From contig JAHLKV010000002.1 of assembly GCA_020444475.1 (NCBI GenBank), positions 496,001 through 560,000 on the forward strand: a stretch of 64,000 bases of DNA, in the 5' to 3' direction. Source of the DNA: a bacterium (GTDB taxonomy: Bacteria; Zixibacteria; MSB-5A5; GN15; FEB-12). This document shows positions 1 through 64,000 of the stretch, piece after piece. Made by a program: the position numbers and the translations under genes. Below the pieces are notes generated by a model. It had not been told where the DNA came from. It ran no database searches and saw nothing but the letters and a program-made list of their open reading frames with translations. The first letter of the stretch is position 1; every line of letters starts with the position of its first letter.

Positions 1-160
1 ATGGGACGGCGGTGGAGATGATCCGGAAGCCGGCGCGTTTGATACGCTCAAAGCATATGGACCAGTACCGTTTGTCGATTCGGAAGTAATGTAGTTCGAC
101 TGCGAATGGATCGTAGGTTTCTTTACCGATTGAGAACTTATTTCCGATAACCCCTAACAT
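1..160 (-). CDS. 5' end of a glycoside hydrolase-like protein (partial)
   Basis: The window edge cuts this gene after 53 codons. The start is the ATG at 160, preceded by AAGGAC seven bases upstream. The visible residues contain an E-L-H-Y-F-R-I motif followed by W and by the stretch K-R-A-G-F-R-I-I-S-T-A-V-P. This is the pattern of the first strand and helix of the GH35/GH42 beta-galactosidase TIM barrel (usually HYFR...W...K.aG.n.v.tYvpW). No signal peptide is visible, so the protein may be cytoplasmic. The catalytic glutamates lie outside the window. Assignment to a glycosidase superfamily is reasonable; the exact family and substrate cannot be told. Confidence 0.6.
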   Translation of the reverse strand, partial: MLGVIGNKFSIGKETYDPFAVELHYFRIDKRYWSICFERIKRAGFRIISTAVP

Positions 161-215
161 ACAAGTCCTTATGCTGCAGTGACTTAGAAATATTTCGGCG
201 ACAAGGTAAAACACC

Positions 216-244
216 ATAATATCCCCGAACCTGCCAAAAGTCAA
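216..244 (-). promoter_or_regulatory. sigma70-type promoter of the glycosidase-like gene
   Basis: On the minus strand TTGACT (239-244) and TATTAT (216-221) are separated by exactly 17 bases. Transcription would start near 209 and leave a leader of about 50 bases before the ATG at 160. Confidence 0.7.
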
Positions 245-336
245 TACAAATTATCTAACCTCCTACCGCACAGATAGTTAGTGCTATCAATATGGATTTT
301 GTGGTATTTTTGTGTAGCGCAAGAAGGTGTGCAATG

Positions 337-366
337 AAAACGCCTCCGGTCGTGCGACCGGAGGCG
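337..366 (-). terminator. intrinsic terminator of the 293-residue protein gene
   Basis: A perfect inverted repeat (341-352 with 355-366, CGCCTCCGGTCG and its complement) lies 30 bases after the stop codon at 396. On the minus strand it is followed by TTTTCATT. The other flank is also T-rich, so it may work both ways. Confidence 0.8.
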
Positions 367-395
367 CTAAGTTTTCTTCGATCAGATCAAGATGC

Positions 396-1277
396 TTACT
401 TGAGCATCAGCATCTTCTTGGTGTCGGTGAACTGATCGGTCGAGAGGCGATAGAAATAGACGCCGCTGGCAACCCGGGTACCGGCATCGGTGGTGCCGTC
501 CCAGACCACTTTGTGTTCGCCCGCGAGCATCTCGGTATTGACGAGCGTCTTGACCTTCTGGCCGAGCAGGTTGAACACGTCAAGTCTAACATCGCCGGCC
601 ATCGGGAGGGCGAAGCCGATCGTGGTGGTCGGGTTGAACGGATTCGGGTAGTTCTGGGCCAGCGAGTAGTTCATCGGGACTTCGAGGTCGCCGCCATCGT
701 TGGCATCGGACGGATCCTTAACGACCAGCGGTCCGAGCCAGATCGGGAAGATCTCGTCACCGGCGTTGTAGCCGCCGTTGATCTGGTAGTTCACGGTCGG
801 GTAGGGAGTGCCGACCCTGACGGTGTCGAACACGACCGAATCAGCCGCCGTCCAGTTATCGACGTGGAAGTAGTAGGTAACCCACTTATCCCAGGTGCTG
901 TTGGCCGGGACGCCGGGAACACCAAACGCAACGGTGTTGACCAGCATGATCTGTTCCAGGTTAGTCGTGGCGATGTTGTTAAGCAGGTAGTAGCTCACGA
1001 TAGCGAACGGATTGCCCTGCACATGACCGGCAGCACCTCTCGCCGAGTCGAGCTGCACATTCGGGTTGTCCCATTCGAAGGCGATCGATGTTCCGACGAT
1101 AGCCTGGGAGTCGGTCCAGAGCCACATCTCGACGATGAAAGTAGAGTCGTCGGCGCCTGCTGCTGGTCTTGTAGCGACCAACTTCAGCGAATCCGGAGCA
1201 CCGAGATCCGCGGCCAGGGCCGGGACAGCGCCCAGAACGAGCAGTCCGAGGAAAAATGAGGTCAGTAACGACTTCAT
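396..1277 (-). CDS. secreted cohesin-like protein with C-terminal sorting domain
   Basis: A 293-residue exported protein. Residues 1-22 form a signal peptide ending ALA-A. Residues about 30-180 are a beta-rich domain with the cohesin-like pattern of an extracellular scaffold module (S-I-A-F-E-W-D-N-P-N-V, then V-N-T-V-A-F-G). Residues about 205-293 are a Por/T9SS-type C-terminal sorting module: Y-P-N-P-F-N-P-T-T-T-I, G-Q-K-V, W-D-G, S-G-V-Y-F-Y-R-L and a terminal K-M-L-M-L-K. It is transcribed alone between its own promoter and terminator. The biochemical role is unknown; export and surface attachment by a type IX-like route is inferred from the C-terminus. The start is well supported by GGAGG 10 bases upstream. 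Confidence 0.88.
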   Translation of the reverse strand: MKSLLTSFFLGLLVLGAVPALAADLGAPDSLKLVATRPAAGADDSTFIVEMWLWTDSQAIVGTSIAFEWDNPNVQLDSARGAAGHVQGNPFAIVSYYLLNNIATTNLEQIMLVNTVAFGVPGVPANSTWDKWVTYYFHVDNWTAADSVVFDTVRVGTPYPTVNYQINGGYNAGDEIFPIWLGPLVVKDPSDANDGGDLEVPMNYSLAQNYPNPFNPTTTIGFALPMAGDVRLDVFNLLGQKVKTLVNTEMLAGEHKVVWDGTTDAGTRVASGVYFYRLSTDQFTDTKKMLMLK

Positions 1278-1382
1278 GGTTAAAATGCCTCCATGTTCTG
1301 TATCTTTTGTATCCTTCGTAACTTACACAGCAAGAAAGAAGGTGCGGCCCCGCTGCGGCAGATGGGAAATCCGCACCGCGTT

Positions 1383-1411
1383 ACGATATACGATTGACGA
1401 AAGTCAGTCAA
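1383..1411 (-). promoter_or_regulatory. possible sigma70-type promoter for the 293-residue protein gene
   Basis: TTGACT (1406-1411, minus strand) is followed after 17 bases by TATCGT (1383-1388), or after 15 bases by TATATC. The leader of about 100 bases contains the 1341-1377 stem-loop. Confidence 0.5.
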
Positions 1412-1495
1412 TAAAAAAGTAACCTATTCCTGCACAGTACATATGTAATAACCCGAAACTAGCAAATCCGTTCACTAAAACGCAAATTATGTGCC

Positions 1496-1550
1496 GCCCG
1501 GGAAAAGGGCCGAAATCGGCTCAAAGCAAGTCGAATGCCCGGGAAAAGGG
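1496..1550. repeat. 14-bp direct repeat, two copies 41 bases apart
   Basis: GCCCGGGAAAAGGG occurs at 1496-1509 and again at 1537-1550, immediately beyond the protease terminator and about 85-130 bases upstream of the next promoter. It may be an operator or a chance duplication. Confidence 0.6.
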
Positions 1551-1551
1551 A

Positions 1552-1585
1552 AACGGCCGCTCCGAGACGAGTCGGAGCGGCCGTT
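1552..1585 (-). terminator. intrinsic terminator of the subtilisin-like protease gene
   Basis: A perfect 14-bp stem (1552-1565 with 1572-1585) with loop GACGAG lies 20 bases after the protease stop codon. On the minus strand it runs into TTCCCTTTTCCC. Confidence 0.75.
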
Positions 1586-1605
1586 GCAGAGTTATTTAGT
1601 CTACT

Positions 1606-3993
1606 TTATCCACAGGCGGGAATGCATGCCGCCGGGGCGGGACCGCCAAGGAACAGGTAGTTTACGAGGTAGATGAGATCCGACAGGTCTATTGCACAGC
1701 CGAGATCGCCGTTCACGTTGGCAGCACCGACGCACGCCGGAGCCGGCCCACCGAGGAACAGGTAGTTAACCAGGTAAATCAGGTCGGAGAGATCGACCGC
1801 ACCGCCGCCATCGCCGTTCACGTTACCGGTCGAGCCGATGCAGCAGCCGGCCAGATAGAGGTAGCCGGGTTCGAACGTAGGCACAAAGGCGCCGATGGGA
1901 CTGATCAGCTCGTTGTTCCGGCTGCCGAAAGTGGTTGTATCGATCACGATCGGCGTTGACTCGGCGTAGTTGCCGGGCACGTTGAAATTGAGAGTCATGA
2001 CCGGTCCGCTACCGGCCGGCAGCCAGTCGGTATCACCGGGATCACTGACGGTGATAATCACCGAATAGCGATCGTTGGCCACGTCGTAACCTTGAATTTG
2101 CGCCGTCATGCCTTCACAGCGGGTTCCTGTCAGATCAGGAGATGCAAAGACGACGCCGTCATCGTTGGGGATCCTAAACGAGTACTCGATACTCGTCACC
2201 GGAATTGAATTAGTCAGGCTGATCGTCACGGGGACCGTGGTGCCGGGGATCGCTTCGACCGAATCCGCCTTCACCGTATCAGCCTGCGCCCAGACGTAGC
2301 GATTGAGTCGCTCAGTGCCAACACCGTTGGCATCGGTCACTTCCAGCGTAACCGTATAAAGCCCGGGAGCAGTATAGGTGTGCTGAGGGTTCTGATCGGA
2401 GGAGAAGCCACCATCGCCAAAATCCCAGTCCCAGGTCGTGGGGCTGTTGGGTGACAGGTCAGTGAAGTCTATCGTCAACGGCACCGGACCATCGGTCTCG
2501 GTCGACGTGAACTGAGCGTTCGCCATGGTCGACAGCGCGTTGAAGGCGTTGATGCGGCCGGTACCGAGTTCGCCCGCATACGACGGGTTAATGGCGTCGA
2601 TATCGTCGGTGGTCGCCATGATTACACTGTCAACCTGTGCCTTCGTCAGCGTCGGCATCGCCGAGCGAATCAGCGCCGCGAGACCGGCCACCATCGGGGA
2701 GGCCATCGACGTACCCGAGTAGGTGTCGATATCCGGCGTGTAGGCGTTGGAGACGGTCGAAAGAATTCCGGAGCCGGGAGCCGACACATCGACCCACGCA
2801 CCGTAGTTCGAGAATGAAGACTTGGTGTCGTTGTCGGTGGTCGAGGCTATCGAGAGCACATTGGTCCCGAACCCGTCGAGGGCATCGGGGCAGTCGCAGT
2901 TGTCATTGCCGGCAGCGTGGAGAAGGGTCAATCCGGCGGAGGCTGCGAGCGCGATTGCGGTCGACTGCGTGGAGCTGCCGCCCCAGGACATGTTGATGAT
3001 ATCGGCGCCCATCAATCTCGCATAGTCGATCGCCTGGGCGGCGTTGACCGGATTGACATAACCGTTGCCGTCACTCGCCGTACCGCCGATGCGACACACC
3101 ATGATGCGCGATCCGCGGTGGGAGCGATGCGCACCCGCCCAGCCGCCGGCCAGACCAATCACATCGGTCGTGTTGTTTGTTACGGCGGCGGAGATCCCGG
3201 CACAGTGCGTCCCGTGACCGTCGAAGTCGTTGGGATCTTTGTCCGGCGGACCCGGATCCTCACCGGTCATAACGGTGAAACCACCGCTGAAGAAGTCCCA
3301 TCCGATAACGTCGTCGACGAAGCCGTTACCGTCGTCGTCGACCCCGTTGAAGTCGTCGTCGTCCCACACGATGCCGTCACCATCGATATCTTCGCCGGGG
3401 TTCACCCAGATATTAGCCTTGAGGTCGGGGTGGTTATAGTTCACGCCGGTATCGAGAATGGCGATAACGACATTGTCGGAACCCTTTTCGTACTCCCAGG
3501 CGGATTCAAGTTCGAGTTCGATACGATGCCACTGGCTGGTGAATTCGGGATCATCGGGCGTGGCCGTGACCGGCATGGCGTACAGGATATGCACGTCGCT
3601 GATCCGGGGATTCTGCAACAGATCGTCGCGCACGGCATCGAGATCAGCAGTCTCCGGCAAAGTCAGCTGGTACATGCGCGTCAGCCGCTTCTCCTCGAGA
3701 CTCGTCGCAAGGCTGGCCTGACGCCAGGGGAAGACTTTGGCGGCGGCGCTGATCTGGTGCTTTTCGAAAAGTTGATCGACCGAAGCCAGGCCCACGGAAA
3801 CAAAGCCGAAGCCCTGCTGCACCTGCTGGATGTTGGCATCGGACTCAAACTCGATAACGAGCGTGCCCTGCATGAGGATCGGCTCGGCCTTGGCGCTGTT
3901 GGGATCGACGTTCGCTTGCGCCAACGGCGCGAGGAGCGCGAGAACGGCCAGGACCGTCAGAAGCATACCCGTTCGGGTGACGCGCATAGCCAT
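1606..3993 (-). CDS. secreted subtilisin-like serine protease with PKD and dockerin-like domains
   Basis: A 795-residue S8-family endopeptidase. A signal peptide (1-27, ending AQA) is followed by an inhibitor-like propeptide region. The catalytic domain has D181 in I-L-D-T-G-V, H260 in D-G-H-G-T-H, oxyanion N363 in A-A-G-N-D and nucleophile S429 in S-G-T-S-M-A-S-P, so all key residues are present. A PKD domain follows (about 490-570; W-D-W-D-F-G-D-G), then a cohesin-like beta domain (about 575-725). Two dockerin-like repeats close the protein (about 735-795; V-D-L-S-D-L-I-Y-L-V-N-Y-L-F-L-G-G-P-A-P and I-D-L-S-D-L). It probably acts outside the cell and is held to a surface assembly through the dockerin end. 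An Asp/Gly-rich stretch (199-228) just before the catalytic His may bind calcium. RBS GAAAGGAAA precedes the start. Confidence 0.93.
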   Translation of the reverse strand: MAMRVTRTGMLLTVLAVLALLAPLAQANVDPNSAKAEPILMQGTLVIEFESDANIQQVQQGFGFVSVGLASVDQLFEKHQISAAAKVFPWRQASLATSLEEKRLTRMYQLTLPETADLDAVRDDLLQNPRISDVHILYAMPVTATPDDPEFTSQWHRIELELESAWEYEKGSDNVVIAILDTGVNYNHPDLKANIWVNPGEDIDGDGIVWDDDDFNGVDDDGNGFVDDVIGWDFFSGGFTVMTGEDPGPPDKDPNDFDGHGTHCAGISAAVTNNTTDVIGLAGGWAGAHRSHRGSRIMVCRIGGTASDGNGYVNPVNAAQAIDYARLMGADIINMSWGGSSTQSTAIALAASAGLTLLHAAGNDNCDCPDALDGFGTNVLSIASTTDNDTKSSFSNYGAWVDVSAPGSGILSTVSNAYTPDIDTYSGTSMASPMVAGLAALIRSAMPTLTKAQVDSVIMATTDDIDAINPSYAGELGTGRINAFNALSTMANAQFTSTETDGPVPLTIDFTDLSPNSPTTWDWDFGDGGFSSDQNPQHTYTAPGLYTVTLEVTDANGVGTERLNRYVWAQADTVKADSVEAIPGTTVPVTISLTNSIPVTSIEYSFRIPNDDGVVFASPDLTGTRCEGMTAQIQGYDVANDRYSVIITVSDPGDTDWLPAGSGPVMTLNFNVPGNYAESTPIVIDTTTFGSRNNELISPIGAFVPTFEPGYLYLAGCCIGSTGNVNGDGGGAVDLSDLIYLVNYLFLGGPAPACVGAANVNGDLGCAIDLSDLIYLVNYLFLGGPAPAACIPACG

Positions 3994-4226
3994 AGCGAGA
4001 TTTCCTTTCGATATCGAAATGTCGTACTGAGTTCTCTTTATTTTTCTAAACGACAGATACGGCTAATCTCTTAACCGTCCACCAGTCGTAACGGTTTCCT
4101 CGGCAGACCGACAGGCCGGGCTTTTTCCGACAGTTGCCGGTTTTGGGCCGATGTGAGAACAAGTGAGGTTCTTGTGACAGTATGACAGGTACCCGGTGTT
4201 CGGCGGGTGTGCCACCGAACACTTCC

Positions 4227-4254
4227 AATATACGCCATCGACGGGTTTGGACAA
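4227..4254 (-). promoter_or_regulatory. possible promoter of the subtilisin-like protease
   Basis: Minus strand TTGTCC (4249-4254) and TATATT (4227-4232) are spaced by 16 bases. It lies just past the T-tract of the preceding terminator and would give a leader of about 230 bases. Confidence 0.5.
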
Positions 4255-4292
4255 ACAAAAAAATGACCGCCCTCGCCTGTGCGAGAGCGGTC
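4252..4292 (-). terminator. intrinsic terminator of the 1137-codon gene
   Basis: The stem GACCGC-CTCGC (4265-4276) pairs with GCGAG-GCGGTC (4281-4292) with one bulge on each side and loop CTGT. On the minus strand it is followed by ATTTTTTTGTTTGT, a strong U-tract. Confidence 0.88.
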
Positions 4293-4342
4293 ATATCGGT
4301 CATCTGACTGAGCGCACTCAGTCAGCATCTGGTGCTAGTCGC

Positions 4343-7300
4343 TTAGCATCCGGGGATGCAGGCGGCCGGAGCCGGACCACCCAGGAACAGGTAGTTCACC
4401 AGGTAGATCAGGTCAGAGAGGTCAACCGAGCAACCCAGGTCACCGTTGACGTTGGCCGCACCGACACACTGCGGAGCCGGACCACCCAGGAACAGGTAGT
4501 TCACCAGGTAGATCAGGTCGGAGAGGTCAGTGGCATTGCCCGGATCGTTGTTGACGTTACCGGTCAGACCGATACAGCAGCCGGTCGGCAGCGGGCGCAC
4601 AGCCAGCGGCGCGTGGCTGGTGAACCAGGCACGGCCGGCCTGGATAGCCGACACGAGGTCAGCTTCGACACCATTGCGAATCGTGGCCATAACCACATAG
4701 TAGACCAGCGTATCGCCGGCGGCCAGGTCGTAATCCTGGAACAGCCCCATAACCATGTGCTGGTCTTCAGTGTTCGCGTCGATCGTGAAGCCGCTCTCGC
4801 CGGTAATATTCCGATAGAGTTCGATCGGAATGAAGTTACCGGCCGGGAGGACAAAGGTCGGGTTCGACGCGGTGTAGAACCGTTCCGGCGGAGTGCCGGT
4901 CTCAAGACCGGTAGTGGAGTTGTCCTCGAAGCCGATCAGGGCAGCGCCGCCGAAGCGACCGCTGTTGTCCTGACACTCGAGGCTGTCACCCTGCGGATCG
5001 GTGTATTCACCACCGCGGTTGTACAGAATTCCGCTAACCGGAACCTGGCCGGCAGAGTTGTCGGCGCCGGAGTCGGACGGAATATCCCAGTCCCAGGCCT
5101 CACCGAGTACCAGACCGGTCTTGGCCGACCCGTCGGTTGACCACATCGCCACGCGCTGGATGATGAAGGACGCATCGCCGGCATCTGTCGGCGCATACGA
5201 GGTCTTCTCCATCGTCAGCGAGGAGTCACCGGTCGTGAAGAAACCGGACCAGTAGGCTTCGTACAGACCACCGGTCAGAGAATCCGCAAGCAGACCCGGG
5301 GCGTCATAGCCGAGGTCGGACAGCGGACGGAAGGCTTCTTCGGTCGCCAGCGAGGTGCTGAAGATCGACCAGTTGGCGGCGATCGTCGTATCCGTACCGC
5401 TGATGCTGTCAATCCACAGGACAAATGACGAGTTGTCGTAGAGGTAGACGCGCGCGTCGCCCGGAATGGTGTCCAGGGTCGAAAGCGCATCGCACTCGTC
5501 GCCGCTCAACCAGAAGTCCATGTTGGCGCGACCGGAGTCGGCACCGGCGATACCGGTGTTTCCGGCGCGACCGGAGTTGCCGTTGTTACCAACGGTCAGG
5601 CTGATGTAGCCGGTCGAGATGGTATCCCAGGCCAGGCCAACGATCGTATCAGCGATGATCAGTTCGATATCGAGGCTGATGGAGTCACGAACGGTCGGCT
5701 CGTCGACCCGAAGGACGATCTTACCGATCAGGTTCACGACCGTGCCGGCGGCGCCGTTAACGATGCCACCGTTATTCAGGGTCACGAGAGCGGTATCGAA
5801 GTTGTTCGGAGCGATACCGAGGCTCACGACAGACTGGTCGACGGCAAGCCAGCCGCTCGGACCGTTGTCCTCCTGAACGACCAGCTGACCACTCAGCGGA
5901 GCAGTACCCGAGTTTTCGATGATCAGATTCAGCGAAGAATCGACACCGTGCTGCAGGTAGGTCGGGAAACCGATCACCGTCGGCGACAGGTTCGGGTTGG
6001 CTTCAACCACCGGCTCAACGCACGGCAGACGGAACCAGCGAACCGGGTTACGCGTCAGGGTCTCGTCATCCTGGGTGCCGATACCCGGGGCCTTATCGTG
6101 GATGTACATGACATCCAGGAAGTAGGTACCGGTGTAGGACGGATCGGGATCAACTTCGTCGACCGCCTGGGTCGGGAAGGTGAGCGAGCCGAAATCGGCA
6201 TTGTTCATACCGTAGCGCGACATGGTCGGCCAGTTGTCACTGGCGCAGTCGTTGGAACCATCGACGACCGTGTCGCAATCAGGCGTGTAGGAGTTGGTCA
6301 GGTTGCGAGCAGCATCCCAGGCCAGACCGGTCAGGCCGGCCGAGACCGACAACCAGAGATCGCCGTTACCGTTGCGGCCGGCGCTGAGGTCGGCAGAGCA
6401 GTCGTCGACGAGGCCTATGGTCGGGTCGTTGGACTGGACCCAGATGACATAGAGGCTGGTGTCGCACTGGGAGATGCTGGCGGCGCGGGTGTTCAGCGAG
6501 TTGACATCCATCACACCGCAGACATCGTTCGGATTCCACTCGGCGTTGTGCACGGTGGAGATAACGCCGGTCTGGCTGGCCCAGTGGAAGACACGGCACT
6601 GACGGCCGGTCGCCGTGGTGCCATCGTAGACGTTGGCGTTCCAGACGATGTGGAGGTTGTCATCCGTGTCATAGAGGCCGGCACTTTCCAGCCAGGCACG
6701 GTGACCGGGGACGCCGGCCGCATAGTTGGTCACGTTGATGACCGGGCCGAACGTGGCGCCCATGTCGGTGGACTCGCGATAGGCGATATCGCGATCGGAG
6801 CTGCCTTCGGTCTCACCGGCGGCCGGGACCGTGTAGACCACGGCGACCTTGCCGGAGATACGAGAGGCGACGACATCCTGCGAGATGAAGAAGCAGGTGT
6901 CGATGATCTGGCCCTGCCAGGTGTTGGCGTCACCGAGGCGGCCTTCTACGCGCCAGAAGACAATCGGTTCGACCGCGGCATCGGACGAGCCGTAGCTGAC
7001 GGCGTAGGTGAATGTATCGTTACCGTTGATATGGTATTCGATTTTCGGCCAAATGAGGTTGTCGGCCGTGTAGAACAGATCCTCGAGCGCATCGCCGATG
7101 CGGTTCGTGGCCGAGAAATCGCAATAGCCGTCAAGCTGTGTAGCCTGATCCCAGAACACCTGGGACTGGAAGTCTTCACCGGTATTCGGCGAGACGTGAG
7201 CGCCGTACACGACACTGGCCAGCTCGCCCGACACACCCGGATCCGGGGGACGGACGTCGATGTTACAGAAACCGGCGCGCTGGATGTTCGGGTCGACGAC

Positions 7301-7723
7301 CGGGCAGCCGGCGCCGCCGTTGAGCGGCAGGGTACCCGAGATCGGATCGAACATCTGATAGGCGACCGTACGGTCACCGGTCACGTTCAGCGACGGACCG
7401 AAGGTGTAACCAAAATGAATCTGCGGACCACCGCGCCAGTCAACCTGGCGGCCCATGGTCGAGTTCTGCTGGACATCGTAGTACGAGAAACCGATCTGAC
7501 GACCGGCCGAGCCACCGTCCATCGCTTCAAGGCCAATCGGCCAGTTGATGCGGCTGGTAGCGGTGGAAACGCCCTCGTTACCGATAACTTTCATCGTGGG
7601 CTTCAACAGGAAGTCGTAAGCTTCCATCTTGTCGATAGCCGCATTTTTTGCGACTGCCGTAACGCCCAAAAGCCCTACCAGTACCAGGGACAGGACAAAG
7701 AACATTGAAAGTTTTCTTGCCAT
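4343..7723 (-). CDS. large secreted propeller-type protein with two C-terminal dockerin-like repeats
   Basis: About 1126 residues from the ATG at 7723. I prefer this start because MARKLSMFFVLSLVLVGLLG is a clean signal peptide and AAAGGATC precedes it; an in-frame start at 7756 would spoil the signal. The first ~550 residues resemble a sialidase/BNR-type beta-propeller, with one clear Asp-box (S-T-D-M-G-A-T-F) and L-H-I-V-W-N-A repeats. About 580-690 is an Ig-like/CARDB-like domain (I-E-N-S-G-T-A-P-L-S-G). Further beta domains follow. The last ~65 residues are two dockerin-like repeats. No catalytic residues could be assigned, so a binding or structural surface role is as likely as an enzymatic one. 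It is a single-gene unit with promoter 8129-8157 and terminator 4252-4292. Confidence 0.9.
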   Translation of the reverse strand: MARKLSMFFVLSLVLVGLLGVTAVAKNAAIDKMEAYDFLLKPTMKVIGNEGVSTATSRINWPIGLEAMDGGSAGRQIGFSYYDVQQNSTMGRQVDWRGGPQIHFGYTFGPSLNVTGDRTVAYQMFDPISGTLPLNGGAGCPVVDPNIQRAGFCNIDVRPPDPGVSGELASVVYGAHVSPNTGEDFQSQVFWDQATQLDGYCDFSATNRIGDALEDLFYTADNLIWPKIEYHINGNDTFTYAVSYGSSDAAVEPIVFWRVEGRLGDANTWQGQIIDTCFFISQDVVASRISGKVAVVYTVPAAGETEGSSDRDIAYRESTDMGATFGPVINVTNYAAGVPGHRAWLESAGLYDTDDNLHIVWNANVYDGTTATGRQCRVFHWASQTGVISTVHNAEWNPNDVCGVMDVNSLNTRAASISQCDTSLYVIWVQSNDPTIGLVDDCSADLSAGRNGNGDLWLSVSAGLTGLAWDAARNLTNSYTPDCDTVVDGSNDCASDNWPTMSRYGMNNADFGSLTFPTQAVDEVDPDPSYTGTYFLDVMYIHDKAPGIGTQDDETLTRNPVRWFRLPCVEPVVEANPNLSPTVIGFPTYLQHGVDSSLNLIIENSGTAPLSGQLVVQEDNGPSGWLAVDQSVVSLGIAPNNFDTALVTLNNGGIVNGAAGTVVNLIGKIVLRVDEPTVRDSISLDIELIIADTIVGLAWDTISTGYISLTVGNNGNSGRAGNTGIAGADSGRANMDFWLSGDECDALSTLDTIPGDARVYLYDNSSFVLWIDSISGTDTTIAANWSIFSTSLATEEAFRPLSDLGYDAPGLLADSLTGGLYEAYWSGFFTTGDSSLTMEKTSYAPTDAGDASFIIQRVAMWSTDGSAKTGLVLGEAWDWDIPSDSGADNSAGQVPVSGILYNRGGEYTDPQGDSLECQDNSGRFGGAALIGFEDNSTTGLETGTPPERFYTASNPTFVLPAGNFIPIELYRNITGESGFTIDANTEDQHMVMGLFQDYDLAAGDTLVYYVVMATIRNGVEADLVSAIQAGRAWFTSHAPLAVRPLPTGCCIGLTGNVNNDPGNATDLSDLIYLVNYLFLGGPAPQCVGAANVNGDLGCSVDLSDLIYLVNYLFLGGPAPAACIPGC

Positions 7724-8128
7724 TCTTTGATCCTTTCGACGGATTAAAGTTCCCAACGTTCACTATGTCTTGGACATCGCCGAATTCGTCTGGGGGACGG
7801 TTCGACGATGAAGCTTTTCACGCGGTGTGCAGGGTCACACCGTCGGCACGTGAAACTGTTACTCTCTTGTCGATTACACCTCCTTTCACGAACCGCACAT
7901 AAACGTGCATGCGCAGATCGAAGAACATATCGCCCTCAGGTTAGTGTAGGCACTAAAAGATAGCACACGCATTCTGGTTTGGTTAAAGCCAAGCTAATGC
8001 CGGTAATGCACTGTCTGCACCACAGAAAGAGAGACGTTCCTGGGCGCGGAGCGCGCACTACGCCCGGACGTGCGAGTAATTGTTGTTTGTAGCCAGTTCT
8101 TTTGTTCCGAGACCCTAAGTCAGTAAGA

Positions 8129-8157
8129 AAAATACTGCCGATTTGGGTATTTGTCAA
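8129..8157 (-). promoter_or_regulatory. strong sigma70-type promoter for the 1137-codon gene
   Basis: Consensus TTGACA (8152-8157, minus strand), a 17-base spacer and TATTTT (8129-8134). The predicted transcript begins near 8122, about 400 bases ahead of the start codon. Confidence 0.75.
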
Positions 8158-8207
8158 GATAATAACCCCCCTCCGAGTTCCGTTTACAGGTCGATCCGAA
8201 GATAGAG

Positions 8208-8233
8208 AAAAGGCCGCCCGAAGGCGGCCTTTT
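8208..8233 (-). terminator. bidirectional-type intrinsic terminator after the giant repeat gene
   Basis: AAAAGGCCGCC (8208-8218) pairs perfectly with GGCGGCCTTTT (8223-8233) around a CGAA loop. It lies 30 bases after the stop codon at 8263 and has T-tracts in both directions. Confidence 0.88.
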
Positions 8234-8262
8234 CGTTACTGCGCGAAGCCGACAGCCTCAGT

Positions 8263-11200
8263 TTACTGCGGCGGCTGCGGGCCGTTGTTGTACATGAAGT
8301 TAATCAGGTAGAAGATATCGGTCAGGTTTACCCCGGTATCGGCGTTCACATCCGCCACATCCATCAGCTGCGGCGCCGGACCGTTCCGGAACAGATAGCT
8401 GACCAGGACCCCTAAGTCGTTCATAGTGTAACGGCTATCGAGATCGATATCACCCCGCAGGGCGTTCACGACCAGGATTGAGGTCGAGATCGTGTCGGCC
8501 AGACCGGACGGATCCGAGGTGATAAACGTCACCAGCTGATTGGTGCCGACATCAGTCAGATCCGGCTGCCAGCGGAAGGTCCCGCCGGTGGCGCTCGGGA
8601 CAAACGACGCTCCCGGCAGGGTCGGGTCAAGCGGCGTGCAGGTGGTGGTCAGGGCATCCAGATCCGGATCGTAGGCTGTCACCGGCAAGCTATAGAGCGA
8701 ACCGGCGGCAATAACAGTCTGCGCGCCGAGTACGGTGGTGAACACCGGCGCCTGATTGCCCGCCTCGGTGACGGTTATCTGCACCGTCTGGGTGTCAGTG
8801 GCGCCAGCGACATCAGTAGCTGTGAACAGAACCGCATAGCTTCCGGCCTGCGTGAAGTCCGGCGTGAACCGGAACGTACCCAGGTTCGGGAAGCTGGCAT
8901 TATACTGCGCGTTGCTGTCCGGCAGGTTGGAGACGGTGATGGTCGCGAGCGCGCCACCGCCATCGGGATCGTCGGCGAACACCTGGAACGACAGCGTGTC
9001 GCCCTCGGAGATTGTAAACGGTCCCGATCCGCTGGGGAAGCCGAGGGCCGGCGGCTGGTTGACATTGTTCACGCGGTATGCGATCGACGGTCTCGTGTTA
9101 CTCAGACCAGAATCGACCGAGTCGACCACCGTGAAGTCGATGTAGTAGATCGAGAAGAGACCGCTGACGTTGTTGCCCTGCGTGTAGTCGGGCGTGAAGA
9201 CCACCGTCCCGGTGCCGTCACGATTGTCGATGAAGGTCATGTTGGCCGGCAGTGTCGTCAGGCCATTCTCATTCGCATAGATGTACGGCGTATCACCGTC
9301 GTTGTCGGCAACGGTAATCGTGACTATCAGCGTATCCCCTTCGCCAACCGTCTGGGCCTGCGGTCCGGGCGGCGGGAAGTAGGGTAGCTGGTTGACGTTG
9401 GTCACCGTGATGGTGACGACCTGAGAGTCATAAACCGCCGGATCAACAGCATCGATCGCATAGAAGATCACCTCATGCGTACCCGAGTCGCCGTAGCCCG
9501 GCGTCCACGTGAACGAGCCGTTGCCGAGGATAGTGGGACTGGGGACGAACGTGGCGCCGGTCGGAAGCGGTCCTGTCGTCACGATCGGCGGATTCTCATC
9601 AGCATCAGTCGACTGGACGATGATCACCAGTTGCTGGTTCTCGGCCACTGTTGTGTCGGGGATCGGCTGCAGCACCGGTGTCTGGTTGCCGGCTTCAAGA
9701 ACCTCAAGGGTGACCGTGATCGTGTCGGAGGTCGCCGCAGCGTCGGTCACGATGATACCGATATCGTAGAATCCGGCTGCGATGAAGTTCGGTGTCCAGG
9801 TGATCGTGCCGGTACCGTCGCCGTTGTCCGTGAAGGACGCCCCGTTGGGCAGGGTGCCGTCCACAATAGAGAGCGTGACCGGGCCACCGTCAGGATCGGA
9901 GGCACTAAATCCAAACGAGCCCTCGATACCTTCAGTGATGGTCGGAGAGGGAATCGAATCAAAGACCGGAGCCTGATCGCCGGCCTCCAGCACCTGGAAG
10001 AGCACCGTCATACGGACGACATCAAAGCCGTCGCTGGCGCTGAAGGTGACGGAGTAGAGCGCCGAAGGACCATCGCCGGCCTGCGTGTAATCGGGCGCAA
10101 ACTGGAACGCCGCCGTACCGTCGCCCAAATCCACCAGGGTGGCGTTGTCGGGCAACGTACGAGCAAAGATGCTGGGCGGCGAAGCACCATCGGGATCTGT
10201 CGCCGAGATCAGCAGCGAAAGCACATCACCTTCCGTAACCACCTGTGGTCCAACCGGATCGAAGACCGGCGGGTCGTTCACCTCGACCACGTTCACGACT
10301 ATTGTCCCGGTTGTCGACAGCGCCGGCGAGCCCTGATCGACACCCAGAATGCTGAACGTCCGCTGGCCGAGATCGGCCGTCGTCGGGATGAACCGGAAGG
10401 TACCGGTGTTGTTGCCGTTGTCCACGAAGGTCGCGTTCGACGGCAGGGTCACGCCGGAGAGCAGGACGCGCGGATTGGCCGCCGGGCTGGTCGAGTCGGC
10501 GGCGGTGACCGTCACGAACAACGTGTCGTCGACCGTCACGCCGTACGGGCCACCCGTTTCGATTGTCGGCGCCTGGTTGACATCGATCGTGGTCAGCCGG
10601 AGCCCGAGCACGGCCGTCTGCGGCGGCGTGCCGCCATCATTCGCAATGAAGAAGACGGAGTCGGTACCGGCCTGATAGTAGTCAGGCGTATACGTGAACG
10701 TACCGGTGCCGTCGTTATTATCTATGAACGAATACTGGGAAATGCTGATCCCGGTCGTGATCGACAGAGCCGGAATGGTGCCGTCGGGATCGGTCGACGT
10801 GATCGTCAAGGTCAGCGTACCACCTTCACTCACCGAGGTATCCGGCTGCGCTACGAACACCGGCGGGCGATTGCCGGCTTCATTGACGGTGATCGTCACG
10901 ATCGCCGTGTCATCGGCGGTGCCGTCCGAAGCGATAAACGTCACGGGATACGTGCCGTTCTGGACGAAGTCGGGTGTGAAGCTGAAGGCGGCCGTACCGT
11001 CGAGATTGTCCGTGAAGGTCGCGTTGGCCGGCAGATTCTCGGCCGTCAGCGTCGGAATCGTACCGTCGGCGTCGGTCGCCGTAAGCGTGACATCGAGCGT
11101 CTGCCCTTCGACGATCGTCGTGTCGTTGAAGGCGGTCAGGACCGGTGTCTGGTTACCGGCATCGTTGACCGTAATCACGACATCCTGGGAGTCGATATCA

Positions 11201-14200
11201 ATCCCGTCCGCGGCGTAGAAGGTCACCGTATAGGCGCCTGCCTGCGTGAAGTCGGGATCGAAGACGAAGGAGCCGGTACCGTCGAGGTTGTCCGTGAACG
11301 AAGCGTTCAGCGGGACGTTGTTCGCCGACAGCGTCGGGATCGTGCCGTCGGCGTCGCTCGCCGACACGCCGAACGTCAGGTTAGTACCTTCGTCGACCGA
11401 TGCGTCAGCGATCGCCGCAAGAACCGGCGCCTGGTTGGTTTCGTTGACCGTGATCACGACAACTGCCGAGTCGACCGCCAGCGAGGCATCAAGCGCCTTG
11501 AAGACGATGCTGTAGCTGCCGCTCTGGGTCAGATCCGGCGTGAAGGTGAAGTCACCCGTGCCGTCGCCGTTATCCGTGAAGCCGGCGTTGGCCGGAAGGA
11601 CCGTGCCGCCGAGTTCGTAGGCGGACAACGTCGGCGTCTCAGCGTCAGCATCAACGGCCGAAATCGTCACCGCGAGCGTCTGGCTCTCGACAATCGTCGT
11701 GTCGGCAAAGGCCGTAATGACCGGCGCCTGGTTACCGGACTCGGTCACGGTGACCGTGACGAGCTCCGACGCAACCACTGCCGAGTCATCGGTAGCCGAG
11801 AAGGTGATATCGTACGTGCCGGCCTGCGTGAAGTCAGGCGTGAAGGCAAACGAACCGGTTCCATCACCATTATCAGTGAAGGTCGCGTTGGCCGGCAACG
11901 GTGTCGCATCAAGCACCGGAGTCGTGCCGTCCGGGTCGGACGCGGTCACCGTGACGTTCAGGGTAGCCCCTTCGGCGATCGACTGCGCGCCGATCGGATC
12001 GAGGGTCGGGCTGAGATTGATCTGATTCACGGTGATCGTCACCTGCTCGGCATCGGTGCCGAACAGATTGTCCGTCGCCGTGAAGATCACGTTGTACGTA
12101 CCCTGTTGGGTGAAGTCCGGCGTGAAGCTGAACGAACCCGTGCCGTCGCCGTTGTCAGTGAACGTCGCGTTGGCAGGAACGTTGGTCGCCGTCAGCGACT
12201 GGATCGTGCCGTCAGGATCAGTAGCGGAGACACTGAAGTTCAGGGTCTGACCCTCATCGACCGACTGAGCACCGATAGCAGCCAGCACCGGCGGCTGGTT
12301 ACCGGCCTCAGTGATAGTCACCGTGACTATCTCAGCATCAGTAGCTGAAGAGTCATCAGTGGCCGTAAACGTGATATTGTATACACCAGACTGGTTGAAG
12401 TCCGGGGTGAAGCTGAAGCTGGCCGTTCCGTCACCGTTATCCGTAAGGGTAGCGTTGGTCGGAAGCGGCAGAGCCGTGATAGTCGGAATAGTACCATCGG
12501 GATCCGAAGCCGTCACCGTGAAGGCAAGCTCAGTACCTTCGGTACCGGCCCGCGGGCCGATCGGATCGAGCACCGGCGCAAGGTTCACCTGGTTCACCGT
12601 GATCTCGGCAATCGTACTGCCGGTCGCCAGACCGTCGTCGGTCGCCGTAAACGTCACGTTATACACACCCTGCTGGGTGAAGTCAGGCGTGAAGCTGAAC
12701 GAACCCGTACCGTCACCGTTGTCAGTAAAGGTAGCATTGACCGGAAGGTTGGTGGCTTCGACTGTCTGAACCGTACCGTCGACATCGGCAGTCGTCACCG
12801 TGAAGGCAAGGTTCTGACCTTCATCGATCGACTGCGGAGCGATGGCGGTTACGGTCGGCGCCTGGTTGCCACCTTCCGTAACACTGATTGTGACCAGTTC
12901 GGCATCGGTCAGCGAAGAGTCATCGGTTGCCGTAAAGGTAACGTCATACGATCCGGCCTGGGTGAAGTCCGGCGTGAAGCTGAACGAACCGGTACCGTCA
13001 CCATTATCAGTAAACGTGGCGTTGGCCGGAAGAGCCGAAGTGGTAATCGAGGCCAGGTTACCATCGGGATCACTGGCTGTGATCAACAGGTTCAGCGTGG
13101 CACCCTCGGCCACCGACTGAGCACCGATAGCGGCCAGGGTCGGGGCCAGGTTCACCTGATTGACCGTGATTGTTACGATCTCGACATCAGTCGCCAGACC
13201 GTCGTCGGTCGCAGTGAATGTCACGTCGTACGAACCCTGCTGGGTGAAGTCCGGCGTGAAGCTGAACGAACCGGTACCGTCACCATTATCAGTAAACGTC
13301 GCGTTGGTCGGCAGGTTGGTAGCGGTCAGCGACTGGATCGTACCGTCGACATCCGAGGCACTCACCGGGAAGGTCAGCAACTGACCCTCATCAACCGACT
13401 GTGCACCGATAGCCGCCAGCACAGGAGCCTGGTTACCACCTTCGGTAACAGTGATGGTGACCAGTTCGAAATCGGTCAGCGAAGAATCATCGGTGACCGT
13501 AAACGTAACATCATACGACCCGGCCTGCGTGAAGTCGGGATTGAAGACAAACGTCCCGGTCCCGTTGCCGTTGTCCACGAAGGTGGCGTTGGCCGGGAGG
13601 GCCGATGTCGTTATTGACTGGATATTGTTGTCCGGATCACTGGCCGTGATCGACAGGTTCAACGTCGCACCTTCGGCCACTGACTGAGCACCGATAGCCG
13701 TCAGTGTCGGAGCGAGGTTGACCTGATTCACGGTGATCGTCACCTGCTCGGCATCGGTGCCGAACAGATTGTCCGTCGCCGTGAAGATCACGTTGTACGT
13801 ACCCTGTTGGGTGAAGTCCGGCGTGAAGCTGAACGAACCCGTGCCGTCGCCGTTGTCAGTGAACGTCGCGTTGGCAGGAACGTTGGTCGCCGTCAGCGAC
13901 TGGATCGTGCCGTCAGGATCAGTAGCGGAGACACTGAAGTTCAGGGTCTGACCCTCATCGACCGACTGAGCACCGATAGCAGCCAGCACCGGCGGCTGGT
14001 TACCGGCATCGTTCACCGTAACCGTCACGACCTCGGCGTCAGTTGTCGAAGAGTCGTCGGTGGCAGTGAACGTGACATTGTACACGCCGGCCTGACTGAA
14101 GTCGGGGGTGAAGCTGAAGGAGCCCGTACCGTCACCGTTGTCCGTGAACGTGGCATTCGGCGGCAGCGGCGCGGCGGTGATCGATGCCAGGTTGCCGTCG

Positions 14201-17200
14201 GGATCCGAGGCGTTCACGGTAAAGGCGAGCGTGATGCCCTCCGTGGTGGACCGCGGACCTATCGGACTAAGCACCGGCGCAAGGTTCACCTGGTTGACAG
14301 TCACCGCGACGATCTCGTCGTCGGTGTCAACGCCGTCACCGGCTGTAAACGTGATATTGAACGTTCCGGCCTGCGTGAAGTCCGGGTTAAACGTAAACGT
14401 CCCGGTACCATTGAGGTTATCTACAAATGTCGCATTCGTCGGAAGCGGCGCGGCCGACAGCGTAGGAATCACTCCGTCTGCGTCGGTCGCCGACACCGTA
14501 AACTGCAACTGCTGACCTTCATCGACAGACCGAGCACCGATAGTCGCGAGGACCGGAGCCTGGTTGGTACCGGTTACAGTAACCGTCACCAGTTCATCAT
14601 CGGTCAGCGAACCGTCGCTCGCCGTGAAGGTGATGTCGTACGAGCCTTCCTGCGTGAAGTCCGGCGTAAAGCTAAACGAGCCGGTACCGTTACCGTTATC
14701 AGTGAAGGTCGCGTTGGTCGGAAGCGGGCTAGCTGTCAAAGCCGGAATGGTGCCGTCGGGATCCGAAGCGGTCACCGTAAACGCCAGCGTCCCACCCTCG
14801 GCAATAGACTGTGCACCGATAGCTGTCAGCGTCGGAGCCAGGTTGACATTATTGACCGTGATCGTAACCAGCTCACCGTCGGTATCGGTACCGTCGGTAG
14901 CGCTGAACGTGACATCAAACGATCCCGCCTGCGTGAAGTCCGGATTGAACGTAAATGTCCCCGAACCATCGCCATTATCTACAAACGTCGCGTTCGTCGG
15001 CAGCGGCGCTGCACTCAGCGCCGGGAAACCACCATCGGGATCCGTAGCGTTGACCGTAAACTGCAGCTGCTGGCCTTCGTCGACAGACCGGGCACCGATA
15101 GTCGCGAGGACCGGAGCCTGGTTGACGTTGTTGACCGTGATCGTCACTAACTCACCGTCGGTATCAGTACCATCGGTAGCAGTAAACGTCACGTCGAACG
15201 TTCCCGCCTGCGTGAAGTCCGGGTTAAACGTAAACGTCCCAGTACCATTGAGGTTATCTACAAACGTGGCGTTCGTCGGCAGCGGAGCTGCACTCAGCGC
15301 CGGGAAACCACCATCGGGATCCGTGGCGTTGACCGTGAACTGCAACTGCTGGCCTTCGTCGACAGACCGAGCACCGATAGTCGCAAGGACAGGGGCTCGA
15401 TTGACGTTGTTGACCGTGATCGTAACCAGTTCGTCGTCGGTATCGGTACCGTCGGAAGCAGTAAACGTCACGCCGAATGTACCGGCCTGCGTGAAGTCCG
15501 GGTTAAACGTAAACGTCCCGGTACCATTGAGGTTATCTACAAATGTCGCATTCGTCGGAAGCGGCGCGGCCGACAGCGTAGGAATCACTCCGTCTGCGTC
15601 GGTCGCCGACACCGTAAACTGCAACTGCTGACCTTCATCGACAGACCGAGCACCGATAGTCGCGAGGACCGGAGCCTGGTTGGTACCGGTTACAGTAACC
15701 GTCACCAGTTCATCATCGGTCAGCGAACCGTCGCTCGCCGTGAAGGTGATGTCGTACGAGCCTTCCTGCGTGAAGTCCGGCGTAAAGCTAAACGAGCCGG
15801 TACCGTTACCGTTATCAGTGAAGGTCGCGTTGGTCGGAAGCGGGCTAGCTGTCAAAGCCGGAATGGTGCCGTCGGGATCCGAAGCGGTCACCGTAAACGC
15901 CAGCGTCCCACCCTCGGCAATAGACTGTGCTCCGATAGCCACAAGCACCGGAGCGAGGTTTACATTGTTGACCGTGATCGTAACCAGTTCGTCGTCGGTA
16001 TCGGTACCGTCGGAAGCAGTAAACGTCACGCCGAATGTACCGGCCTGCGTGAAGTCCGGGTTAAACGTAAACGTCCCGGTACCATTGAGGTTATCTACAA
16101 ACGTGGCGTTCGTCGGCAGCGGAGCTGCACTCAGCGCCGGGAAACCACCATCGGGATCCGTGGCGTTGACCGTAAACTGCAACTGCTGGCCTTCGTCGAC
16201 AGACCGGGCACCGATAGTCGCAAGGACCGGAGCCTGGTTGACGTTGTTGACCGTGATCGTCACTAACTCACCGTCGGTATCAGTACCATCGGTAGCAGTA
16301 AACGTCACGTCGAACGTTCCCGCCTGCGTGAAGTCCGGGTTGAACGTAAACGTCCCGGTGCCGTCGAGATTGTCCACAAACGTGGCGTTGGTCGGAAGGG
16401 GTGCTGCGCTCACGGTCGGAATCGTACCGTCGGCATCCGAGGCACTCACCGTAAACTGCAACTGCTGGCCTTCGTCAACAGACCGGGCACCGATAGCCGC
16501 AAGCACAGGCGCCTGGTTGACGTTGTTGACCGTAATCGTAACCAGCTCACCGTCGGTATCAGTACCATCAGTGGCGCTGAACGTGACATCAAACGTACCG
16601 GCCTGCGTGAAGTCCGGGTTGAACGTAAACGTCCCGGTACCATTGAGGTTATCTACAAATGTCGCATTCGTCGGAAGCGGAGCTGCGCTCAGCGCCGGGA
16701 AACCGCCATCGGCATCCGAAGCACTCACCGTAAACTGCAGCTGCTGACCTTCATCGACAGACCGGGCACCGATAGTCGCCAGGACAGGCGCCTGATTGAC
16801 GTTGTTCACCGTAATCGTCACCAGCTCACCGTCGGTATCAGTACCATCAGTGGCGCTGAACGTGACATCAAACGTACCCGCCTGCGTGAAGTTGGGATTG
16901 AACGTAAACGTCCCGGTGCCGTCGAGGTTATCGACAAACGTGGCATTAGTCGGAAGGGGTGCTGCGCTCAGCGCCGGGATAGTACCGTCGGCATCCGAGG
17001 CACTCACCGTAAACTGCAACTGCTGGCCTTCGTCAACAGAACGGGCGCCGATAGCCGCCAGCACAGGCGCCTGGTTAATATCGTTGACCGTAATGACTAC
17101 CTGTTCGGAGTCGATATCGGCCGTGACGATGTCGTTGGCGTAAAACGTCAGATTGATCGAGCCTGCCTGCGTGAAGTCGGGCGTGAAGCTGAACGAAGCC

Positions 17201-17433
17201 GAACCGTCGCCGTTGTCGGTGAAGGTGGCATTCGACGGCAGGGTCGACGTGGTCAGCGTCGGAATGGTGGCATCGGCGTCCGACGCCGTTATAGTGAGAT
17301 TCAGGGTTTGCCCTTCATCGACCGACTGTGCCCCAATCGGGTCGAGTACCGGGGCGGCTGTCTGCGCCGAGGCGCCGACTGCGAATACCGCCAGTACGAA
17401 GAGAAGAGCGAATACCTGTCTTATCTGCAACAT
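8263..17433 (-). CDS. giant secreted protein of ~31 cadherin/Ig-like repeats with a dockerin-like end
   Basis: A 3056-residue protein of roughly 310 kDa. A signal peptide (1-23, ending GASA) is followed by about 31 tandem beta-sandwich repeats of about 93 residues (279 bp). Each starts near N-Q-A-P-V-L-A-x-I-G-A and has V-D-E-G, D-P-D-G, N-A-T-F-x-D-N and F-T-P-D-F-T-Q. These resemble cadherin-like/He_PIG Ig-type domains, whose Asp residues between domains bind calcium. The first ~12 repeats are nearly identical and the C-terminal ones diverge. The last ~65 residues are two dockerin-like repeats (N-D-L-G-V-L-V-S-Y-L-F and L-T-D-I-F-Y-L-I-N-F). It probably forms a long fibre or surface adhesin. 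It lies 21 bases after the 960-codon gene, with RBS GAGGAGG, so it is the last gene of that unit. Confidence 0.95.
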   Translation of the reverse strand: MLQIRQVFALLFVLAVFAVGASAQTAAPVLDPIGAQSVDEGQTLNLTITASDADATIPTLTTSTLPSNATFTDNGDGSASFSFTPDFTQAGSINLTFYANDIVTADIDSEQVVITVNDINQAPVLAAIGARSVDEGQQLQFTVSASDADGTIPALSAAPLPTNATFVDNLDGTGTFTFNPNFTQAGTFDVTFSATDGTDTDGELVTITVNNVNQAPVLATIGARSVDEGQQLQFTVSASDADGGFPALSAAPLPTNATFVDNLNGTGTFTFNPDFTQAGTFDVTFSATDGTDTDGELVTITVNNVNQAPVLAAIGARSVDEGQQLQFTVSASDADGTIPTVSAAPLPTNATFVDNLDGTGTFTFNPDFTQAGTFDVTFTATDGTDTDGELVTITVNNVNQAPVLATIGARSVDEGQQLQFTVNATDPDGGFPALSAAPLPTNATFVDNLNGTGTFTFNPDFTQAGTFGVTFTASDGTDTDDELVTITVNNVNLAPVLVAIGAQSIAEGGTLAFTVTASDPDGTIPALTASPLPTNATFTDNGNGTGSFSFTPDFTQEGSYDITFTASDGSLTDDELVTVTVTGTNQAPVLATIGARSVDEGQQLQFTVSATDADGVIPTLSAAPLPTNATFVDNLNGTGTFTFNPDFTQAGTFGVTFTASDGTDTDDELVTITVNNVNRAPVLATIGARSVDEGQQLQFTVNATDPDGGFPALSAAPLPTNATFVDNLNGTGTFTFNPDFTQAGTFDVTFTATDGTDTDGELVTITVNNVNQAPVLATIGARSVDEGQQLQFTVNATDPDGGFPALSAAPLPTNATFVDNGDGSGTFTFNPDFTQAGSFDVTFSATDGTDTDGELVTITVNNVNLAPTLTAIGAQSIAEGGTLAFTVTASDPDGTIPALTASPLPTNATFTDNGNGTGSFSFTPDFTQEGSYDITFTASDGSLTDDELVTVTVTGTNQAPVLATIGARSVDEGQQLQFTVSATDADGVIPTLSAAPLPTNATFVDNLNGTGTFTFNPDFTQAGTFNITFTAGDGVDTDDEIVAVTVNQVNLAPVLSPIGPRSTTEGITLAFTVNASDPDGNLASITAAPLPPNATFTDNGDGTGSFSFTPDFSQAGVYNVTFTATDDSSTTDAEVVTVTVNDAGNQPPVLAAIGAQSVDEGQTLNFSVSATDPDGTIQSLTATNVPANATFTDNGDGTGSFSFTPDFTQQGTYNVIFTATDNLFGTDAEQVTITVNQVNLAPTLTAIGAQSVAEGATLNLSITASDPDNNIQSITTSALPANATFVDNGNGTGTFVFNPDFTQAGSYDVTFTVTDDSSLTDFELVTITVTEGGNQAPVLAAIGAQSVDEGQLLTFPVSASDVDGTIQSLTATNLPTNATFTDNGDGTGSFSFTPDFTQQGSYDVTFTATDDGLATDVEIVTITVNQVNLAPTLAAIGAQSVAEGATLNLLITASDPDGNLASITTSALPANATFTDNGDGTGSFSFTPDFTQAGSYDVTFTATDDSSLTDAELVTISVTEGGNQAPTVTAIAPQSIDEGQNLAFTVTTADVDGTVQTVEATNLPVNATFTDNGDGTGSFSFTPDFTQQGVYNVTFTATDDGLATGSTIAEITVNQVNLAPVLDPIGPRAGTEGTELAFTVTASDPDGTIPTITALPLPTNATLTDNGDGTASFSFTPDFNQSGVYNITFTATDDSSATDAEIVTVTITEAGNQPPVLAAIGAQSVDEGQTLNFSVSATDPDGTIQSLTATNVPANATFTDNGDGTGSFSFTPDFTQQGTYNVIFTATDNLFGTDAEQVTITVNQINLSPTLDPIGAQSIAEGATLNVTVTASDPDGTTPVLDATPLPANATFTDNGDGTGSFAFTPDFTQAGTYDITFSATDDSAVVASELVTVTVTESGNQAPVITAFADTTIVESQTLAVTISAVDADAETPTLSAYELGGTVLPANAGFTDNGDGTGDFTFTPDLTQSGSYSIVFKALDASLAVDSAVVVITVNETNQAPVLAAIADASVDEGTNLTFGVSASDADGTIPTLSANNVPLNASFTDNLDGTGSFVFDPDFTQAGAYTVTFYAADGIDIDSQDVVITVNDAGNQTPVLTAFNDTTIVEGQTLDVTLTATDADGTIPTLTAENLPANATFTDNLDGTAAFSFTPDFVQNGTYPVTFIASDGTADDTAIVTITVNEAGNRPPVFVAQPDTSVSEGGTLTLTITSTDPDGTIPALSITTGISISQYSFIDNNDGTGTFTYTPDYYQAGTDSVFFIANDGGTPPQTAVLGLRLTTIDVNQAPTIETGGPYGVTVDDTLFVTVTAADSTSPAANPRVLLSGVTLPSNATFVDNGNNTGTFRFIPTTADLGQRTFSILGVDQGSPALSTTGTIVVNVVEVNDPPVFDPVGPQVVTEGDVLSLLISATDPDGASPPSIFARTLPDNATLVDLGDGTAAFQFAPDYTQAGDGPSALYSVTFSASDGFDVVRMTVLFQVLEAGDQAPVFDSIPSPTITEGIEGSFGFSASDPDGGPVTLSIVDGTLPNGASFTDNGDGTGTITWTPNFIAAGFYDIGIIVTDAAATSDTITVTLEVLEAGNQTPVLQPIPDTTVAENQQLVIIVQSTDADENPPIVTTGPLPTGATFVPSPTILGNGSFTWTPGYGDSGTHEVIFYAIDAVDPAVYDSQVVTITVTNVNQLPYFPPPGPQAQTVGEGDTLIVTITVADNDGDTPYIYANENGLTTLPANMTFIDNRDGTGTVVFTPDYTQGNNVSGLFSIYYIDFTVVDSVDSGLSNTRPSIAYRVNNVNQPPALGFPSGSGPFTISEGDTLSFQVFADDPDGGGALATITVSNLPDSNAQYNASFPNLGTFRFTPDFTQAGSYAVLFTATDVAGATDTQTVQITVTEAGNQAPVFTTVLGAQTVIAAGSLYSLPVTAYDPDLDALTTTCTPLDPTLPGASFVPSATGGTFRWQPDLTDVGTNQLVTFITSDPSGLADTISTSILVVNALRGDIDLDSRYTMNDLGVLVSYLFRNGPAPQLMDVADVNADTGVNLTDIFYLINFMYNNGPQPPQ
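8475..17355 (-). repeat. ~279-bp tandem coding repeats with recently duplicated blocks
   Basis: About 31 in-frame units. Some multi-unit blocks are identical or nearly so: about 14380-14820 recurs at 15496-15936 (offset 1116 bp, four units), and about 12023-12305 recurs at 13724-14006 (offset 1701 bp). Unequal exchange within the gene is the simple explanation. Assembly collapse or expansion in this region is possible. Confidence 0.9.
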
Positions 17434-17454
17434 CTATAGGTCCTCCTCACGCCT

Positions 17455-20322
17455 CTATTTCAGGAACAGCATCTTTTTGGACTGCGATTCTTCATCGACC
17501 CGCAAGCGATACAGGTAGATGCCGGTCGCGACGCGCTGACCGGAGTCGGTCGTGGCGTCCCAGACGACGTTATACGTGCCTGGAGTCATTTTATCATTTA
17601 TCAGCGAGGTTACCCTCTGTCCGAGGACGTTGAAGATTTCCAGGCTGACCTTCCGTGGTCCAACCCCACCGCTTACCCCGGAGCCGATCGTAAAGCTGAT
17701 CGTCGTCGTCGGGTTGAACGGGTTCGGGTAGTTCTGAGAGAGCTCGAAATCAAACGGCAGTACCGGATTCACACCGTTGACGGCGATTGACGCCGCAGCG
17801 GCGTTGGAGATCAACGCCTGCGAGAGACGCATCTTGGTCTCATCGCCCGGCTCGATGTTCTGCTTGGCGATAACCGGAATCTGCACCAGATCGGCAGCGC
17901 CGGCCTGCAGCAGTTCGGACTGACGCTGCGGGTTCATATGGTAGAGCAGCACCGTCATCCGGTTGCCGTGATCCTTGTAGCGAATGACGAATTTCTCGTC
18001 GTCTTCCGTCAGGATCGGAATCCCGAGCGACACCGCCGCGGCGTCGTAACGAACCTCAAGCTGCACACCGGCTACCGCTTCGGGGATCTCGTCGGCAGTG
18101 ACTTTCATCATGGTCGACGAGCCGGCCGAGATCGGGTCGTGCTGGAGGGCGATCGTCACCGGCTGTGCGTTGTTGATCGGCGCCGGGCTGACATCGACCG
18201 GCAGACCGTATATCGAATTGATAATGCCGACCAGGTCGAAGACGTTTACCGAACCGTCGATGATGATGTTCGCGGTGGCATACTGACGAGGCGTGAAGGT
18301 GAAATCACCGATGATATTACCGACACAGCTGACCGCATCGGCGACGTCGATATACTGGTCGAGGTTGACATCCCCCAGCGAGTCGACTTCGATAAGCCCC
18401 GATTCGGTCACCAGTTCGAGTGACCCGATATTCGGGTCCGGGTTGACCGACTCGCGACCGTTCGACAGCGTGATCGGGATTTCATCCCACGGGGTGTTGC
18501 TTGAATCGATCGTCATCACCGTCCAGAGAATCGCACTGGTCGTATCGGTCGCAACCGGCTCGTTGGCGAGCCCGAACGCGACCACTCTGACCTGTCCCGG
18601 CGTATCGCCGACATTGTCGTAGATGACCCAGTCGGGAATTCGGCCGCTGGGAACGAAGGAGTCGATCTTGATCTGCGACGGTGGGTAGCTCATGTCGTAC
18701 TGGACGCCGTAGACATTCGCCTGCTGCGTCACCAGGTTGATCGGGAAGTAGATTCCGCCCGTTCCGGGCAAACCGCCGACCGGCGAGAGGTTCTCGGCCG
18801 AAGATGAGAACAGTCGGTCGAACTGCAGCTCCGTGACGGAGATGGTCGCCGAAGTCACCCGCTGATCGTTGTCGGCGTCGACCGCCGTGAACGTCACCGT
18901 GAAGACACCCGACTGGTTGAAGTCCGGTACGAAGCTGAACGATCCGGTGGCCGACGGGATGCCGGTCGATGGGTTCGGCGAGAAGGTAGCGTTGTTTGGA
19001 ATGTTGCTCGCCGTCAGAGTCGTCTGCTTGCCGTCGGGGTCGGTCGCGGTCACCGTAAAGGAAACCGCCTGTCCCTGTTCGGTGGTGTAGACACCTCCCG
19101 AAGGGTTGAAAGTAACATTCGGCGCGTTGGTCGGGGTTGTATCGTCGGAATAAGTCACGTTTACGCTTGAGGAAGCGGTGAGCCCGCCGTCACCCAAAGC
19201 CGTCACTGTGTACGTGTATACCCCGTTTGCTTGTGGCGGCAGGGTGGTCGTGGATCCGTTCGCGTTGAAAGTTCCCAGCGACGTTGTGCCTCGAGCAATC
19301 GTCACCGAAGTAGCGTTACTCGTCGTCCAGGCAAGGGTCACACTTTGACTGGGGCCGACCGTGCTCGGATTGGCCGTAAACGAGTTGACTACCGGATCGG
19401 AGCCGGGGACGTAGCCCGTATCGACCACCAGCGCACCGCGAGTGAGGGTCGGGAATCGAACCGTGGAGACGGCGTCAGGTCTTAAGACAAACGTGGTTTC
19501 GGGCGGGCTGACGCTGGAGTCAATCTGGTCGACGACCAGCGACGAATCACCGGTGTAGCGGAATCCGGCAAACTCGGGCTGTTCGCAACCGCCCAGCCAC
19601 ACGACCCGCGTCGGGAAGTCACTCGAATCGATATAGTACCGCTCTTCCTTATACCAGTCGAAATAGAGCGTATCATTGTGATCGGCTGCGGGATCGACTT
19701 CCATCTTGACGTATATCAGCCGATCGTTGCCGGGCAGGATCGTGTCGATCGGTTCCTGACTGTCTGCAAGCAACAACTGCACCGCGTTCACCGAGTCCAC
19801 GTAGCGCGTGTTGTACGTCCGATATCGCCGGACGTTCAGGTTGCTGTATTGGGGGGTATAGACATAGAATGGGGCAGAGCCCGTCCGGGTCCATCTGGAG
19901 ATCGGGAATCGCCCGGTCAATGGAAAGTCGGGGTTAATCGAAGCGCCGCTCTCCATCTGCGTCATGATGCTGTCGGGGATCCCCAATGAATCACCATAGA
20001 CGAAAAAGTCGATGAGCGTGGTATCACCTTCAGTGCCGCCAGCATCGATGTACACCGGGTTAAGTCCCTGTTCATTGTACGTGAACAACAGGCGCATACC
20101 ACTCAATATGAACGTGTTCTCGATGCGGATGGGGATCAACGCCGTGTCGCCCGGTCGTGCCTTTATCAAGGGAAACGAGGCTTTTTCGGAGGGGAACGGC
20201 GTGAAGTCATCACATGAAATCACTGTATCCGGCGGCGGTGGCGGCTGTATCTGGGCGCTTGCCACGGACCAGAAAAGCAGCAGGACCGGCAGGACCAAAA
20301 GGATCAGCTTAAGTCGCTTCAT
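17455..20322 (-). CDS. secreted multi-domain cohesin/Ig/dockerin-like protein with sorting domain
   Basis: About 955 residues from the ATG at 20322, chosen because MKRLKLILLVLPVLLLFWSV is a signal peptide and AGAGGTA lies just upstream; an alternative start at 20337 adds five residues. Domains in order: a cohesin-like region (about 35-280), an Ig-like domain (about 310-390; S-V-T-L-A-W-T-T-S-N-A), a cadherin-like repeat (about 395-495), a second cohesin-like domain (about 500-650), and a dockerin-like pair (about 655-715; G-D-V-N-L-D-Q-Y-I-D-V-A-D). A third beta domain follows, and then a Por/T9SS-type sorting module (about 865-955; Y-P-N-P-F-N-P-T-T-T-I). It is the middle gene of the 22.8-8.3 kb unit. 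It likely serves as a surface scaffold; no enzyme motif was seen. Confidence 0.9.
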   Translation of the reverse strand: MKRLKLILLVLPVLLLFWSVASAQIQPPPPPDTVISCDDFTPFPSEKASFPLIKARPGDTALIPIRIENTFILSGMRLLFTYNEQGLNPVYIDAGGTEGDTTLIDFFVYGDSLGIPDSIMTQMESGASINPDFPLTGRFPISRWTRTGSAPFYVYTPQYSNLNVRRYRTYNTRYVDSVNAVQLLLADSQEPIDTILPGNDRLIYVKMEVDPAADHNDTLYFDWYKEERYYIDSSDFPTRVVWLGGCEQPEFAGFRYTGDSSLVVDQIDSSVSPPETTFVLRPDAVSTVRFPTLTRGALVVDTGYVPGSDPVVNSFTANPSTVGPSQSVTLAWTTSNATSVTIARGTTSLGTFNANGSTTTLPPQANGVYTYTVTALGDGGLTASSSVNVTYSDDTTPTNAPNVTFNPSGGVYTTEQGQAVSFTVTATDPDGKQTTLTASNIPNNATFSPNPSTGIPSATGSFSFVPDFNQSGVFTVTFTAVDADNDQRVTSATISVTELQFDRLFSSSAENLSPVGGLPGTGGIYFPINLVTQQANVYGVQYDMSYPPSQIKIDSFVPSGRIPDWVIYDNVGDTPGQVRVVAFGLANEPVATDTTSAILWTVMTIDSSNTPWDEIPITLSNGRESVNPDPNIGSLELVTESGLIEVDSLGDVNLDQYIDVADAVSCVGNIIGDFTFTPRQYATANIIIDGSVNVFDLVGIINSIYGLPVDVSPAPINNAQPVTIALQHDPISAGSSTMMKVTADEIPEAVAGVQLEVRYDAAAVSLGIPILTEDDEKFVIRYKDHGNRMTVLLYHMNPQRQSELLQAGAADLVQIPVIAKQNIEPGDETKMRLSQALISNAAAASIAVNGVNPVLPFDFELSQNYPNPFNPTTTISFTIGSGVSGGVGPRKVSLEIFNVLGQRVTSLINDKMTPGTYNVVWDATTDSGQRVATGIYLYRLRVDEESQSKKMLFLK

Positions 20323-20378
20323 TGCTACCTCTACCATCTATTCATCATCACAAACATTCTCTGTATGCAAACTGCCAT

Positions 20379-22832
20379 CTATTTCAGGAGCATCATCTTA
20401 CGCGACAAGGCCGCGCTCTCGGTCTCCAGTCGGTAGAGATAGATCCCCGACGATACCGAGCCTCCGGCCTGATCGGTTCCATTCCACGTAACCTGATGGC
20501 TCCCAGCCGTCAGATTCCCATCGAACAGGACCTTCACCTTCTGTCCCAGCACATTGTATACCGACAGCCGAACCGCCCCGGAAACCGGCAGATCGAAGGC
20601 GATTCGGGTCTCGGGATTAAACGGGTTCGGGTAGTTCTGATACAGCGTAAACTCTTCGGGCAGTGCGGGTTCAGACGAATTCAGCGACAACGCCGCCGTC
20701 CGACCGTCAACCGTCCCCATCTCTGCTGCAATCAGCGTAATACTTTCTGCATTTTCGACCACGAACAGCTCGTGATGTCCGGCCGGAAGACGCTTGCCCT
20801 CGAGCGAGTAGAGCAGCACCCGAATAGTGGTACCATTCTGCCCGGCAGCCATCATCATCTCATGGCCGTCGGCCTTAATCTTGTTCAGATCGAAACTGGG
20901 AGGGGCTTCAAGGGTAATAAGCGCTGCCGCGATCTCAACCGGGCAGTCGTACCAGAACTCACGGTTGCTGTACTCGGTAAGCTGCTCTGACCCCAAAGTT
21001 GCCTGCGGCGCCGGCTCATCAAGAAGCTTCGGTGTCGTCGCCCCGCCGTACACGACGACATTGATCAGCCTCACCAGATCGGCCAGCGATGCCACAATCT
21101 GATCGTTGTTGATATCGGAGTTGGCGTACTGCAGCGCCGTGAAAGGATACTGCGACGGATTGATAAAGTGATTCGTAAACAGGATCACGTCGCTGATCTC
21201 ATAGGCGATACCATTCAGGTTAATGTCACCTATCTTCACGGTGCCGATCGAGCGGATCGTGACCGCGCCGTTGGCGCGATACACCTGGGTCGTGTCGATA
21301 CGCGCACCGACCGTATCAGTCAACACGTTGTCCGGGTTTGACTGGCTGCCGAGATACTTGAATGAAATCGGCACCTGGTATCCGGAGAAAGCCAGATCAC
21401 CCGTCACGCCGAAAGTCAACCGGGCGATCGGTCCGTCGCCGGCCGCCAGAACTTCGTTGATCGGCGAGCTCTGATCGGCGATACCGACCACACGAACATT
21501 TCCCGGAATCGAATACTCATCGTAGATGACATTGAAATAATCGAAATCTGCCGCCCGCGTGCCGGAGTTGGTGACATCGATGATACTGGTCGCGGTCCTG
21601 TCGTAGCCGAACAGGATATTGAATCCCGTAACGGGAACCAGGTTCTCGAGCAGAATGTCAACATCGACCTCGCCGCCAAGGTCAGCTGTAACCGTGTCGA
21701 TAACCAAAGAATAGAGCGTCGCGGTGCGGACGCGGACGGTTACCAACGCGGTGTCAGCCGCTGCATCGGGGTCTTCGACAACAAACTGCACCTTGTATTC
21801 CGACGTATCGGTGATCGGCGCCTGCCAGGTGTACGTGGAAGGATCACCTTCGGTAAACTGATAGTTGCTCTGCAGCGACGAGACCTGCCAGGTAAGATCT
21901 TCGAAGTCGGCGTCGGTCGCGGTGATGCTGAACGACATGCTCTCACCGGCCGCGACAACCACCTCCTCCGGAGCGGTGATCTTCGGCGCCCGGTTGACAT
22001 TGACGACGTTCAACGCGACCGACTGCTCGACCGAGAACTGGCCGTCACCGGCCCAGAAGACGACCGAGAACGGTGACCCATCGGACGAGTACGGTCCGAC
22101 GAAGCCCGGTGTCCAGACAAACCGGCCCGTGCCGTCGCCGTTGTCGACAAACGACGCGCCGGTTGGCTTGGAAGTCGCCGCCAGTTTAACGTTGTCGAGA
22201 TTCGGGTCGTTGATAGCGACATCAAGCACCAGCTGCTCACCTTCGTACACATACTGATCCTGAAGTCCGACAAACGTCGGCGCCTGGTTGGGGACTTTGA
22301 TCGTGATGACGCCGGGGGTGAAGTCGGGCCGAATCTGGGTGCCGACCGAGTTTTCACTGAGAATCAGTTCGCCGCCGGGGGGATAGAAGAGGGTATCGAT
22401 CACCGTCTGGGTGCCGGGCTCGGCGTTCGGATTGACCGTAAAGGTCGCCGTGAAGTAGAGGCCATCGCCGGCCGGTATCGGCGCCTCGGAGAATCGAACC
22501 ACCGCCGCTACAAAGTGGCCATGAATATCCGCGGCTTTCTCCGGGGAGATCAATCGGGTTTCCCAGTGTTCTGCCCGGGACCCTTCGAAACTGAGCGCCG
22601 TCAGCGTCAGCAGGCTGGTATCATAGGTAAGTGGTACCGAGATGGAACCAATGGTCTCGTCGTTACGCAGGTTGACCTGCACCGTTACCTGTTCACCGGC
22701 CCGCGCTTCCACCGCATCAATATAGACGAGATCGGGCTCGCCATACGGGTCATCGGCGGCAACACCAAAACCCGCTGCAAAGAACAGCAGAATCAGTAAA
22801 ACTACCGCAGAACGCCCCAAACTCGCAAACAT
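20379..22832 (-). CDS. secreted cohesin/Ig/dockerin-like protein with sorting domain
   Basis: An 817-residue protein and the first gene of the large surface operon. The signal peptide ends GVAA (about residue 25). A cohesin-like domain (about 33-175; Y-I-D-A-V-E-A-R-A-G-E-Q-V-T-V) is followed by two cadherin/Ig-like domains (about 180-375). A second cohesin-like domain (about 378-520; D-I-L-L-E-N-L-V-P-V-T-G) and a dockerin-like pair (about 530-600; G-D-I-N-L-N-G and S-D-I-N-N-D-Q) follow. The Por/T9SS-type sorting module is at about 725-817. Carrying cohesin-like and dockerin-like parts in one chain suggests self-assembly. The gap to the next gene is about 56 bases. RBS is GGAG in GACAGGAGAACGT. 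Confidence 0.9.
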   Translation of the reverse strand: MFASLGRSAVVLLILLFFAAGFGVAADDPYGEPDLVYIDAVEARAGEQVTVQVNLRNDETIGSISVPLTYDTSLLTLTALSFEGSRAEHWETRLISPEKAADIHGHFVAAVVRFSEAPIPAGDGLYFTATFTVNPNAEPGTQTVIDTLFYPPGGELILSENSVGTQIRPDFTPGVITIKVPNQAPTFVGLQDQYVYEGEQLVLDVAINDPNLDNVKLAATSKPTGASFVDNGDGTGRFVWTPGFVGPYSSDGSPFSVVFWAGDGQFSVEQSVALNVVNVNRAPKITAPEEVVVAAGESMSFSITATDADFEDLTWQVSSLQSNYQFTEGDPSTYTWQAPITDTSEYKVQFVVEDPDAAADTALVTVRVRTATLYSLVIDTVTADLGGEVDVDILLENLVPVTGFNILFGYDRTATSIIDVTNSGTRAADFDYFNVIYDEYSIPGNVRVVGIADQSSPINEVLAAGDGPIARLTFGVTGDLAFSGYQVPISFKYLGSQSNPDNVLTDTVGARIDTTQVYRANGAVTIRSIGTVKIGDINLNGIAYEISDVILFTNHFINPSQYPFTALQYANSDINNDQIVASLADLVRLINVVVYGGATTPKLLDEPAPQATLGSEQLTEYSNREFWYDCPVEIAAALITLEAPPSFDLNKIKADGHEMMMAAGQNGTTIRVLLYSLEGKRLPAGHHELFVVENAESITLIAAEMGTVDGRTAALSLNSSEPALPEEFTLYQNYPNPFNPETRIAFDLPVSGAVRLSVYNVLGQKVKVLFDGNLTAGSHQVTWNGTDQAGGSVSSGIYLYRLETESAALSRKMMLLK

Positions 22833-23459
22833 ACGTTCTCCTGTCGGATTCAGTCCACACCCTGCTTGAGCAAGAATCGGACCAGAACCCGGAAATTGCC
22901 GAACAGATGACGCTCATCCCTGGGGCGCCCGTTCGACCCGCACTCGGTTCTGTTTCGCCTTCCTTAAGGTCCTTATAAGGATAGGTATGTCAGTGACTTA
23001 CGAGCCAGTCCCCAGGCTCGCATCAACTATAGCGGTATGGCGGTGTGAAGTCTCCTAACGCTACGGTGCGTACGGGGTACGGTGAGGTAAGGGTATGTAC
23101 ACAAAAACGACGTGCAGCGACCTGCAAAGGCGCAGATGCGTGCACAGTAGTTACTATCAACAATCTGCCCCCGAAAAATGAACGCAAATTGCTCCTCAAG
23201 GCGCCAGCGTAGTTCTTTGACCGGCCCCTGACGGTCCGTCTGACATTCGCCGTAGTGGTGCAATTTCGTCGCTCCAACATCGCTCCAATCAATTATCTTT
23301 ATCGATACGTCTCGATCGAACCTCCTTGCCATCCCCCTTAGTCCGACTCTCCCAAGGGAATATCGTCTATTGGCGCAATATGTCAAGGCCTCTTGACACC
23401 TTGTGCCATTCAATTTCCGCCTTATTCACGCCTTCTTGGGCCTCTCTCCAACCTCCCCC
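22833..23459. other. 627-base intergenic region: promoter and ~520-base leader of the surface operon
   Basis: It contains the promoter at 23359-23386 and a long leader. Visible structures are a stem-loop of CGAGCC (23001-23006) with GGCTCG (23015-23020) and the nested palindromic stretch CCTTAAGGTCCTTATAAGG (about 22962-22980). A 128-codon minus-strand frame (23027-23413) overlaps the promoter and has no credible ribosome site, so I do not call it a gene. Confidence 0.55.
23359..23386 (-). promoter_or_regulatory. sigma70-type promoter of the 22.8-8.3 kb surface operon, with overlapping palindrome
   Basis: Minus strand TTGACA (23381-23386), 16 bases, GATATT (23359-23364). The -35 hexamer is one arm of a perfect inverted repeat, TGTCAAG-AGGC-CTTGACA (23381-23398), which could be a repressor or activator site. 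The leader would be about 520 bases. Confidence 0.62.
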
Positions 23460-24302
23460 TTAACAGCCTTCACAGGGAGCGGGACCACCGTTAAAAAGGT
23501 AGTTCACCAACCAGATGAGATCCGACAGATCAATCCCCGGGGTACAATCAATCATCGCCCACGCGGGTACGATTGGCGCCGGACCTCCGAGGAACAGGTA
23601 ATTCACGAGATAGATGAGATCCGACAGATCGATATTCAACTCCGTGTCGCAGTTAACGTTGCCGCAACTAAACAACGGCGCGTAAACCAAGGTGACACAT
23701 TGCGGTCCGGAAAACGCGGGCATTATATCCCCGGCTGGCGGATATGATGCCGCGCTGCCCAGCCACCGCCATTGGTAAACAGGGTTCGGCGCGGTGGCGG
23801 CATTGAAGACCGAATCGATGCAAATTGTCAGGCCATCGTGCGCCGGACCATGATTGAGCGTGACGGCGACTTCCCACGCTGGCTCACTATAGCCGCCCGA
23901 CGGGACGCCCAGTCCACCCAGGATGGCCGTTCCCAGAAAGCGGACGGTGTCGGCTCCGGATCCGGTCGGACTCCCGACCGGTTCAGCCGCGATCACCGGA
24001 AACGTACTGCTGCTCCAGTCGGAGGTGACGAATGCCGGTGTGACGTCTTGCCATGTCGCGCCATCGGGCGAATACACCCGGAAACCGTTGATGAAGCTGT
24101 TGAGACTCTGCACGTCTTCTTTCATCTCGACCCTGATGCGAAACACCAACTCGCCACCGCAATTTATCCACACGGAGTCACTTCCGTAGAGTGGACCGCT
24201 TATCTCATCAAATACAATCGCGTTATCTGTCACCTGGCTCATCGATGAGCCGGCAATGCATATGGCCAGCATACCTGCCAGCAAAATCTTTGTGCGCTTC
24301 AT
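23460..24302 (-). CDS. secreted protein with two C-terminal dockerin-like repeats
   Basis: About 280 residues from the ATG at 24302. The signal peptide MKRTKILLAGMLAICIAGSS and upstream GGGAG/GGGG favour this start over 24368. Residues about 22-205 form a domain that is plainly homologous to the N-terminal domain of the 866-residue protein at 24660-27260: V-T-D-N-A-I, V-Y-S-P-D-G-A-T-W, G-A-D-T, D-G-L-T-I-C-I-D-S and F-S-G-P-Q-C. The last ~65 residues are two dockerin-like repeats with D-L-S-D-L-I-Y-L-V-N-Y-L-F. The domain's function is unknown. No strong terminator was seen after the gene. Confidence 0.87.
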   Translation of the reverse strand: MKRTKILLAGMLAICIAGSSMSQVTDNAIVFDEISGPLYGSDSVWINCGGELVFRIRVEMKEDVQSLNSFINGFRVYSPDGATWQDVTPAFVTSDWSSSTFPVIAAEPVGSPTGSGADTVRFLGTAILGGLGVPSGGYSEPAWEVAVTLNHGPAHDGLTICIDSVFNAATAPNPVYQWRWLGSAASYPPAGDIMPAFSGPQCVTLVYAPLFSCGNVNCDTELNIDLSDLIYLVNYLFLGGPAPIVPAWAMIDCTPGIDLSDLIWLVNYLFNGGPAPCEGC

Positions 24303-24659
24303 ACCCCGTTTCTCCCAGCCTAAACGTGCCCGAACTCCGGAAGCGCCAGCAGTCAAAATCAATATCAATCATTCCCGTGAATGACGCCCCTCACAAATGC
24401 AAAAAAAGACAATCCCGTTCGGTAGGTTCCCTCCAGTGGGGCCGGTCAATGTCATCATGACGACCATCCTCTTTGTCCTACGTCAGGTCATGCCTTTCGC
24501 GATTCATGCCGTTCCTGGTTATCCGTTATCGAGTGTCGATGGAGCCTCCACGATTCGCTGTCGGTTTCGATTTCGGTTTCGAATATATCCCCGGAGAGGG
24601 GTTAACCTCTCCGGGGTATTGTCAAGCGTCAGAGACGCCTGGCAGACAAGAGAACAGAA
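24303..24659. other. intergenic region
   Basis: Only the terminator at 24589-24616 is recognisable. The remaining bases have no good promoter match and the plus-strand open frames are not credible. Confidence 0.5.
24589..24616 (-). terminator. stem-loop terminator after the 866-codon gene
   Basis: CCCCGGAGAGG (24589-24599) pairs perfectly with CCTCTCCGGGG (24606-24616), loop GGTTAA, 44 bases after the stop codon. On the minus strand it is followed by ATATATTC rather than a pure T-tract. Confidence 0.65.
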
Positions 24660-27260
24660 CTACTTCAGAAGCACCATCTTCATGGTCTTCGAGAAGTCGT
24701 TCGCCGACACCTTGTAGAAGTAGACACCAGACGACTGGTTCGTCATGTCGACTTCGATCGAGTGGGTACCGGTCTGGAACGTGCCGTTGATCTGCTTCAC
24801 GAGCTGACCCGTGACATTGTAGATCTTGACGGAAACGTCGCTGCTGGCCGGCAGAGCGAACTCGATAGTGGTGGTCGGGTTGAACGGGTTCGGGTAGTTC
24901 TGGGCGACCGAGTAGTCAGTCGGCATCTCGAGGTTGCGGACCGGGGTGCCGTCGTACGTAGCCATCTCGATGTAGGAGATGGAACCGTTGGCATCCAGGA
25001 AGGAACCTTCGAACGTCGCATTGGCTTCGGTCGAGTAGATGATGGTTCTCCACTGGCCATCGACCTCAGCGGTCTTGAATTCCATGTTGTCAGCCAGAAG
25101 GACCGGCTCGGCGCCTTCGCTGATCACGAAAGCGGCGGCAACAGGAGCATTGACCGTGAGAACGCCGTTGGCGTTGGTGTAAGAAACATCAACCGGTACC
25201 GTCTTCGGATAGGCAACAGCGTCACCGACGACGACACGGATCAGGTACACAAGGTCAGCAACCGTCAGGGTCAGACCGTCAGCGTTGACGTCGGAAGCAG
25301 CGGTAGCGGCTTCGATCGGGAACGTGGCGCCCTGAATGATGGTGAAGGCCGAGGTGCCATAGATGAAGTAGTTGGTGAACATAACCACGTCAGCGATGGT
25401 GTTGGCCACGCCGTCGAGGTTGATGTCGCCACGGGCGTCGATGTCGTCAGCACAGACGATGTCCACGCCACCGTTGAAGAAGCCAGCGCCTTCGTACGGG
25501 CTCGGCTTGTTCGGATCCGGGTTCACGAGGCACTCAGCCTGCACACCCAGATAGGTCGGGAAGCCGTAGTTCGGATTCGCCAGGTTGTCGGAGTACGGAG
25601 CCTGCGGATCGAAATTCTGGTAGTCATAGACAGCCTGAGAAACGATCAGCGTGTCACCAGCCCAGTTGGACATGGTGTTGTCCGTGCAGTCAACCCAGAA
25701 GAAGCGAACCGGCACGTACTGGCACTCGAGGTTACGGTCGGAGGAGACCAGGAACTCGAGCGAGAAGAGAATACCGGTTTCGCAGAGATCGGTCGGATGG
25801 TTCGGACCATCGTTGGTCTCGGCAATACCGGTGACACTCACCAGACCGGACGGGCAGCCGCCGGAGCAGTTGCCGTTGGCGCCGGTGCGGAACGTGAAGT
25901 ATTCCCAATCGCAGTCCTGATAGAACGGCGAGTTGTCGACGTTAGCGCCCGAGAAGCTCAGAGCCGAAGCATCATAAGCCATCAGGAAGCTGAAACCGCC
26001 GATCGGACCGTCAGCCGCTAGCATGGTAACGTCCACCGTGGTGAACTGACCCTGCAGAGCGCCAAAGCCGGTCTGACCCTCGTCCTTCTCAATCACGACC
26101 TGGTACGGAGCACCAGACGAGACGAGATAGTTCAGCGTGCAAGTCGTGGCCATGTCACCGTCAGTCGCTTCGACGATAACGTCGTAGGGACCGTCGACGG
26201 TCGGCGTGAAGCTGACGATACCAGCGGCATCAACCGAAGCTTCGGCAGCGCCGGTTCCGCCAACGATCGACCAGGTGATCACATCGCTGCAGCCGTCGGT
26301 CGCGTTCAGATCGGTCGTACGGGTGACGCCGGTCTGAGCCGAGATCACATCAACCGGGCAGTTGGTGATGACCGGAGCCTGGTTGTTGACGATCACGTTA
26401 ACCTGGGCAACCGGACCCTGACCGGCAACCGGATCAGAGGCAGCGACCTCAAGTACGTAGTTGCCGACATCGCCAATGCCCGGATTCCAGCTCCACACGC
26501 CATCGTTGTCAATGGTACCAGGACCGCTGACCACGGCGAAGGTGTACGGAAGGTCGTTTTCCGGATCGGCAGCGTCAAAGTCGAACTCGAAGACGCCGCA
26601 GTGCAGGTCTTCGATATCCGTCGGGGCATTCGTGATGCTCGGCGGAATGTTCGGAATGAAGGCATAGGTGAAGCAGTGCGGGCCCGAGAAGGTCGGGAAC
26701 ACATCACCAGACGGGGCATAAGCAGCACCCTGAGCGGCCCACTTCCAGGTCAAGGACGGCGGGAAGGTAGCCGTCGAGTCGAGACAGATGGTGAGACCAT
26801 CGTTGGCACCGTCGTTGACGGTCGGCATCGTGATGGCCCAGGCCACGCCGCTGTAGCCGCCGGCCGGGATGACCAGACCGCCACCAAACGACACGCCGTT
26901 GAAGCCGATCGTGTCGGCGCCGGCACCGGTGGTCCACTTGTTGACCGACGTCACGTTGAAGTTGCCACCAGCCTGAGAGAAGTCGCTGTTGACAGAGCCG
27001 TCGATGAGGCCCCACGTGGCGCCGTCGGGCGAGTAGACGGTGAAGCCACTGGTGTAACCAGCGAGGACCCCAACGTCTTCCCGGATGTTAATACGAAGGT
27101 TGAACTGCACCTGAGCGGTTACGTTGTAACCAATCGTGTCGGTGCCGGTCAAGCCGGTCGTATTATCGAGGATAATCGCATTCTCTGTTACCTGAGCGTT
27201 TACCAGCCCAAAAGCAAAGACTGCTACAAACAAAGCAAGGAAAAATGAAATGCGCTTCAT
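24660..27260 (-). CDS. secreted Ig/cohesin/dockerin-like protein with sorting domain
   Basis: An 866-residue protein; signal peptide 1-22 (ending VNA). Residues about 23-205 share a homologous domain with the neighbouring 280-residue dockerin protein. Two Ig/cadherin-like domains follow (about 210-380; Q-A-P-V-I-T-N-C-P-V), then a cohesin-like domain (about 385-600; S-F-L-M-A-Y-D-A-S-A-L-S-F) with several cysteines. A dockerin-like pair (about 635-705; G-D-I-N-L-D-G-V-A-N and S-D-V-N-A-D-G) and a Por/T9SS-type sorting module (about 785-866; Y-P-N-P-F-N-P-T-T-T-I, S-G-V-Y-F-Y-K-V) complete it. RBS AGGAG lies nine bases before the ATG. Probably a surface structural protein; the actual ligand is unknown. 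Confidence 0.9.
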   Translation of the reverse strand: MKRISFFLALFVAVFAFGLVNAQVTENAIILDNTTGLTGTDTIGYNVTAQVQFNLRINIREDVGVLAGYTSGFTVYSPDGATWGLIDGSVNSDFSQAGGNFNVTSVNKWTTGAGADTIGFNGVSFGGGLVIPAGGYSGVAWAITMPTVNDGANDGLTICLDSTATFPPSLTWKWAAQGAAYAPSGDVFPTFSGPHCFTYAFIPNIPPSITNAPTDIEDLHCGVFEFDFDAADPENDLPYTFAVVSGPGTIDNDGVWSWNPGIGDVGNYVLEVAASDPVAGQGPVAQVNVIVNNQAPVITNCPVDVISAQTGVTRTTDLNATDGCSDVITWSIVGGTGAAEASVDAAGIVSFTPTVDGPYDVIVEATDGDMATTCTLNYLVSSGAPYQVVIEKDEGQTGFGALQGQFTTVDVTMLAADGPIGGFSFLMAYDASALSFSGANVDNSPFYQDCDWEYFTFRTGANGNCSGGCPSGLVSVTGIAETNDGPNHPTDLCETGILFSLEFLVSSDRNLECQYVPVRFFWVDCTDNTMSNWAGDTLIVSQAVYDYQNFDPQAPYSDNLANPNYGFPTYLGVQAECLVNPDPNKPSPYEGAGFFNGGVDIVCADDIDARGDINLDGVANTIADVVMFTNYFIYGTSAFTIIQGATFPIEAATAASDVNADGLTLTVADLVYLIRVVVGDAVAYPKTVPVDVSYTNANGVLTVNAPVAAAFVISEGAEPVLLADNMEFKTAEVDGQWRTIIYSTEANATFEGSFLDANGSISYIEMATYDGTPVRNLEMPTDYSVAQNYPNPFNPTTTIEFALPASSDVSVKIYNVTGQLVKQINGTFQTGTHSIEVDMTNQSSGVYFYKVSANDFSKTMKMVLLK

Positions 27261-27681
27261 TTTTTTCTCCTACTTAGTCCAATTCTTAGTAGCCGATTTG
27301 GACGAATAATAAGTTCTCTTTCTTTTCCCCCTCTGCCACTGTTATGAGCCGTCGGAGAATGAGAGCCACCAGATCCTCTAGACAACCCCGGCCAGAGCAG
27401 AAAGAGTCAATTATCCGTTTACTCATCTTGAGCGCGTGCTACTACCTCTTGTAAGCGTCCTCCCTACCATCAAAGGGTTTTTCTTTTCAAGTGAAACGGC
27501 ACGGCGAAACGCCGCCCCGTGTTTCTTTCGTGACTAACCAATTTGAGACTATCGCTCGTATGTTTACTACTCGTTAGTTCGAAACTAGAAGTACGTTTTG
27601 CAGTCATTCATGCGCCCGTTTGTTCGCGCCTCACGCCGGCCCGCCCCACATCGCCAGGCCGGCATCACAGCGCCGATTGCC
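27261..27681. other. 421-base intergenic region
   Basis: It holds stem-loops after the 364-codon gene (27635-27663 and a weaker one near 27505-27525) and the leader of the 866-codon gene. TTGACT (minus strand, near 27406-27411) is a possible -35, but no good -10 follows at the right distance. Nothing else is recognised. Confidence 0.45.
27635..27663 (-). terminator. possible terminator stem-loop of the 364-codon gene
   Basis: GCCGGCC (27635-27641) pairs with GGCCGGC (27657-27663), 18 bases after the stop codon. There is no T-tract, so it could act by Rho or only as a 3' barrier. Confidence 0.35.
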
Positions 27682-28776
27682 TCAGCAACCGGCGCAGGGT
27701 GTTGGACCTCCCAGGAAGAGGTAGTTCACCAGATAGATCAAGTCAGACAGGTCAACTTCGCCCGGTGTCCCGCAGTTCACGTCGGCGTTTATCATCGTCG
27801 GCGGCGGCGGGCCACCCAGGAAGAGATAGTTCACCAGATAGATCAGGTCGGAAAGATCGACCTCCCCCGCACCGTCGCCGTTCACGTTGCCGCACTGTTT
27901 GCACAGCACCAGCAGGGAGCCGTCCTGTACGAACACATTGGCGGTGTCGAGCACCGAAACAACCGAATTGAAATACTCTACGGAGTCGTACGGCGGCAGC
28001 GACACGCGAAGCCATTCGATACACTCGTCGCCATCGTACGACGTGCACCGGTACATGTTGCTGTCCGGAATCGTATCGGGCAGATAGCCGATCGCCGTAC
28101 CGTTTGGTCGTGAAAAGACGAACCACTGCTTGGCGAGATCGATGACTTCTATCGGAGAATCTTTAAAGACCGAATCGGGATCACATTCGAGCAGGTCGGC
28201 CTGCAGGCGGAAGAGCACGCGCGAGCCGCCACCGGACACCGGTGGAATGCCGGGCGTGTACCCCGGTATATCCTGGGTGTTGGCGAGCGCCGTCACACGG
28301 ATGTCATTACCGTCACCGTTGATATTGCGCGTATCGACAAACTCCCAGCCGGAAATCAACGTCCCGGCAGTGTCGATATTACCGATCAACGCCGCGACCG
28401 TATCGACCAGGAAGTAGTCCGGTGTCGGTCCATGCAGCGTTTCGATCCAGGTGACCGCCGAATCGCAGTCGGGCCAGGTCCCGGTGATACAATGCCAGTA
28501 GGTGGTATCGACCACCGTATCGATATCGGTCTGGAATTTGGCTATATCGCTTCGCGCGAAGCGAATCCACAGCGTAAACGCGCCCACCGTATCCTGATAG
28601 TTTTCCATATATACGGTGACGACGGAGTTCAGCTGGCCACCGGCGCCGGTGGTATCGCCTACACGAACAAAAAGAGTCTGAGCTTCAACTGTGGGGACCG
28701 CTGAAAATAATACCACAACGGCAACGAGAAGAATGAGCGGACGGTTGCACCGCGTGAGGTAAGAGCCGAACGGCAT
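27682..28776 (-). CDS. secreted cohesin-like protein with two dockerin-like repeats
   Basis: A 364-residue protein. The N-terminus MPFGSYLTRCNRPLILLVAV leads a signal peptide that ends at V-E-A (about residue 32). Residues about 35-215 are a cohesin-like beta domain (F-V-R-V-G-D-T-T-G-A-G-G-Q-L, F-T-L-W-I-R-F). A C-rich linker follows. The last ~70 residues are two dockerin-like repeats (C-G-N-V-N-G-D-G-A-G-E-V-D-L-S-D-L, then V-N-C-G-T-P-G-E-V-D-L-S-D-L). RBS GGAGG sits nine bases before the ATG. It is a single gene read from the promoter at 29119-29147. Role: probably a component of the surface assembly; not an obvious enzyme. Confidence 0.88.
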   Translation of the reverse strand: MPFGSYLTRCNRPLILLVAVVVLFSAVPTVEAQTLFVRVGDTTGAGGQLNSVVTVYMENYQDTVGAFTLWIRFARSDIAKFQTDIDTVVDTTYWHCITGTWPDCDSAVTWIETLHGPTPDYFLVDTVAALIGNIDTAGTLISGWEFVDTRNINGDGNDIRVTALANTQDIPGYTPGIPPVSGGGSRVLFRLQADLLECDPDSVFKDSPIEVIDLAKQWFVFSRPNGTAIGYLPDTIPDSNMYRCTSYDGDECIEWLRVSLPPYDSVEYFNSVVSVLDTANVFVQDGSLLVLCKQCGNVNGDGAGEVDLSDLIYLVNYLFLGGPPPPTMINADVNCGTPGEVDLSDLIYLVNYLFLGGPTPCAGC

Positions 28777-29920
28777 ACCTGCCTCCTATCCAGTTTAGAA
28801 TGCTGACACTGTCACAAGGTTACCCAGTACACACCTGACCCGAAAGACGCCCAAGCCACACCGTCGACCCGTCCCTCATGGACAGATTACGACAGCGATC
28901 CTGAGAAGTGTACTGCTTAGTTCTTTAACAACGGTTGCGTGTTTGTAAGTAACCTGTTAGTAATGTCGTCTTGGACCCCCACAGTCGGCTGACGACTTGA
29001 AGTACTTACCTGACAGTTCGCGTTCGGAAAGAGGTCGGCTCTGGAGAAACGTACGTTCAACCGTATGACAAGAAAGTTGAGGTACGACTGTGAACGTAAC
29101 ACCTATCATCCAAGGGCCAATATATACCGACGTGCAGAACTTGTCAATACCGAAAGGCTGAAGCTATGGCACTTTTTTAAGCGTCGTGCGCGGGGGCACC
29201 AACCTTCGACTAACCGTTTGTTGTCCTTCCAATTTCGCGGGATCGCACAGCCCTCGCGGGGGCCTCGCAACCAGATCGAGCGACTCCACGCCGGGACAAT
29301 AATCGCGCTTCGCCCCGTTTCCGGGCCGGTCTCGTCGCTGCGATCCCAGGTTATGCCGGTGCTGGCTGTCTCCTGCAAGCACCATGCCGTCACACCAGGC
29401 TTCGAACGCAGTTTATCCGAAACGACCATCTTCGCCGTCTCCGACCGCCGACTCCATGCGCCGTAGTATCTTGCGGCAGCCGGCGCCCGCCCCGATCGTC
29501 ACTCCACATGTCACCCCGATGACAAAACCGGTGCATCCTTCTGCATATATCGGTCAATCGGGTGGATTTGCCAGCGGGCAAGTAAACGGAAATTGCACAT
29601 TAATAGAGCCAAAGGGTACCGTTTTACTCGTCTCTCTTCGGGAGCATAGCAGAAATCGGGAGCACGGGAAATGGCCTGCCGGGAGCATTCTTACTCGCCA
29701 CCATCCCTCTTGCAAAACAAGGAGATACACGGGCCAAACGGGGCCGGAAGCTGTCAGCTGGGAGCACGACCGGCCGAAAGTGGCTGGCAAATTAGGACCG
29801 CTGGACACAACGACCATTCGGCCGACAACTTTATTATTGACTCCGGTCGATGCCTGCGGCATATACGGGCACGAACCGCGTTACAACGGCTTTCTGCTGG
29901 ATAAGGTACAGGGTAGTGGT
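28777..29920. other. 1.14-kb intergenic region with no supported gene
   Basis: Between the minus-strand secreted protein (start 28776) and the plus-strand hydrolase-like gene (29921). It holds the promoter at 29119-29147 and its ~335-base leader. The rest has frames open by chance on both strands, including an upstream extension of the hydrolase frame, but no ribosome sites or recognisable protein. No tRNA or rRNA was found. A structured RNA or decayed gene cannot be excluded. Confidence 0.5.
29119..29147 (-). promoter_or_regulatory. strong sigma70-type promoter for the 364-codon gene
   Basis: Minus strand TTGACA (29142-29147), 17 bases, TATATT (29119-29124). The leader to the ATG at 28776 would be about 335 bases. 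Confidence 0.75.
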
Positions 29921-30859
29921 ATGAAATTGTCACGGCAAACCAGAGAAATCATCAATATCGTCATCTTCTTCCTCGTTCTCGGCATTCTCCTTACATCTTA
30001 TGTAATCTATCCTCTCAATCGCACCAAGGCCGCCATGGCAAGACCGGAGATCGAGCTTCCCGACGAGTTGGCCGATTCGCTTGGTGATACGGTCATATTC
30101 GCCAATGATCCCGGCCCCTACCTCGACGCCGGCCTGGCGGTGGATACCTTTCGGGTCGAGTCCGATGGCCTGACCACCCTGAGCTGCCTCTACCTGGCGC
30201 CCGATTCGACCCTTCCTGCCGACAGCACCCGGGGAACTGTTTTTCTGATTCCGCCGGAATGGACCGATCGCACCGCCATGATCCCGCTCGCTGCGGCGCT
30301 GCATGACTCCGGCTTTGCGGTCGTGACCTATGATCAGCGGGCCATGGGGGGCTCGACCGGCGAGTATCACGGGGAAGGTCGCTATGAGGCGACCGACCTC
30401 GAAGCGTTGCTGGCCTGGCTTGAGATCCGCAATCGCCTCGCCCACCCGCTGACGGTGGTCGGCGCCGGACTGGGCGCCGAGGCGGCCCTGCTGGCGGCTC
30501 GCGAGGAAGGGCGGATCGACTACGTCATCGCCTGGTACCCGTACCTGACGACCACCAACTGGCTCGATGATCTGGCTGACCGCAATGGCTGGCTCTGGTT
30601 CCCTTTCCGAAGAACCGTCATGTGGTTCTGGTATGAGCTTCGCTCCGGCTATGCCGCCCCGTATCGGGATTTGGACCGGATAACCGGAGTCGGCTGCCCG
30701 ACCCTGCTGGTGGCGCAGAATATTGATGACTCCGAAGCGATCGAACGCCTGCGGGAGGTCTCACCGGAACATATGCTGCGTACAACAACGTCAGAAAACC
30801 GCAATTTTGAGACTGGACTGGACACGATCATCGGCTATATTGTTTCACCAAACAAGTGA
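29921..30859 (+). CDS. membrane-anchored alpha/beta-hydrolase-fold protein lacking the usual Ser
   Basis: 312 residues from the ATG at 29921. The longer open frame (from 29384) has no recognisable sequence before this point, whereas here a cytoplasmic K-L-S-R start is followed by a TM helix (residues 11-30). The fold is shown by Y-D-Q-R-A-M-G-G-S-T-G (137-147) and D-L-E-A-L-L-A-W-L (159-167). At the nucleophile elbow the sequence is V-V-G-A-G-L-G-A-E (179-187): the expected G-x-S-x-G has Gly183 where Ser should be. It may therefore be a pseudoenzyme or use another residue. It lies 25 bases upstream of the metal-uptake genes and may be co-transcribed with them. Confidence 0.8.
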   Translation: MKLSRQTREIINIVIFFLVLGILLTSYVIYPLNRTKAAMARPEIELPDELADSLGDTVIFANDPGPYLDAGLAVDTFRVESDGLTTLSCLYLAPDSTLPADSTRGTVFLIPPEWTDRTAMIPLAAALHDSGFAVVTYDQRAMGGSTGEYHGEGRYEATDLEALLAWLEIRNRLAHPLTVVGAGLGAEAALLAAREEGRIDYVIAWYPYLTTTNWLDDLADRNGWLWFPFRRTVMWFWYELRSGYAAPYRDLDRITGVGCPTLLVAQNIDDSEAIERLREVSPEHMLRTTTSENRNFETGLDTIIGYIVSPNK

Positions 30860-30884
30860 ACCTCGGTCGGAACAGACCTGATTG

Positions 30885-31241
30885 ATGACCAGTCGTACGA
30901 TTCGTACCATCGCTCGTCTTGCGCTCGCGGCCTACCTGCTGTTTTATCTCAGCATCCTGGTACCCGCGCACGCGGTGCTGTTCACGTGCCATGATTCCGC
31001 GTCACAGCAGCTGATATCCCACTCGATCGTCGAGCACGGTTGCTCATCCAACAGCAGCCATACGCACGATCCGGAGCGATGCCAGATCTGTCTTAACGGC
31101 GGGCACGCGCCGACCCTGGTAAGCGCAGTCGTCTGGCAGGTTGCGCTCGACTGCTCTCCGCTCGAAACTCCGCGCGCCGTGGAAGTGTCGGAACGACCGA
31201 CCGCTCACTGTGTCGCCTCGCGCGCTCCTCCGTTGGGCTGA
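30885..31241 (+). CDS. small secreted Cys/His-rich protein, probably metal-related
   Basis: 118 residues from the ATG at 30885 (a TTG one codon earlier is also in frame). Residues 1-30 are hydrophobic and end in an A-H-A cleavage-like site. The mature part contains C-H-D-S, H-S-I-V-E-H-G-C, H-T-H-D-P-E-R-C-Q-I-C-L-N-G-G-H-A-P and a C-terminal H-C. Small DUF2946-like proteins with an H-D-x-x-x-C-x-x-C motif commonly sit beside zinc or copper transport genes. The position directly before a His-rich outer-membrane protein and a ZnuA/ZnuB-type transporter fits a periplasmic metal-binding role. The exact family is uncertain. Confidence 0.75.
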   Translation: MTSRTIRTIARLALAAYLLFYLSILVPAHAVLFTCHDSASQQLISHSIVEHGCSSNSSHTHDPERCQICLNGGHAPTLVSAVVWQVALDCSPLETPRAVEVSERPTAHCVASRAPPLG

Positions 31242-31329
31242 TCCCTGCAGCCTTTGATTCTTCCTACAAGATTGACCTTACACCTGTCGACCGGCGCCTT
31301 CGTGCCCGTTCGACCGCGGAGGATATGCA

Positions 31330-32481
31330 ATGAAGGTACTTTGCCTGACGGCGTCGGTGCTTCTCTGCCTGACCGGCGTCGCATTCTCGCAGACGACACT
31401 CAACCCCGACATCTCGCTGATCGGGGATATGAAAGTGTTCAGTCACAACGACAGCACGCGGACCGATGAGTCCGAGAAGCTGAATCTCGCCGACCCGGAG
31501 ATGGAACTGTATGTCAGCGGCTATCTCAATCCCTACGCCAGCGCCACGGCGACGGTCGCCTGGCACCCGGGGGCGAATGCCGAGATCGAAGAGATCTACG
31601 CCACCTTCCACCGGGGGCTGCCCCTGGGGATGAACATACGCGCCGGTAAATACCGGCTGGAGTTTGGCCGTCTCAACACCACCCATCCCCACGCCTACTC
31701 GTTTATCAAGATGCCGTTGGTGCATGGAGCGCTGCTCGGCGAAGAAGGCCTCAATGATATGGCCATCCGAAGCGCCTTCCTGCTGCCGACCGGCGACGCC
31801 TACACCGAATTGATGGGTGCGATTCTCAAGGGCGACGCTCTTCAGGGACATTCACATGGTGAAGAAGAAGAGAGCGAGGAGGAGCACGGTCATGGCTCCG
31901 ATGAACGAGTCGACCCCGGCTTTCTCGGCCGGCTGACAACATCGCTGGCGGTTAGTGAGTCGTCAGAGCTGGCCTTCGGCGCCACCGTCGTCAACTCCGT
32001 TTACGAGCTGGTCGAACATGAGCACGACGGGGAAGCTGAGTCCGAAGAAGACCCCACGCAGCTTCGCGCCTGGCTGCTCGGCGGTGATATCAAATACAAG
32101 TGGAAACCGTCGCGGTATACCTCACTGCAGCTCGAAGCCGAAGCTATCGCCCGGCGCGAAGAGCAGCATGAAGGGGACGACATTACTTCGTACGGCGGCT
32201 ACGCTTACTGCGACTATCGCTTCCGCCAACGCTACAATATCGGTTCGATCGTCGAGTGGCTCCGGCAGAAGCACGCCCATGAGCACGAAGAGGGCGAGAT
32301 CGAGATTCATCAGATGGACACCTGGCGTCTCGGCATGTTTGCCGGATTCGCGCCGGTCGAAGAGACCAGTCTGCTTCGCCTCGCCGGCCACTGGACCGAA
32401 CCGGAGGAAGGGGACGGTTTCTGGGAAGTCACCCTGCAACTCGTATTCAGCCTCGGCCCGCATCAGCCGCACAACTTCTAA
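31330..32481 (+). CDS. His-rich outer-membrane beta-barrel protein, probable metal-uptake porin
   Basis: 383 residues with a signal peptide (1-20, ending AFS-Q). The protein has alternating beta-strand patterns throughout and ends in F (Q-P-H-N-F), as beta-barrels do. Three acidic/His-rich loops stand out: about 175-200 (G-H-S-H-G-E-E-E-E, E-E-H-G-H-G), about 230-245 (E-H-E-H-D-G-E-A-E) and about 310-330 (H-A-H-E-H-E-E-G). Such loops commonly bind Zn or Cu. The RBS GGAGG is seven bases before the ATG. It is followed after 15 bases by the ZnuA-like gene, which suggests passage of zinc or manganese across the outer membrane. This specificity is an inference. Confidence 0.82.
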   Translation: MKVLCLTASVLLCLTGVAFSQTTLNPDISLIGDMKVFSHNDSTRTDESEKLNLADPEMELYVSGYLNPYASATATVAWHPGANAEIEEIYATFHRGLPLGMNIRAGKYRLEFGRLNTTHPHAYSFIKMPLVHGALLGEEGLNDMAIRSAFLLPTGDAYTELMGAILKGDALQGHSHGEEEESEEEHGHGSDERVDPGFLGRLTTSLAVSESSELAFGATVVNSVYELVEHEHDGEAESEEDPTQLRAWLLGGDIKYKWKPSRYTSLQLEAEAIARREEQHEGDDITSYGGYAYCDYRFRQRYNIGSIVEWLRQKHAHEHEEGEIEIHQMDTWRLGMFAGFAPVEETSLLRLAGHWTEPEEGDGFWEVTLQLVFSLGPHQPHNF

Positions 32482-32496
32482 GGAGGAGACACCCCG

Positions 32497-33378
32497 ATGA
32501 AACATATACTCATATTGCTGGCGGTGCTGATCCTTCCTCTGGCGGCCGCCGCCGAAACGAACGTGGTCGCCTCGACCGCCGACCTCGCCTGGTTTGCAGA
32601 GCAAATCGGGGGAGACGAAGTATCGGTCGATGCTATAGCGTCGCCGACCGCCGATCTGCATTTCGTCGAAGTCCGACCGAGCTACATGGTGAAGCTTGCC
32701 CGTGCCGATGTGGCTCTCAAAGTCGGTCTGGAGCTCGACATGTGGATGGACAAGTTGATCGACGGCTCCCGCAACAATAACCTGACGATTATCGATTGCT
32801 CGAAATACATCAAGCCGCTGGAGGTACCGTCGTTTAAGGCCGACGCTCGCTATGGTGATCTGCATCGCTATGGCAATCCACACTACTGGCTGGGACCGCA
32901 GAACATTCAGGCGATCACCGACGCCATAGTCGAAGGGTTGTCCTCGGCCGATCCCGACCACGCCGGGCTGTTCGCCGACAATCAGCAACGCCTGTTGGAG
33001 TCCATTAACAACGGACTGGCGGCGCTGGCGCCGAAGATCGAGAAGCTGCACGGCATCGAGATCATCACCTATCACAACTCCTGGCCTTACTTCGACCAGT
33101 ACACCGGGTTGGAAGCGGCGGGGTTCGTTGAACCGTATCCCGGCGTCCCCCCGTCACCGTCGCACGTGAAGGAGTTGACCGACCTGGTCAAGTCGCGCGG
33201 CATCAAGTTGATCGTGATGGAACCGTATTTCGACAAGCGGGTGCCGGAGAAGATTGCGTCGGTCACCGGCGCCGTCGTCGTGATACTCTATCCGTCGATC
33301 GGCGGGCGTGACAAGAATGAATCGTACGTGCAGTGGTTCGAAGGCAACGTCGACGCTCTGCTCGAGGCATTGAAGTGA
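32497..33378 (+). CDS. ZnuA-like metal ABC transporter substrate-binding protein
   Basis: 293 residues with a signal peptide (1-19, ending AAA-E). The family pattern of cluster A-I solute-binding proteins is clear: H55 in A-D-L-H-F-V-E-V-R-P-S, H129 in G-N-P-H-Y-W-L-G-P, H193 in I-T-Y-H-N-S-W and an acidic ligand near E242 in V-M-E-P-Y-F-D. These match the three-His-plus-acid site for Zn2+ or Mn2+. The long His-rich loop of E. coli ZnuA is absent. The stop codon overlaps the GTG start of the permease by four bases. RBS AAGGAGG is strong. Confidence 0.9.
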   Translation: MKHILILLAVLILPLAAAAETNVVASTADLAWFAEQIGGDEVSVDAIASPTADLHFVEVRPSYMVKLARADVALKVGLELDMWMDKLIDGSRNNNLTIIDCSKYIKPLEVPSFKADARYGDLHRYGNPHYWLGPQNIQAITDAIVEGLSSADPDHAGLFADNQQRLLESINNGLAALAPKIEKLHGIEIITYHNSWPYFDQYTGLEAAGFVEPYPGVPPSPSHVKELTDLVKSRGIKLIVMEPYFDKRVPEKIASVTGAVVVILYPSIGGRDKNESYVQWFEGNVDALLEALK

Positions 33379-34178
33379 GCGACTATTTCGTCTTTCTTCT
33401 CTGGCCGTTTCTGGCCTGTGTGGTGCTGGTTGGCATTCATGTCTATTTCGGCCTGCATATCATCCAGCGCGGTATCATATTCGTCGATCTGTCGCTGGCG
33501 CAGGTGGCGGCGCTCGGCATGACCGTGGCTTTTCTGGTTGGACACGGACCCGACACGACCACGGCGTATCTCTTCTCACTGGGGTTCGCGCTGGTCGGCG
33601 CGACCGTGTTTACGCTGACCCGGTCAATTCAGGGGAAAGTACCACAAGAAGCGATCATCGGTATCGTCTACGCGGTCAGTTCAGCGGCCGCAATCATGGC
33701 TGTCAGTCATCAGCCCGAAGGCGCTGAGCATATCCGCTATCTGCTGGTCGGCAGTCTGCTGACGGTGACACCCGCGACGGTCGGCAAGACGGCGCTGGTC
33801 TACGCGGTGCTCGGGTTGTTCCACTGGATCTATCGCAAACGCTTCCTGTCGCTCACCTTCGGTCCGGCCAAACCGTCGCGTCCGGCGCTGTGGGATTTCC
33901 TGTTTTATGCGACGTTTGCGATGATCGTCACGTCATCGGTGGAGATCTGCGGCGTATTGGTCGTGTTTGTGTTCCTCGTGGTGCCGTCGGTCTTCGCCGC
34001 CCTGCAGACGGACCGTATCGGGCTGCGACTGGCCCTCGGCTGGCTGTTTGGACTGCTCGGATCGGCGGTCGGCCTCGTGCTGTCGTTTATGATCGACACC
34101 CCGACCGGCGCAACGGTGGTGTGCACGTTTGGACTGATGCTGTTGCTCTACGCGGGGATTCGCAGATTGAAACGCTGA
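33375..34178 (+). CDS. ZnuB-like metal ABC transporter permease
   Basis: 267 residues from the GTG at 33375, which shares GTGA with the stop of the binding-protein gene. Seven to nine hydrophobic helices are visible, with the ABC-3 family signature R-G-I-I-F-V-D-L-S-L-A-Q-V-A-A-L-G near the N-terminus and S-S-V-E-I-C-G-V-L-V-V-F-V-F-L-V-V-P in the second half. It is the inner-membrane channel for the zinc/manganese binding protein. The matching ATPase is not in this cluster: the gene is followed at once by a strong terminator. The ATPase must be encoded elsewhere or shared. Confidence 0.9.
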   Translation: MSDYFVFLLWPFLACVVLVGIHVYFGLHIIQRGIIFVDLSLAQVAALGMTVAFLVGHGPDTTTAYLFSLGFALVGATVFTLTRSIQGKVPQEAIIGIVYAVSSAAAIMAVSHQPEGAEHIRYLLVGSLLTVTPATVGKTALVYAVLGLFHWIYRKRFLSLTFGPAKPSRPALWDFLFYATFAMIVTSSVEICGVLVVFVFLVVPSVFAALQTDRIGLRLALGWLFGLLGSAVGLVLSFMIDTPTGATVVCTFGLMLLLYAGIRRLKR

Positions 34179-34196
34179 CGAAAGCATACCAACAAG

Positions 34197-34224
34197 AAAG
34201 GGCGCCGTCTTCGGCGCCCTTTTT
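34197..34224 (+). terminator. intrinsic terminator of the metal-uptake operon
   Basis: AAAGGGCGCCG (34197-34207) pairs with CGGCGCCCTTT (34212-34222), loop TCTT, ending in TTTTT. It lies between convergent genes and could serve both. Confidence 0.9.
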
Positions 34225-34244
34225 ATCTCTGCCATTTTGCGTGC

Positions 34245-34829
34245 TTATTGTGGCGTGACGACAAACTCACCGTAGGGATCACCGACCTCGATCCCCATCG
34301 TCTGCTGACAACGGAATCTCCCCAGCCCGTTCGGATACGGACCACCGTAGGCGAGATCCATAAACGCCCGCGAGACACCTCGCACCATGTAGGCGCAGGG
34401 ACGGGAGATGTTTGGCGTTTTTGCTTCGTAGTAATGCCGGGCATGCACCACCATACGGCGGGCCGGCTCCAGCTCAACGACCTCGGCGTCGGCCCACCCC
34501 CAGGCGCCGAATACACCGTACAGACCGCGAAGGATGTCGGCCGGGCGCTCCTCCACCATCGGCATCACCACCGCCTTGAACTCTTCGGACTGCACGATAC
34601 CATATCCGGTATAGTAGCCGCACTCGGCGGCAGCATTTTCCAGCAGCATCTCGGCCGCTTCGGTCAGTTCATCCGGCGCTGTGGTGAGGATGCGACTGGT
34701 GAAGTTGTTCCAGAAACTCGCCGGCATCTGTTGCAGGAGGACACCATAGGCCGGGATCAAACCGTTCTCGTCACCACTGATGTACAGCCGCGACAAATCA
34801 CCGATTATCTTCTCTCGATCAATCGCCAT
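34245..34829 (-). CDS. V4R-like domain protein (second of a pair)
   Basis: 194 residues from the ATG at 34829, which follows GGAGGATGGAG and overlaps the end of the upstream gene by about 11 bases. The N-terminal third is helical (A-I-D-R-E-K-I-I-G-D-L). The rest contains C-G-Y-Y-T-G, G-V-F-G-A-W-G-W-A and, near the end, F-R-C-Q-Q-T-M-G-I-E-V-G-D-P-Y-G-E-F-V-V. That last pattern resembles the closing V-x-E-x-x-C-x-x-x-G-D-x-x-C-x-F of V4R (4-vinyl reductase-like) small-molecule-binding domains, but the Cys positions are changed. The ligand and role are unknown. It seems related to the upstream protein. Confidence 0.65.
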   Translation of the reverse strand: MAIDREKIIGDLSRLYISGDENGLIPAYGVLLQQMPASFWNNFTSRILTTAPDELTEAAEMLLENAAAECGYYTGYGIVQSEEFKAVVMPMVEERPADILRGLYGVFGAWGWADAEVVELEPARRMVVHARHYYEAKTPNISRPCAYMVRGVSRAFMDLAYGGPYPNGLGRFRCQQTMGIEVGDPYGEFVVTPQ

Positions 34830-35424
34830 GGCGCTCCATCCTCCACGAAGCGGTAAATTCGCTTTCCGGTGCACCGCAGACGATGCTCGCGGATTCCGTT
34901 ACCCTGATATCCTGCCAGTCGGAGAGATCGAACGTAACGGCGAGAGCGGCCTTGATAAACCCGGCTCCCATGTAATTCACCGGTTTATCCCGCTGTCCCC
35001 ATCGGCGAAGCCAACCGTCGTCAATATGCGATCGACTGAGTGTGGCCACCGCTGATTCCCCGCAACAGACGAACCGGATCTTCCCCAGACCGCAAAACGA
35101 GAAATACGCCTCGGCTACCGCGATGCGGTCGGGGATCAGCGTGATACCGCGTGTCGCAATGTATCGCTTGAGGACGCGATAAAAAGATTCAGCCGCCGCG
35201 TCCGTCAGATGCATCGGTCCATCGAGATGTTCGGCGTCGCTCGCCATCTGGGTAAACAGCGTGATGTAGTGGTGACAATGCACGACTGACTGTTCGCCGC
35301 CAACCGAGTGCTGCTTCAGTTCCCGGTCGAAATGACAGACCGGTTCGAATCCGACCGTAGCGCCGGCCGAAGTCAGCTCACTATACTGATTCCATGACGT
35401 GGTCTTCATGGGACTATTACTCAC
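34819..35424 (-). CDS. V4R-like domain protein (first of a pair)
   Basis: 201 residues using the GTG at 35424, which shares GTGA with the stop of the small upstream gene; an ATG at 35409 is the alternative. Conserved-looking points are V-V-H-C-H-H-Y-I-T-L-F-T-Q (residues about 45-57), F-C-G-L-G-K-I-R-F-V-C-C-G-E and V-N-Y-M-G-A-G-F-I-K-A-A-L-A-V-T-F. The ending V-T-E-S-A-S-I-V-C-G-A-P-E-S-E-F-T resembles the V4R-type closing strand pair. The C-H-H motif could bind a metal or haem. With its neighbours it forms a three-gene overlapping operon. Function not recognised. Confidence 0.65.
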   Translation of the reverse strand: MSNSPMKTTSWNQYSELTSAGATVGFEPVCHFDRELKQHSVGGEQSVVHCHHYITLFTQMASDAEHLDGPMHLTDAAAESFYRVLKRYIATRGITLIPDRIAVAEAYFSFCGLGKIRFVCCGESAVATLSRSHIDDGWLRRWGQRDKPVNYMGAGFIKAALAVTFDLSDWQDIRVTESASIVCGAPESEFTASWRMERHGD

Positions 35425-35615
35425 ATTTCCTTTTTGATCCGCACCAGTGCGGACTCCAGCTTCCGGATCGCTTCCGGCGAATCCTTCGCTTCCTCCGCGC
35501 GATGCGACGTCAGCCCCGTCAACATGGTAAGGCGCATCTGTGCCTTCACTCCGCCAATTCTCGCGGCCTCTTCATATAGTTGTTGCAGACGAACACCCAT
35601 CAGTTGCTCCGACAT
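35421..35615 (-). CDS. small helical protein, unknown function
   Basis: 64 residues from the ATG at 35615, chosen because GGGGGAGC lies directly before it; an upstream start at 35645 is less likely. The sequence is predicted to be mostly helical and charged (E-E-A-A-R-I-G-G-V-K-A-Q-M-R-L-T, A-I-R-K-L-E-S-A-L-V-R-I-K-K-E-M). It overlaps the next gene by four bases, so it is probably translated with the two V4R-like proteins. I do not recognise the family. Confidence 0.6.
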   Translation of the reverse strand: MSEQLMGVRLQQLYEEAARIGGVKAQMRLTMLTGLTSHRAEEAKDSPEAIRKLESALVRIKKEM

Positions 35616-35760
35616 GCTCCCCCAGGTGCAACAGGCCCCCGGCAAAATGCCCGCAGTAACTGTCTATCGGTTATATCGGCGGTACGAATGGATGTCTAAA
35701 CGACGGGAAATGTCGGATCAGGAACTCAGGTGATGAGCCGGGGGGGTGTTTGACCACTAT

Positions 35761-36102
35761 TCACTGTGGGGGATGGGACTTGTGGCCGGAGGTAACCTTA
35801 GACCGATCGCCTTGCGAACGGTCAAATCTCGTCACGACCTGCCTGAATGCTGATACGGCCAGGTCGGGATCACCGGTTAGTACCAGTCGGCCGCTCAACG
35901 CTCCTTCGACTCCCTTGAACGTACAATGGCCCGGGAGCTCCAGGCGAAAGAACGGACGGGCGAACTCCTTGAAGTACGACAGCTTGCCGCAGTGCCCCAG
36001 ATGCTTGATAAACGCCGAGTCTATCGGCTCATCGAAATGTACCTCACGGATAATCGAGCGGCCCAGACAGTCATCCAGTCGCTGTATCTCGACAATCTTC
36101 AT
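35761..36102 (-). CDS. small conserved-looking protein overlapping the cysteine desulfurase gene
   Basis: 113 residues whose ATG overlaps the stop codon of the cysteine desulfurase gene (ATGA, 36099-36102). The sequence looks like a real compact domain: R-E-V-H-F-D-E-P-I, F-I-K-H-L-G-H-C-G-K-L-S-Y-F, R-P-F-F-R-L, and F-K-G-V-E-G-A-L-S-G-R-L-V-L. There is no signal peptide. I do not recognise the family. Translational coupling to a desulfurase suggests a role with persulfide sulfur, for example as an acceptor or regulator; only C31-type and C52-type cysteines are available and this is a guess. Confidence 0.72.
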   Translation of the reverse strand: MKIVEIQRLDDCLGRSIIREVHFDEPIDSAFIKHLGHCGKLSYFKEFARPFFRLELPGHCTFKGVEGALSGRLVLTGDPDLAVSAFRQVVTRFDRSQGDRSKVTSGHKSHPPQ

Positions 36103-37265
36103 TGCGCCACCCCCGCCAGGGCTGTCTCGCGGATGGCGTCAAGACACCCGACCAGTTCCTCATCGGTGGTGAACCACGACGGACTGATCCGCACCGTACC
36201 GTCCGGCGCCGAACCCAGATACTCATGGATCAGCGGGGCGCAGTGCAGACCGGAGCGGCAAATGATACCGTACGATTCCTGCAGTATATACGAGGTTTCT
36301 TCGGGTGTGAGCCCGGACTGACGGAATGACACCAGCGGTTGGGTGTCGTTTGGTCCGGATGCACCGTACACCGTCACGCCCTCGATCTCGCGAAGCCCAT
36401 CCTCCAGGCGGCGCCGCTGGACCGCTGCGCGGCGTTGAAAAGCAGTCTTACCGATCGCTTCGATCTCGTCCAGACCGGCCTTGAGTGAGACGATTCCCGG
36501 CATGTTCAGGGTGCCCGCTTCGTACAACAGCGGACGTTCGGGTGGCTGGTGAAGAAGAGCGCTCTTGATCCCGCTGCCGCCGGTCTTTAACGGTTCGAGA
36601 TAGAGGCCGGGTCGTATGTACAAACCGCCGATCCCCGGCAGCCCCCACATCGCCTTGTGACCGGTGAACGCCAGCAGATCGATCGGCAGCGTGGTCAGAT
36701 TGATATCAACAGCACCCGCCGACTGGGCCGCATCAACCAGCATCAGTATCCCGTGTTCGCGGGCAATCGTGCCGATTGCTTCGATATCCTGCACCTGCCC
36801 GGTAACATTGGAGCAGTGACTTATCGCCACCAGTCGGGTGTCCGGCTGGATGCTCTCGAGTATCGATTCCGGATCAACCCAGCCGCTTTGGTCGCAGCCG
36901 ACTATCGTCAAACTGATCCGACTGTCCTGCTCCAGCAGATACAACGGACGGAGGACGGAGTTGTGTTCGATCGCGGTTGTAATGACGTGAGCACCATCGA
37001 GATGCAACCCCCGAATGGCGAGGTTTAAGGACTCGGTGGCGCCCGATGTAAAGACGATGTTCTCCGGCGAACCGGCCAAGAACAACTTCGCCAGCCTCGC
37101 CCGGCACTCGCCCACCGGATCATCGGTCGGGCAACCACCCGAGCCGCGCCCCGGCTGGGCGGGGATGCCGCGCAGGTAGCGGTCGACCTCACGGAGTACC
37201 CGTTCCGGTTTCGGGAAACTCGAGGCCCCGTTGTTCAGGTAAAGCTGTCCGCTGCGGTTTGTCAT
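36099..37265 (-). CDS. cysteine desulfurase (class V aminotransferase, group II/EF2568-like)
   Basis: 388 residues from the ATG at 37265; a GTG at 37283 would add six. The PLP enzyme removes sulfur from cysteine to give alanine and an enzyme persulfide. Key residues are H101 (I-E-H-N-S-V-L-R-P), D178 (L-V-D-A-A-Q-S), the PLP lysine K204 in T-G-H-K-A-M-W-G, and C342 in R-S-G-L-H-C-A-P, followed by G-T-V-R-I-S. This short R-S-G-L-H-C-A-P loop and the Y-L-N-N-G-A-S-S-F-P-K-P N-terminus match the EF2568-like (TIGR01977) cysteine desulfurase subfamily rather than IscS. No iron-sulfur scaffold gene is beside it. It is divergent from the flavodiiron gene. Confidence 0.92.
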   Translation of the reverse strand: MTNRSGQLYLNNGASSFPKPERVLREVDRYLRGIPAQPGRGSGGCPTDDPVGECRARLAKLFLAGSPENIVFTSGATESLNLAIRGLHLDGAHVITTAIEHNSVLRPLYLLEQDSRISLTIVGCDQSGWVDPESILESIQPDTRLVAISHCSNVTGQVQDIEAIGTIAREHGILMLVDAAQSAGAVDINLTTLPIDLLAFTGHKAMWGLPGIGGLYIRPGLYLEPLKTGGSGIKSALLHQPPERPLLYEAGTLNMPGIVSLKAGLDEIEAIGKTAFQRRAAVQRRRLEDGLREIEGVTVYGASGPNDTQPLVSFRQSGLTPEETSYILQESYGIICRSGLHCAPLIHEYLGSAPDGTVRISPSWFTTDEELVGCLDAIRETALAGVAQ

Positions 37266-37325
37266 TGTTCGATTTGTCGGCACCCCCCGGCAAACGTTTA
37301 CCGGGCGAACTAATCACGACATAAC

Positions 37326-37353
37326 TTGTTTCACGGATAGATTTGCCTATATT
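37326..37353 (+). promoter_or_regulatory. possible promoter of the flavodiiron gene
   Basis: TTGTTT (37326-37331), 16 bases, TATATT (37348-37353). It would give a leader of about 30 bases before the ATG at 37389. Confidence 0.55.
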
Positions 37354-37388
37354 TCAGGCCCGATTTGAACAAAGTGGAGAGTATACTA

Positions 37389-38582
37389 ATGGCAGCGACA
37401 GCTATAGCGGACAACGTCTGGGCAATCGGCGTCACCGACTCCGAACTCCGGGTCTTCGATATCATCATGGAGACCAAGACCGGCACCACCTACAACTCCT
37501 ATCTCGTCAGAGGCGAAAAAGCAGCCCTGATCGATGGCTCCAAGCTGGAGTTCCAGGACGAGTGGTTTGCCAATATCGAGAAGGTCATGCCCCTGACCGA
37601 GATAGAGTACCTGATAGTCAACCACACCGAACCGGATCACTCCGGCTCTTATCCGGAGCTGCTCAGGCGGCATCCCAAAATCAAGATCATCTGCGCCGCC
37701 CCGGCCGTGCCGTTCGTCAACAACGTCATCAACACCGAGGCCGACATCACGGGCGTCAAAGACAACCACGAACTCGATCTCGGCGGCAAGAAGTTCATCT
37801 TCAAAGCCACTCCGTACATGCACTGGCCCGACACCATGATGGAGTATCTGGTTGAGGACAAGATTCTCTTTTCGTGCGATGGCTTCGCGGCCCATATCGG
37901 GACCGGTGAGTTGTACGATGATGAGCTATCCGACAAGATCGACATGGACTGGGAAGTTAAGTACTACTACGACTGCATCATGCGGCCGTTCTCCGGCTAT
38001 ATCCGGCGCAATCTGCCCAAGCTCGACGAGTTCGATATCAAGATGGTCGCCGGTTCACACGGCCCGATCCAGCGCAAGGAGCCGCGGCGGTATATCAATC
38101 AGTACCAAGAGTGGGTGGCCGAGAAGTACGACCAGGATGTCGCGGTCGTCTATGCCAGCAACTACGGCAACACCGGCGCCATGGCGAAGATTATCGACAG
38201 CGAACTGCAGAAAGCCGGTGTAAGCACGGCGATGGTGGACATGACGGCGCTCGACGAGGCGCGGGGTCGTGACGTGATCGAGCGCAGCCGGGCAGTCGCG
38301 ATCGGGACGCCGACGTTCAACGGCGATGCGGTCAAGCCAGTGTGGGATTTTATCGGTTTGTTTGCCTCGGTCTATTCGATCGGCAAAAAGGCGGCGGTGT
38401 TTGGTTCGTACGGCTGGGGAGGCGAAGGGATCAAGCTGGTCGCCGACCGTCTGTCGGGCATGAAGTTGAAAGTGTATGAAAACCAACTTCGCACCCGACT
38501 GGTAGCATCGGAAACCGAAAACGCCGACACGAAAGCATTTGCAGCCGGTTTCGGGGAGTTTGTAGCGAGCGGCAAGAAGTAA
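37389..38582 (+). CDS. flavodiiron protein (FprA/ROO type, O2 or NO reductase)
   Basis: 397 residues from the ATG at 37389, preceded by GTGGAGAG; a TTG at 37365 is less likely. The metallo-beta-lactamase-like half has a full di-iron ligand set: H79, E81, D83, H84 (N-H-T-E-P-D-H-S-G), H145, D164 (S-C-D-G-F) and H224 (A-G-S-H-G-P-I). The C-terminal flavodoxin half (about 245-397) has the FMN loop Y-A-S-N-Y-G-N-T-G and G-S-Y-G-W-G-G-E-G. There is no fused rubredoxin or flavin reductase, so it is a class A enzyme that takes electrons from a separate rubredoxin-like donor. It reduces O2 to water or NO to N2O in anaerobes. It suggests an anaerobic or microaerobic host. Confidence 0.95.
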   Translation: MAATAIADNVWAIGVTDSELRVFDIIMETKTGTTYNSYLVRGEKAALIDGSKLEFQDEWFANIEKVMPLTEIEYLIVNHTEPDHSGSYPELLRRHPKIKIICAAPAVPFVNNVINTEADITGVKDNHELDLGGKKFIFKATPYMHWPDTMMEYLVEDKILFSCDGFAAHIGTGELYDDELSDKIDMDWEVKYYYDCIMRPFSGYIRRNLPKLDEFDIKMVAGSHGPIQRKEPRRYINQYQEWVAEKYDQDVAVVYASNYGNTGAMAKIIDSELQKAGVSTAMVDMTALDEARGRDVIERSRAVAIGTPTFNGDAVKPVWDFIGLFASVYSIGKKAAVFGSYGWGGEGIKLVADRLSGMKLKVYENQLRTRLVASETENADTKAFAAGFGEFVASGKK

Positions 38583-38910
38583 CCATATCTCGTGCGTGGT
38601 GTACGTCCCCGTGCACCGCGCAGCCCTTCTCAACAAGGCGACGTAGGGCAGAACCCGAGTGCGAAGCACGAAGCGGTTCTGCTATCCCCGCGAATTTTCG
38701 TGCGTGGTGTACATATTGTGTGGTCAGGCGACCCCGCCTGACCACGCGTCCGGACGATCCCACCTGCCGTCCTCCTGCGTCGGACTTTAGGTGGGCCACA
38801 AAACACATCTAAGCCCAGAAAGGCCGTCGGCCTCGTCGACTCCGATAATGTCTTGCTAAGTCCAAATTAACGCGTATCTTAGGGAAGATCGTATAGGATC
38901 GGAGGGGACC
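38583..38910. repeat. intergenic region with hairpin-forming repeat-like element
   Basis: CGTGCGTGGTGTAC occurs twice (from about 38590 and 38699). Between the copies, GCAGAACC (38648-38655) pairs with GGTTCTGC (38675-38682) around an inner stem GTGC/GCAC (38659-38662, 38666-38669). After the second copy, GTGGTCAGGCG (38720-38730) pairs with CGCCTGACCAC (38735-38745). No T-tract follows. It looks like a palindromic intergenic repeat family rather than a simple terminator. The promoter of the next gene lies at 38853-38880. Confidence 0.6.
38853..38880 (+). promoter_or_regulatory. possible promoter of the 535-codon secreted protein gene
   Basis: TTGCTA (38853-38858), 16 bases, TATCTT (38875-38880), about 30 bases before the ATG at 38911. 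Confidence 0.5.
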
Positions 38911-40518
38911 ATGCCGCGTCATGTCATTTTTCTCATCAACCTTCTCATAGTCATAGCCGTTGTCCCGTCGTCCCATGCAACCCTGCAAACATCGATCGAT
39001 CTCCAGATCAGCGTTCCCGACTCCTTTCCATACTATGGCGACTTCTCGCTTGTCGATGTCGACCGCGACGGGCAGGTGGACCTGCTCCAGCAGCGAGGAG
39101 ACACGGTGTGCTCGTATTCGCTTTCCAGCCACGAAACGCTGGATTGGCTGATCCTCCCGACTCTTTCCGAATACTACAAGCGCTACGCTGTGGGTTGGCT
39201 CGACGGTGATGACCGGATTGATGTCGCCAAGGCAGTGATCGTTTCTCCGGATGTCGCAAGTAGGCAATTCCTGTTGGTGTTCTATGCTCGGACGAACGGC
39301 GTTATGACGGCGGATACGGTTGTCGTGCTTAATCTGGAGTCAGGCGAAGAATACCACTGGCAGGACTATTTCATCAGAGATCTGGACGGCGACGGATTCT
39401 CCGAAGTATACGGGGCCTTCTACTATACACACTCCTTCCAGTACTGGCCTGATGAGCCGCCAGTTGTCACCTACTACTGGACGAGGTTTCGCTACGATTG
39501 CGCGAGCGGGGAATACTCGGAAGTTGACCGGCTTCCGCTTCAATGGAAGGATTCGTACATCGACGAAAACACCGGTGAAACGATCTACTGGTCCCGCGTG
39601 CACGGCACCCACTCCTATCCCGGTTCCCACGGAATCGAGCCGTACACGTACAGCTGGGAGGACTTGAAAACCGGCCTGTTTGATTCCGTCTTCAACACGC
39701 TGCGCATCTGGTCGGAGTCTGAACCAGGGGTGGAGGACTGCCCCTACTTCGCGCAGACCTATGATCGGGACGTGTTTCTCTGGCAGTATGTGGTGGCCGA
39801 CATCTTGCCGGAGCACCCCGGCCACGAGTTTGTAGGTGGCTTCGTCTATTCCGCCTGGGGTCTGGATTTCCTGTGCGGCGAGTCCGACACCAGTTTCGCG
39901 CGAGCCTATGTGTACAGCCTCGAAGATCCGTTTAATCCGAATCTTCTCCGCACCATCGACCCCTACACAGGCGTACTTACGAGCGGCAACCCCGTCTTTG
40001 CTCTTCCCGGCCACGATTATACGTTGTACACGTATTCAGCTGGAGAGCACCGCTTCTATTCCGCCGGCACCGAATCATATCAGATTCAGGACTCAAGCAA
40101 CGTGCTTCCATTCAACGCCAACTACTACGGTGTTGTCGAACTCGACAGCAAGTCTGGACCGCACGTCGTACTCAGGGACGGCCGGCACTTCTATTTCGTA
40201 CGAGTTGGTACTCCGACCGATGTCGACAATTCGGGCGGATCACTCGATCTTCCCGAATCGTTCACACTAAGCCAACCATATCCCAACCCGTTCAACCCGA
40301 CCGTCTCGTTCTCGATCACCCTGCCGGTGAAGACGAACCTGACAGTCGAGATATACAATACCCTCGGACAACGCGTGGAAAGACTATTTGACGGTGACCT
40401 TCCGGCCGGCGAAAAGCTGTTCGAGTGGGATGGGACGGATTATGCTTCGGGCGTCTATCTGATCAAGGTCTCAACTGAATCGGAGACCAGATCGGTCAAA
40501 GCAATATTGGTGAAGTAG
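38911..40518 (+). CDS. secreted FG-GAP/VCBS-like repeat protein with sorting domain
   Basis: 535 residues; signal peptide 1-23 (ending SHA). The body has calcium-loop-like D-x-D-x-D-G-x-x-x repeats (V-D-V-D-R-D-G-Q-V-D, I-R-D-L-D-G-D-G-F-S-E-V-Y) spaced along aromatic-rich beta segments. This is typical of integrin-like FG-GAP/VCBS propellers. The last ~85 residues are a Por/T9SS-type sorting module (Y-P-N-P-F-N-P-T-V-S-F-S-I, G-Q-R-V-E-R-L-F, E-W-D-G-T-D, S-G-V-Y-L-I-K-V). RBS GGAGGGG precedes the ATG. The next gene, 16 bases on, is a paralogue. A surface or secreted binding role is likely; no catalytic site was identified. Confidence 0.88.
   Translation: MPRHVIFLINLLIVIAVVPSSHATLQTSIDLQISVPDSFPYYGDFSLVDVDRDGQVDLLQQRGDTVCSYSLSSHETLDWLILPTLSEYYKRYAVGWLDGDDRIDVAKAVIVSPDVASRQFLLVFYARTNGVMTADTVVVLNLESGEEYHWQDYFIRDLDGDGFSEVYGAFYYTHSFQYWPDEPPVVTYYWTRFRYDCASGEYSEVDRLPLQWKDSYIDENTGETIYWSRVHGTHSYPGSHGIEPYTYSWEDLKTGLFDSVFNTLRIWSESEPGVEDCPYFAQTYDRDVFLWQYVVADILPEHPGHEFVGGFVYSAWGLDFLCGESDTSFARAYVYSLEDPFNPNLLRTIDPYTGVLTSGNPVFALPGHDYTLYTYSAGEHRFYSAGTESYQIQDSSNVLPFNANYYGVVELDSKSGPHVVLRDGRHFYFVRVGTPTDVDNSGGSLDLPESFTLSQPYPNPFNPTVSFSITLPVKTNLTVEIYNTLGQRVERLFDGDLPAGEKLFEWDGTDYASGVYLIKVSTESETRSVKAILVK
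40276..40466 (+). repeat. sorting-domain DNA repeat, copy 1
   Basis: 191 bases nearly identical (two differences by eye) to 41825-42015 in the next gene, although the rest of the two genes is clearly diverged. Confidence 0.9.
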
Positions 40519-40534
40519 ACCATGGAGGGGAACT

Positions 40535-42067
40535 ATGCGCGTCATTCGGATCCCGCTGATCATTCTTCTTCTGGTAGTCTCAGCTTCGACGTTCGCCCGC
40601 ACACTCGATTTCGTTCTCGACGCCACCTTCACGATTCCAACTGACACGGTCCGCGAAGCTACCTTTCGCGATATCGACTCCGACGGCTGGCCCGAAGCGC
40701 TTTTGGTTGGCGGTGACTCGATCTGGCTGTACTCACTGGTGCACGATTCGGTGTTGTTCACTACGGCTATTCCCGATCCGAATTATTACGAGTATTCTGT
40801 TACGCTGGCCGATGTCAACCGGGATTCAGTAATCGACCTGGTACTCGGTGGGCTGGACCTGCACTACACGCGGGTCGACGTGTGGGACGGCGCCGCCCGA
40901 TACGCTGCTATCGCGAGCAGAACATACGGAGATTACAGCAGTTACTACGGGGGAAAGAAGCATGGCGTGGTCGCTTCGCTTGATGTCGACCGCGATGGGT
41001 ATGATGAGCTGGTTGCCTCGTACGATGATGAGTCCGGCTATAACATGTGGTCAGCCTTCATGCTGGGTGGTACCGTGATCTACTCGTCATTCCCCGATCA
41101 GCCACAAGATTCGCTCGACACACAGTCGCTCCACATCGACAGCCTTCGGAATCCCGATGGCTCCTTCTTCCATGTCACCCAGCAGCATGACGCGTATACG
41201 TATCTGAGCACCGGTCCCGACTGGACGGGCCACTGGTCCTGGCTGGTCGCGCCGTGGGATGTCTCATTCATCAACGCTCTCGCCGGGGTAGATTTCTGTG
41301 GACACTGGACCGAGCCTGAATGTGGCGAGGGGGTTGTCTACACCGATCACTGGAGTTTCGGCTGCGGCGGGGAGCTTGATACGCGCCTGACCAGTTCCGA
41401 GTTTCTCTGTGTGAGGGAGGCGTATTCTCCCTGTGAACACGACGGCGCTGAGTACGTCACGTGGGACTCCACCCAACTTTATCTCTTCTCGCTGATCGCC
41501 TCCGAATCAACTGAAGAAATCTGGCACAAAGATATCAGCGGCCAGATCTGGGATAACTTCCTGTACCATCAGGGCTTCCCCGGATACTTCTTCGCCTTCG
41601 TCGATGACGACTTCATCATGTACGATGTCACTTCGGATACGATTCTCCAAACCAACCACGATGTCCCGGTCGGCAAACGCTCCTGGACCTGGCCGTATCC
41701 TGACAAGCTGCCGCGGCTGGTCACCCTCGATGCCAACCACGTCACGCTCTACCGGCTGGACATTTCCACGGCAATCGGCGATCAACCCGGCCGCGAGCTA
41801 CCTGAATCGTTCACGCTCAGCGAGCCATATCCCAACCCGTTCAACCCAGCCGTCTCGTTCTCGATCACCCTGCCGGTGAAGACGAACCTGACAGTCGAGA
41901 TATACAATACCCTCGGACAACGCGTGGAAAGACTATTTGACGGTGACCTTCCGGCCGGCGAAAAGCTGTTCGAGTGGGATGGGACGGATTATGCTTCGGG
42001 CGTCTATCTGATCAAAGCGGCAAATGGTTCGGAAACGAAATCCGTCAAAGCGGTGCTGGTGAAATAG
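40535..42067 (+). CDS. secreted FG-GAP/VCBS-like repeat protein with sorting domain (paralogue)
   Basis: 510 residues; signal peptide 1-21 (ending TFA). As in the upstream gene, D-I-D-S-D-G-W-P-E-A, D-V-N-R-D-S-V-I-D-L and D-V-D-R-D-G-Y-D-E-L mark propeller-type calcium loops, and the body is rich in Tyr and Trp. Four or more cysteines cluster at about 255-305 (F-C-G-H-W, C-G-E-G, G-C-G-G, E-F-L-C). The C-terminal sorting module is almost the same as that of the upstream paralogue. RBS GGAGGGG is shared in form. Likely co-transcribed with the upstream gene. Molecular role unknown. Confidence 0.88.
   Translation: MRVIRIPLIILLLVVSASTFARTLDFVLDATFTIPTDTVREATFRDIDSDGWPEALLVGGDSIWLYSLVHDSVLFTTAIPDPNYYEYSVTLADVNRDSVIDLVLGGLDLHYTRVDVWDGAARYAAIASRTYGDYSSYYGGKKHGVVASLDVDRDGYDELVASYDDESGYNMWSAFMLGGTVIYSSFPDQPQDSLDTQSLHIDSLRNPDGSFFHVTQQHDAYTYLSTGPDWTGHWSWLVAPWDVSFINALAGVDFCGHWTEPECGEGVVYTDHWSFGCGGELDTRLTSSEFLCVREAYSPCEHDGAEYVTWDSTQLYLFSLIASESTEEIWHKDISGQIWDNFLYHQGFPGYFFAFVDDDFIMYDVTSDTILQTNHDVPVGKRSWTWPYPDKLPRLVTLDANHVTLYRLDISTAIGDQPGRELPESFTLSEPYPNPFNPAVSFSITLPVKTNLTVEIYNTLGQRVERLFDGDLPAGEKLFEWDGTDYASGVYLIKAANGSETKSVKAVLVK
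41825..42015 (+). repeat. sorting-domain DNA repeat, copy 2
   Basis: Copy of 40276-40466 at an offset of 1549 bases, covering the sorting module from the Y-P-N-P-F-N-P motif to shortly before the C-terminus. Confidence 0.9.
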
Positions 42068-42082
42068 CCCTCACACAGGTGG

Positions 42083-42132
42083 CTCGGCATCGGTCGGGGA
42101 GCGGGGGAGCGAAAACCCCGACCGACACCGAG
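42083..42132 (+). terminator. stem-loop after the paralogue pair
   Basis: TCGGTCGGGG (42090-42099) pairs with CCCCGACCGA (42116-42125), with an outer CTCGG/CCGAG helix. It lies 20 bases after the stop codon and has no T-tract, so its action as a terminator is uncertain. Confidence 0.5.
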
Positions 42133-42161
42133 AGGTCAACTACGATCGGACGGGCCTCTTC

Positions 42162-43085
42162 TCATGAACCGAGCCCGAACCGCCCGGTGTCGACCCATTC
42201 GTTCTTCAGCAGCGACCACCAGTCAACCGCCAGCCAGTCGAGCACATATTCATACGGCAGCCACCCGTAGCCATCGTCTCCCCATCCGACTCCCCAGGAA
42301 TTGCGGATAAGAAGCGCCCCGGTCGTGCTCTTGGTGCTGTTCGAAATGGCGATCTTCTTTTTGTCGTCGAACCCGACTGCGACGATCGCATGCCCGCCCG
42401 CGCGGCGATCTCTCGGCCCGGGGTAGGGGATCTCTCCGGAGCTCGAAGCGCCCCAGATCGAATTGTAGACCGTGAAGCCGAACATCAACGGGAGTCGCGC
42501 GCATATGAACAGTTTGATTCGCTTCAGCAGTTCCTTACGGTCCAGTCCGGGTGGATCGAGCCGGAAGTACTGCAGCGCCTGGTAATTACTCGCGAAGGAG
42601 TATTGGAAGGCGGCCGGCTCAACATCGAAGTCGGCGATAACGTACGGCCAGTATTCTTCAGGCGGTACACCAAACAATGCCATCGCGCCCATGGTCGTTC
42701 GAAGATAGGCGCCGGTGTCCCCGGTCCAGTGCAGCAAGTTCCGAGTGACTTTGTAGAGGAACAGACGGGAAGCATCGATATGTTTGCCAAACGCCCGTCG
42801 CTCGAAGTACTCGACCATCCCCACCCCGGCCTGCGCCGTACAGGAACCGAGCGACCCCTGATCCTCGATCGGCGAGCAATCGCCGCGAAGATCGAAGTGT
42901 GCCGCGGGCGGCGCGGCTTTGAATGATCCCAGTTTGAGCTTGGTCATCATCTTCTTGACGCTGTCTTTCTCGCCTACCTGCATCGCGGTAGTCGAGAGGC
43001 TGTCGGCCTCGGGTGTGAAATCACGGAAGTCGGGATAGTCCGGCACCCAGCCCATGTTCTGTGCATACAGTCTGGTCTCAGGCAT
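42162..43085 (-). CDS. papain-like (C1A) cysteine protease
   Basis: 307 residues from the ATG at 43085, which follows an excellent GAAGGAGTCTCT; the longer frame from 43187 has no ribosome site. Catalytic residues of the papain fold are present: Q76 and C82 in E-D-Q-G-S-L-G-S-C-T-A-Q, H232 in A-G-G-H-A-I-V-A-V-G, and N262 in R-N-S-W-G-V-G-W-G-D-D-G-Y-G. No signal peptide is visible, so unlike the other proteases here it may act in the cytoplasm or leave by another route. The first ~60 residues may be a short propeptide. It stands alone with its own promoter. Confidence 0.9.
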   Translation of the reverse strand: MPETRLYAQNMGWVPDYPDFRDFTPEADSLSTTAMQVGEKDSVKKMMTKLKLGSFKAAPPAAHFDLRGDCSPIEDQGSLGSCTAQAGVGMVEYFERRAFGKHIDASRLFLYKVTRNLLHWTGDTGAYLRTTMGAMALFGVPPEEYWPYVIADFDVEPAAFQYSFASNYQALQYFRLDPPGLDRKELLKRIKLFICARLPLMFGFTVYNSIWGASSSGEIPYPGPRDRRAGGHAIVAVGFDDKKKIAISNSTKSTTGALLIRNSWGVGWGDDGYGWLPYEYVLDWLAVDWWSLLKNEWVDTGRFGLGS

Positions 43086-43191
43086 AGAGACTCCTTCAAA
43101 TTGACGGATTGTAGCAGATGTAGTGGACGAATCGCTCCCCCGCATTCCGGCTGTTTGATCGAGAAGTGTGCGGATTGAAATCCCCACTGCA

Positions 43192-43219
43192 ATTATGGGG
43201 GAGGGTGCTCGGCTGTCAA
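43192..43219 (-). promoter_or_regulatory. sigma70-type promoter of the papain-like protease gene
   Basis: Minus strand TTGACA (43214-43219), 16 bases, CATAAT (43192-43197), leader of about 100 bases. Confidence 0.65.
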
Positions 43220-43339
43220 GAAAGGGAGTCTATAATCGCCAGAATTTGCGCGATCCGCGTCAGAAAGAGACGAACTGAGGAGTCTGCTTGGTCGGGATCT
43301 GTCAGTGGTGTGGTGTGCGAATGCCTTCCGGCGCGTTGA

Positions 43340-44239
43340 CTAGTACAACCGCTCGCGCTTGCTCAGAAACGCATACAGCGCCTTGTCGAACGACATACCG
43401 GTATCGATCGGGTGGTAGTCGATATTCGCCTGCCGACAGGCAGCGCCGATCCGCTCCGCAAACTGACCAACCTGCCTCGCGAAATCCTTCTTGATCTGGA
43501 ACGGCAGAGTCGAGATCTCTTCACCCGTCTCCATATCCTTAAACACCGCCTCCCCACCAAATGCAAAATCGCGCTCGCGCGGATCGAGAATATGGAATAC
43601 GACCACCTCGTGGTTGTTGTAGCGGAAATGTTTCAGCCCGGAGATAATTGTCTCGGCGTCGTCCAGCAGATCGGACATGATCACCACTAACCCCCGACGT
43701 TTGATCCGCTCCGCCATCTCGTGCAACGCCGATCCGACATCGGTGCGCTCCGACGGTTTTGCATCGGCGATTTCATTGAGCAGTACATGTAGATGCCCGG
43801 ATTTCGAACGCGGTGGTATATATCGACGGATCTTCTCATCGAATGTTACCAGCCCGACCGCATCGCGCTGCCTCAGCATCATATACGACAACGCCCCGGA
43901 GAGCATCCCGGCATAGTCGTGCTTGTTCACCACCCCGGCCGACTGGTACGCCATCGACTTTGAGCAGTCGAGCAGCAGATAGCCTTTGAGATTCGTCTCT
44001 TCTTCGTACTGCTTGATATAATACCGGTCGGTCTTGGCGTAGACTTTCCAGTCCAACCCCCGGATATCATCGCCGGGCATATACTGGCGATGCTCGGCGA
44101 ACTCCACCGAAAAGCCGTGATACGGCGACTTGTGCAGCCCGGCGATAAAGCCCTCAACCACCATCCGCGCTTTCAGCTCCATGCCCTTGAGCTTGGAGAC
44201 GGTCTCCGGCTGGAGATAGGTCCTGTAGTCAGTCGCCAT
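43340..44239 (-). CDS. DUF58 domain protein of a MoxR system
   Basis: 299 residues without signal peptide or TM helix. The DUF58 hallmark is G-D-D-I-R-G-L-D-W-K-V-Y-A-K-T-D (about 55-70). It is followed by a von Willebrand A-like fold with a MIDAS-type D-C-S-K-S-M (about 91-96), L-V-T-F-D-E and V-I-M-S-D-L-L-D-D. Such proteins work with MoxR AAA+ ATPases, probably in chaperone-like maturation of other complexes. Its ATG overlaps the stop of the upstream membrane-protein gene by one base (TAATG). It is the last gene of the 47.3-43.3 kb operon. Confidence 0.92.
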   Translation of the reverse strand: MATDYRTYLQPETVSKLKGMELKARMVVEGFIAGLHKSPYHGFSVEFAEHRQYMPGDDIRGLDWKVYAKTDRYYIKQYEEETNLKGYLLLDCSKSMAYQSAGVVNKHDYAGMLSGALSYMMLRQRDAVGLVTFDEKIRRYIPPRSKSGHLHVLLNEIADAKPSERTDVGSALHEMAERIKRRGLVVIMSDLLDDAETIISGLKHFRYNNHEVVVFHILDPRERDFAFGGEAVFKDMETGEEISTLPFQIKKDFARQVGQFAERIGAACRQANIDYHPIDTGMSFDKALYAFLSKRERLY

Positions 44240-44943
44240 TATTTTCTGTTCGCCTTTCGGCCGAGATCGACATAGATCATCAGCGCCATGTATGCGATCA
44301 CCACTAAGATCGCCACCCCGCTCACCGCCAGGATGTCGTCGTAGAAAGATCCCAGCCCTTCACCCGACAAACCGATCGTGTGAAGCAGAATCGTGATTCC
44401 AAACACCCAGATTACAATCTTCTTGATCTTTACGGTCGCCGAGCTGAACAGAAATACCAGACCGAGCGTGAAAAACAGCAAGGTCTGACCGTTGATATGC
44501 GTGTGGGCCAGCCCGACATTTCTGCGAAGGTGCTCGTGATGGGAGCCGTATTCCGACTCGGTTTCGACCTGCTTCTCTTCGGCTGCCGCCTGCTCATCGG
44601 CCATCTCGAACTCATGTGCGACCGTCGCCGAATCGGCCACCGCTTCTTCGCCGGCGAAGGTGCTGTCCCATATCGGTGCCAGGACCGACTCGGAGTCCGA
44701 TACGACCTCTTCGATATCCTGCCGCATCTCAGCCTCGGCGTTCGCCGGGGCGCCGGTCATGGTCTTGGTCAGATAGAGCGGCACCGAGTCTTCATCGATT
44801 ATCCCCTTATCAACATAGAAAATAAACACCGCCCAGAGACAGACCAGCAGCATCAGGGTCGTGAATATGCCGACAAACAGCTTCTCGACGTTCGGCAGAC
44901 TGGACAACGCAAAGCGCTCGAATACCGTCTGTGAATCAGTCAC
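44239..44943 (-). CDS. four-helix membrane protein in the MoxR/DUF58 operon
   Basis: 234 residues with one TM helix near the N-terminus (about 22-43), a long acidic loop (about 50-145), and three helices at about 148-165, 170-190 and 205-228. Between the loop and the second helix is N-V-G-L-A-H-T-H-I-N-G-Q-T-L, with H-x-H at the membrane border. Similar A-H-x-H motifs in membrane helices often bind haem or metal, but no known family was recognised. The start overlaps the methyltransferase stop (ATGA). Co-transcription with moxR and the DUF58 gene suggests it is part of, or a client of, that system. Confidence 0.82.
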   Translation of the reverse strand: MTDSQTVFERFALSSLPNVEKLFVGIFTTLMLLVCLWAVFIFYVDKGIIDEDSVPLYLTKTMTGAPANAEAEMRQDIEEVVSDSESVLAPIWDSTFAGEEAVADSATVAHEFEMADEQAAAEEKQVETESEYGSHHEHLRRNVGLAHTHINGQTLLFFTLGLVFLFSSATVKIKKIVIWVFGITILLHTIGLSGEGLGSFYDDILAVSGVAILVVIAYMALMIYVDLGRKANRK

Positions 44944-46247
44944 TCCTCGGCCTCCCTGGCTGTCCGGATCTCAAGCGCCGACTCGGCCAGCTTCAGCAGC
45001 GACCGATTGGTTACTACCTGCTGCCTATCGAGCTTCACGCAACCGCGCTTGAGCAGGTGGGCGTTCACGAATGTCCGGTTTTTGAGATAGACATACGCCG
45101 AAACATGGTCGCCGTCCGGGGCGATATCATTTTCGGTCTTCAAACAAACCTGACGGCCACGCACATGGTCGTTCAAGTACGCCATCGCGTCCCTGCGCGC
45201 GGACTGAACTGCTGCCAGACCGTGAAGTTTCACCGTGCGATTATCCGACAGCTCTATCTCCACCGGTGAGAGAACATCGCGCACCGTCACGTACGACTCG
45301 ACTGCTTTCGGAGCCTCCCGGCTGATCCGTGAGCCGAACGTCCGCTCGCGCGGATCGTGATGTTTGTCGAGTTTGAGGGGATCTTCAAAGCGATAGGGAA
45401 GTTTGATTGACAGCGCCGCCACCGGCTTGGTGTCGTGCTCGAAGGTGATAGAGACGTCGTCGGACTCTCGTGCCGTGTCGAGTCTCTCATTGATAAGGGA
45501 CTGAAATTCCTCGTTGATCTCACAGCCTATCGAATTTCGTCCGCACTTCATCGCGGCCACCGAGGTTGTCCCGGATCCGGCAAACGGATCAAGGACCGTC
45601 TCGCCGACAAACGCAAACATGCGGATCAACCGCCTCGGCAGTTCCTCGGGAAAAGCCGCGATATGATCGACCTGCTTCTCGCCGGGGAAATTCCAGTGAC
45701 CGTTGAAGTACAGATTCCACTCTTCGGTGCTCAACTTCGACTGCGCCTTCACATCGGCTGACACTTTCGGCGCTTTGCCATGCTTCTTGAACAACAGAAT
45801 ATGCTCATAATCCAGCTTCACGATACCGTTGCGCGGGTAGGGGAACGATCCCATGATAGTCGCGCCCCCCGACGTATTACAGGTCGTGACCTTCTGCCAG
45901 ACAATCGCGCCCATGAAGTCAAAGCCGATCGTTTCACAGAAGCGGATTATCTCGGTGCGGATCGGAATCACTTTGTATCGACCGTAGTACACAGCCCGCG
46001 CAAACTGATCGCCGATATTCACACACAGCCGGCAGCCGTCGTGGAGCACCCGGTGACATTCCATCCAAACCGCATTGAGATTGTTGATATACTCCTCGTA
46101 GGAATCATCAAACCCGATCTGGCGTTCCTCTCCGTAGTCCTTGAGCTGCCAGTACGGCGGCGACGTCACGACCAGCTGGACGCTCTTATCGTCAACCGTC
46201 GCCATGCGGCGGGCATCGCCGAATATGATGCGATGATTAGTAGGCAT
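44940..46247 (-). CDS. beta-class DNA methyltransferase fused to a degenerate SNase-like domain
   Basis: 435 residues. The catalytic motif T-S-P-P-Y-W (28-33) precedes the SAM-binding motif D-P-F-A-G-S-G-T-T (220-228), which is the order of beta-class amino-methyltransferases. The S-P-P-Y form suggests N4-cytosine or N6-adenine modification. H-I-A-A-F-P-E-E-L-P (195-204) is also typical. Residues about 318-435 look like a staphylococcal-nuclease (thermonuclease) fold: V-K-L-H-G-L, R-D-A-M-A-Y-L, R-G-R-Q-V, V-S-A-Y-V-Y-L, F-V-N-A-H-L-L-K-R-G-C and L-L-K-L-A-E. The usual R-L-I-G-I-D-x-P-E site is changed to K-L-H-G-L-A-A-V-Q, so nuclease activity is doubtful. No restriction enzyme gene is nearby. 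Confidence 0.88.
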   Translation of the reverse strand: MPTNHRIIFGDARRMATVDDKSVQLVVTSPPYWQLKDYGEERQIGFDDSYEEYINNLNAVWMECHRVLHDGCRLCVNIGDQFARAVYYGRYKVIPIRTEIIRFCETIGFDFMGAIVWQKVTTCNTSGGATIMGSFPYPRNGIVKLDYEHILLFKKHGKAPKVSADVKAQSKLSTEEWNLYFNGHWNFPGEKQVDHIAAFPEELPRRLIRMFAFVGETVLDPFAGSGTTSVAAMKCGRNSIGCEINEEFQSLINERLDTARESDDVSITFEHDTKPVAALSIKLPYRFEDPLKLDKHHDPRERTFGSRISREAPKAVESYVTVRDVLSPVEIELSDNRTVKLHGLAAVQSARRDAMAYLNDHVRGRQVCLKTENDIAPDGDHVSAYVYLKNRTFVNAHLLKRGCVKLDRQQVVTNRSLLKLAESALEIRTAREAEE

Positions 46248-46282
46248 GGTGTGACAGGCGACCGCTACGGTCGCCGGCTCAC

Positions 46283-47290
<1,008 letters not shown>

Positions 47291-47573
47291 CAACTCCTCC
47301 CAACAAAGGGTGACAACAGTAGTGAGCGGTTCGGCAATCCGGTTGGAAAGCGCAAAGTACCGAAAAGTTGTGTACAGCTTGCGACAGTCTCTGACCGACC
47401 GATCGGACGGCGCCGAAAGGTTCCTCCGTCAGGGATGCCGGCACGACTCGGACCGGCCTCCCCAAACGGAGTACAAGTTTGTACGGGATAAAGGCTTAGT
47501 TTGTTCCCACCGGGACTGAACGAAAGGACAAACGGCGATTAAGTGCGTCTACGAAGTCGAAACTGCCCGGAAC

Positions 47574-47582
47574 TGTGGATAA
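47574..47582 (-). promoter_or_regulatory. DnaA box
   Basis: TGTGGATAA, an exact complement of the consensus TTATCCACA, in the intergenic region next to moxR. Confidence 0.65.
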
Positions 47583-47662
47583 CCTCATGACAAAGACCGT
47601 CAAAAATCGACATAAGATGCTTGTCAACAGCGAATTAGCCTCATTTCCACAATTTCCGGCAA

Positions 47663-47671
47663 TTATCCACA
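47663..47671 (+). promoter_or_regulatory. DnaA box
   Basis: Exact TTATCCACA, 21 bases from the end of the bactofilin gene and facing the other box. Confidence 0.65.
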
Positions 47672-47691
47672 TGGACCCGAAAACGCGTCGA

Positions 47692-48126
47692 CTAGTTGCC
47701 GCTCTCCTTGGCGATCGACATCAACTTATTGCGCTCTTTGTTGTCCTTGCCCTGGTCCAGCTTGTTTTCGCTTTTGCTTTCCGGGGGGAGGAAATTCAAA
47801 TCGGAGCGGATTCCTTTGTCTTTCATGTCGCAGGCGCCGCAGAAGATTGCCCCCTGCTCGATGACCAGCGAGTTGGTCCGGATATCCCCTTCCATCTCGC
47901 ACTTGGCCTGCAGTTCGATCTTGCCGCTTGTCATAATGTTGCCGTGCATTTTGCCGGCCACCACCGCGGAGTCAGCCTCGATATCGGCTTCCACCAGTCC
48001 CGAGGCGCCGATCGTCACACAGTCGCTGCAGATAACCTTCCCCTTGACCGTGCCGTCGACCCGAACAGCGCCCTTGACATCGAGCGTCCCTGTGAAGACC
48101 GTGTCCTTACCGATAATCGTGTTCAT
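47692..48126 (-). CDS. bactofilin (polymer-forming cytoskeletal protein)
   Basis: 144 residues from the ATG at 48126, which lies 13 bases after the M23 stop codon and follows AGCGGAGCC. In-frame starts at 48162/48165 would overlap the upstream gene and are also possible. The core (about 15-105) shows the bactofilin beta-helix pattern: F-T-G-T-L-D-V-K-G-A-V-R-V-D-G-T-V-K-G-K-V, then repeated G-x-V-x-A-D-I/G-x-I units. The C-terminal tail (about 110-144) is charged and disordered. Bactofilins form membrane-associated filaments that position enzymes. It is the last gene of the parA-parB-M23-bactofilin unit. Confidence 0.92.
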   Translation of the reverse strand: MNTIIGKDTVFTGTLDVKGAVRVDGTVKGKVICSDCVTIGASGLVEADIEADSAVVAGKMHGNIMTSGKIELQAKCEMEGDIRTNSLVIEQGAIFCGACDMKDKGIRSDLNFLPPESKSENKLDQGKDNKERNKLMSIAKESGN

Positions 48127-48139
48127 GGCTCCGCTTACC

Positions 48140-48925
48140 TCACTGCCGTTCGTCTTCTTCATCATACGGATTGTCCAACGGATTTATGGGTTCATCATTA
48201 ACTCTGATTTCGTAATGCAAATGCGGCGCGGTCGACACTCCCGTATTGCCCGACAATGCGATCCGCTCGCCGACTGTCACCGACGCGCCGGGGGAGACCA
48301 GTATCTCCTCATTGTGACCGTACATCGACGTCACCGTGTCATTGTGCCGCAAGACAACCAGCTTCCCGTAGAGCGAGTCGAACCCGACAAACTCCACCAG
48401 CCCCGACCCGGTCGCCAGCACCGGCGTCCCCACCGCGCAGGCGATATCGATACCCGGATGATAGTGATCTCCTGCGGGTGCAAACTGCTGACTGACAAAA
48501 CCGTCAATCGGCAGTCCCACCGGCACCGAATAGTCGGCGGTCACCGGTCGAGCCATCACCGCCATGGCAGTCTGGTCGAGCTTCGCGAATATCGTCGAAT
48601 CGGCCGGTACCTCGGGGAATTCATAGTCGACCCCAGCCAGCTTCGTCAGCCGCGTCACGACCTCTCTTACTTCACGAAGGTTGGCCTCGAGAAGTTGCAC
48701 CTTATATCGATAGCGCTTGAGACTCTCGTTTTCCGCCTGCACCTTTTCGGTCAGAGCGGCGCGGGAAAGGATACTGCCGTAGAAAGAGAAAAACAGAATG
48801 ATTCCGACCAGGATCGCGATAACTCCCCCGACAATCAGCTTCAACAACCACTGGCGCATCCGCCACTGGTTGCGGGCCTCGGTCCCGTCGGGGATAAGCA
48901 TGACTGTCACGTATTTGGTCGGCAT
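48140..48925 (-). CDS. membrane-anchored M23 (LytM-like) peptidoglycan endopeptidase
   Basis: 261 residues. A short cytoplasmic segment (K-Y-V-T-V-M-L-I-P-D-G) is followed by a TM helix (about 27-48), a coiled coil (about 55-95) and the M23 domain (about 140-250). Zinc ligands H156 and D160 (H-P-G-I-D) and H237 (H-L-H-Y-E) are present with H204 and H235 of the active site. M23 peptidases of this layout are often encoded beside bactofilins, and in some bacteria the cytoplasmic N-terminal segment binds the bactofilin filament. Here the gene sits 7 bases after parB and 13 before the bactofilin gene. RBS AGGATATC. Confidence 0.93.
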   Translation of the reverse strand: MPTKYVTVMLIPDGTEARNQWRMRQWLLKLIVGGVIAILVGIILFFSFYGSILSRAALTEKVQAENESLKRYRYKVQLLEANLREVREVVTRLTKLAGVDYEFPEVPADSTIFAKLDQTAMAVMARPVTADYSVPVGLPIDGFVSQQFAPAGDHYHPGIDIACAVGTPVLATGSGLVEFVGFDSLYGKLVVLRHNDTVTSMYGHNEEILVSPGASVTVGERIALSGNTGVSTAPHLHYEIRVNDEPINPLDNPYDEEDERQ

Positions 48926-48931
48926 GATATC

Positions 48932-49777
48932 CTATTCTATCCTGGCAAATAACTCCAGGAGCCGATTCAAGTCGTCATCACTATAGTATTCGATCTCAAT
49001 GCGCCCTCTCTTTAGCCCCGGTACGATTTTTACCGAAGTTCCCAGTAAACGCTTCAATTGAGATTCCGCGTCGGCCAGCGCCGGAAGCTTCCTTTTCGGG
49101 ATCAGGCGGCGCTTTTTCCCGCTGGAGACCTTCCCTTCGACCTGCCGTACCGACAACTCGCCGGAAACAATCGCGTCCGCCATCTTCAACATGGCCTCTT
49201 CGGAGTCCATCGCCAGCAACGACCGGGCGTGCCCTTCGGTCAGACGGCCGTCGCGGAGATACCGGGCAACCGACTCGGGAAGCCTCAGCAGGCGAAGCTG
49301 ATTGGTTACGGCTGTTCTCGACTTGCCGACCCGCTCCGACAGCTGCTGCTGTGTCAGACCGCACTGCTCGATCAACCGACGGTAGGCCTCGGCCAGCTCG
49401 ATCGGGTTGAGATCCTCGCGCTGGACGTTTTCGATCAACGCCAGCTCCAGCATGCGGGTGTCATCAACATTCTCCATCACCGTCGCCGGCACCTTTTCCA
49501 GGCCGGCCAGTTTGGCGGCGCGATAGCGACGCTCACCGGCGATAATGTGATACCCGGACCCATTTTTCTTCAATACCAGCGGCTGCATCATGCCGTCCTG
49601 CTTCAGCGAGTTCGCCAGCTCCGCCAGACGCTCACTGTCGAATGTCTGACGCGGCTGCATCGGATTCGGCGATATCTCCGCCAGCGATATCATCTGGAAA
49701 TGCCTGCTCTCACCCTCCGGCTCCGCCTGACTGGGAATAAGCGCCCCCAGTCCCCGGCCCAATACCTGCTTGCTCAT
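48932..49777 (-). CDS. parB: ParB chromosome-partitioning protein (CTPase, parS-binding)
   Basis: 281 residues with all ParB/Spo0J signatures: the N-terminal ParA-interacting R-G-L-G-A-L-I, the CTP-binding G-E-R-R-Y-R (81-86), [12 protein letters not shown] (116-127), and a helix-turn-helix at about 141-165 ([19 protein letters not shown]). The C-terminal ~50 residues are a dimerisation domain. It loads on parS and spreads as a sliding clamp. Two perfect parS sites are 1.3 and 3.4 kb away on the same side of the operon. The start overlaps the parA stop (ATGA). Confidence 0.97.
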
Positions 49778-50532
49778 CGTGACATCACCTCCTGGGTGAA
49801 AGCCATATAGTTCTCAGCGCCGGTCGACAGAATGTCGTAGAGGATAATCGGTTTGCCGAACGACGGCGCCTCGGACAGTCGCACATTGCGGTTGATAACG
49901 GTGTTGTACACTTTCGAATCGAAAAAGCGTCGCACTTCATCCGACACCTGTTTCGAGAGGTTCAAACGACCGTCGTACATCGTCAACAACACTCCCTCGA
50001 TCTGCAGCGACGGATTCAGATGCGCCTGCACCAGCTTGATCGTGTTCATCAACTGGCTCACACCCTCCAGCGCATAGTATTCACACTGGATCGGGATGAT
50101 CACCGACTGGGCGGCGGTAAGGGCGTTGATCGTCAAGAGACCAAGCGACGGGGGACAGTCGACAATGATGTAGGTGTAGTCGTCGCTCAACGGCGCCAGG
50201 GCCGCTTTGAGACGGGTCTCGCGAGAGAGAATGCTGACCAGCTCGACCTCGGCGCCAACCAGGGAGATCGACGACGGCACGAGGTGGAGGTAGTTCATTT
50301 CGGTGGGACGGATGACCTGCGAGAGGGTCGCCCGCTCAAGCATGACATCATAGATCGAAATATCTATTTTGTCCTTTTCGATACCGAACCCGGAGGTCGT
50401 GTTGGCCTGGGGATCGAGATCGATCAGGAGGGTTTTCTGTTCGGCGGCCGCCAGACAGGAAGCAAGGTTGACGGCGGTGGTGGTTTTTCCCACGCCCCCC
50501 TTCTGGTTGGCAATCGCGATGATCTTCTGCAC
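49774..50532 (-). CDS. parA: ParA chromosome-partitioning ATPase
   Basis: 252 residues from a GTG start with AAGGAG at good distance. The deviant Walker A box K-G-G-V-G-K-T-T-T (11-19) and [13 protein letters not shown] identify the ParA/Soj family. [13 protein letters not shown] is the A'/Walker B region. It binds DNA non-specifically as an ATP dimer and moves ParB-parS complexes. The gene has its own promoter (50576-50604) and leads the parA-parB-M23-bactofilin unit. Confidence 0.97.
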
Positions 50533-50575
50533 GGTGACTCCTTGTCAAGAAAAGCTGCCATCCACGTACGCGCCA

Positions 50576-50604
50576 ATCTTACCATCCCGACTAGGCTTAT
50601 GCAA
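50576..50604 (-). promoter_or_regulatory. promoter of the parA operon
   Basis: Minus strand TTGCAT (50599-50604), 17 bases, TAAGAT (50576-50581), about 45 bases upstream of the GTG start. Confidence 0.6.
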
Positions 50605-50627
50605 CTAAAAACGGGTCGGCTGCAAAG

Positions 50628-51236
50628 CTATTTTCGGGCCAAGAGACAGAAATGCTTAAGAGGCTGATCGGTTGATGTTTGAAAGCAGAAGCGCCGGATG
50701 GCGAAATGATCGATCGAGAACGATGGGTCGCTATAGTAGACGAACACGCCGCCATTCTCAAGCGTGTGCATGATTCCTTTTAGCAGCGGCGGCGTGAGCT
50801 TGACATAGCGAAGGGTGATCAGTGCGAACGTCGATTCGAATCGGACATCCTCGAATGTCCGCGGTGTGACAGTGATATCAAGCTCCAGCTCTTTTGCCAT
50901 GCGGATAATCGCCGAAGCTTTCTTCTGGGTTCGCTCACACGCCGCGATCCGATCAAACCGCTCGGCGAACGAGATTGGAAAAAGAGGGAACCCCCCGCCG
51001 GCGCCGATATCCAGATAGCTGTGGGGCCGCGCATCCCCATCGAGCAGTTCGAGCGGGAGCAGGCATTCGGCCGCCATGCGGTCGAAATCCGCGCGCGATG
51101 TTTCACGTGAAACAAGATTGACCCGCGAGTTCTCTTCCATCAGAAGCGTGTGAAATCGATCAAGCGCCTCCCGGCAGCCAAAGCGCTCGATTATCGCAGC
51201 GGCATCAAATGTCACCACCTTCGGCTGCCTGCTCAC
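50628..51236 (-). CDS. rsmG: 16S rRNA m7G527 methyltransferase RsmG (GidB)
   Basis: 202 residues from a GTG that overlaps the mnmG stop (GTGA). The SAM-binding loop Y-L-D-I-G-A-G-G-G-F-P-L-F-P-I (about 73-87) and the N-terminal N-L-V-S-R-E-T-S segment match RsmG. The family usually has G-F-P-G; here it is G-F-P-L, a minor change. It methylates N7 of G527 in 16S rRNA. A parS site lies inside the coding sequence (51099-51114). The position between mnmG and parA is the common bacterial arrangement. Confidence 0.93.
   Translation of the reverse strand: MSRQPKVVTFDAAAIIERFGCREALDRFHTLLMEENSRVNLVSRETSRADFDRMAAECLLPLELLDGDARPHSYLDIGAGGGFPLFPISFAERFDRIAACERTQKKASAIIRMAKELELDITVTPRTFEDVRFESTFALITLRYVKLTPPLLKGIMHTLENGGVFVYYSDPSFSIDHFAIRRFCFQTSTDQPLKHFCLLARK
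51099..51114. promoter_or_regulatory. parS: parS site 1 (inside rsmG)
   Basis: Exact palindrome TGTTTCACGTGAAACA, the classical ParB/Spo0J-binding consensus with no mismatch, 1.3 kb from parB. Confidence 0.95.
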
Positions 51237-53107
51237 ACCGACTGCCCCTGTTGCCGCTTGAGGTGAACCGAAAGAATCGCCAAATCGGCCGGCGTCACAC
51301 CCTCGAGCCGACCCGCCTGCCCCAGCGAGTGCGGACGGTAGCGGGAAAGCTTCTGGCGGGCTTCGATCCGAAGGGCGCTGATAGCATCGAAATCAAACTG
51401 CTCCGGGATGCGCTGTCGCTCGAGCTTCTTGAACTTCGCTATCTCGCGATCCTGCTTCGCTATATATCCTTCATATCGAATCCGTATCGCGGCCCGTTGC
51501 AACACCTCCGGCTGATCGGAAAACTGACCGTCAAATCGCGCCAAAATAGGGATCACCTGCTCCAGGCCGATCCCCGGCATCTTGAGAAGATTCTCCAGCG
51601 AAACCGCCTCGCTCTTTTGGAATCGATCCCGAAGCTCGCCCAGCTCATCGATCCGCACCCGAGTCGTGCGGAGTTTCTCGATCTCCTGCTCGGTTTTCTG
51701 CTCGAGATCCGTGAATTGAGCAAAGTCCTCTGTTGGAATCAGCCCGAGCCGGGCAGCGTGAGCAAACAACCGGTCGCGAGCGTTGTCTTCGCGGAGCGCC
51801 AGGCGGTATTCGGCGCGCGATGTAAACATTCGATACGGCTCCGTAATCGAGCGAGTGCAGATATCATCGATCATCACCCCGATATACGCCTCGGAGCGAT
51901 CAAGTATAAACGGCGGCTCGCCTGCAATGCCCAACACCGCGTTGACTCCCGCCATAAGACCCTGCGCCGCTGCTTCTTCATATCCAGAGGTACCATTAAT
52001 CTGGCCAGCGAAAAAGAGCCCTTTAACCGAGCGGGTCTCCAGCGACGGCGTAATCTGCCAGGTCGGGCAGTAGTCATACTCGACCGCATAGCCCGGGCGG
52101 ACAATCCTGACCTCTTCGAGACCGATCACTGTCCGGATCGCTCTCTCCTGGACGTGCTCCGGAAGGGCTGTCGAGAAACCGTTGGGGTAGATCTCCGAAG
52201 TTCCGTTGCCTTCGGGCTCAAGAAAGAGGTTGTGCGTCGGTTTGTCGGCGAAGCGGTAGAACTTATCTTCGATCGAAGGGCAGTATCGCGGCCCGGTCGA
52301 AGATATCTGTCCGGAAAACATCGGCGACTCGCGAAGCGACTTCAGGATGATCTCCCGGGTCCGCTCGGTGGTTCGGGTGAGATGACAGCAGGCTTGCTCG
52401 AAATCACGAGGCTTCGAACGGTAGGAGAGACGGGGGATCGGCCACTCGCCGGGCTGCACCTCGCAGCGCGACCAGTCGATCGTGTCACCGTCGAGACGGG
52501 GAGGGGTCCCGGTCTTCAGCCGTCCCAGCTCGAAACCCATCCGTGCAAACGATTCAGAAAGCTTATATGCGGCGTTTTCACCGATCCGGCCGGCTCTGAT
52601 CTTCTTCTCGCCGATATGTATCAGTCCGCCAAGGAATGTTCCGGTGGCAACCACGACTGCCGAGCAGGAAATCGGGCGGCCGTCCTCGGTGCGAACGCCA
52701 CAAACACGGCTGTCGGAGTCGAGCATGATATCGCCGGCGATCGCTTCGATCACGGTCACTCTCGGCTCGGCGGCGACCAAATCGACAATGAATTGATTGT
52801 AATAACGACGGTCTGCTTGCGCCCGGGTTGACCAGACCGCCGGGCCGCGAGATAGGTTGAGTCGCCGGAACTGGATCCCGGTAGCATCGGTGGCCAGAGC
52901 CATCACGCCGCCGAGCGCATCGACCTCGGCGACCAGCTGCGACTTGCCGATCCCGCCGATCGCCGGATTGCACGACATCAGGGCCAGCTTCTCAGCATCC
53001 ATCGTCACCAGCGCAGCGGTCTCGCCCATTCGGGCCGCCGCCAGAGCCGCCTCGACTCCGGCGTGCCCGCCGCCGATTACGACTATGTCAAAATCGCGCG
53101 TATTCAT
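51233..53107 (-). CDS. mnmG: tRNA uridine-5-carboxymethylaminomethyl modification enzyme MnmG (GidA)
   Basis: 624 residues. The FAD-binding dinucleotide motif is at the N-terminus (V-V-I-G-G-G-H-A-G, 9-17). The family signatures M-S-C-N-P-A-I-G-G-I-G-K (about 44-55), G-P-R-Y-C-P-S-I-E-D-K (about 270-280) and F-A-G-Q-I-N-G-T-S-G-Y-E-E-A-A (about 367-381) are intact. The C-terminal helical domain binds tRNA and MnmE. With MnmE and a folate cofactor it modifies U34 of several tRNAs. Full family length. It is translationally coupled to rsmG. Confidence 0.97.
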   Translation of the reverse strand: MNTRDFDIVVIGGGHAGVEAALAAARMGETAALVTMDAEKLALMSCNPAIGGIGKSQLVAEVDALGGVMALATDATGIQFRRLNLSRGPAVWSTRAQADRRYYNQFIVDLVAAEPRVTVIEAIAGDIMLDSDSRVCGVRTEDGRPISCSAVVVATGTFLGGLIHIGEKKIRAGRIGENAAYKLSESFARMGFELGRLKTGTPPRLDGDTIDWSRCEVQPGEWPIPRLSYRSKPRDFEQACCHLTRTTERTREIILKSLRESPMFSGQISSTGPRYCPSIEDKFYRFADKPTHNLFLEPEGNGTSEIYPNGFSTALPEHVQERAIRTVIGLEEVRIVRPGYAVEYDYCPTWQITPSLETRSVKGLFFAGQINGTSGYEEAAAQGLMAGVNAVLGIAGEPPFILDRSEAYIGVMIDDICTRSITEPYRMFTSRAEYRLALREDNARDRLFAHAARLGLIPTEDFAQFTDLEQKTEQEIEKLRTTRVRIDELGELRDRFQKSEAVSLENLLKMPGIGLEQVIPILARFDGQFSDQPEVLQRAAIRIRYEGYIAKQDREIAKFKKLERQRIPEQFDFDAISALRIEARQKLSRYRPHSLGQAGRLEGVTPADLAILSVHLKRQQGQSV

Positions 53108-53137
53108 GTCAATCCAGAACGGCTTTCATCGCAGCGA

Positions 53138-53153
53138 TGTTTCACGTGAAACA
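53138..53153. promoter_or_regulatory. parS: parS site 2 (between mnmG and mnmE)
   Basis: Second exact TGTTTCACGTGAAACA, 31 bases upstream of the mnmG start and 3.4 kb from parB. Confidence 0.95.
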
Positions 53154-53187
53154 GGGGGGTAGCCTGTCAGGCAATCCTCTCGGATAG

Positions 53188-53207
53188 ATTCCCGCTTTCG
53201 CGGGAAT
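53188..53207. repeat. widespread palindromic intergenic repeat
   Basis: ATTCCCGC-TTTC-GCGGGAAT forms an 8-bp stem with TTTC loop. Its minus-strand reading V-I-P-A-K-A-G-I is the translation often seen for a palindromic repeat scattered in many bacterial genomes. It lies 11 bases beyond the mnmE stop and could also stop or protect the transcript. Confidence 0.7.
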
Positions 53208-53217
53208 GACAACAAAC

Positions 53218-54602
53218 TCACTTCCCCACACAAAACGAACTAAATATCTGCCCCAAAACCTCTTCGGTGTAAATGCGCCCCGTGATCTCATCCAGCGCAT
53301 CGCGAGCCTGACCGAGATTATACGCAATCAGGTCCGGTTGATCAACCTGTCTCAGCTGCTCGATAACGATAGCCATTGATTCAGCCGCCTTCGTCAGTTT
53401 CTGCTGGTGGCGAGCCGAGGTTACTACCACCCCCGATGTCAGGTCCGGCATCCGCTCATTAATACGACCGACTATGGCCGCGGTCAATTCGTCGATTCCC
53501 CTCCCCGTCTTACAGGAATACGCAATCGTTACGGAATCGCCGGGGTCGCCTACAGCCAGGTCGAGTTTATTGCCGGTAACCAGCAGCCTGGAAAGATCAA
53601 ACGAGTCGATATCACCGTCGAGATGCGACCTCCAACCCGGATCGGCCAGGTCGACCATCCAGATAATCAGGTCGGCGCTGTCGATCAACTCCCGCGCCCG
53701 GCTCTGGCCGGCTTTCTCAAGTTCGTCACCTTCGATACGAAGTCCCGCGGTATCGATCAGATTGACTGCAAACCCCTCAAGGTCGATCCACTCCGACAGA
53801 TAATCTCTTGTCGTTCCTGCTGTTGGATTGACAAGTGCTCGTTCCTGGCGAAGCAGCAGGTTGAACAGCGATGATTTCCCGGCATTGGGCCGACCGGCCA
53901 GGACAATCTTGTACCCCTCGTTAATGATCCGCCCTCCGCTGTACGTCGCGATAAGCTTCTCCAGATCGGCGAGGATCTCACTCGCGGGCTTGCCGAGCGC
54001 CTGAATAGTCTGCGGCTCGATATCCTCTTCGACGAAGTCAATCGAGGCTTCGATCTCGGCGAGGAGTGTGACCAGTCTCTCACGCAGTATCTCTATCTCG
54101 TGTGAGTATGCTCCCAGCAACTGCTGTCGCGAAATCTCGTACGAATGGGCGGTGTTGGCGGCGATCAGATCGGCCACCGCTTCAGCGCGCGCGAGGTCGA
54201 TCCGGCCGTTGAGAAACGCCATGCGGGTGAACTCCCCCGGCTCGGCGGCCCGTGCTCCCGCACGCAGGATTGTATCGAGGATCATCCGTACCACCTGACG
54301 GCCGCCGTGGCAAAACAACTCAAACTGCTCCACCCCCGTATACGAATGCCCTTCAGGCATATACACCACAGTAACTTCGTCTATCGCACGGCCGGTCGCA
54401 TCGCTCCATTGCCCCAGCCGGAGCATGAACGGTGTAACGGCATCCGACTTATTGTGTGCGTGAGGATGGAAGAGGGTGTGGAGGATAGTCAGGCTGTGCG
54501 GCCCGGCCACACGGAGCGCCGCAATACCCCCTTCGCCGGGGGGAGTGATGACAGCGGCGATGGTGTCATCGCCGCTGCCGAGCTTTTTTTTTCCAGGTCC
54601 AT
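53218..54602 (-). CDS. mnmE: tRNA-modifying GTPase MnmE (TrmE), frameshifted at an A9 tract near the start
   Basis: The GTPase domain has the P-loop G-R-P-N-A-G-K-S (about residue 206 counted from the GTG at 54510), T-A-G-T-T-R-D-Y and D-T-A-G-L, and the protein ends in the catalytic C-V-G-K. Upstream of 54510 the same frame continues with D-D-T-I-A-A-V-I-T-P-P-G-E-G-G-I-A-A-L-R, the conserved folate-binding N-terminus. That frame has no start codon. An ATG at 54602 gives M-D-L-E-K-K and joins the right frame only if the A9 run (54584-54592) is read as ten or seven bases. The gene therefore has a one-base error, a real mutation, or slippage. It lies 9 bases after the yidC stop. Confidence 0.9.
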
Positions 54603-54611
54603 GGGAGAAAC

Positions 54612-56357
54612 CTACGCCGTTTGCACCTCAGGATTCTTCGGCTTCCTGTACACCAGCCAGTCAAGCAGGGAGAAGACCGAGAAACAGATCCAGTAAAGAA
54701 TCAGTCCGGCAGGCAGGCTGTAAAGGAAGAAGCCCATCATCAGCGGCATGACATACATCAGCGCCTTGTTCTGCTGGGTACTTGACGCCATCGTCAGGTG
54801 CTGCGAAAGGAACTGCGCACCCACCATGATGATTACCAGCGAGATATATGGGTCGGTGAAACCGGTAGCGCCGTGCGAGAGATCCTGAATGAACCAGAAG
54901 AAAGGAGCATCGCGAAGCAGGATAGTCGCACGGAAAACCGAGAACATGGCGAACAGAAGCGGCATCTGTAGAAGGATCGGCAGACAGCCCGACATTGGAT
55001 TAACGCCGTGCTTCTTGTACAGCTTCATCATCTCCTGATTCATCGCCTGCGGATTCTTCTGATACTTCTTTTTCAGCTCCTCGATCTTCGGCTGCAAGTC
55101 TTTCATCGCCTGCATCGACTTGAATGACTTTAGTGACAGCGGCATGGTGATGATCTTGATCAACAGCGAGAACAGGATGATCACGATACCGTAATTGCTG
55201 ATCACACTGTACATGATAGGCAGCGCCCACATGACCGCCAGGGCGAACGGCTTGATAATCCAGCCGACAAACGGGGTGGTGCCGATACCCAACATATCTT
55301 CCAGACCAACATCGTACGAGCTCATCAGGAAATAATCCATCGGACCAACAAACACCGTGAAGCTGTCGACCAGTTCATGCCGACCGCCGAGCGGCATCTG
55401 AAGGGCGACCTTCGGCTCCCTGACTTCGACCTCGCTGCCATCGATAGAAGCTTTCCACTTGCGCCCGGTCGCATGAGCCCCTTCGGCCGCCTGCGAGCGG
55501 GGAATCAGCACCCCGGCGAAGTACTTGGAACGCACTCCGGCCCACGTCGTGGTACCGCTTTCGGTTTGATTAAGACTCCCGTCGTCGTAATCGTCGAGCT
55601 GCTTGCGAGCGCCGCCGATCATCGCCACCGCATTCATTTCCTGGAAATCGGTCTTGGCATCCGGCTCGGTTATGGGAGGGGGGTTGTTCCAGACCAGTTC
55701 GTAGCTGAGATCGATGCCCAGCCGATCGGAGTTCCGAACCGTAAGCACCATATCATACGAATACTTATCCGGATAGAAGATGTAGTGTTTTACAATCTCT
55801 ACTCCGTTGGGGGCCTGGAAGGTGTAGTCGATGGTGAACTCGTCGCCAGTGACGGCGTATGTGCCGGGGGAGAGCGAGGACTCAAACGGCAGGTCACCGG
55901 TCATGACCGCACCGTTGGCAAAACTCGCCTCGGGCGCGACATTCATCGGCTCCGGAAGCATCTCGATTAGCTCGCCATCGCGATAGGTCTGCTCGCGGAG
56001 CAAAATCGAAACCGGCCCACCCCCCTTGCTGATCAGCGTGACCTGGTACATATCGGTGGTAACAATCACCGAATCTATTGCCATTGAGTCACTTACCGTC
56101 TCCGCCAGCATTTCGGGAGCACTTTCGCGGCCGAACGAACTGGTGTCGGTGAGCAGATCGGGAAGCCCGGAACCGGATTGTAGGCGCGAGCTATCTTGTT
56201 GTTGTACAGCTTGTTGCTGTGGTGATTCGGTCTGTTCGACCGGAGCGGTCTGCTTGGGTGGTTCCTGCTTTTGAATCCCCAGAAAATCGAGGATCTGCCA
56301 GTAGAACAGGACTACGAGAGCGAGTATCACAACCAGAACAATTGACTTCCTGTCCAC
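54612..56357 (-). CDS. yidC: membrane protein insertase YidC
   Basis: 581 residues from a GTG at 56357, preferred because M-D-R-K-S is the usual YidC start and AAGGGA is eight bases upstream; a GTG two codons earlier (56363) is also open. One N-terminal TM helix is followed by a Gln-rich linker and a periplasmic beta-sandwich (about 60-345). The Oxa1-type insertase core with about five helices comes next (about 350-570; M-P-L-S-L-K-S-F-K-S-M-Q-A-M-K and G-C-L-P-I-L-L-Q-M-P). The long periplasmic domain is typical of Gram-negatives. The gene lies between yidD and mnmE in the conserved order. Confidence 0.96.
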   Translation of the reverse strand: MDRKSIVLVVILALVVLFYWQILDFLGIQKQEPPKQTAPVEQTESPQQQAVQQQDSSRLQSGSGLPDLLTDTSSFGRESAPEMLAETVSDSMAIDSVIVTTDMYQVTLISKGGGPVSILLREQTYRDGELIEMLPEPMNVAPEASFANGAVMTGDLPFESSLSPGTYAVTGDEFTIDYTFQAPNGVEIVKHYIFYPDKYSYDMVLTVRNSDRLGIDLSYELVWNNPPPITEPDAKTDFQEMNAVAMIGGARKQLDDYDDGSLNQTESGTTTWAGVRSKYFAGVLIPRSQAAEGAHATGRKWKASIDGSEVEVREPKVALQMPLGGRHELVDSFTVFVGPMDYFLMSSYDVGLEDMLGIGTTPFVGWIIKPFALAVMWALPIMYSVISNYGIVIILFSLLIKIITMPLSLKSFKSMQAMKDLQPKIEELKKKYQKNPQAMNQEMMKLYKKHGVNPMSGCLPILLQMPLLFAMFSVFRATILLRDAPFFWFIQDLSHGATGFTDPYISLVIIMVGAQFLSQHLTMASSTQQNKALMYVMPLMMGFFLYSLPAGLILYWICFSVFSLLDWLVYRKPKNPEVQTA

Positions 56358-56400
56358 GGTCACATTCCCTTACGCTTATATTACACAACTATTTAACAAA

Positions 56401-56664
56401 TTATGGGACCGGATCATACCCGCCCTCGCGCCACGGATGACAACGGCCAATCCGCTTGAGGGCCATCCAGGCCCCTTTTAGAGCCCCGTGCTTCCTGAGT
56501 GCCTCCTCGGCGTAACGAGAGCAGGTCGGCGCAAACCGGCACTGGTTTCCCATAACAGGTGACAGGGTATAGCGATAGAGATAAATCAGAGCAATGAAAG
56601 GATAAGCTGCCCAGGAAACTTTATCCGGGCTGCTCTGAGAGGCGTGTGAAGATCCGGCTGACAT
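56401..56664 (-). CDS. yidD: membrane protein insertion efficiency factor YidD
   Basis: 87 residues from the ATG at 56664; a GTG two codons earlier is possible. The family pattern is clear: [23 protein letters not shown], then [19 protein letters not shown]. It has the three conserved cysteines. It is somewhat longer at the N-terminus than usual. The gene overlaps the end of rnpA by about 44 bases, as often seen in this cluster. Confidence 0.95.
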
Positions 56665-56971
56665 CAGCACTTAGTTTTTCCACGGTCGGAGTGTCGGCTG
56701 CAGGCCGAATGAGAATCCCGACCCACCCGGTGACGGTGAGCCTGTCGCGGGAGAGGCGGATTGCCTCGCGGACAACCCGCTTGATGCGATTGCGACGGTG
56801 CGCCGGGCCACAGGCCCGGGAGACAAACACCGCATACCGGAATTCTCTGGCCGGGCGCCACAACAGGGTAAAAGAATCCCCCGGCAGTCGGCGCCCTTTC
56901 TCAAAAAGCAGGTCGATCGAGACCCGACTTTTCAGGCTCTCACTCCGGGGTAATCTATTTCTTGCGGCCAA
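56621..56971 (-). CDS. rnpA: ribonuclease P protein component RnpA
   Basis: 116 residues using a TTG at 56971 that overlaps the end of rpmH by 17 bases. The RNR box [16 protein letters not shown] (about 57-72) and the N-terminal R-L-P-R-S-E-S segment are diagnostic. It binds the catalytic RNase P RNA in 5' tRNA processing. It is basic, as expected. Confidence 0.95.
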
Positions 56972-57107
56972 CGCGGACAGTCAGACGTTTTCTGCCCTTG
57001 GCGCGACGGCGCGCCAGCACTTTGCGGCCGTTTTTGGTAGCCATCCGACTCCGGAAACCATGATCATTCATTTTCTTCCGGTTGGACGGCTGGAATGTCC
57101 GTTTCAT
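56955..57107 (-). CDS. rpmH: 50S ribosomal protein L34
   Basis: A 50-residue protein. The translation starts [12 protein letters not shown] and has [25 protein letters not shown], the invariant L34 sequence. The RBS GAAGG is about ten bases upstream. It is the first gene of the rpmH-rnpA-yidD-yidC-mnmE series. dnaA, often divergent from rpmH, is not next to it here. Confidence 0.98.
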
Positions 57108-57140
57108 ATCTCTATACCTTCTATTCTAGTGTAGCACGAG

Positions 57141-57168
57141 AATATACCCAAAAAAGGTTGTCCGTCAA
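57141..57168 (-). promoter_or_regulatory. promoter of the rpmH operon
   Basis: Minus strand TTGACG (57163-57168), 16 bases, TATATT (57141-57146), leader of about 25-30 bases before rpmH. Confidence 0.75.
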
Positions 57169-57222
57169 GACATTAATGGTGTCCGTTCGATCCCGCCAAT
57201 TCGATGATCCCGAACGCATTAA

Positions 57223-58197
57223 ATGGTGGGACCGACCACCCGCCAGACCTATATTCCCGCCATGGCCCAACTCTCGCAAAAGATCTTCAACCTCCTGCAA
57301 TACTTCGGCGTCCGCTCCTCCAGCTACTACCATTCCGAAGCGGTCGCCAACTACGATCCAAACCAGCCGCTCGCCTACTATCTCGATCATTCCCCGCGAG
57401 CCTCGTTTACCGGACCGACCGACTCCGATGGTCTCCCGATGTACACTATCGACGGCCGCACCGATTACCTTCCGGTCCTGGTCGCCCTGGTCGCCCTCGG
57501 CCACGGTGATCTGTTCGTTCGCACCGGCGATACGTCGCATCGCGAGTTTCTTACCCGCGCCGCCGAGTGGTTCGCCCGCACGCAGCAGAGTGATGGTAGT
57601 TGGCGTACGCCCTGGTCAATGAAGAAATTCAATCTCGAATCGAACTTTCCGTCGGCCATGTCGCAGGGGATGGGGATCTCTGTGCTGGTCCGCGCATATC
57701 TGCTCGAAAACGACTCGCGTTTTCTCAACGCCGCCGTTAAAGCGGTCGACCTGTTTAGCGTCCCGGTCGCCGAAGGGGGCGTGCGAACCGAAACCAACCG
57801 CCGTGCTTTCTTCGAAGAATACCCGTGTGACCCACCGGCCCACGTGCTAAACGGATTTCTCTACGCCATCTGGGGACTGTACGACTTGATCCGACTGCAC
57901 AACGATCCGGCCGTTCGCACGCTGTGGGACGACGGGCTAGCGACTTTGATTGAATGGCTGCCGCGATTCGACAGCGGCCACTGGTCATGGTACCACATCG
58001 GCGAAGGCACCCCCAATCCCGCCACCATACCATACCACAAGCTGCATATCGAACAGCTGAAAGTCATGCACGCCCTCACCGGCGAACAGATATTCGCCGA
58101 CTACGCCCAACGATGGCAGTCATATTTGTCCGGACGCTCCAACGCCCTTCGGACTCTGCCCGCCAAGATACGCTGGAATTTTGTTCGTGGGATGTAG
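57223..58197 (+). CDS. D-glucuronyl C5-epimerase-like protein
   Basis: Up to 324 residues; the start may instead be the ATG at 57262, and neither has a clear ribosome site. The protein matches the C5-epimerase C-terminal (alpha/alpha-barrel) family: S-A-M-S-Q-G-M-G-I-S-V-L-V-R-A-Y-L-L, E-G-G-V, F-F-E-E-Y-P, A-H-V-L-N-G-F-L-Y-A-I-W-G-L-Y-D-L, G-H-W-S-W-Y-H-I and Y-H-K-L-H-I-E-Q-L. Animal and bacterial relatives convert glucuronate to iduronate in polysaccharides. There is no signal peptide, so the substrate may be a cytoplasmic glycan or sugar precursor. No polysaccharide synthesis genes except a flippase are beside it. Confidence 0.85.
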   Translation: MVGPTTRQTYIPAMAQLSQKIFNLLQYFGVRSSSYYHSEAVANYDPNQPLAYYLDHSPRASFTGPTDSDGLPMYTIDGRTDYLPVLVALVALGHGDLFVRTGDTSHREFLTRAAEWFARTQQSDGSWRTPWSMKKFNLESNFPSAMSQGMGISVLVRAYLLENDSRFLNAAVKAVDLFSVPVAEGGVRTETNRRAFFEEYPCDPPAHVLNGFLYAIWGLYDLIRLHNDPAVRTLWDDGLATLIEWLPRFDSGHWSWYHIGEGTPNPATIPYHKLHIEQLKVMHALTGEQIFADYAQRWQSYLSGRSNALRTLPAKIRWNFVRGM

Positions 58198-58206
58198 CCC
58201 GCCCGA

Positions 58207-59766
58207 TCAGGCGCGCTTGAACTTCGAGATAATCCGCTCCACCACCGTGCGCGGCTCAGGCAGTTTCAGCAGAAACGCCGATCCGGTATAAACAACCACG
58301 CCCGCCGCCCCCATCACGACCAGGCGACCGAACACACTCCACAGCGACCGCCCCGTATCGTGCGGCCACACCTGCTGCAATCCATACCAGCAGATTCCGG
58401 TCACGACCAGCGCCGCGGTAATCTTGAATACTGCCGGTACAAGCAGGGTACGCAGGCTGACCGATAGCTGCCGCCCGAGATCGAGCGTCATGATCACTGC
58501 TCCCACAAACCAGGCGATCGATGTCGCCAGCGCGAGACCATCGTGATGCATCGGTTCCACCAGCAGAGAACTCAAAACGACCTTCAGTCCCAACAATGAC
58601 AGAAGCAGCGCCCCCAATCGCCACATCTTCAGGCGGGCATAGTAGAAACGCATCTGGAAAAGATAGACGGAGTAAAACAACACCCCAAGGGCGTAGAAGA
58701 TCAACGGCGAAGTAGTCAGCTGCAGCGAGCGTTCATCGAATTCCCCGCGCATGAACGACACCTGCACGATATCGGGCGCAAACATAATCACGCCGAGCGC
58801 CACCAGCGCCAAGACAAACACGATCAACCGCACCGACTGACTGTACAAACTCACCAGCCGCGTACGCTGCTCGGTCACCGAGAGATCGGTAATCCACGGA
58901 AATGATGCACTCCCGAACGCCACCACAAACATGCCGGTCGGGATGTGAATCAGAAAAACCGCGTAACGAAGCGCCGAGATCTGTCCTTCGCCGAGAAACC
59001 GCGATGCGAACATGCGGTCGACTGTCGGATACAGAAGTGCGATCGACTCCACCGCCCCGACCACCAGCACCAGACGAAGCAGCCGTGCCGCGATATCTCC
59101 CTTGAGCGCAAACAACCCGGTCGGACCGACCGCAAAAACCGCAAACGCGACATTAAACAGACAGGCCGCAACCGCACCCAGCAGCCACGCCCAGGCCAGC
59201 GACTCGATCCCCAGCGAACCCTGCATGGCATACAGCACGACCAGGATCACGACATTCATCAGCATCGCCGTCGTCGCCGGCACGACGAAGTGCTTCCGAT
59301 AAAAGAGCCACCCGCGCGCGTAGGACTCAAGTCCCCTGAAGAAGACAATCGGCGCTAAGATCTCCGCGAGCGACAGTGCAAGCGAGCGCTCCTCGCCGCC
59401 GAGCGTCGGCGCGAGGATATAAAGAAGCTGTTCGCGGAACACGTACAGACCGACCGAGATCAACGCCAGCACCGCCCCCAGACCGAAAAGCCCGTTCCAG
59501 AACAGCGACGATTCGCTTTCGTGATCGTCGACCGTCATCCGCTTGAACATCGGAATCAGGACCGTCGGCACCGCCGCAAACAACACGAAAAACAGCAGCT
59601 CGGGGATACTAAACGCCAGCAGGAAGGTATCGAGTGTGATATCGGTCCCGAAATACCCCGCTATCATCGCCTCGCGAGCATAACCGATCAGTCGACCGAC
59701 CACGTTGGCGCCGATCATGACTATCGAGCCGGCCAGCAGAGATTGAGTGAGCAGACGGGAATTCAC
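58207..59766 (-). CDS. MurJ/MviN-type lipid II flippase family protein
   Basis: 519 residues with about 14 hydrophobic helices. The N-terminus S-I-V-M-I-G-A-N-V-V-G-R-L-I-G-Y-A-R-E-A-M-I-A-G-Y-F-G and A-F-S-I-P-E-L-L-F match the MurJ family (MATE-like MOP superfamily). These proteins move lipid II or related lipid-linked sugars across the inner membrane. Whether this is the essential MurJ or a flippase for another polysaccharide cannot be told; the convergent epimerase gene hints at the latter. It is divergent from the CNNM gene. Confidence 0.88.
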   Translation of the reverse strand: MNSRLLTQSLLAGSIVMIGANVVGRLIGYAREAMIAGYFGTDITLDTFLLAFSIPELLFFVLFAAVPTVLIPMFKRMTVDDHESESSLFWNGLFGLGAVLALISVGLYVFREQLLYILAPTLGGEERSLALSLAEILAPIVFFRGLESYARGWLFYRKHFVVPATTAMLMNVVILVVLYAMQGSLGIESLAWAWLLGAVAACLFNVAFAVFAVGPTGLFALKGDIAARLLRLVLVVGAVESIALLYPTVDRMFASRFLGEGQISALRYAVFLIHIPTGMFVVAFGSASFPWITDLSVTEQRTRLVSLYSQSVRLIVFVLALVALGVIMFAPDIVQVSFMRGEFDERSLQLTTSPLIFYALGVLFYSVYLFQMRFYYARLKMWRLGALLLSLLGLKVVLSSLLVEPMHHDGLALATSIAWFVGAVIMTLDLGRQLSVSLRTLLVPAVFKITAALVVTGICWYGLQQVWPHDTGRSLWSVFGRLVVMGAAGVVVYTGSAFLLKLPEPRTVVERIISKFKRA

Positions 59767-59861
59767 GCGCTACCTTCGGTGGAAAGTTGCTCAAATATAC
59801 GGGCGGGCACCCGACCGTCAATCATTGAATAGCCGACCCGCATCATCGCTGGTGAATTGCT

Positions 59862-59891
59862 TTGACACCGCCCGTAGAACGGCGCTACCAT
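59862..59891 (+). promoter_or_regulatory. possible promoter of the CNNM-like gene
   Basis: TTGACA (59862-59867), 18 bases, TACCAT (59886-59891). Its position argues against the ATG at 59890 and for the ATG at 59917. Confidence 0.5.
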
Positions 59892-59916
59892 GCACTTGTC
59901 CCTGCGGGGATACCGT

Positions 59917-60975
59917 ATGTCGGAAAACACACAATATATAATCATCTGGCTGGGCGTGGCCGCCTGCCTGTCGCAGTCGGCGATATTCTCCGGGCTCAAC
60001 CTCGCCGTCTTTGGCATGACCCGACTTCGACTGGAAGTCGAAGCGTCGTCGGGCAACGAGGCCGCCGCTCGCGTGTTGAAACTCCGACAAGATTCACATT
60101 TCCTGCTTACCACCATTCTCTGGGGGAATGTAGCGGTTAACACGCTTCTGGCTATCCTCTCCAATTCGGTGCTGACGGGAGCGGCGGCGTTTGCTTTCTC
60201 CACCGTCCTGATTACCTTCGTCGGCGAGATCATTCCCCAGGCCTACTTCGCCCGCCACGCCCTGCCAGTGGCCGCCCGGCTGACGCCGTTTCTCAGGTTC
60301 TACCAATTCGTTTTGTACCCGGTTGCCAAACCGTCCGCGAAAATCCTCGACTGGTGGCTGGGCTCCGAAGGCGTCGTGTACTTCCGGGAGAAGTTTCTTC
60401 GCGAAATTATCAAAAAGCACATTGAAGCCGACGAGGCCGATGTCGATCACCTCGAAGGTGTTGGCGCCCTCAATTTCCTGGCGTTTGACGATCTGGCGGT
60501 GGCTCACGAAGGGGAACTGATCGATCCCCGGAGCATTATCTCCCTGCCGGTTAAAAACAACCGCCCGGTCTTTCCCGCGTTTGAACGGTCTGCCGACGAC
60601 CCGTTTATCAACAAAGTTGAAGTCTCCGAACGGAAATGGGTGATCATAACCGATCCCGGCGGCGAGCCGCTCCTGGTGCTCGATTCCGACGGCTTCCTCA
60701 GATCGGCGCTTTTCGACGACGGGCCGTGTGACCCGTTCGAATACTGTCACCGCCCCATCATCGTCCGCGATGCTGCCACGCCGCTCGGCGAAGTTGTCTC
60801 CAGGCTCCGCGTCGAAGCGGAGAGTCCGGCTGACGATGTGATCGACCGGGATACCATTCTGATCTGGGAAGACGAGAAGCGGATTATTACCGGGGCGGAT
60901 ATTCTCGGCCGCCTCATGCGCGGGATCGTCCATCGCGATCCGCACGGTGACCAACACGGACCGGAACCGGAATAG
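59917..60975 (+). CDS. CNNM/DUF21 transmembrane domain protein
   Basis: 352 residues from the ATG at 59917 (GCGGGGAT upstream). Three to four helices in residues 5-135 form a DUF21 domain: S-Q-S-A-I-F-S-G-L-N-L-A-V-F-G-M-T-R-L-R-L-E-V, L-L-T-T-I-L-W-G-N-V-A-V-N-T-L-L, and F-V-G-E-I-I-P-Q. A cytoplasmic part follows with weak CBS-like repeats (about 195-335). CNNM/CorC-type proteins move or sense Mg2+ and similar ions. The CorC_HlyC C-terminal domain seems absent. It converges on the pyrophosphatase gene with an 18-base gap. Confidence 0.85.
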   Translation: MSENTQYIIIWLGVAACLSQSAIFSGLNLAVFGMTRLRLEVEASSGNEAAARVLKLRQDSHFLLTTILWGNVAVNTLLAILSNSVLTGAAAFAFSTVLITFVGEIIPQAYFARHALPVAARLTPFLRFYQFVLYPVAKPSAKILDWWLGSEGVVYFREKFLREIIKKHIEADEADVDHLEGVGALNFLAFDDLAVAHEGELIDPRSIISLPVKNNRPVFPAFERSADDPFINKVEVSERKWVIITDPGGEPLLVLDSDGFLRSALFDDGPCDPFEYCHRPIIVRDAATPLGEVVSRLRVEAESPADDVIDRDTILIWEDEKRIITGADILGRLMRGIVHRDPHGDQHGPEPE

Positions 60976-60993
60976 CCCCGCCCCTCTCCGGAA

Positions 60994-61500
60994 TCACTTC
61001 GTCGTAAGATACCGCTCCTGCGACTCGCGGATCACCCGCTCGGCCGCGGCCCGCGGCGACCAGCCCTCGATACCGGTCTTCTTCTTCTCGAGGTCCTTGT
61101 AAACCGCAAAGAAGTGCTCTATCTCGAGCAGCAGGTGCGAAGGAACCTCGTCGAGCTCCTCGATTTTGTTCCACATCGGGTCCTTCGTCGGCACACACAG
61201 GATCTTCTCATCGGGCCCCTTCTCATCCCGCATATGAAACACCCCGACCGCCTTGGCCTCGATATAGCAGCCCGGGAAAGTCGGCTCCCAGACCAGCACC
61301 AACGCATCCAGCGGATCGCCGTCGCCGGCCAGCGTGTCGGTGATAAACCCGTAGTCCGAAGGGTAGTGGACCGCCGAGAAGAGCATCCGGTCAAGCCGGA
61401 TTACCCCCCGTTTGGAGTCATATTCGTACTTGTTGCGGCTCCCCTTGGTGATTTCGACCATCACCTCAAAGATCAGCTCATCGTTTTGTTTAGTTGACAT
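60994..61500 (-). CDS. ppa: inorganic pyrophosphatase (family I)
   Basis: 168 residues, normal for prokaryotic family I enzymes. E-I-T-K-G-S-R-N-K-Y-E-Y-D, H-Y-P-S-D-Y-G-F-I and the catalytic D-G-D-P-L-D (60-65) bind metal and pyrophosphate. D-E-K-G-P-D-E-K-I also matches. It hydrolyses PPi to drive biosynthesis in the cytosol. AAGGCGC lies before the ATG at 61500. Monocistronic. Confidence 0.97.
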   Translation of the reverse strand: MSTKQNDELIFEVMVEITKGSRNKYEYDSKRGVIRLDRMLFSAVHYPSDYGFITDTLAGDGDPLDALVLVWEPTFPGCYIEAKAVGVFHMRDEKGPDEKILCVPTKDPMWNKIEELDEVPSHLLLEIEHFFAVYKDLEKKKTGIEGWSPRAAAERVIRESQERYLTTK

Positions 61501-61648
61501 GCGCCTTTTACCTTATCACTTTTCTACTGTGTGCGGACGGTGCGCTCTCTGATCGGCCGCATCCGAGGGAGTGTTTCAGGGTCCGGATGGGGGGCCGAAG
61601 CAAAAATGAGGCTGGATTTTATACAAAACTGCCGATACATTATATATC

Positions 61649-62020
61649 ATGGAAGTTGAATCGCTCAAATACTTTAAGTACGAAATCGCGGTCGGCGCGG
61701 CGGTCCCGATGCCGAAGCCGAAGTCCGATGCCTACCCTAATAATCAGAACTCCGTCCAGGAGTACCTGCTCACCCTGTGCAAGGAGCATATCGGGTCGCT
61801 CGGGAAGATCGAGAAGGAATGGGTATTCAACGAAGCGGTAGTCGGGGAGAAAGTCCGGCTGGACAACCGATCGGATATCCGTCGGATTTTTGACTTCGCC
61901 GAAGAGCTTGGCATGATTGTCGCGGCCCCGGATCAGAGCGGCGACGGCTGGCCCGAAGGGTTTATGGCTTACAAGCTGAGCGAGACCTACTGGACGAAAT
62001 TCGACAAGTTCGCACCGTGA
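61649..62020 (+). CDS. hypothetical protein of 123 residues
   Basis: An acidic soluble protein, E-V-E-S-L-K-Y-F-K-Y-E-I-A-V-G at the N-terminus, with D-I-R-R-I-F-D-F-A-E-E-L-G-M-I and Y-K-L-S-E-T-Y-W-T-K-F-D near the end. No signal peptide, TM helix or known motif is visible. No Shine-Dalgarno sequence precedes the ATG, but an AT-rich CATTATATAT is only a few bases upstream, so the message may be nearly leaderless. A strong terminator follows the stop codon, which supports it as a real gene. Confidence 0.7.
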   Translation: MEVESLKYFKYEIAVGAAVPMPKPKSDAYPNNQNSVQEYLLTLCKEHIGSLGKIEKEWVFNEAVVGEKVRLDNRSDIRRIFDFAEELGMIVAAPDQSGDGWPEGFMAYKLSETYWTKFDKFAP

Positions 62021-62046
62021 GGTGTTAGCGCACGAGTGAGATTCCC

Positions 62047-62070
62047 AACCCGCCGGAAGGCGGGTTTTTT
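62047..62070 (+). terminator. intrinsic terminator of the 123-codon gene
   Basis: AACCCGCC (62047-62054), loop GGAA, GGCGGGTT (62059-62066), then a T6 run ending at 62070; 27 bases after the stop codon. Confidence 0.92.
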
Positions 62071-62175
62071 GTTGGGGCGAAAGCGCGTTACTCTCAACTG
62101 CCGAATTGCGTAGAGCGGGTCCGTCCTCGAACCCGCCAGAGTTCGAATCTGCACCGTTGGACCCTCCCTTCATCC

Positions 62176-63591
62176 CTACCTTCGAAACTTTCTCCTGAGA
62201 GCGAGCAGGAACAGCGGTAGGATTGTGGCGGTGCATATCAACTGGACGATGACGCCAAACACAGTCCCGGTTGATGTTGCTTTCACCGTCCGACCCACCT
62301 GAAGAGCCATTGCTGCCGCACTGAACAGAAGGGCGCGCAGAAAATCCAGAATGTGCTCGCCAGAGAACCGTGTGCAGTCCCAACACATATGGTATTCCAC
62401 GTGTCTGTCAGCGAAATCGAAACCCGTGAAGAAATACCAGAAGCCGAAGACAACCCACAGCCCAGCGAGCCAAAGGAAAGCCCTCGGGTAGTTCTCCCCG
62501 TATTCGGAAACTGCCTTATACAGTGCGTAGGTCTCGCAGGTGAACCATTGGTGTAGCCGAGCGAATCTGCGCTTTCCGCAATTCTCCCCTGCCATTTGGC
62601 GTCGAATCTCTGTCTCTCTGTAGAACCACTGTCCGGCGCGGACATAGTCCTGATTTGACTCGCTGTTCTTTTTGAGTTGCTGATATTCCCACCTTAGGTC
62701 CTCCAGCGTAGACTTGTCAGAATGCTGGAGTTCGTCGTAGGCTATCCTACGGTCATCGTGATCCGGCCACCTGACATTGATGAATCGGACCGTCTCCAGT
62801 ATTGCATGTATGAAACTCGCTTTTTCGAGATTGGCCAGAACGAAGGTTGCGGACCTCATCTGCGCAAAATTCAACTGTCCAAAATGGAGCAACGGACTGA
62901 CTTCCAACGACCTGCGATCATTTGCTAACTCAAAATGTCCCTGAAACTTGAGCCCGGTGAAGTCGATCTCAGACGCTTGGACAGCCAGATAACGAACGTC
63001 GTAGAATCCAACCTCCCTGCCAGCAATTCTGATGTAGAACTGATCTGCTTCGACGAGGCAGTTGGCAAATGAAAGTGCTTCTGACCCAACCATACACGTA
63101 TCGAAGGGAGCACTGCTTCCCCTAAACTTGGAGAAGTTGAAAAAGGTCCCCTTGCCTCCAAAAGTGCAAAGACTGAACGGGGGGGCTTCGTAATGAAAAC
63201 TCGATCCTCCAAAGTGAGCATCGCCGCCAAAGGCGCAATTCACGAAACTCGTATTGTCGAATGTACAATCGGAGAATTCTACGCGGTTGATGAAACCGAT
63301 ACGCTTAAACTGGCACGTATCGAAAATGGCATTGTCGGAAAACAGGGAATGTCCATGAGAGACAATTGCATTCTCAAAGTCCTCTCCGAATTCGACTTCT
63401 CTAAACTCGAGGCCCGATAGATCAATGACCTCTCGATCCGCATGGTCGGATATGTACTCCAACAAAGCATGAGTGTCTCCAGCCGCAACAACTCCCATGG
63501 CGTGCAGCCGGCACTTGCCACCATCGGGGTGATACTCCGGTCGACCGCATGGAGACGAGTCTGCGAGCTTCTGTTCACATGTTCCCCCCAT
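62176..63591 (-). CDS. pentapeptide-repeat membrane protein with N-terminal zinc-finger-like motif
   Basis: 471 residues. The N-terminus has C-E-Q-K...C-G-R-P...K-C-R-L-H, a small Cys/His cluster. About 50-290 is a diverged pentapeptide-repeat (quadrilateral beta-helix) region: F-D-T-C-Q-F-K-R, F-S-D-C-T-F-D-N-T-S-F-V-N-C-A-F-G-G-D-A-H-F-G, and later F-A-N-C-L-V-E-A-D-Q-F. A charged helical linker follows (about 300-360; E-D-L-R-W-E-Y-Q-Q-L-K-K). The end has two or three TM helices (about 380-400, 415-440, 445-465). RBS GGGAGGAG. Base composition is visibly less GC-rich than its neighbours, which suggests transfer. Function unknown; a membrane-bound sensor or defence protein is possible. Confidence 0.82.
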   Translation of the reverse strand: MGGTCEQKLADSSPCGRPEYHPDGGKCRLHAMGVVAAGDTHALLEYISDHADREVIDLSGLEFREVEFGEDFENAIVSHGHSLFSDNAIFDTCQFKRIGFINRVEFSDCTFDNTSFVNCAFGGDAHFGGSSFHYEAPPFSLCTFGGKGTFFNFSKFRGSSAPFDTCMVGSEALSFANCLVEADQFYIRIAGREVGFYDVRYLAVQASEIDFTGLKFQGHFELANDRRSLEVSPLLHFGQLNFAQMRSATFVLANLEKASFIHAILETVRFINVRWPDHDDRRIAYDELQHSDKSTLEDLRWEYQQLKKNSESNQDYVRAGQWFYRETEIRRQMAGENCGKRRFARLHQWFTCETYALYKAVSEYGENYPRAFLWLAGLWVVFGFWYFFTGFDFADRHVEYHMCWDCTRFSGEHILDFLRALLFSAAAMALQVGRTVKATSTGTVFGVIVQLICTATILPLFLLALRRKFRR

Positions 63592-63623
63592 ATTCTCCTC
63601 CCTTCTTACACTTGTTCAGAGGC

Positions 63624-63651
63624 GGTCGGCGCACGGGGATGTGCGCCAACC
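63624..63651 (-). terminator. stem-loop after the purine nucleoside phosphorylase gene
   Basis: On the minus strand GGTTGGCGCAC pairs with GTGCGCCGACC (one G-T pair) around ATCCCC, 14 bases after the stop codon. No T-tract follows, so it may only attenuate. Confidence 0.45.
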
Positions 63652-63664
63652 ACATCAAAGTCCC

Positions 63665-64000
63665 CTACATCTTCTCCACGCACCCGGCGATCAAGTCACG
63701 CAACTTCGGTTCGGTGCGCGAAGCGGTCCCGATCACGTCCTGCAACGAACAGGGATGCATGTTATCCGCCAGACCCATGTCGGTCACGATCGTGAACCCG
63801 AGGATCTTGTTGTGCTGATGGTGCGCGGTGATAACTTCGGGCACCGTCGACATCCCGACCGCATCGGCGCCGAACCCGCGAAGCATCCTGTACTCCGCCG
63901 AGGTCTCCAGGCACGGTCCGGTCAGACCGACATAGACGCCTTCCTGCAGTCTCAGGTTCTGCTGGAGTGCGACATCCTTGGCGAGCTGGATATACTTCTT
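63665..64000 (-). CDS. purine nucleoside phosphorylase, 3' part
   Basis: The last 111 codons are in the window; the gene runs off the right edge. The frame reads through 64000 without a stop. G-V-Y-V-G-L-T-G-P-C-L-E-T-S-A-E-Y-R-M-L-R and G-A-D-A-V-G-M-S-T-V-P-E-V-I-T-A-H-H are the hallmark of trimeric class I purine nucleoside phosphorylases; the E and M belong to the purine and ribose site. It cleaves purine nucleosides with phosphate in salvage. C in G-P-C-L-E-T replaces the more common S. Confidence 0.93.
   Translation of the reverse strand, partial: KKYIQLAKDVALQQNLRLQEGVYVGLTGPCLETSAEYRMLRGFGADAVGMSTVPEVITAHHQHNKILGFTIVTDMGLADNMHPCSLQDVIGTASRTEPKLRDLIAGCVEKM

Follow-up and report, generated by a model that had tools for sequence, protein, structure and literature searches.

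The locus raises the question of whether a row of proteins with cohesin-like, dockerin-like and sorting modules belongs to a cellulosome-like surface assembly, and what such an assembly would hold. The window, the whole stretch of 64,000 nucleotides analysed here, is part of contig 4 of a Zixibacterium genome (3.41 Mb, 79% complete). The nine genes of the described set (396–28776) are all on the minus strand. The typical architecture of the window comprises five proteins with a terminal dockerin and six with a T9SS sorting tail (four on the minus and two on the plus strand). Genome-wide, these two sets number approximately 66 proteins each, which, with the presence of some cohesins on T9SS-tailed proteins, makes a cellulosome-like surface complex without cellulases probable. 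We consider that the locus is part of a large non-cellulolytic system of this kind, with putative docking of dockerin-tailed proteins on T9SS-sorted cohesin carriers, at a probability of roughly 0.6.

The terminal two-repeat dockerin-like tail typically contains the motif DLSDLIYLVNYLFLGGPAP twice. Profiles of our own were built because Pfam Cohesin (three places in the genome) and Dockerin_1 (reached at 1e-3 by 12 of 62 dockerin-tailed members) alone miss most copies. The tail profile gave 72 matches in the genome (E 1e-38 to 7e-3), and its highest-scoring matches in the PDB were dockerins (3ul4_B, E 0.003; 4fl4_A, E 0.009), so the tails of the window are not a chance resemblance. The 72 matches correspond to 66 ORFs in the genome stretches read, in 64 of which the dockerin lies no more than 30 aa from the C-terminus. 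The tails have the two F-hand calcium-binding repeats with helices of type I-like dockerins, and the PDB search showed that the repeats called dockerin-like in the preliminary description are homologous to solved dockerins. In the AlphaFold2 model of a cohesin–dockerin dyad (subtilase, 1606–3993), the dockerin part mostly had a pLDDT above 88, with helices at the expected places. The helix residues are near-invariant in both repeats of the 66 tails, and the repeat loops have up to two additional residues. Typically, a CC pair precedes repeat 1 and a C lies close to the end of the tail; a cysteine occurs in the last ten residues of 58/66 dockerin tails versus 1/66 T9SS tails. We infer from these positions that a disulphide clasp may join both ends of the tail. 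All near relatives of the tail come from Zixibacteria (candidate division GN15, RBG-1), and the organism is accordingly placed in that phylum.

The five dockerin-tailed proteins first described from their starts at 3993, 7723, 17433, 24302 and 28776 were confirmed, with tails 0–5 aa from the C-terminus. The protein at 1606–3993 is an S8 subtilase (2602–3477, Pfam E 5.8e-47) with a PKD domain (2311–2517), a cohesin found by the cohesin profile (1852–2295) and a terminal dockerin (1606–1836, 125–131 bits). The large secreted protein at 4343–7723 has a terminal dockerin (4343–4570) by the dockerin-tail profile; a Pfam search of its body found no family, and it has a paralogue elsewhere (L133, 39.5% over 1004 aa). 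The protein at 8263–17433 (3056 aa) consists of tandem Ig-like repeats and a terminal dockerin (8263–8463). The repeats number approximately 30, several of them near-identical, the dockerin is divergent, and homologous repeats occur in the T9SS-tailed protein L123. A small secreted protein at 23460–24302 ends in a dockerin (23460–23672), as shown by the tail profile. The gene at 27682–28776 encodes a cohesin-fold domain (27922–28689) followed by a terminal dockerin (27682–27897) that is the top dockerin-tail match of the genome (132.5 bits).

Six T9SS tails were likewise found, but only four of the six sorted proteins lie inside 396–28776. The other two are on the plus strand outside that range, at 38911–40518 (tail 40279–40506, TIGR04183 47 bits) and 40535–42067 (tail 41828–42052, 41.8 bits). 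The protein at 396–1277 consists of a signal peptide, a cohesin-fold domain (~813–1205) and a T9SS tail (411–650, TIGR04183 E 4.4e-9), and is a candidate minimal anchor; a homologue of its N-domain at locus L076 bears a dockerin tail. The remaining three sorted proteins contain internal dockerin and cohesin-type domains, as proposed earlier. At 17455–20337, the T9SS tail (17470–17730, 27.2 bits) is preceded by an internal dockerin (18181–18378, E 6e-22) and a cohesin-type domain (~18388–18825, upstream-region profile 97.9% cohesin). The scaffoldin candidate at 20379–22832 carries cohesin 1 (22299–22748), two Ig-like domains, cohesin 2 (21273–21728), an internal dockerin (21024–21233), a ~100-aa domain and a T9SS tail (20391–20633, E 3e-9). 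The protein at 24660–27260 has a T9SS tail (24672–24896, E 1.4e-13), an internal dockerin (25200–25433, E 1.7e-36) and a cohesin-type domain (~25461–26096) recognised by comparison with the cohesin profile. In these three proteins, the ~100 aa that separate the internal dockerin from the T9SS tail have no match to the T9SS tail or to the cohesin profile; as a cohesin this region was ruled out at 1.2% against the latter. The N-domain common to the proteins at 23460 and 24660 is also unsupported as a cohesin (20.6%).

The cohesin-like domains are true cohesins. The cohesin of 20379–22832 exceeds the Pfam cut-off (E 2.7e-13), and a profile of 11 cohesins of this genome matched PDB cohesins down to E 3.5e-5. 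The AlphaFold2 cohesin models were of low or modest confidence (mean pLDDT 60–64). In Foldseek, all 50 matches listed for the cohesin 1 model were cohesin-containing structures (TM up to 0.65), and the top 12 matches of the subtilase dyad model were cohesins. Both the sequence profile and the jelly-roll fold are thus those of cohesins, and the predicted fold is that of dockerin-binding cohesins. The divergent domains (396–1277, 27682–28776 and those ahead of internal dockerins) reached 96–98% probability in hhalign against a 90-sequence cohesin profile (95.9% for 396–1277 and 97.3% for 27682–28776), versus 0.1% for a T9SS tail and 13% for an Ig repeat as controls.

The modules had been described as shuffled, which was not borne out: their order is not random, and two fixed arrangements recur. 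In one, a cohesin precedes a terminal dockerin; in the other, a cohesin is followed by an internal dockerin, ~100 aa and a T9SS tail. A profile search of the 79% complete genome found 12 cohesins versus approximately 66 dockerins. Seven of the 12 immediately precede a dockerin tail, T9SS-tailed proteins carry four, and the remaining one is on a protein of 216 aa with neither tail. The recognisable cohesins number one or two per scaffold, and tandem pairs occur in relatives (L205, L236). The proposal that sorted proteins serve as cohesin anchors agrees with the T9SS-tailed carriers found here and across the phylum, but not with the seven dockerin-adjoining cohesins, which could be structural modules like X-modules instead of free sockets. 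If this held for the whole set, the modules would be ordinary calcium-stabilised or Ig-like blocks, the dockerin-adjoining cohesin folds would be stabilisers, and no large complex would form. The small number of free cohesins and the likeness of cohesin and CBM folds, with CBMs further down the Foldseek list of the subtilase dyad, fit such a reading. We regard it as unlikely, given that every genome checked has short T9SS-tailed proteins bearing a cohesin on its own, and that the helix positions of the dockerins are conserved in both repeats, presumably more than folding should need. Cohesins on T9SS-tailed proteins were found in all seven relatives' genomes, from seven families, and short proteins of ~270–390 aa with a cohesin and a T9SS tail in 7/7.

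The cargo carried by dockerin tails is rich in peptidases. The dockerin-tailed proteins include S8 (3), C25 (2), M28 (2), M14, M4 and C1 peptidases, a PAD-type deiminase, and FG-GAP, PKD and sortilin-like proteins; the T9SS-tailed proteins include S8 (5), C25, astacin and M6. No glycoside hydrolase was found among the strongest Pfam families of the 62 dockerin-tailed proteins (25 of the 26 families listed), and their strong matches include no cellulase or hemicellulase. The early characterisation as mostly non-cellulolytic is borne out by this cargo, and a cellulosome in the strict sense was rejected on it. A classical cellulosome that degrades plant cell walls shares the module types and has about as many dockerins, but with peptidases and a PAD-type deiminase as the catalytic domains found, it is a very improbable explanation. 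The C25 peptidases and the PAD-type deiminase belong to families that the T9SS of Porphyromonas gingivalis exports; here they bear a dockerin.

The preliminary description depended on T9SS core genes being present in the genome, and SprA (E 5.5e-16) and PorV-family proteins (eight matches over the cut-off) are. The sorted proteins have the signal peptide and TIGR04183-type C-terminal domain of T9SS cargo. Tails over the TIGR04183 cut-off number 62 in the genome. Eight PorV-family matches (contigs C6, C1, C5 and C2) are many for one T9SS; possibly there are several shuttle proteins of this family, each with different cargo. Signal-peptide-like starts by a simple rule were present in 61/64 dockerin-tailed and 62/64 T9SS-tailed proteins, versus 6/23 other genes of the window, the two plus-strand T9SS-tailed genes being left out of the 23.

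That no protein ends in both tails, as stated earlier, is trivial for a single C-terminus; counted genome-wide, 66 ORFs have a terminal-type dockerin and 66 have a T9SS tail, and none is common to both. An exception class is formed by eight T9SS-tailed proteins with a distinct internal dockerin subtype, which occurs only in these proteins and always ~140–240 aa ahead of the C-terminus.

In the phylum, dockerin tails (at most ~50 matches per genome scored) and cohesins were each detected in 113 of 118 Zixibacteria genomes, and SprA in 109. The five genomes that lack both modules belong to only two families (f9, f13); all five keep SprA, and their T9SS tails number between 116 and at least 150 per genome. 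The co-presence of cohesin and dockerin is a perfect match (Fisher p 6e-9, ignoring relatedness), although the two counts are not independent: many cohesin matches sit in dockerin-tailed genes, which by itself produces part of the co-occurrence. One genome of family f6 (G002) has cohesin-bearing proteins (L184–L190) with the divergent dockerin-like tail NVFDVVxLVDVAFR...C. This tail is mostly missed by the profile, and the dockerin counts of the family are therefore too low.

The two tails look interchangeable when homologous bodies are compared. With tails removed and a homology threshold of E 1e-6, 61 pairs of a dockerin-tailed and a T9SS-tailed body were homologous, or 1.5% of those possible, versus 2.6% and 3.3% within classes. 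A T9SS-tailed homologue exists for 24 of 64 dockerin-tailed bodies. An adjacent pair with opposite tails at L092 has 56% identity over 479 aa, another pair (L099/L142) shows 40% over 832 aa, and in the window the body of the protein at 23460 and the N-domain of its neighbour at 24660–27260 share 43% identity over 208 aa. The T9SS-tail density is 19/Mb in this genome versus 46–50/Mb in three dockerin-less genomes. Equal 200-kb samples gave 16 T9SS tails in dockerin-poor versus 3 in dockerin-rich genomes (p = 0.004), a contrast that is no more than suggestive, given small samples from related genomes. These swaps within the same protein families and the inverse density, together with the strict C-terminal position and cysteine-rich ends of the dockerin-like tail, would also suit a tail that, like T9SS tails, acts in its own right as a signal for export or anchoring, read by another apparatus and with no cohesin binding. 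This seems improbable to us, since the tail is homologous to cohesin-binding dockerins and cohesins occur in every dockerin-bearing genome and are missing from the five that lack dockerins.

According to the docking model that we prefer, the approximately 66 proteins with signal peptides that end in a cysteine-rich dockerin of two near-identical repeats are the cargo to be docked, and comprise S8, C25, M28, M14, M4 and C1 peptidases, the PAD-type deiminase, and Ig, PKD and FG-GAP proteins. T9SS-sorted cohesin carriers would receive them, directly or through cohesin–dockerin adaptors. The carriers would be short anchors with a cohesin and a T9SS tail, and larger scaffolds with a cohesin, an internal dockerin, ~100 aa and a T9SS tail; the cohesin–dockerin proteins may be adaptors or chain extenders. 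Export of the carriers and their fixation to the outer surface by the T9SS would make the dockerin tail an alternative surface-retention tail in families that otherwise have a T9SS tail. Cohesin–dockerin binding, the surface location and the assembly are what we infer from these genes. If they hold, docking is a general means by which uncultured bacteria across almost this entire phylum retain proteases and large beta-sandwich proteins, on a par with large cellulosomes in scale but without cellulose degradation.

The simple model in which sorted proteins are anchored to the cell and hold dockerin-tailed ones is consistent with cohesins on T9SS carriers but offers no outer-membrane route for the dockerin-tailed proteins. 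A gspD-type (T2SS/T4P) secretin was not found in the 79% complete genome even at E 1e-3, and secretin-bearing control genomes did match. The T9SS transports folded proteins (PMC9251779), so the export of dockerin cargo in complex with its carrier is possible; one route would be carriage through SprA while bound to the cohesin carrier. We speculate, with considerable doubt, that the dockerin tail could be a second secretion tail, which would bind a cohesin carrier in the periplasm and pass folded through SprA, so that one T9SS signal would serve two proteins. The speculation draws on the lack of a T2SS/T4P-type secretin, the Sec-type signal peptides of both classes, folded T9SS transport and the tail swaps. 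The interchange of tails on homologues gives a direct route to asking how surface retention evolves and whether the T9SS exports docked partners.

The concept of a T9SS-anchored or peptide-degrading cohesin–dockerin system is already published for Cloacimonadota and Planctomycetes. 'Ca. Stygibacter' (Cloacimonadota) has dockerin-tailed peptidases and a T9SS-anchored cohesin scaffoldin (PMC8542988), and the same combination of dockerin-tailed peptidases with T9SS-tailed cohesin proteins was found here. In both, S8 and C25 peptidases end in dockerins, cohesin carriers have T9SS-type attachment and the character is non-cellulolytic, whereas only 'Ca. Stygibacter' has the glycoside hydrolases GH18 and GH57 and a scaffoldin of 3755 aa that carries CBMs and tandem cohesins (PMC8542988). 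The Zixibacterium differs by its ~66 dockerin tails, its scattered cohesins (one or two to a protein), short anchors with a cohesin and a T9SS tail, scaffold-internal dockerins, tail exchange and distribution over the whole phylum. The 'planctosome' of Nemodlikiaceae (Planctomycetes) is a proposed cohesin/dockerin complex that degrades polypeptides (PMC6461901), and is similar in its modules and proposed function but has few components and a lamin-tail protein anchor instead of the T9SS. The clostridial and ruminococcal cellulosomes share the cohesin and dockerin homology and the cohesin–dockerin adaptor arrangement (PDB 4uyp, 5m2o, 3ul4); here, in contrast, the cargo is peptidases, the T9SS replaces S-layer or sortase anchoring, and the dockerin ends are cysteine-rich. 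Cohesin–dockerin modules outside cellulose degradation are also described for ANME archaea (PMC9012536) and the Limousia mucinolysome (PMC12997984). The T9SS resembles that of Bacteroidota in its SprA, PorV family and TIGR04183 tails, but many homologous cargo proteins here have a dockerin instead of a T9SS tail. A literature search, mostly without subscription journals, found no paper naming both Zixibacteria and dockerin. New here are the exchange of tails, the existence of two dockerin subtypes and of short anchors, and the system's scale and spread through the phylum.

Elsewhere in the genome, contig C1 has a dense cluster of approximately 13 dockerin-tailed genes at ~12–82 kb (L065–L070), including proteins of 1300–2600 aa. 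Two dockerin-tailed proteins ~150 kb apart on contig C4 (L111:3500–6619 and L112:411–3125) share 85% identity over 528 aa, which is a recent duplication of a body together with its tail.
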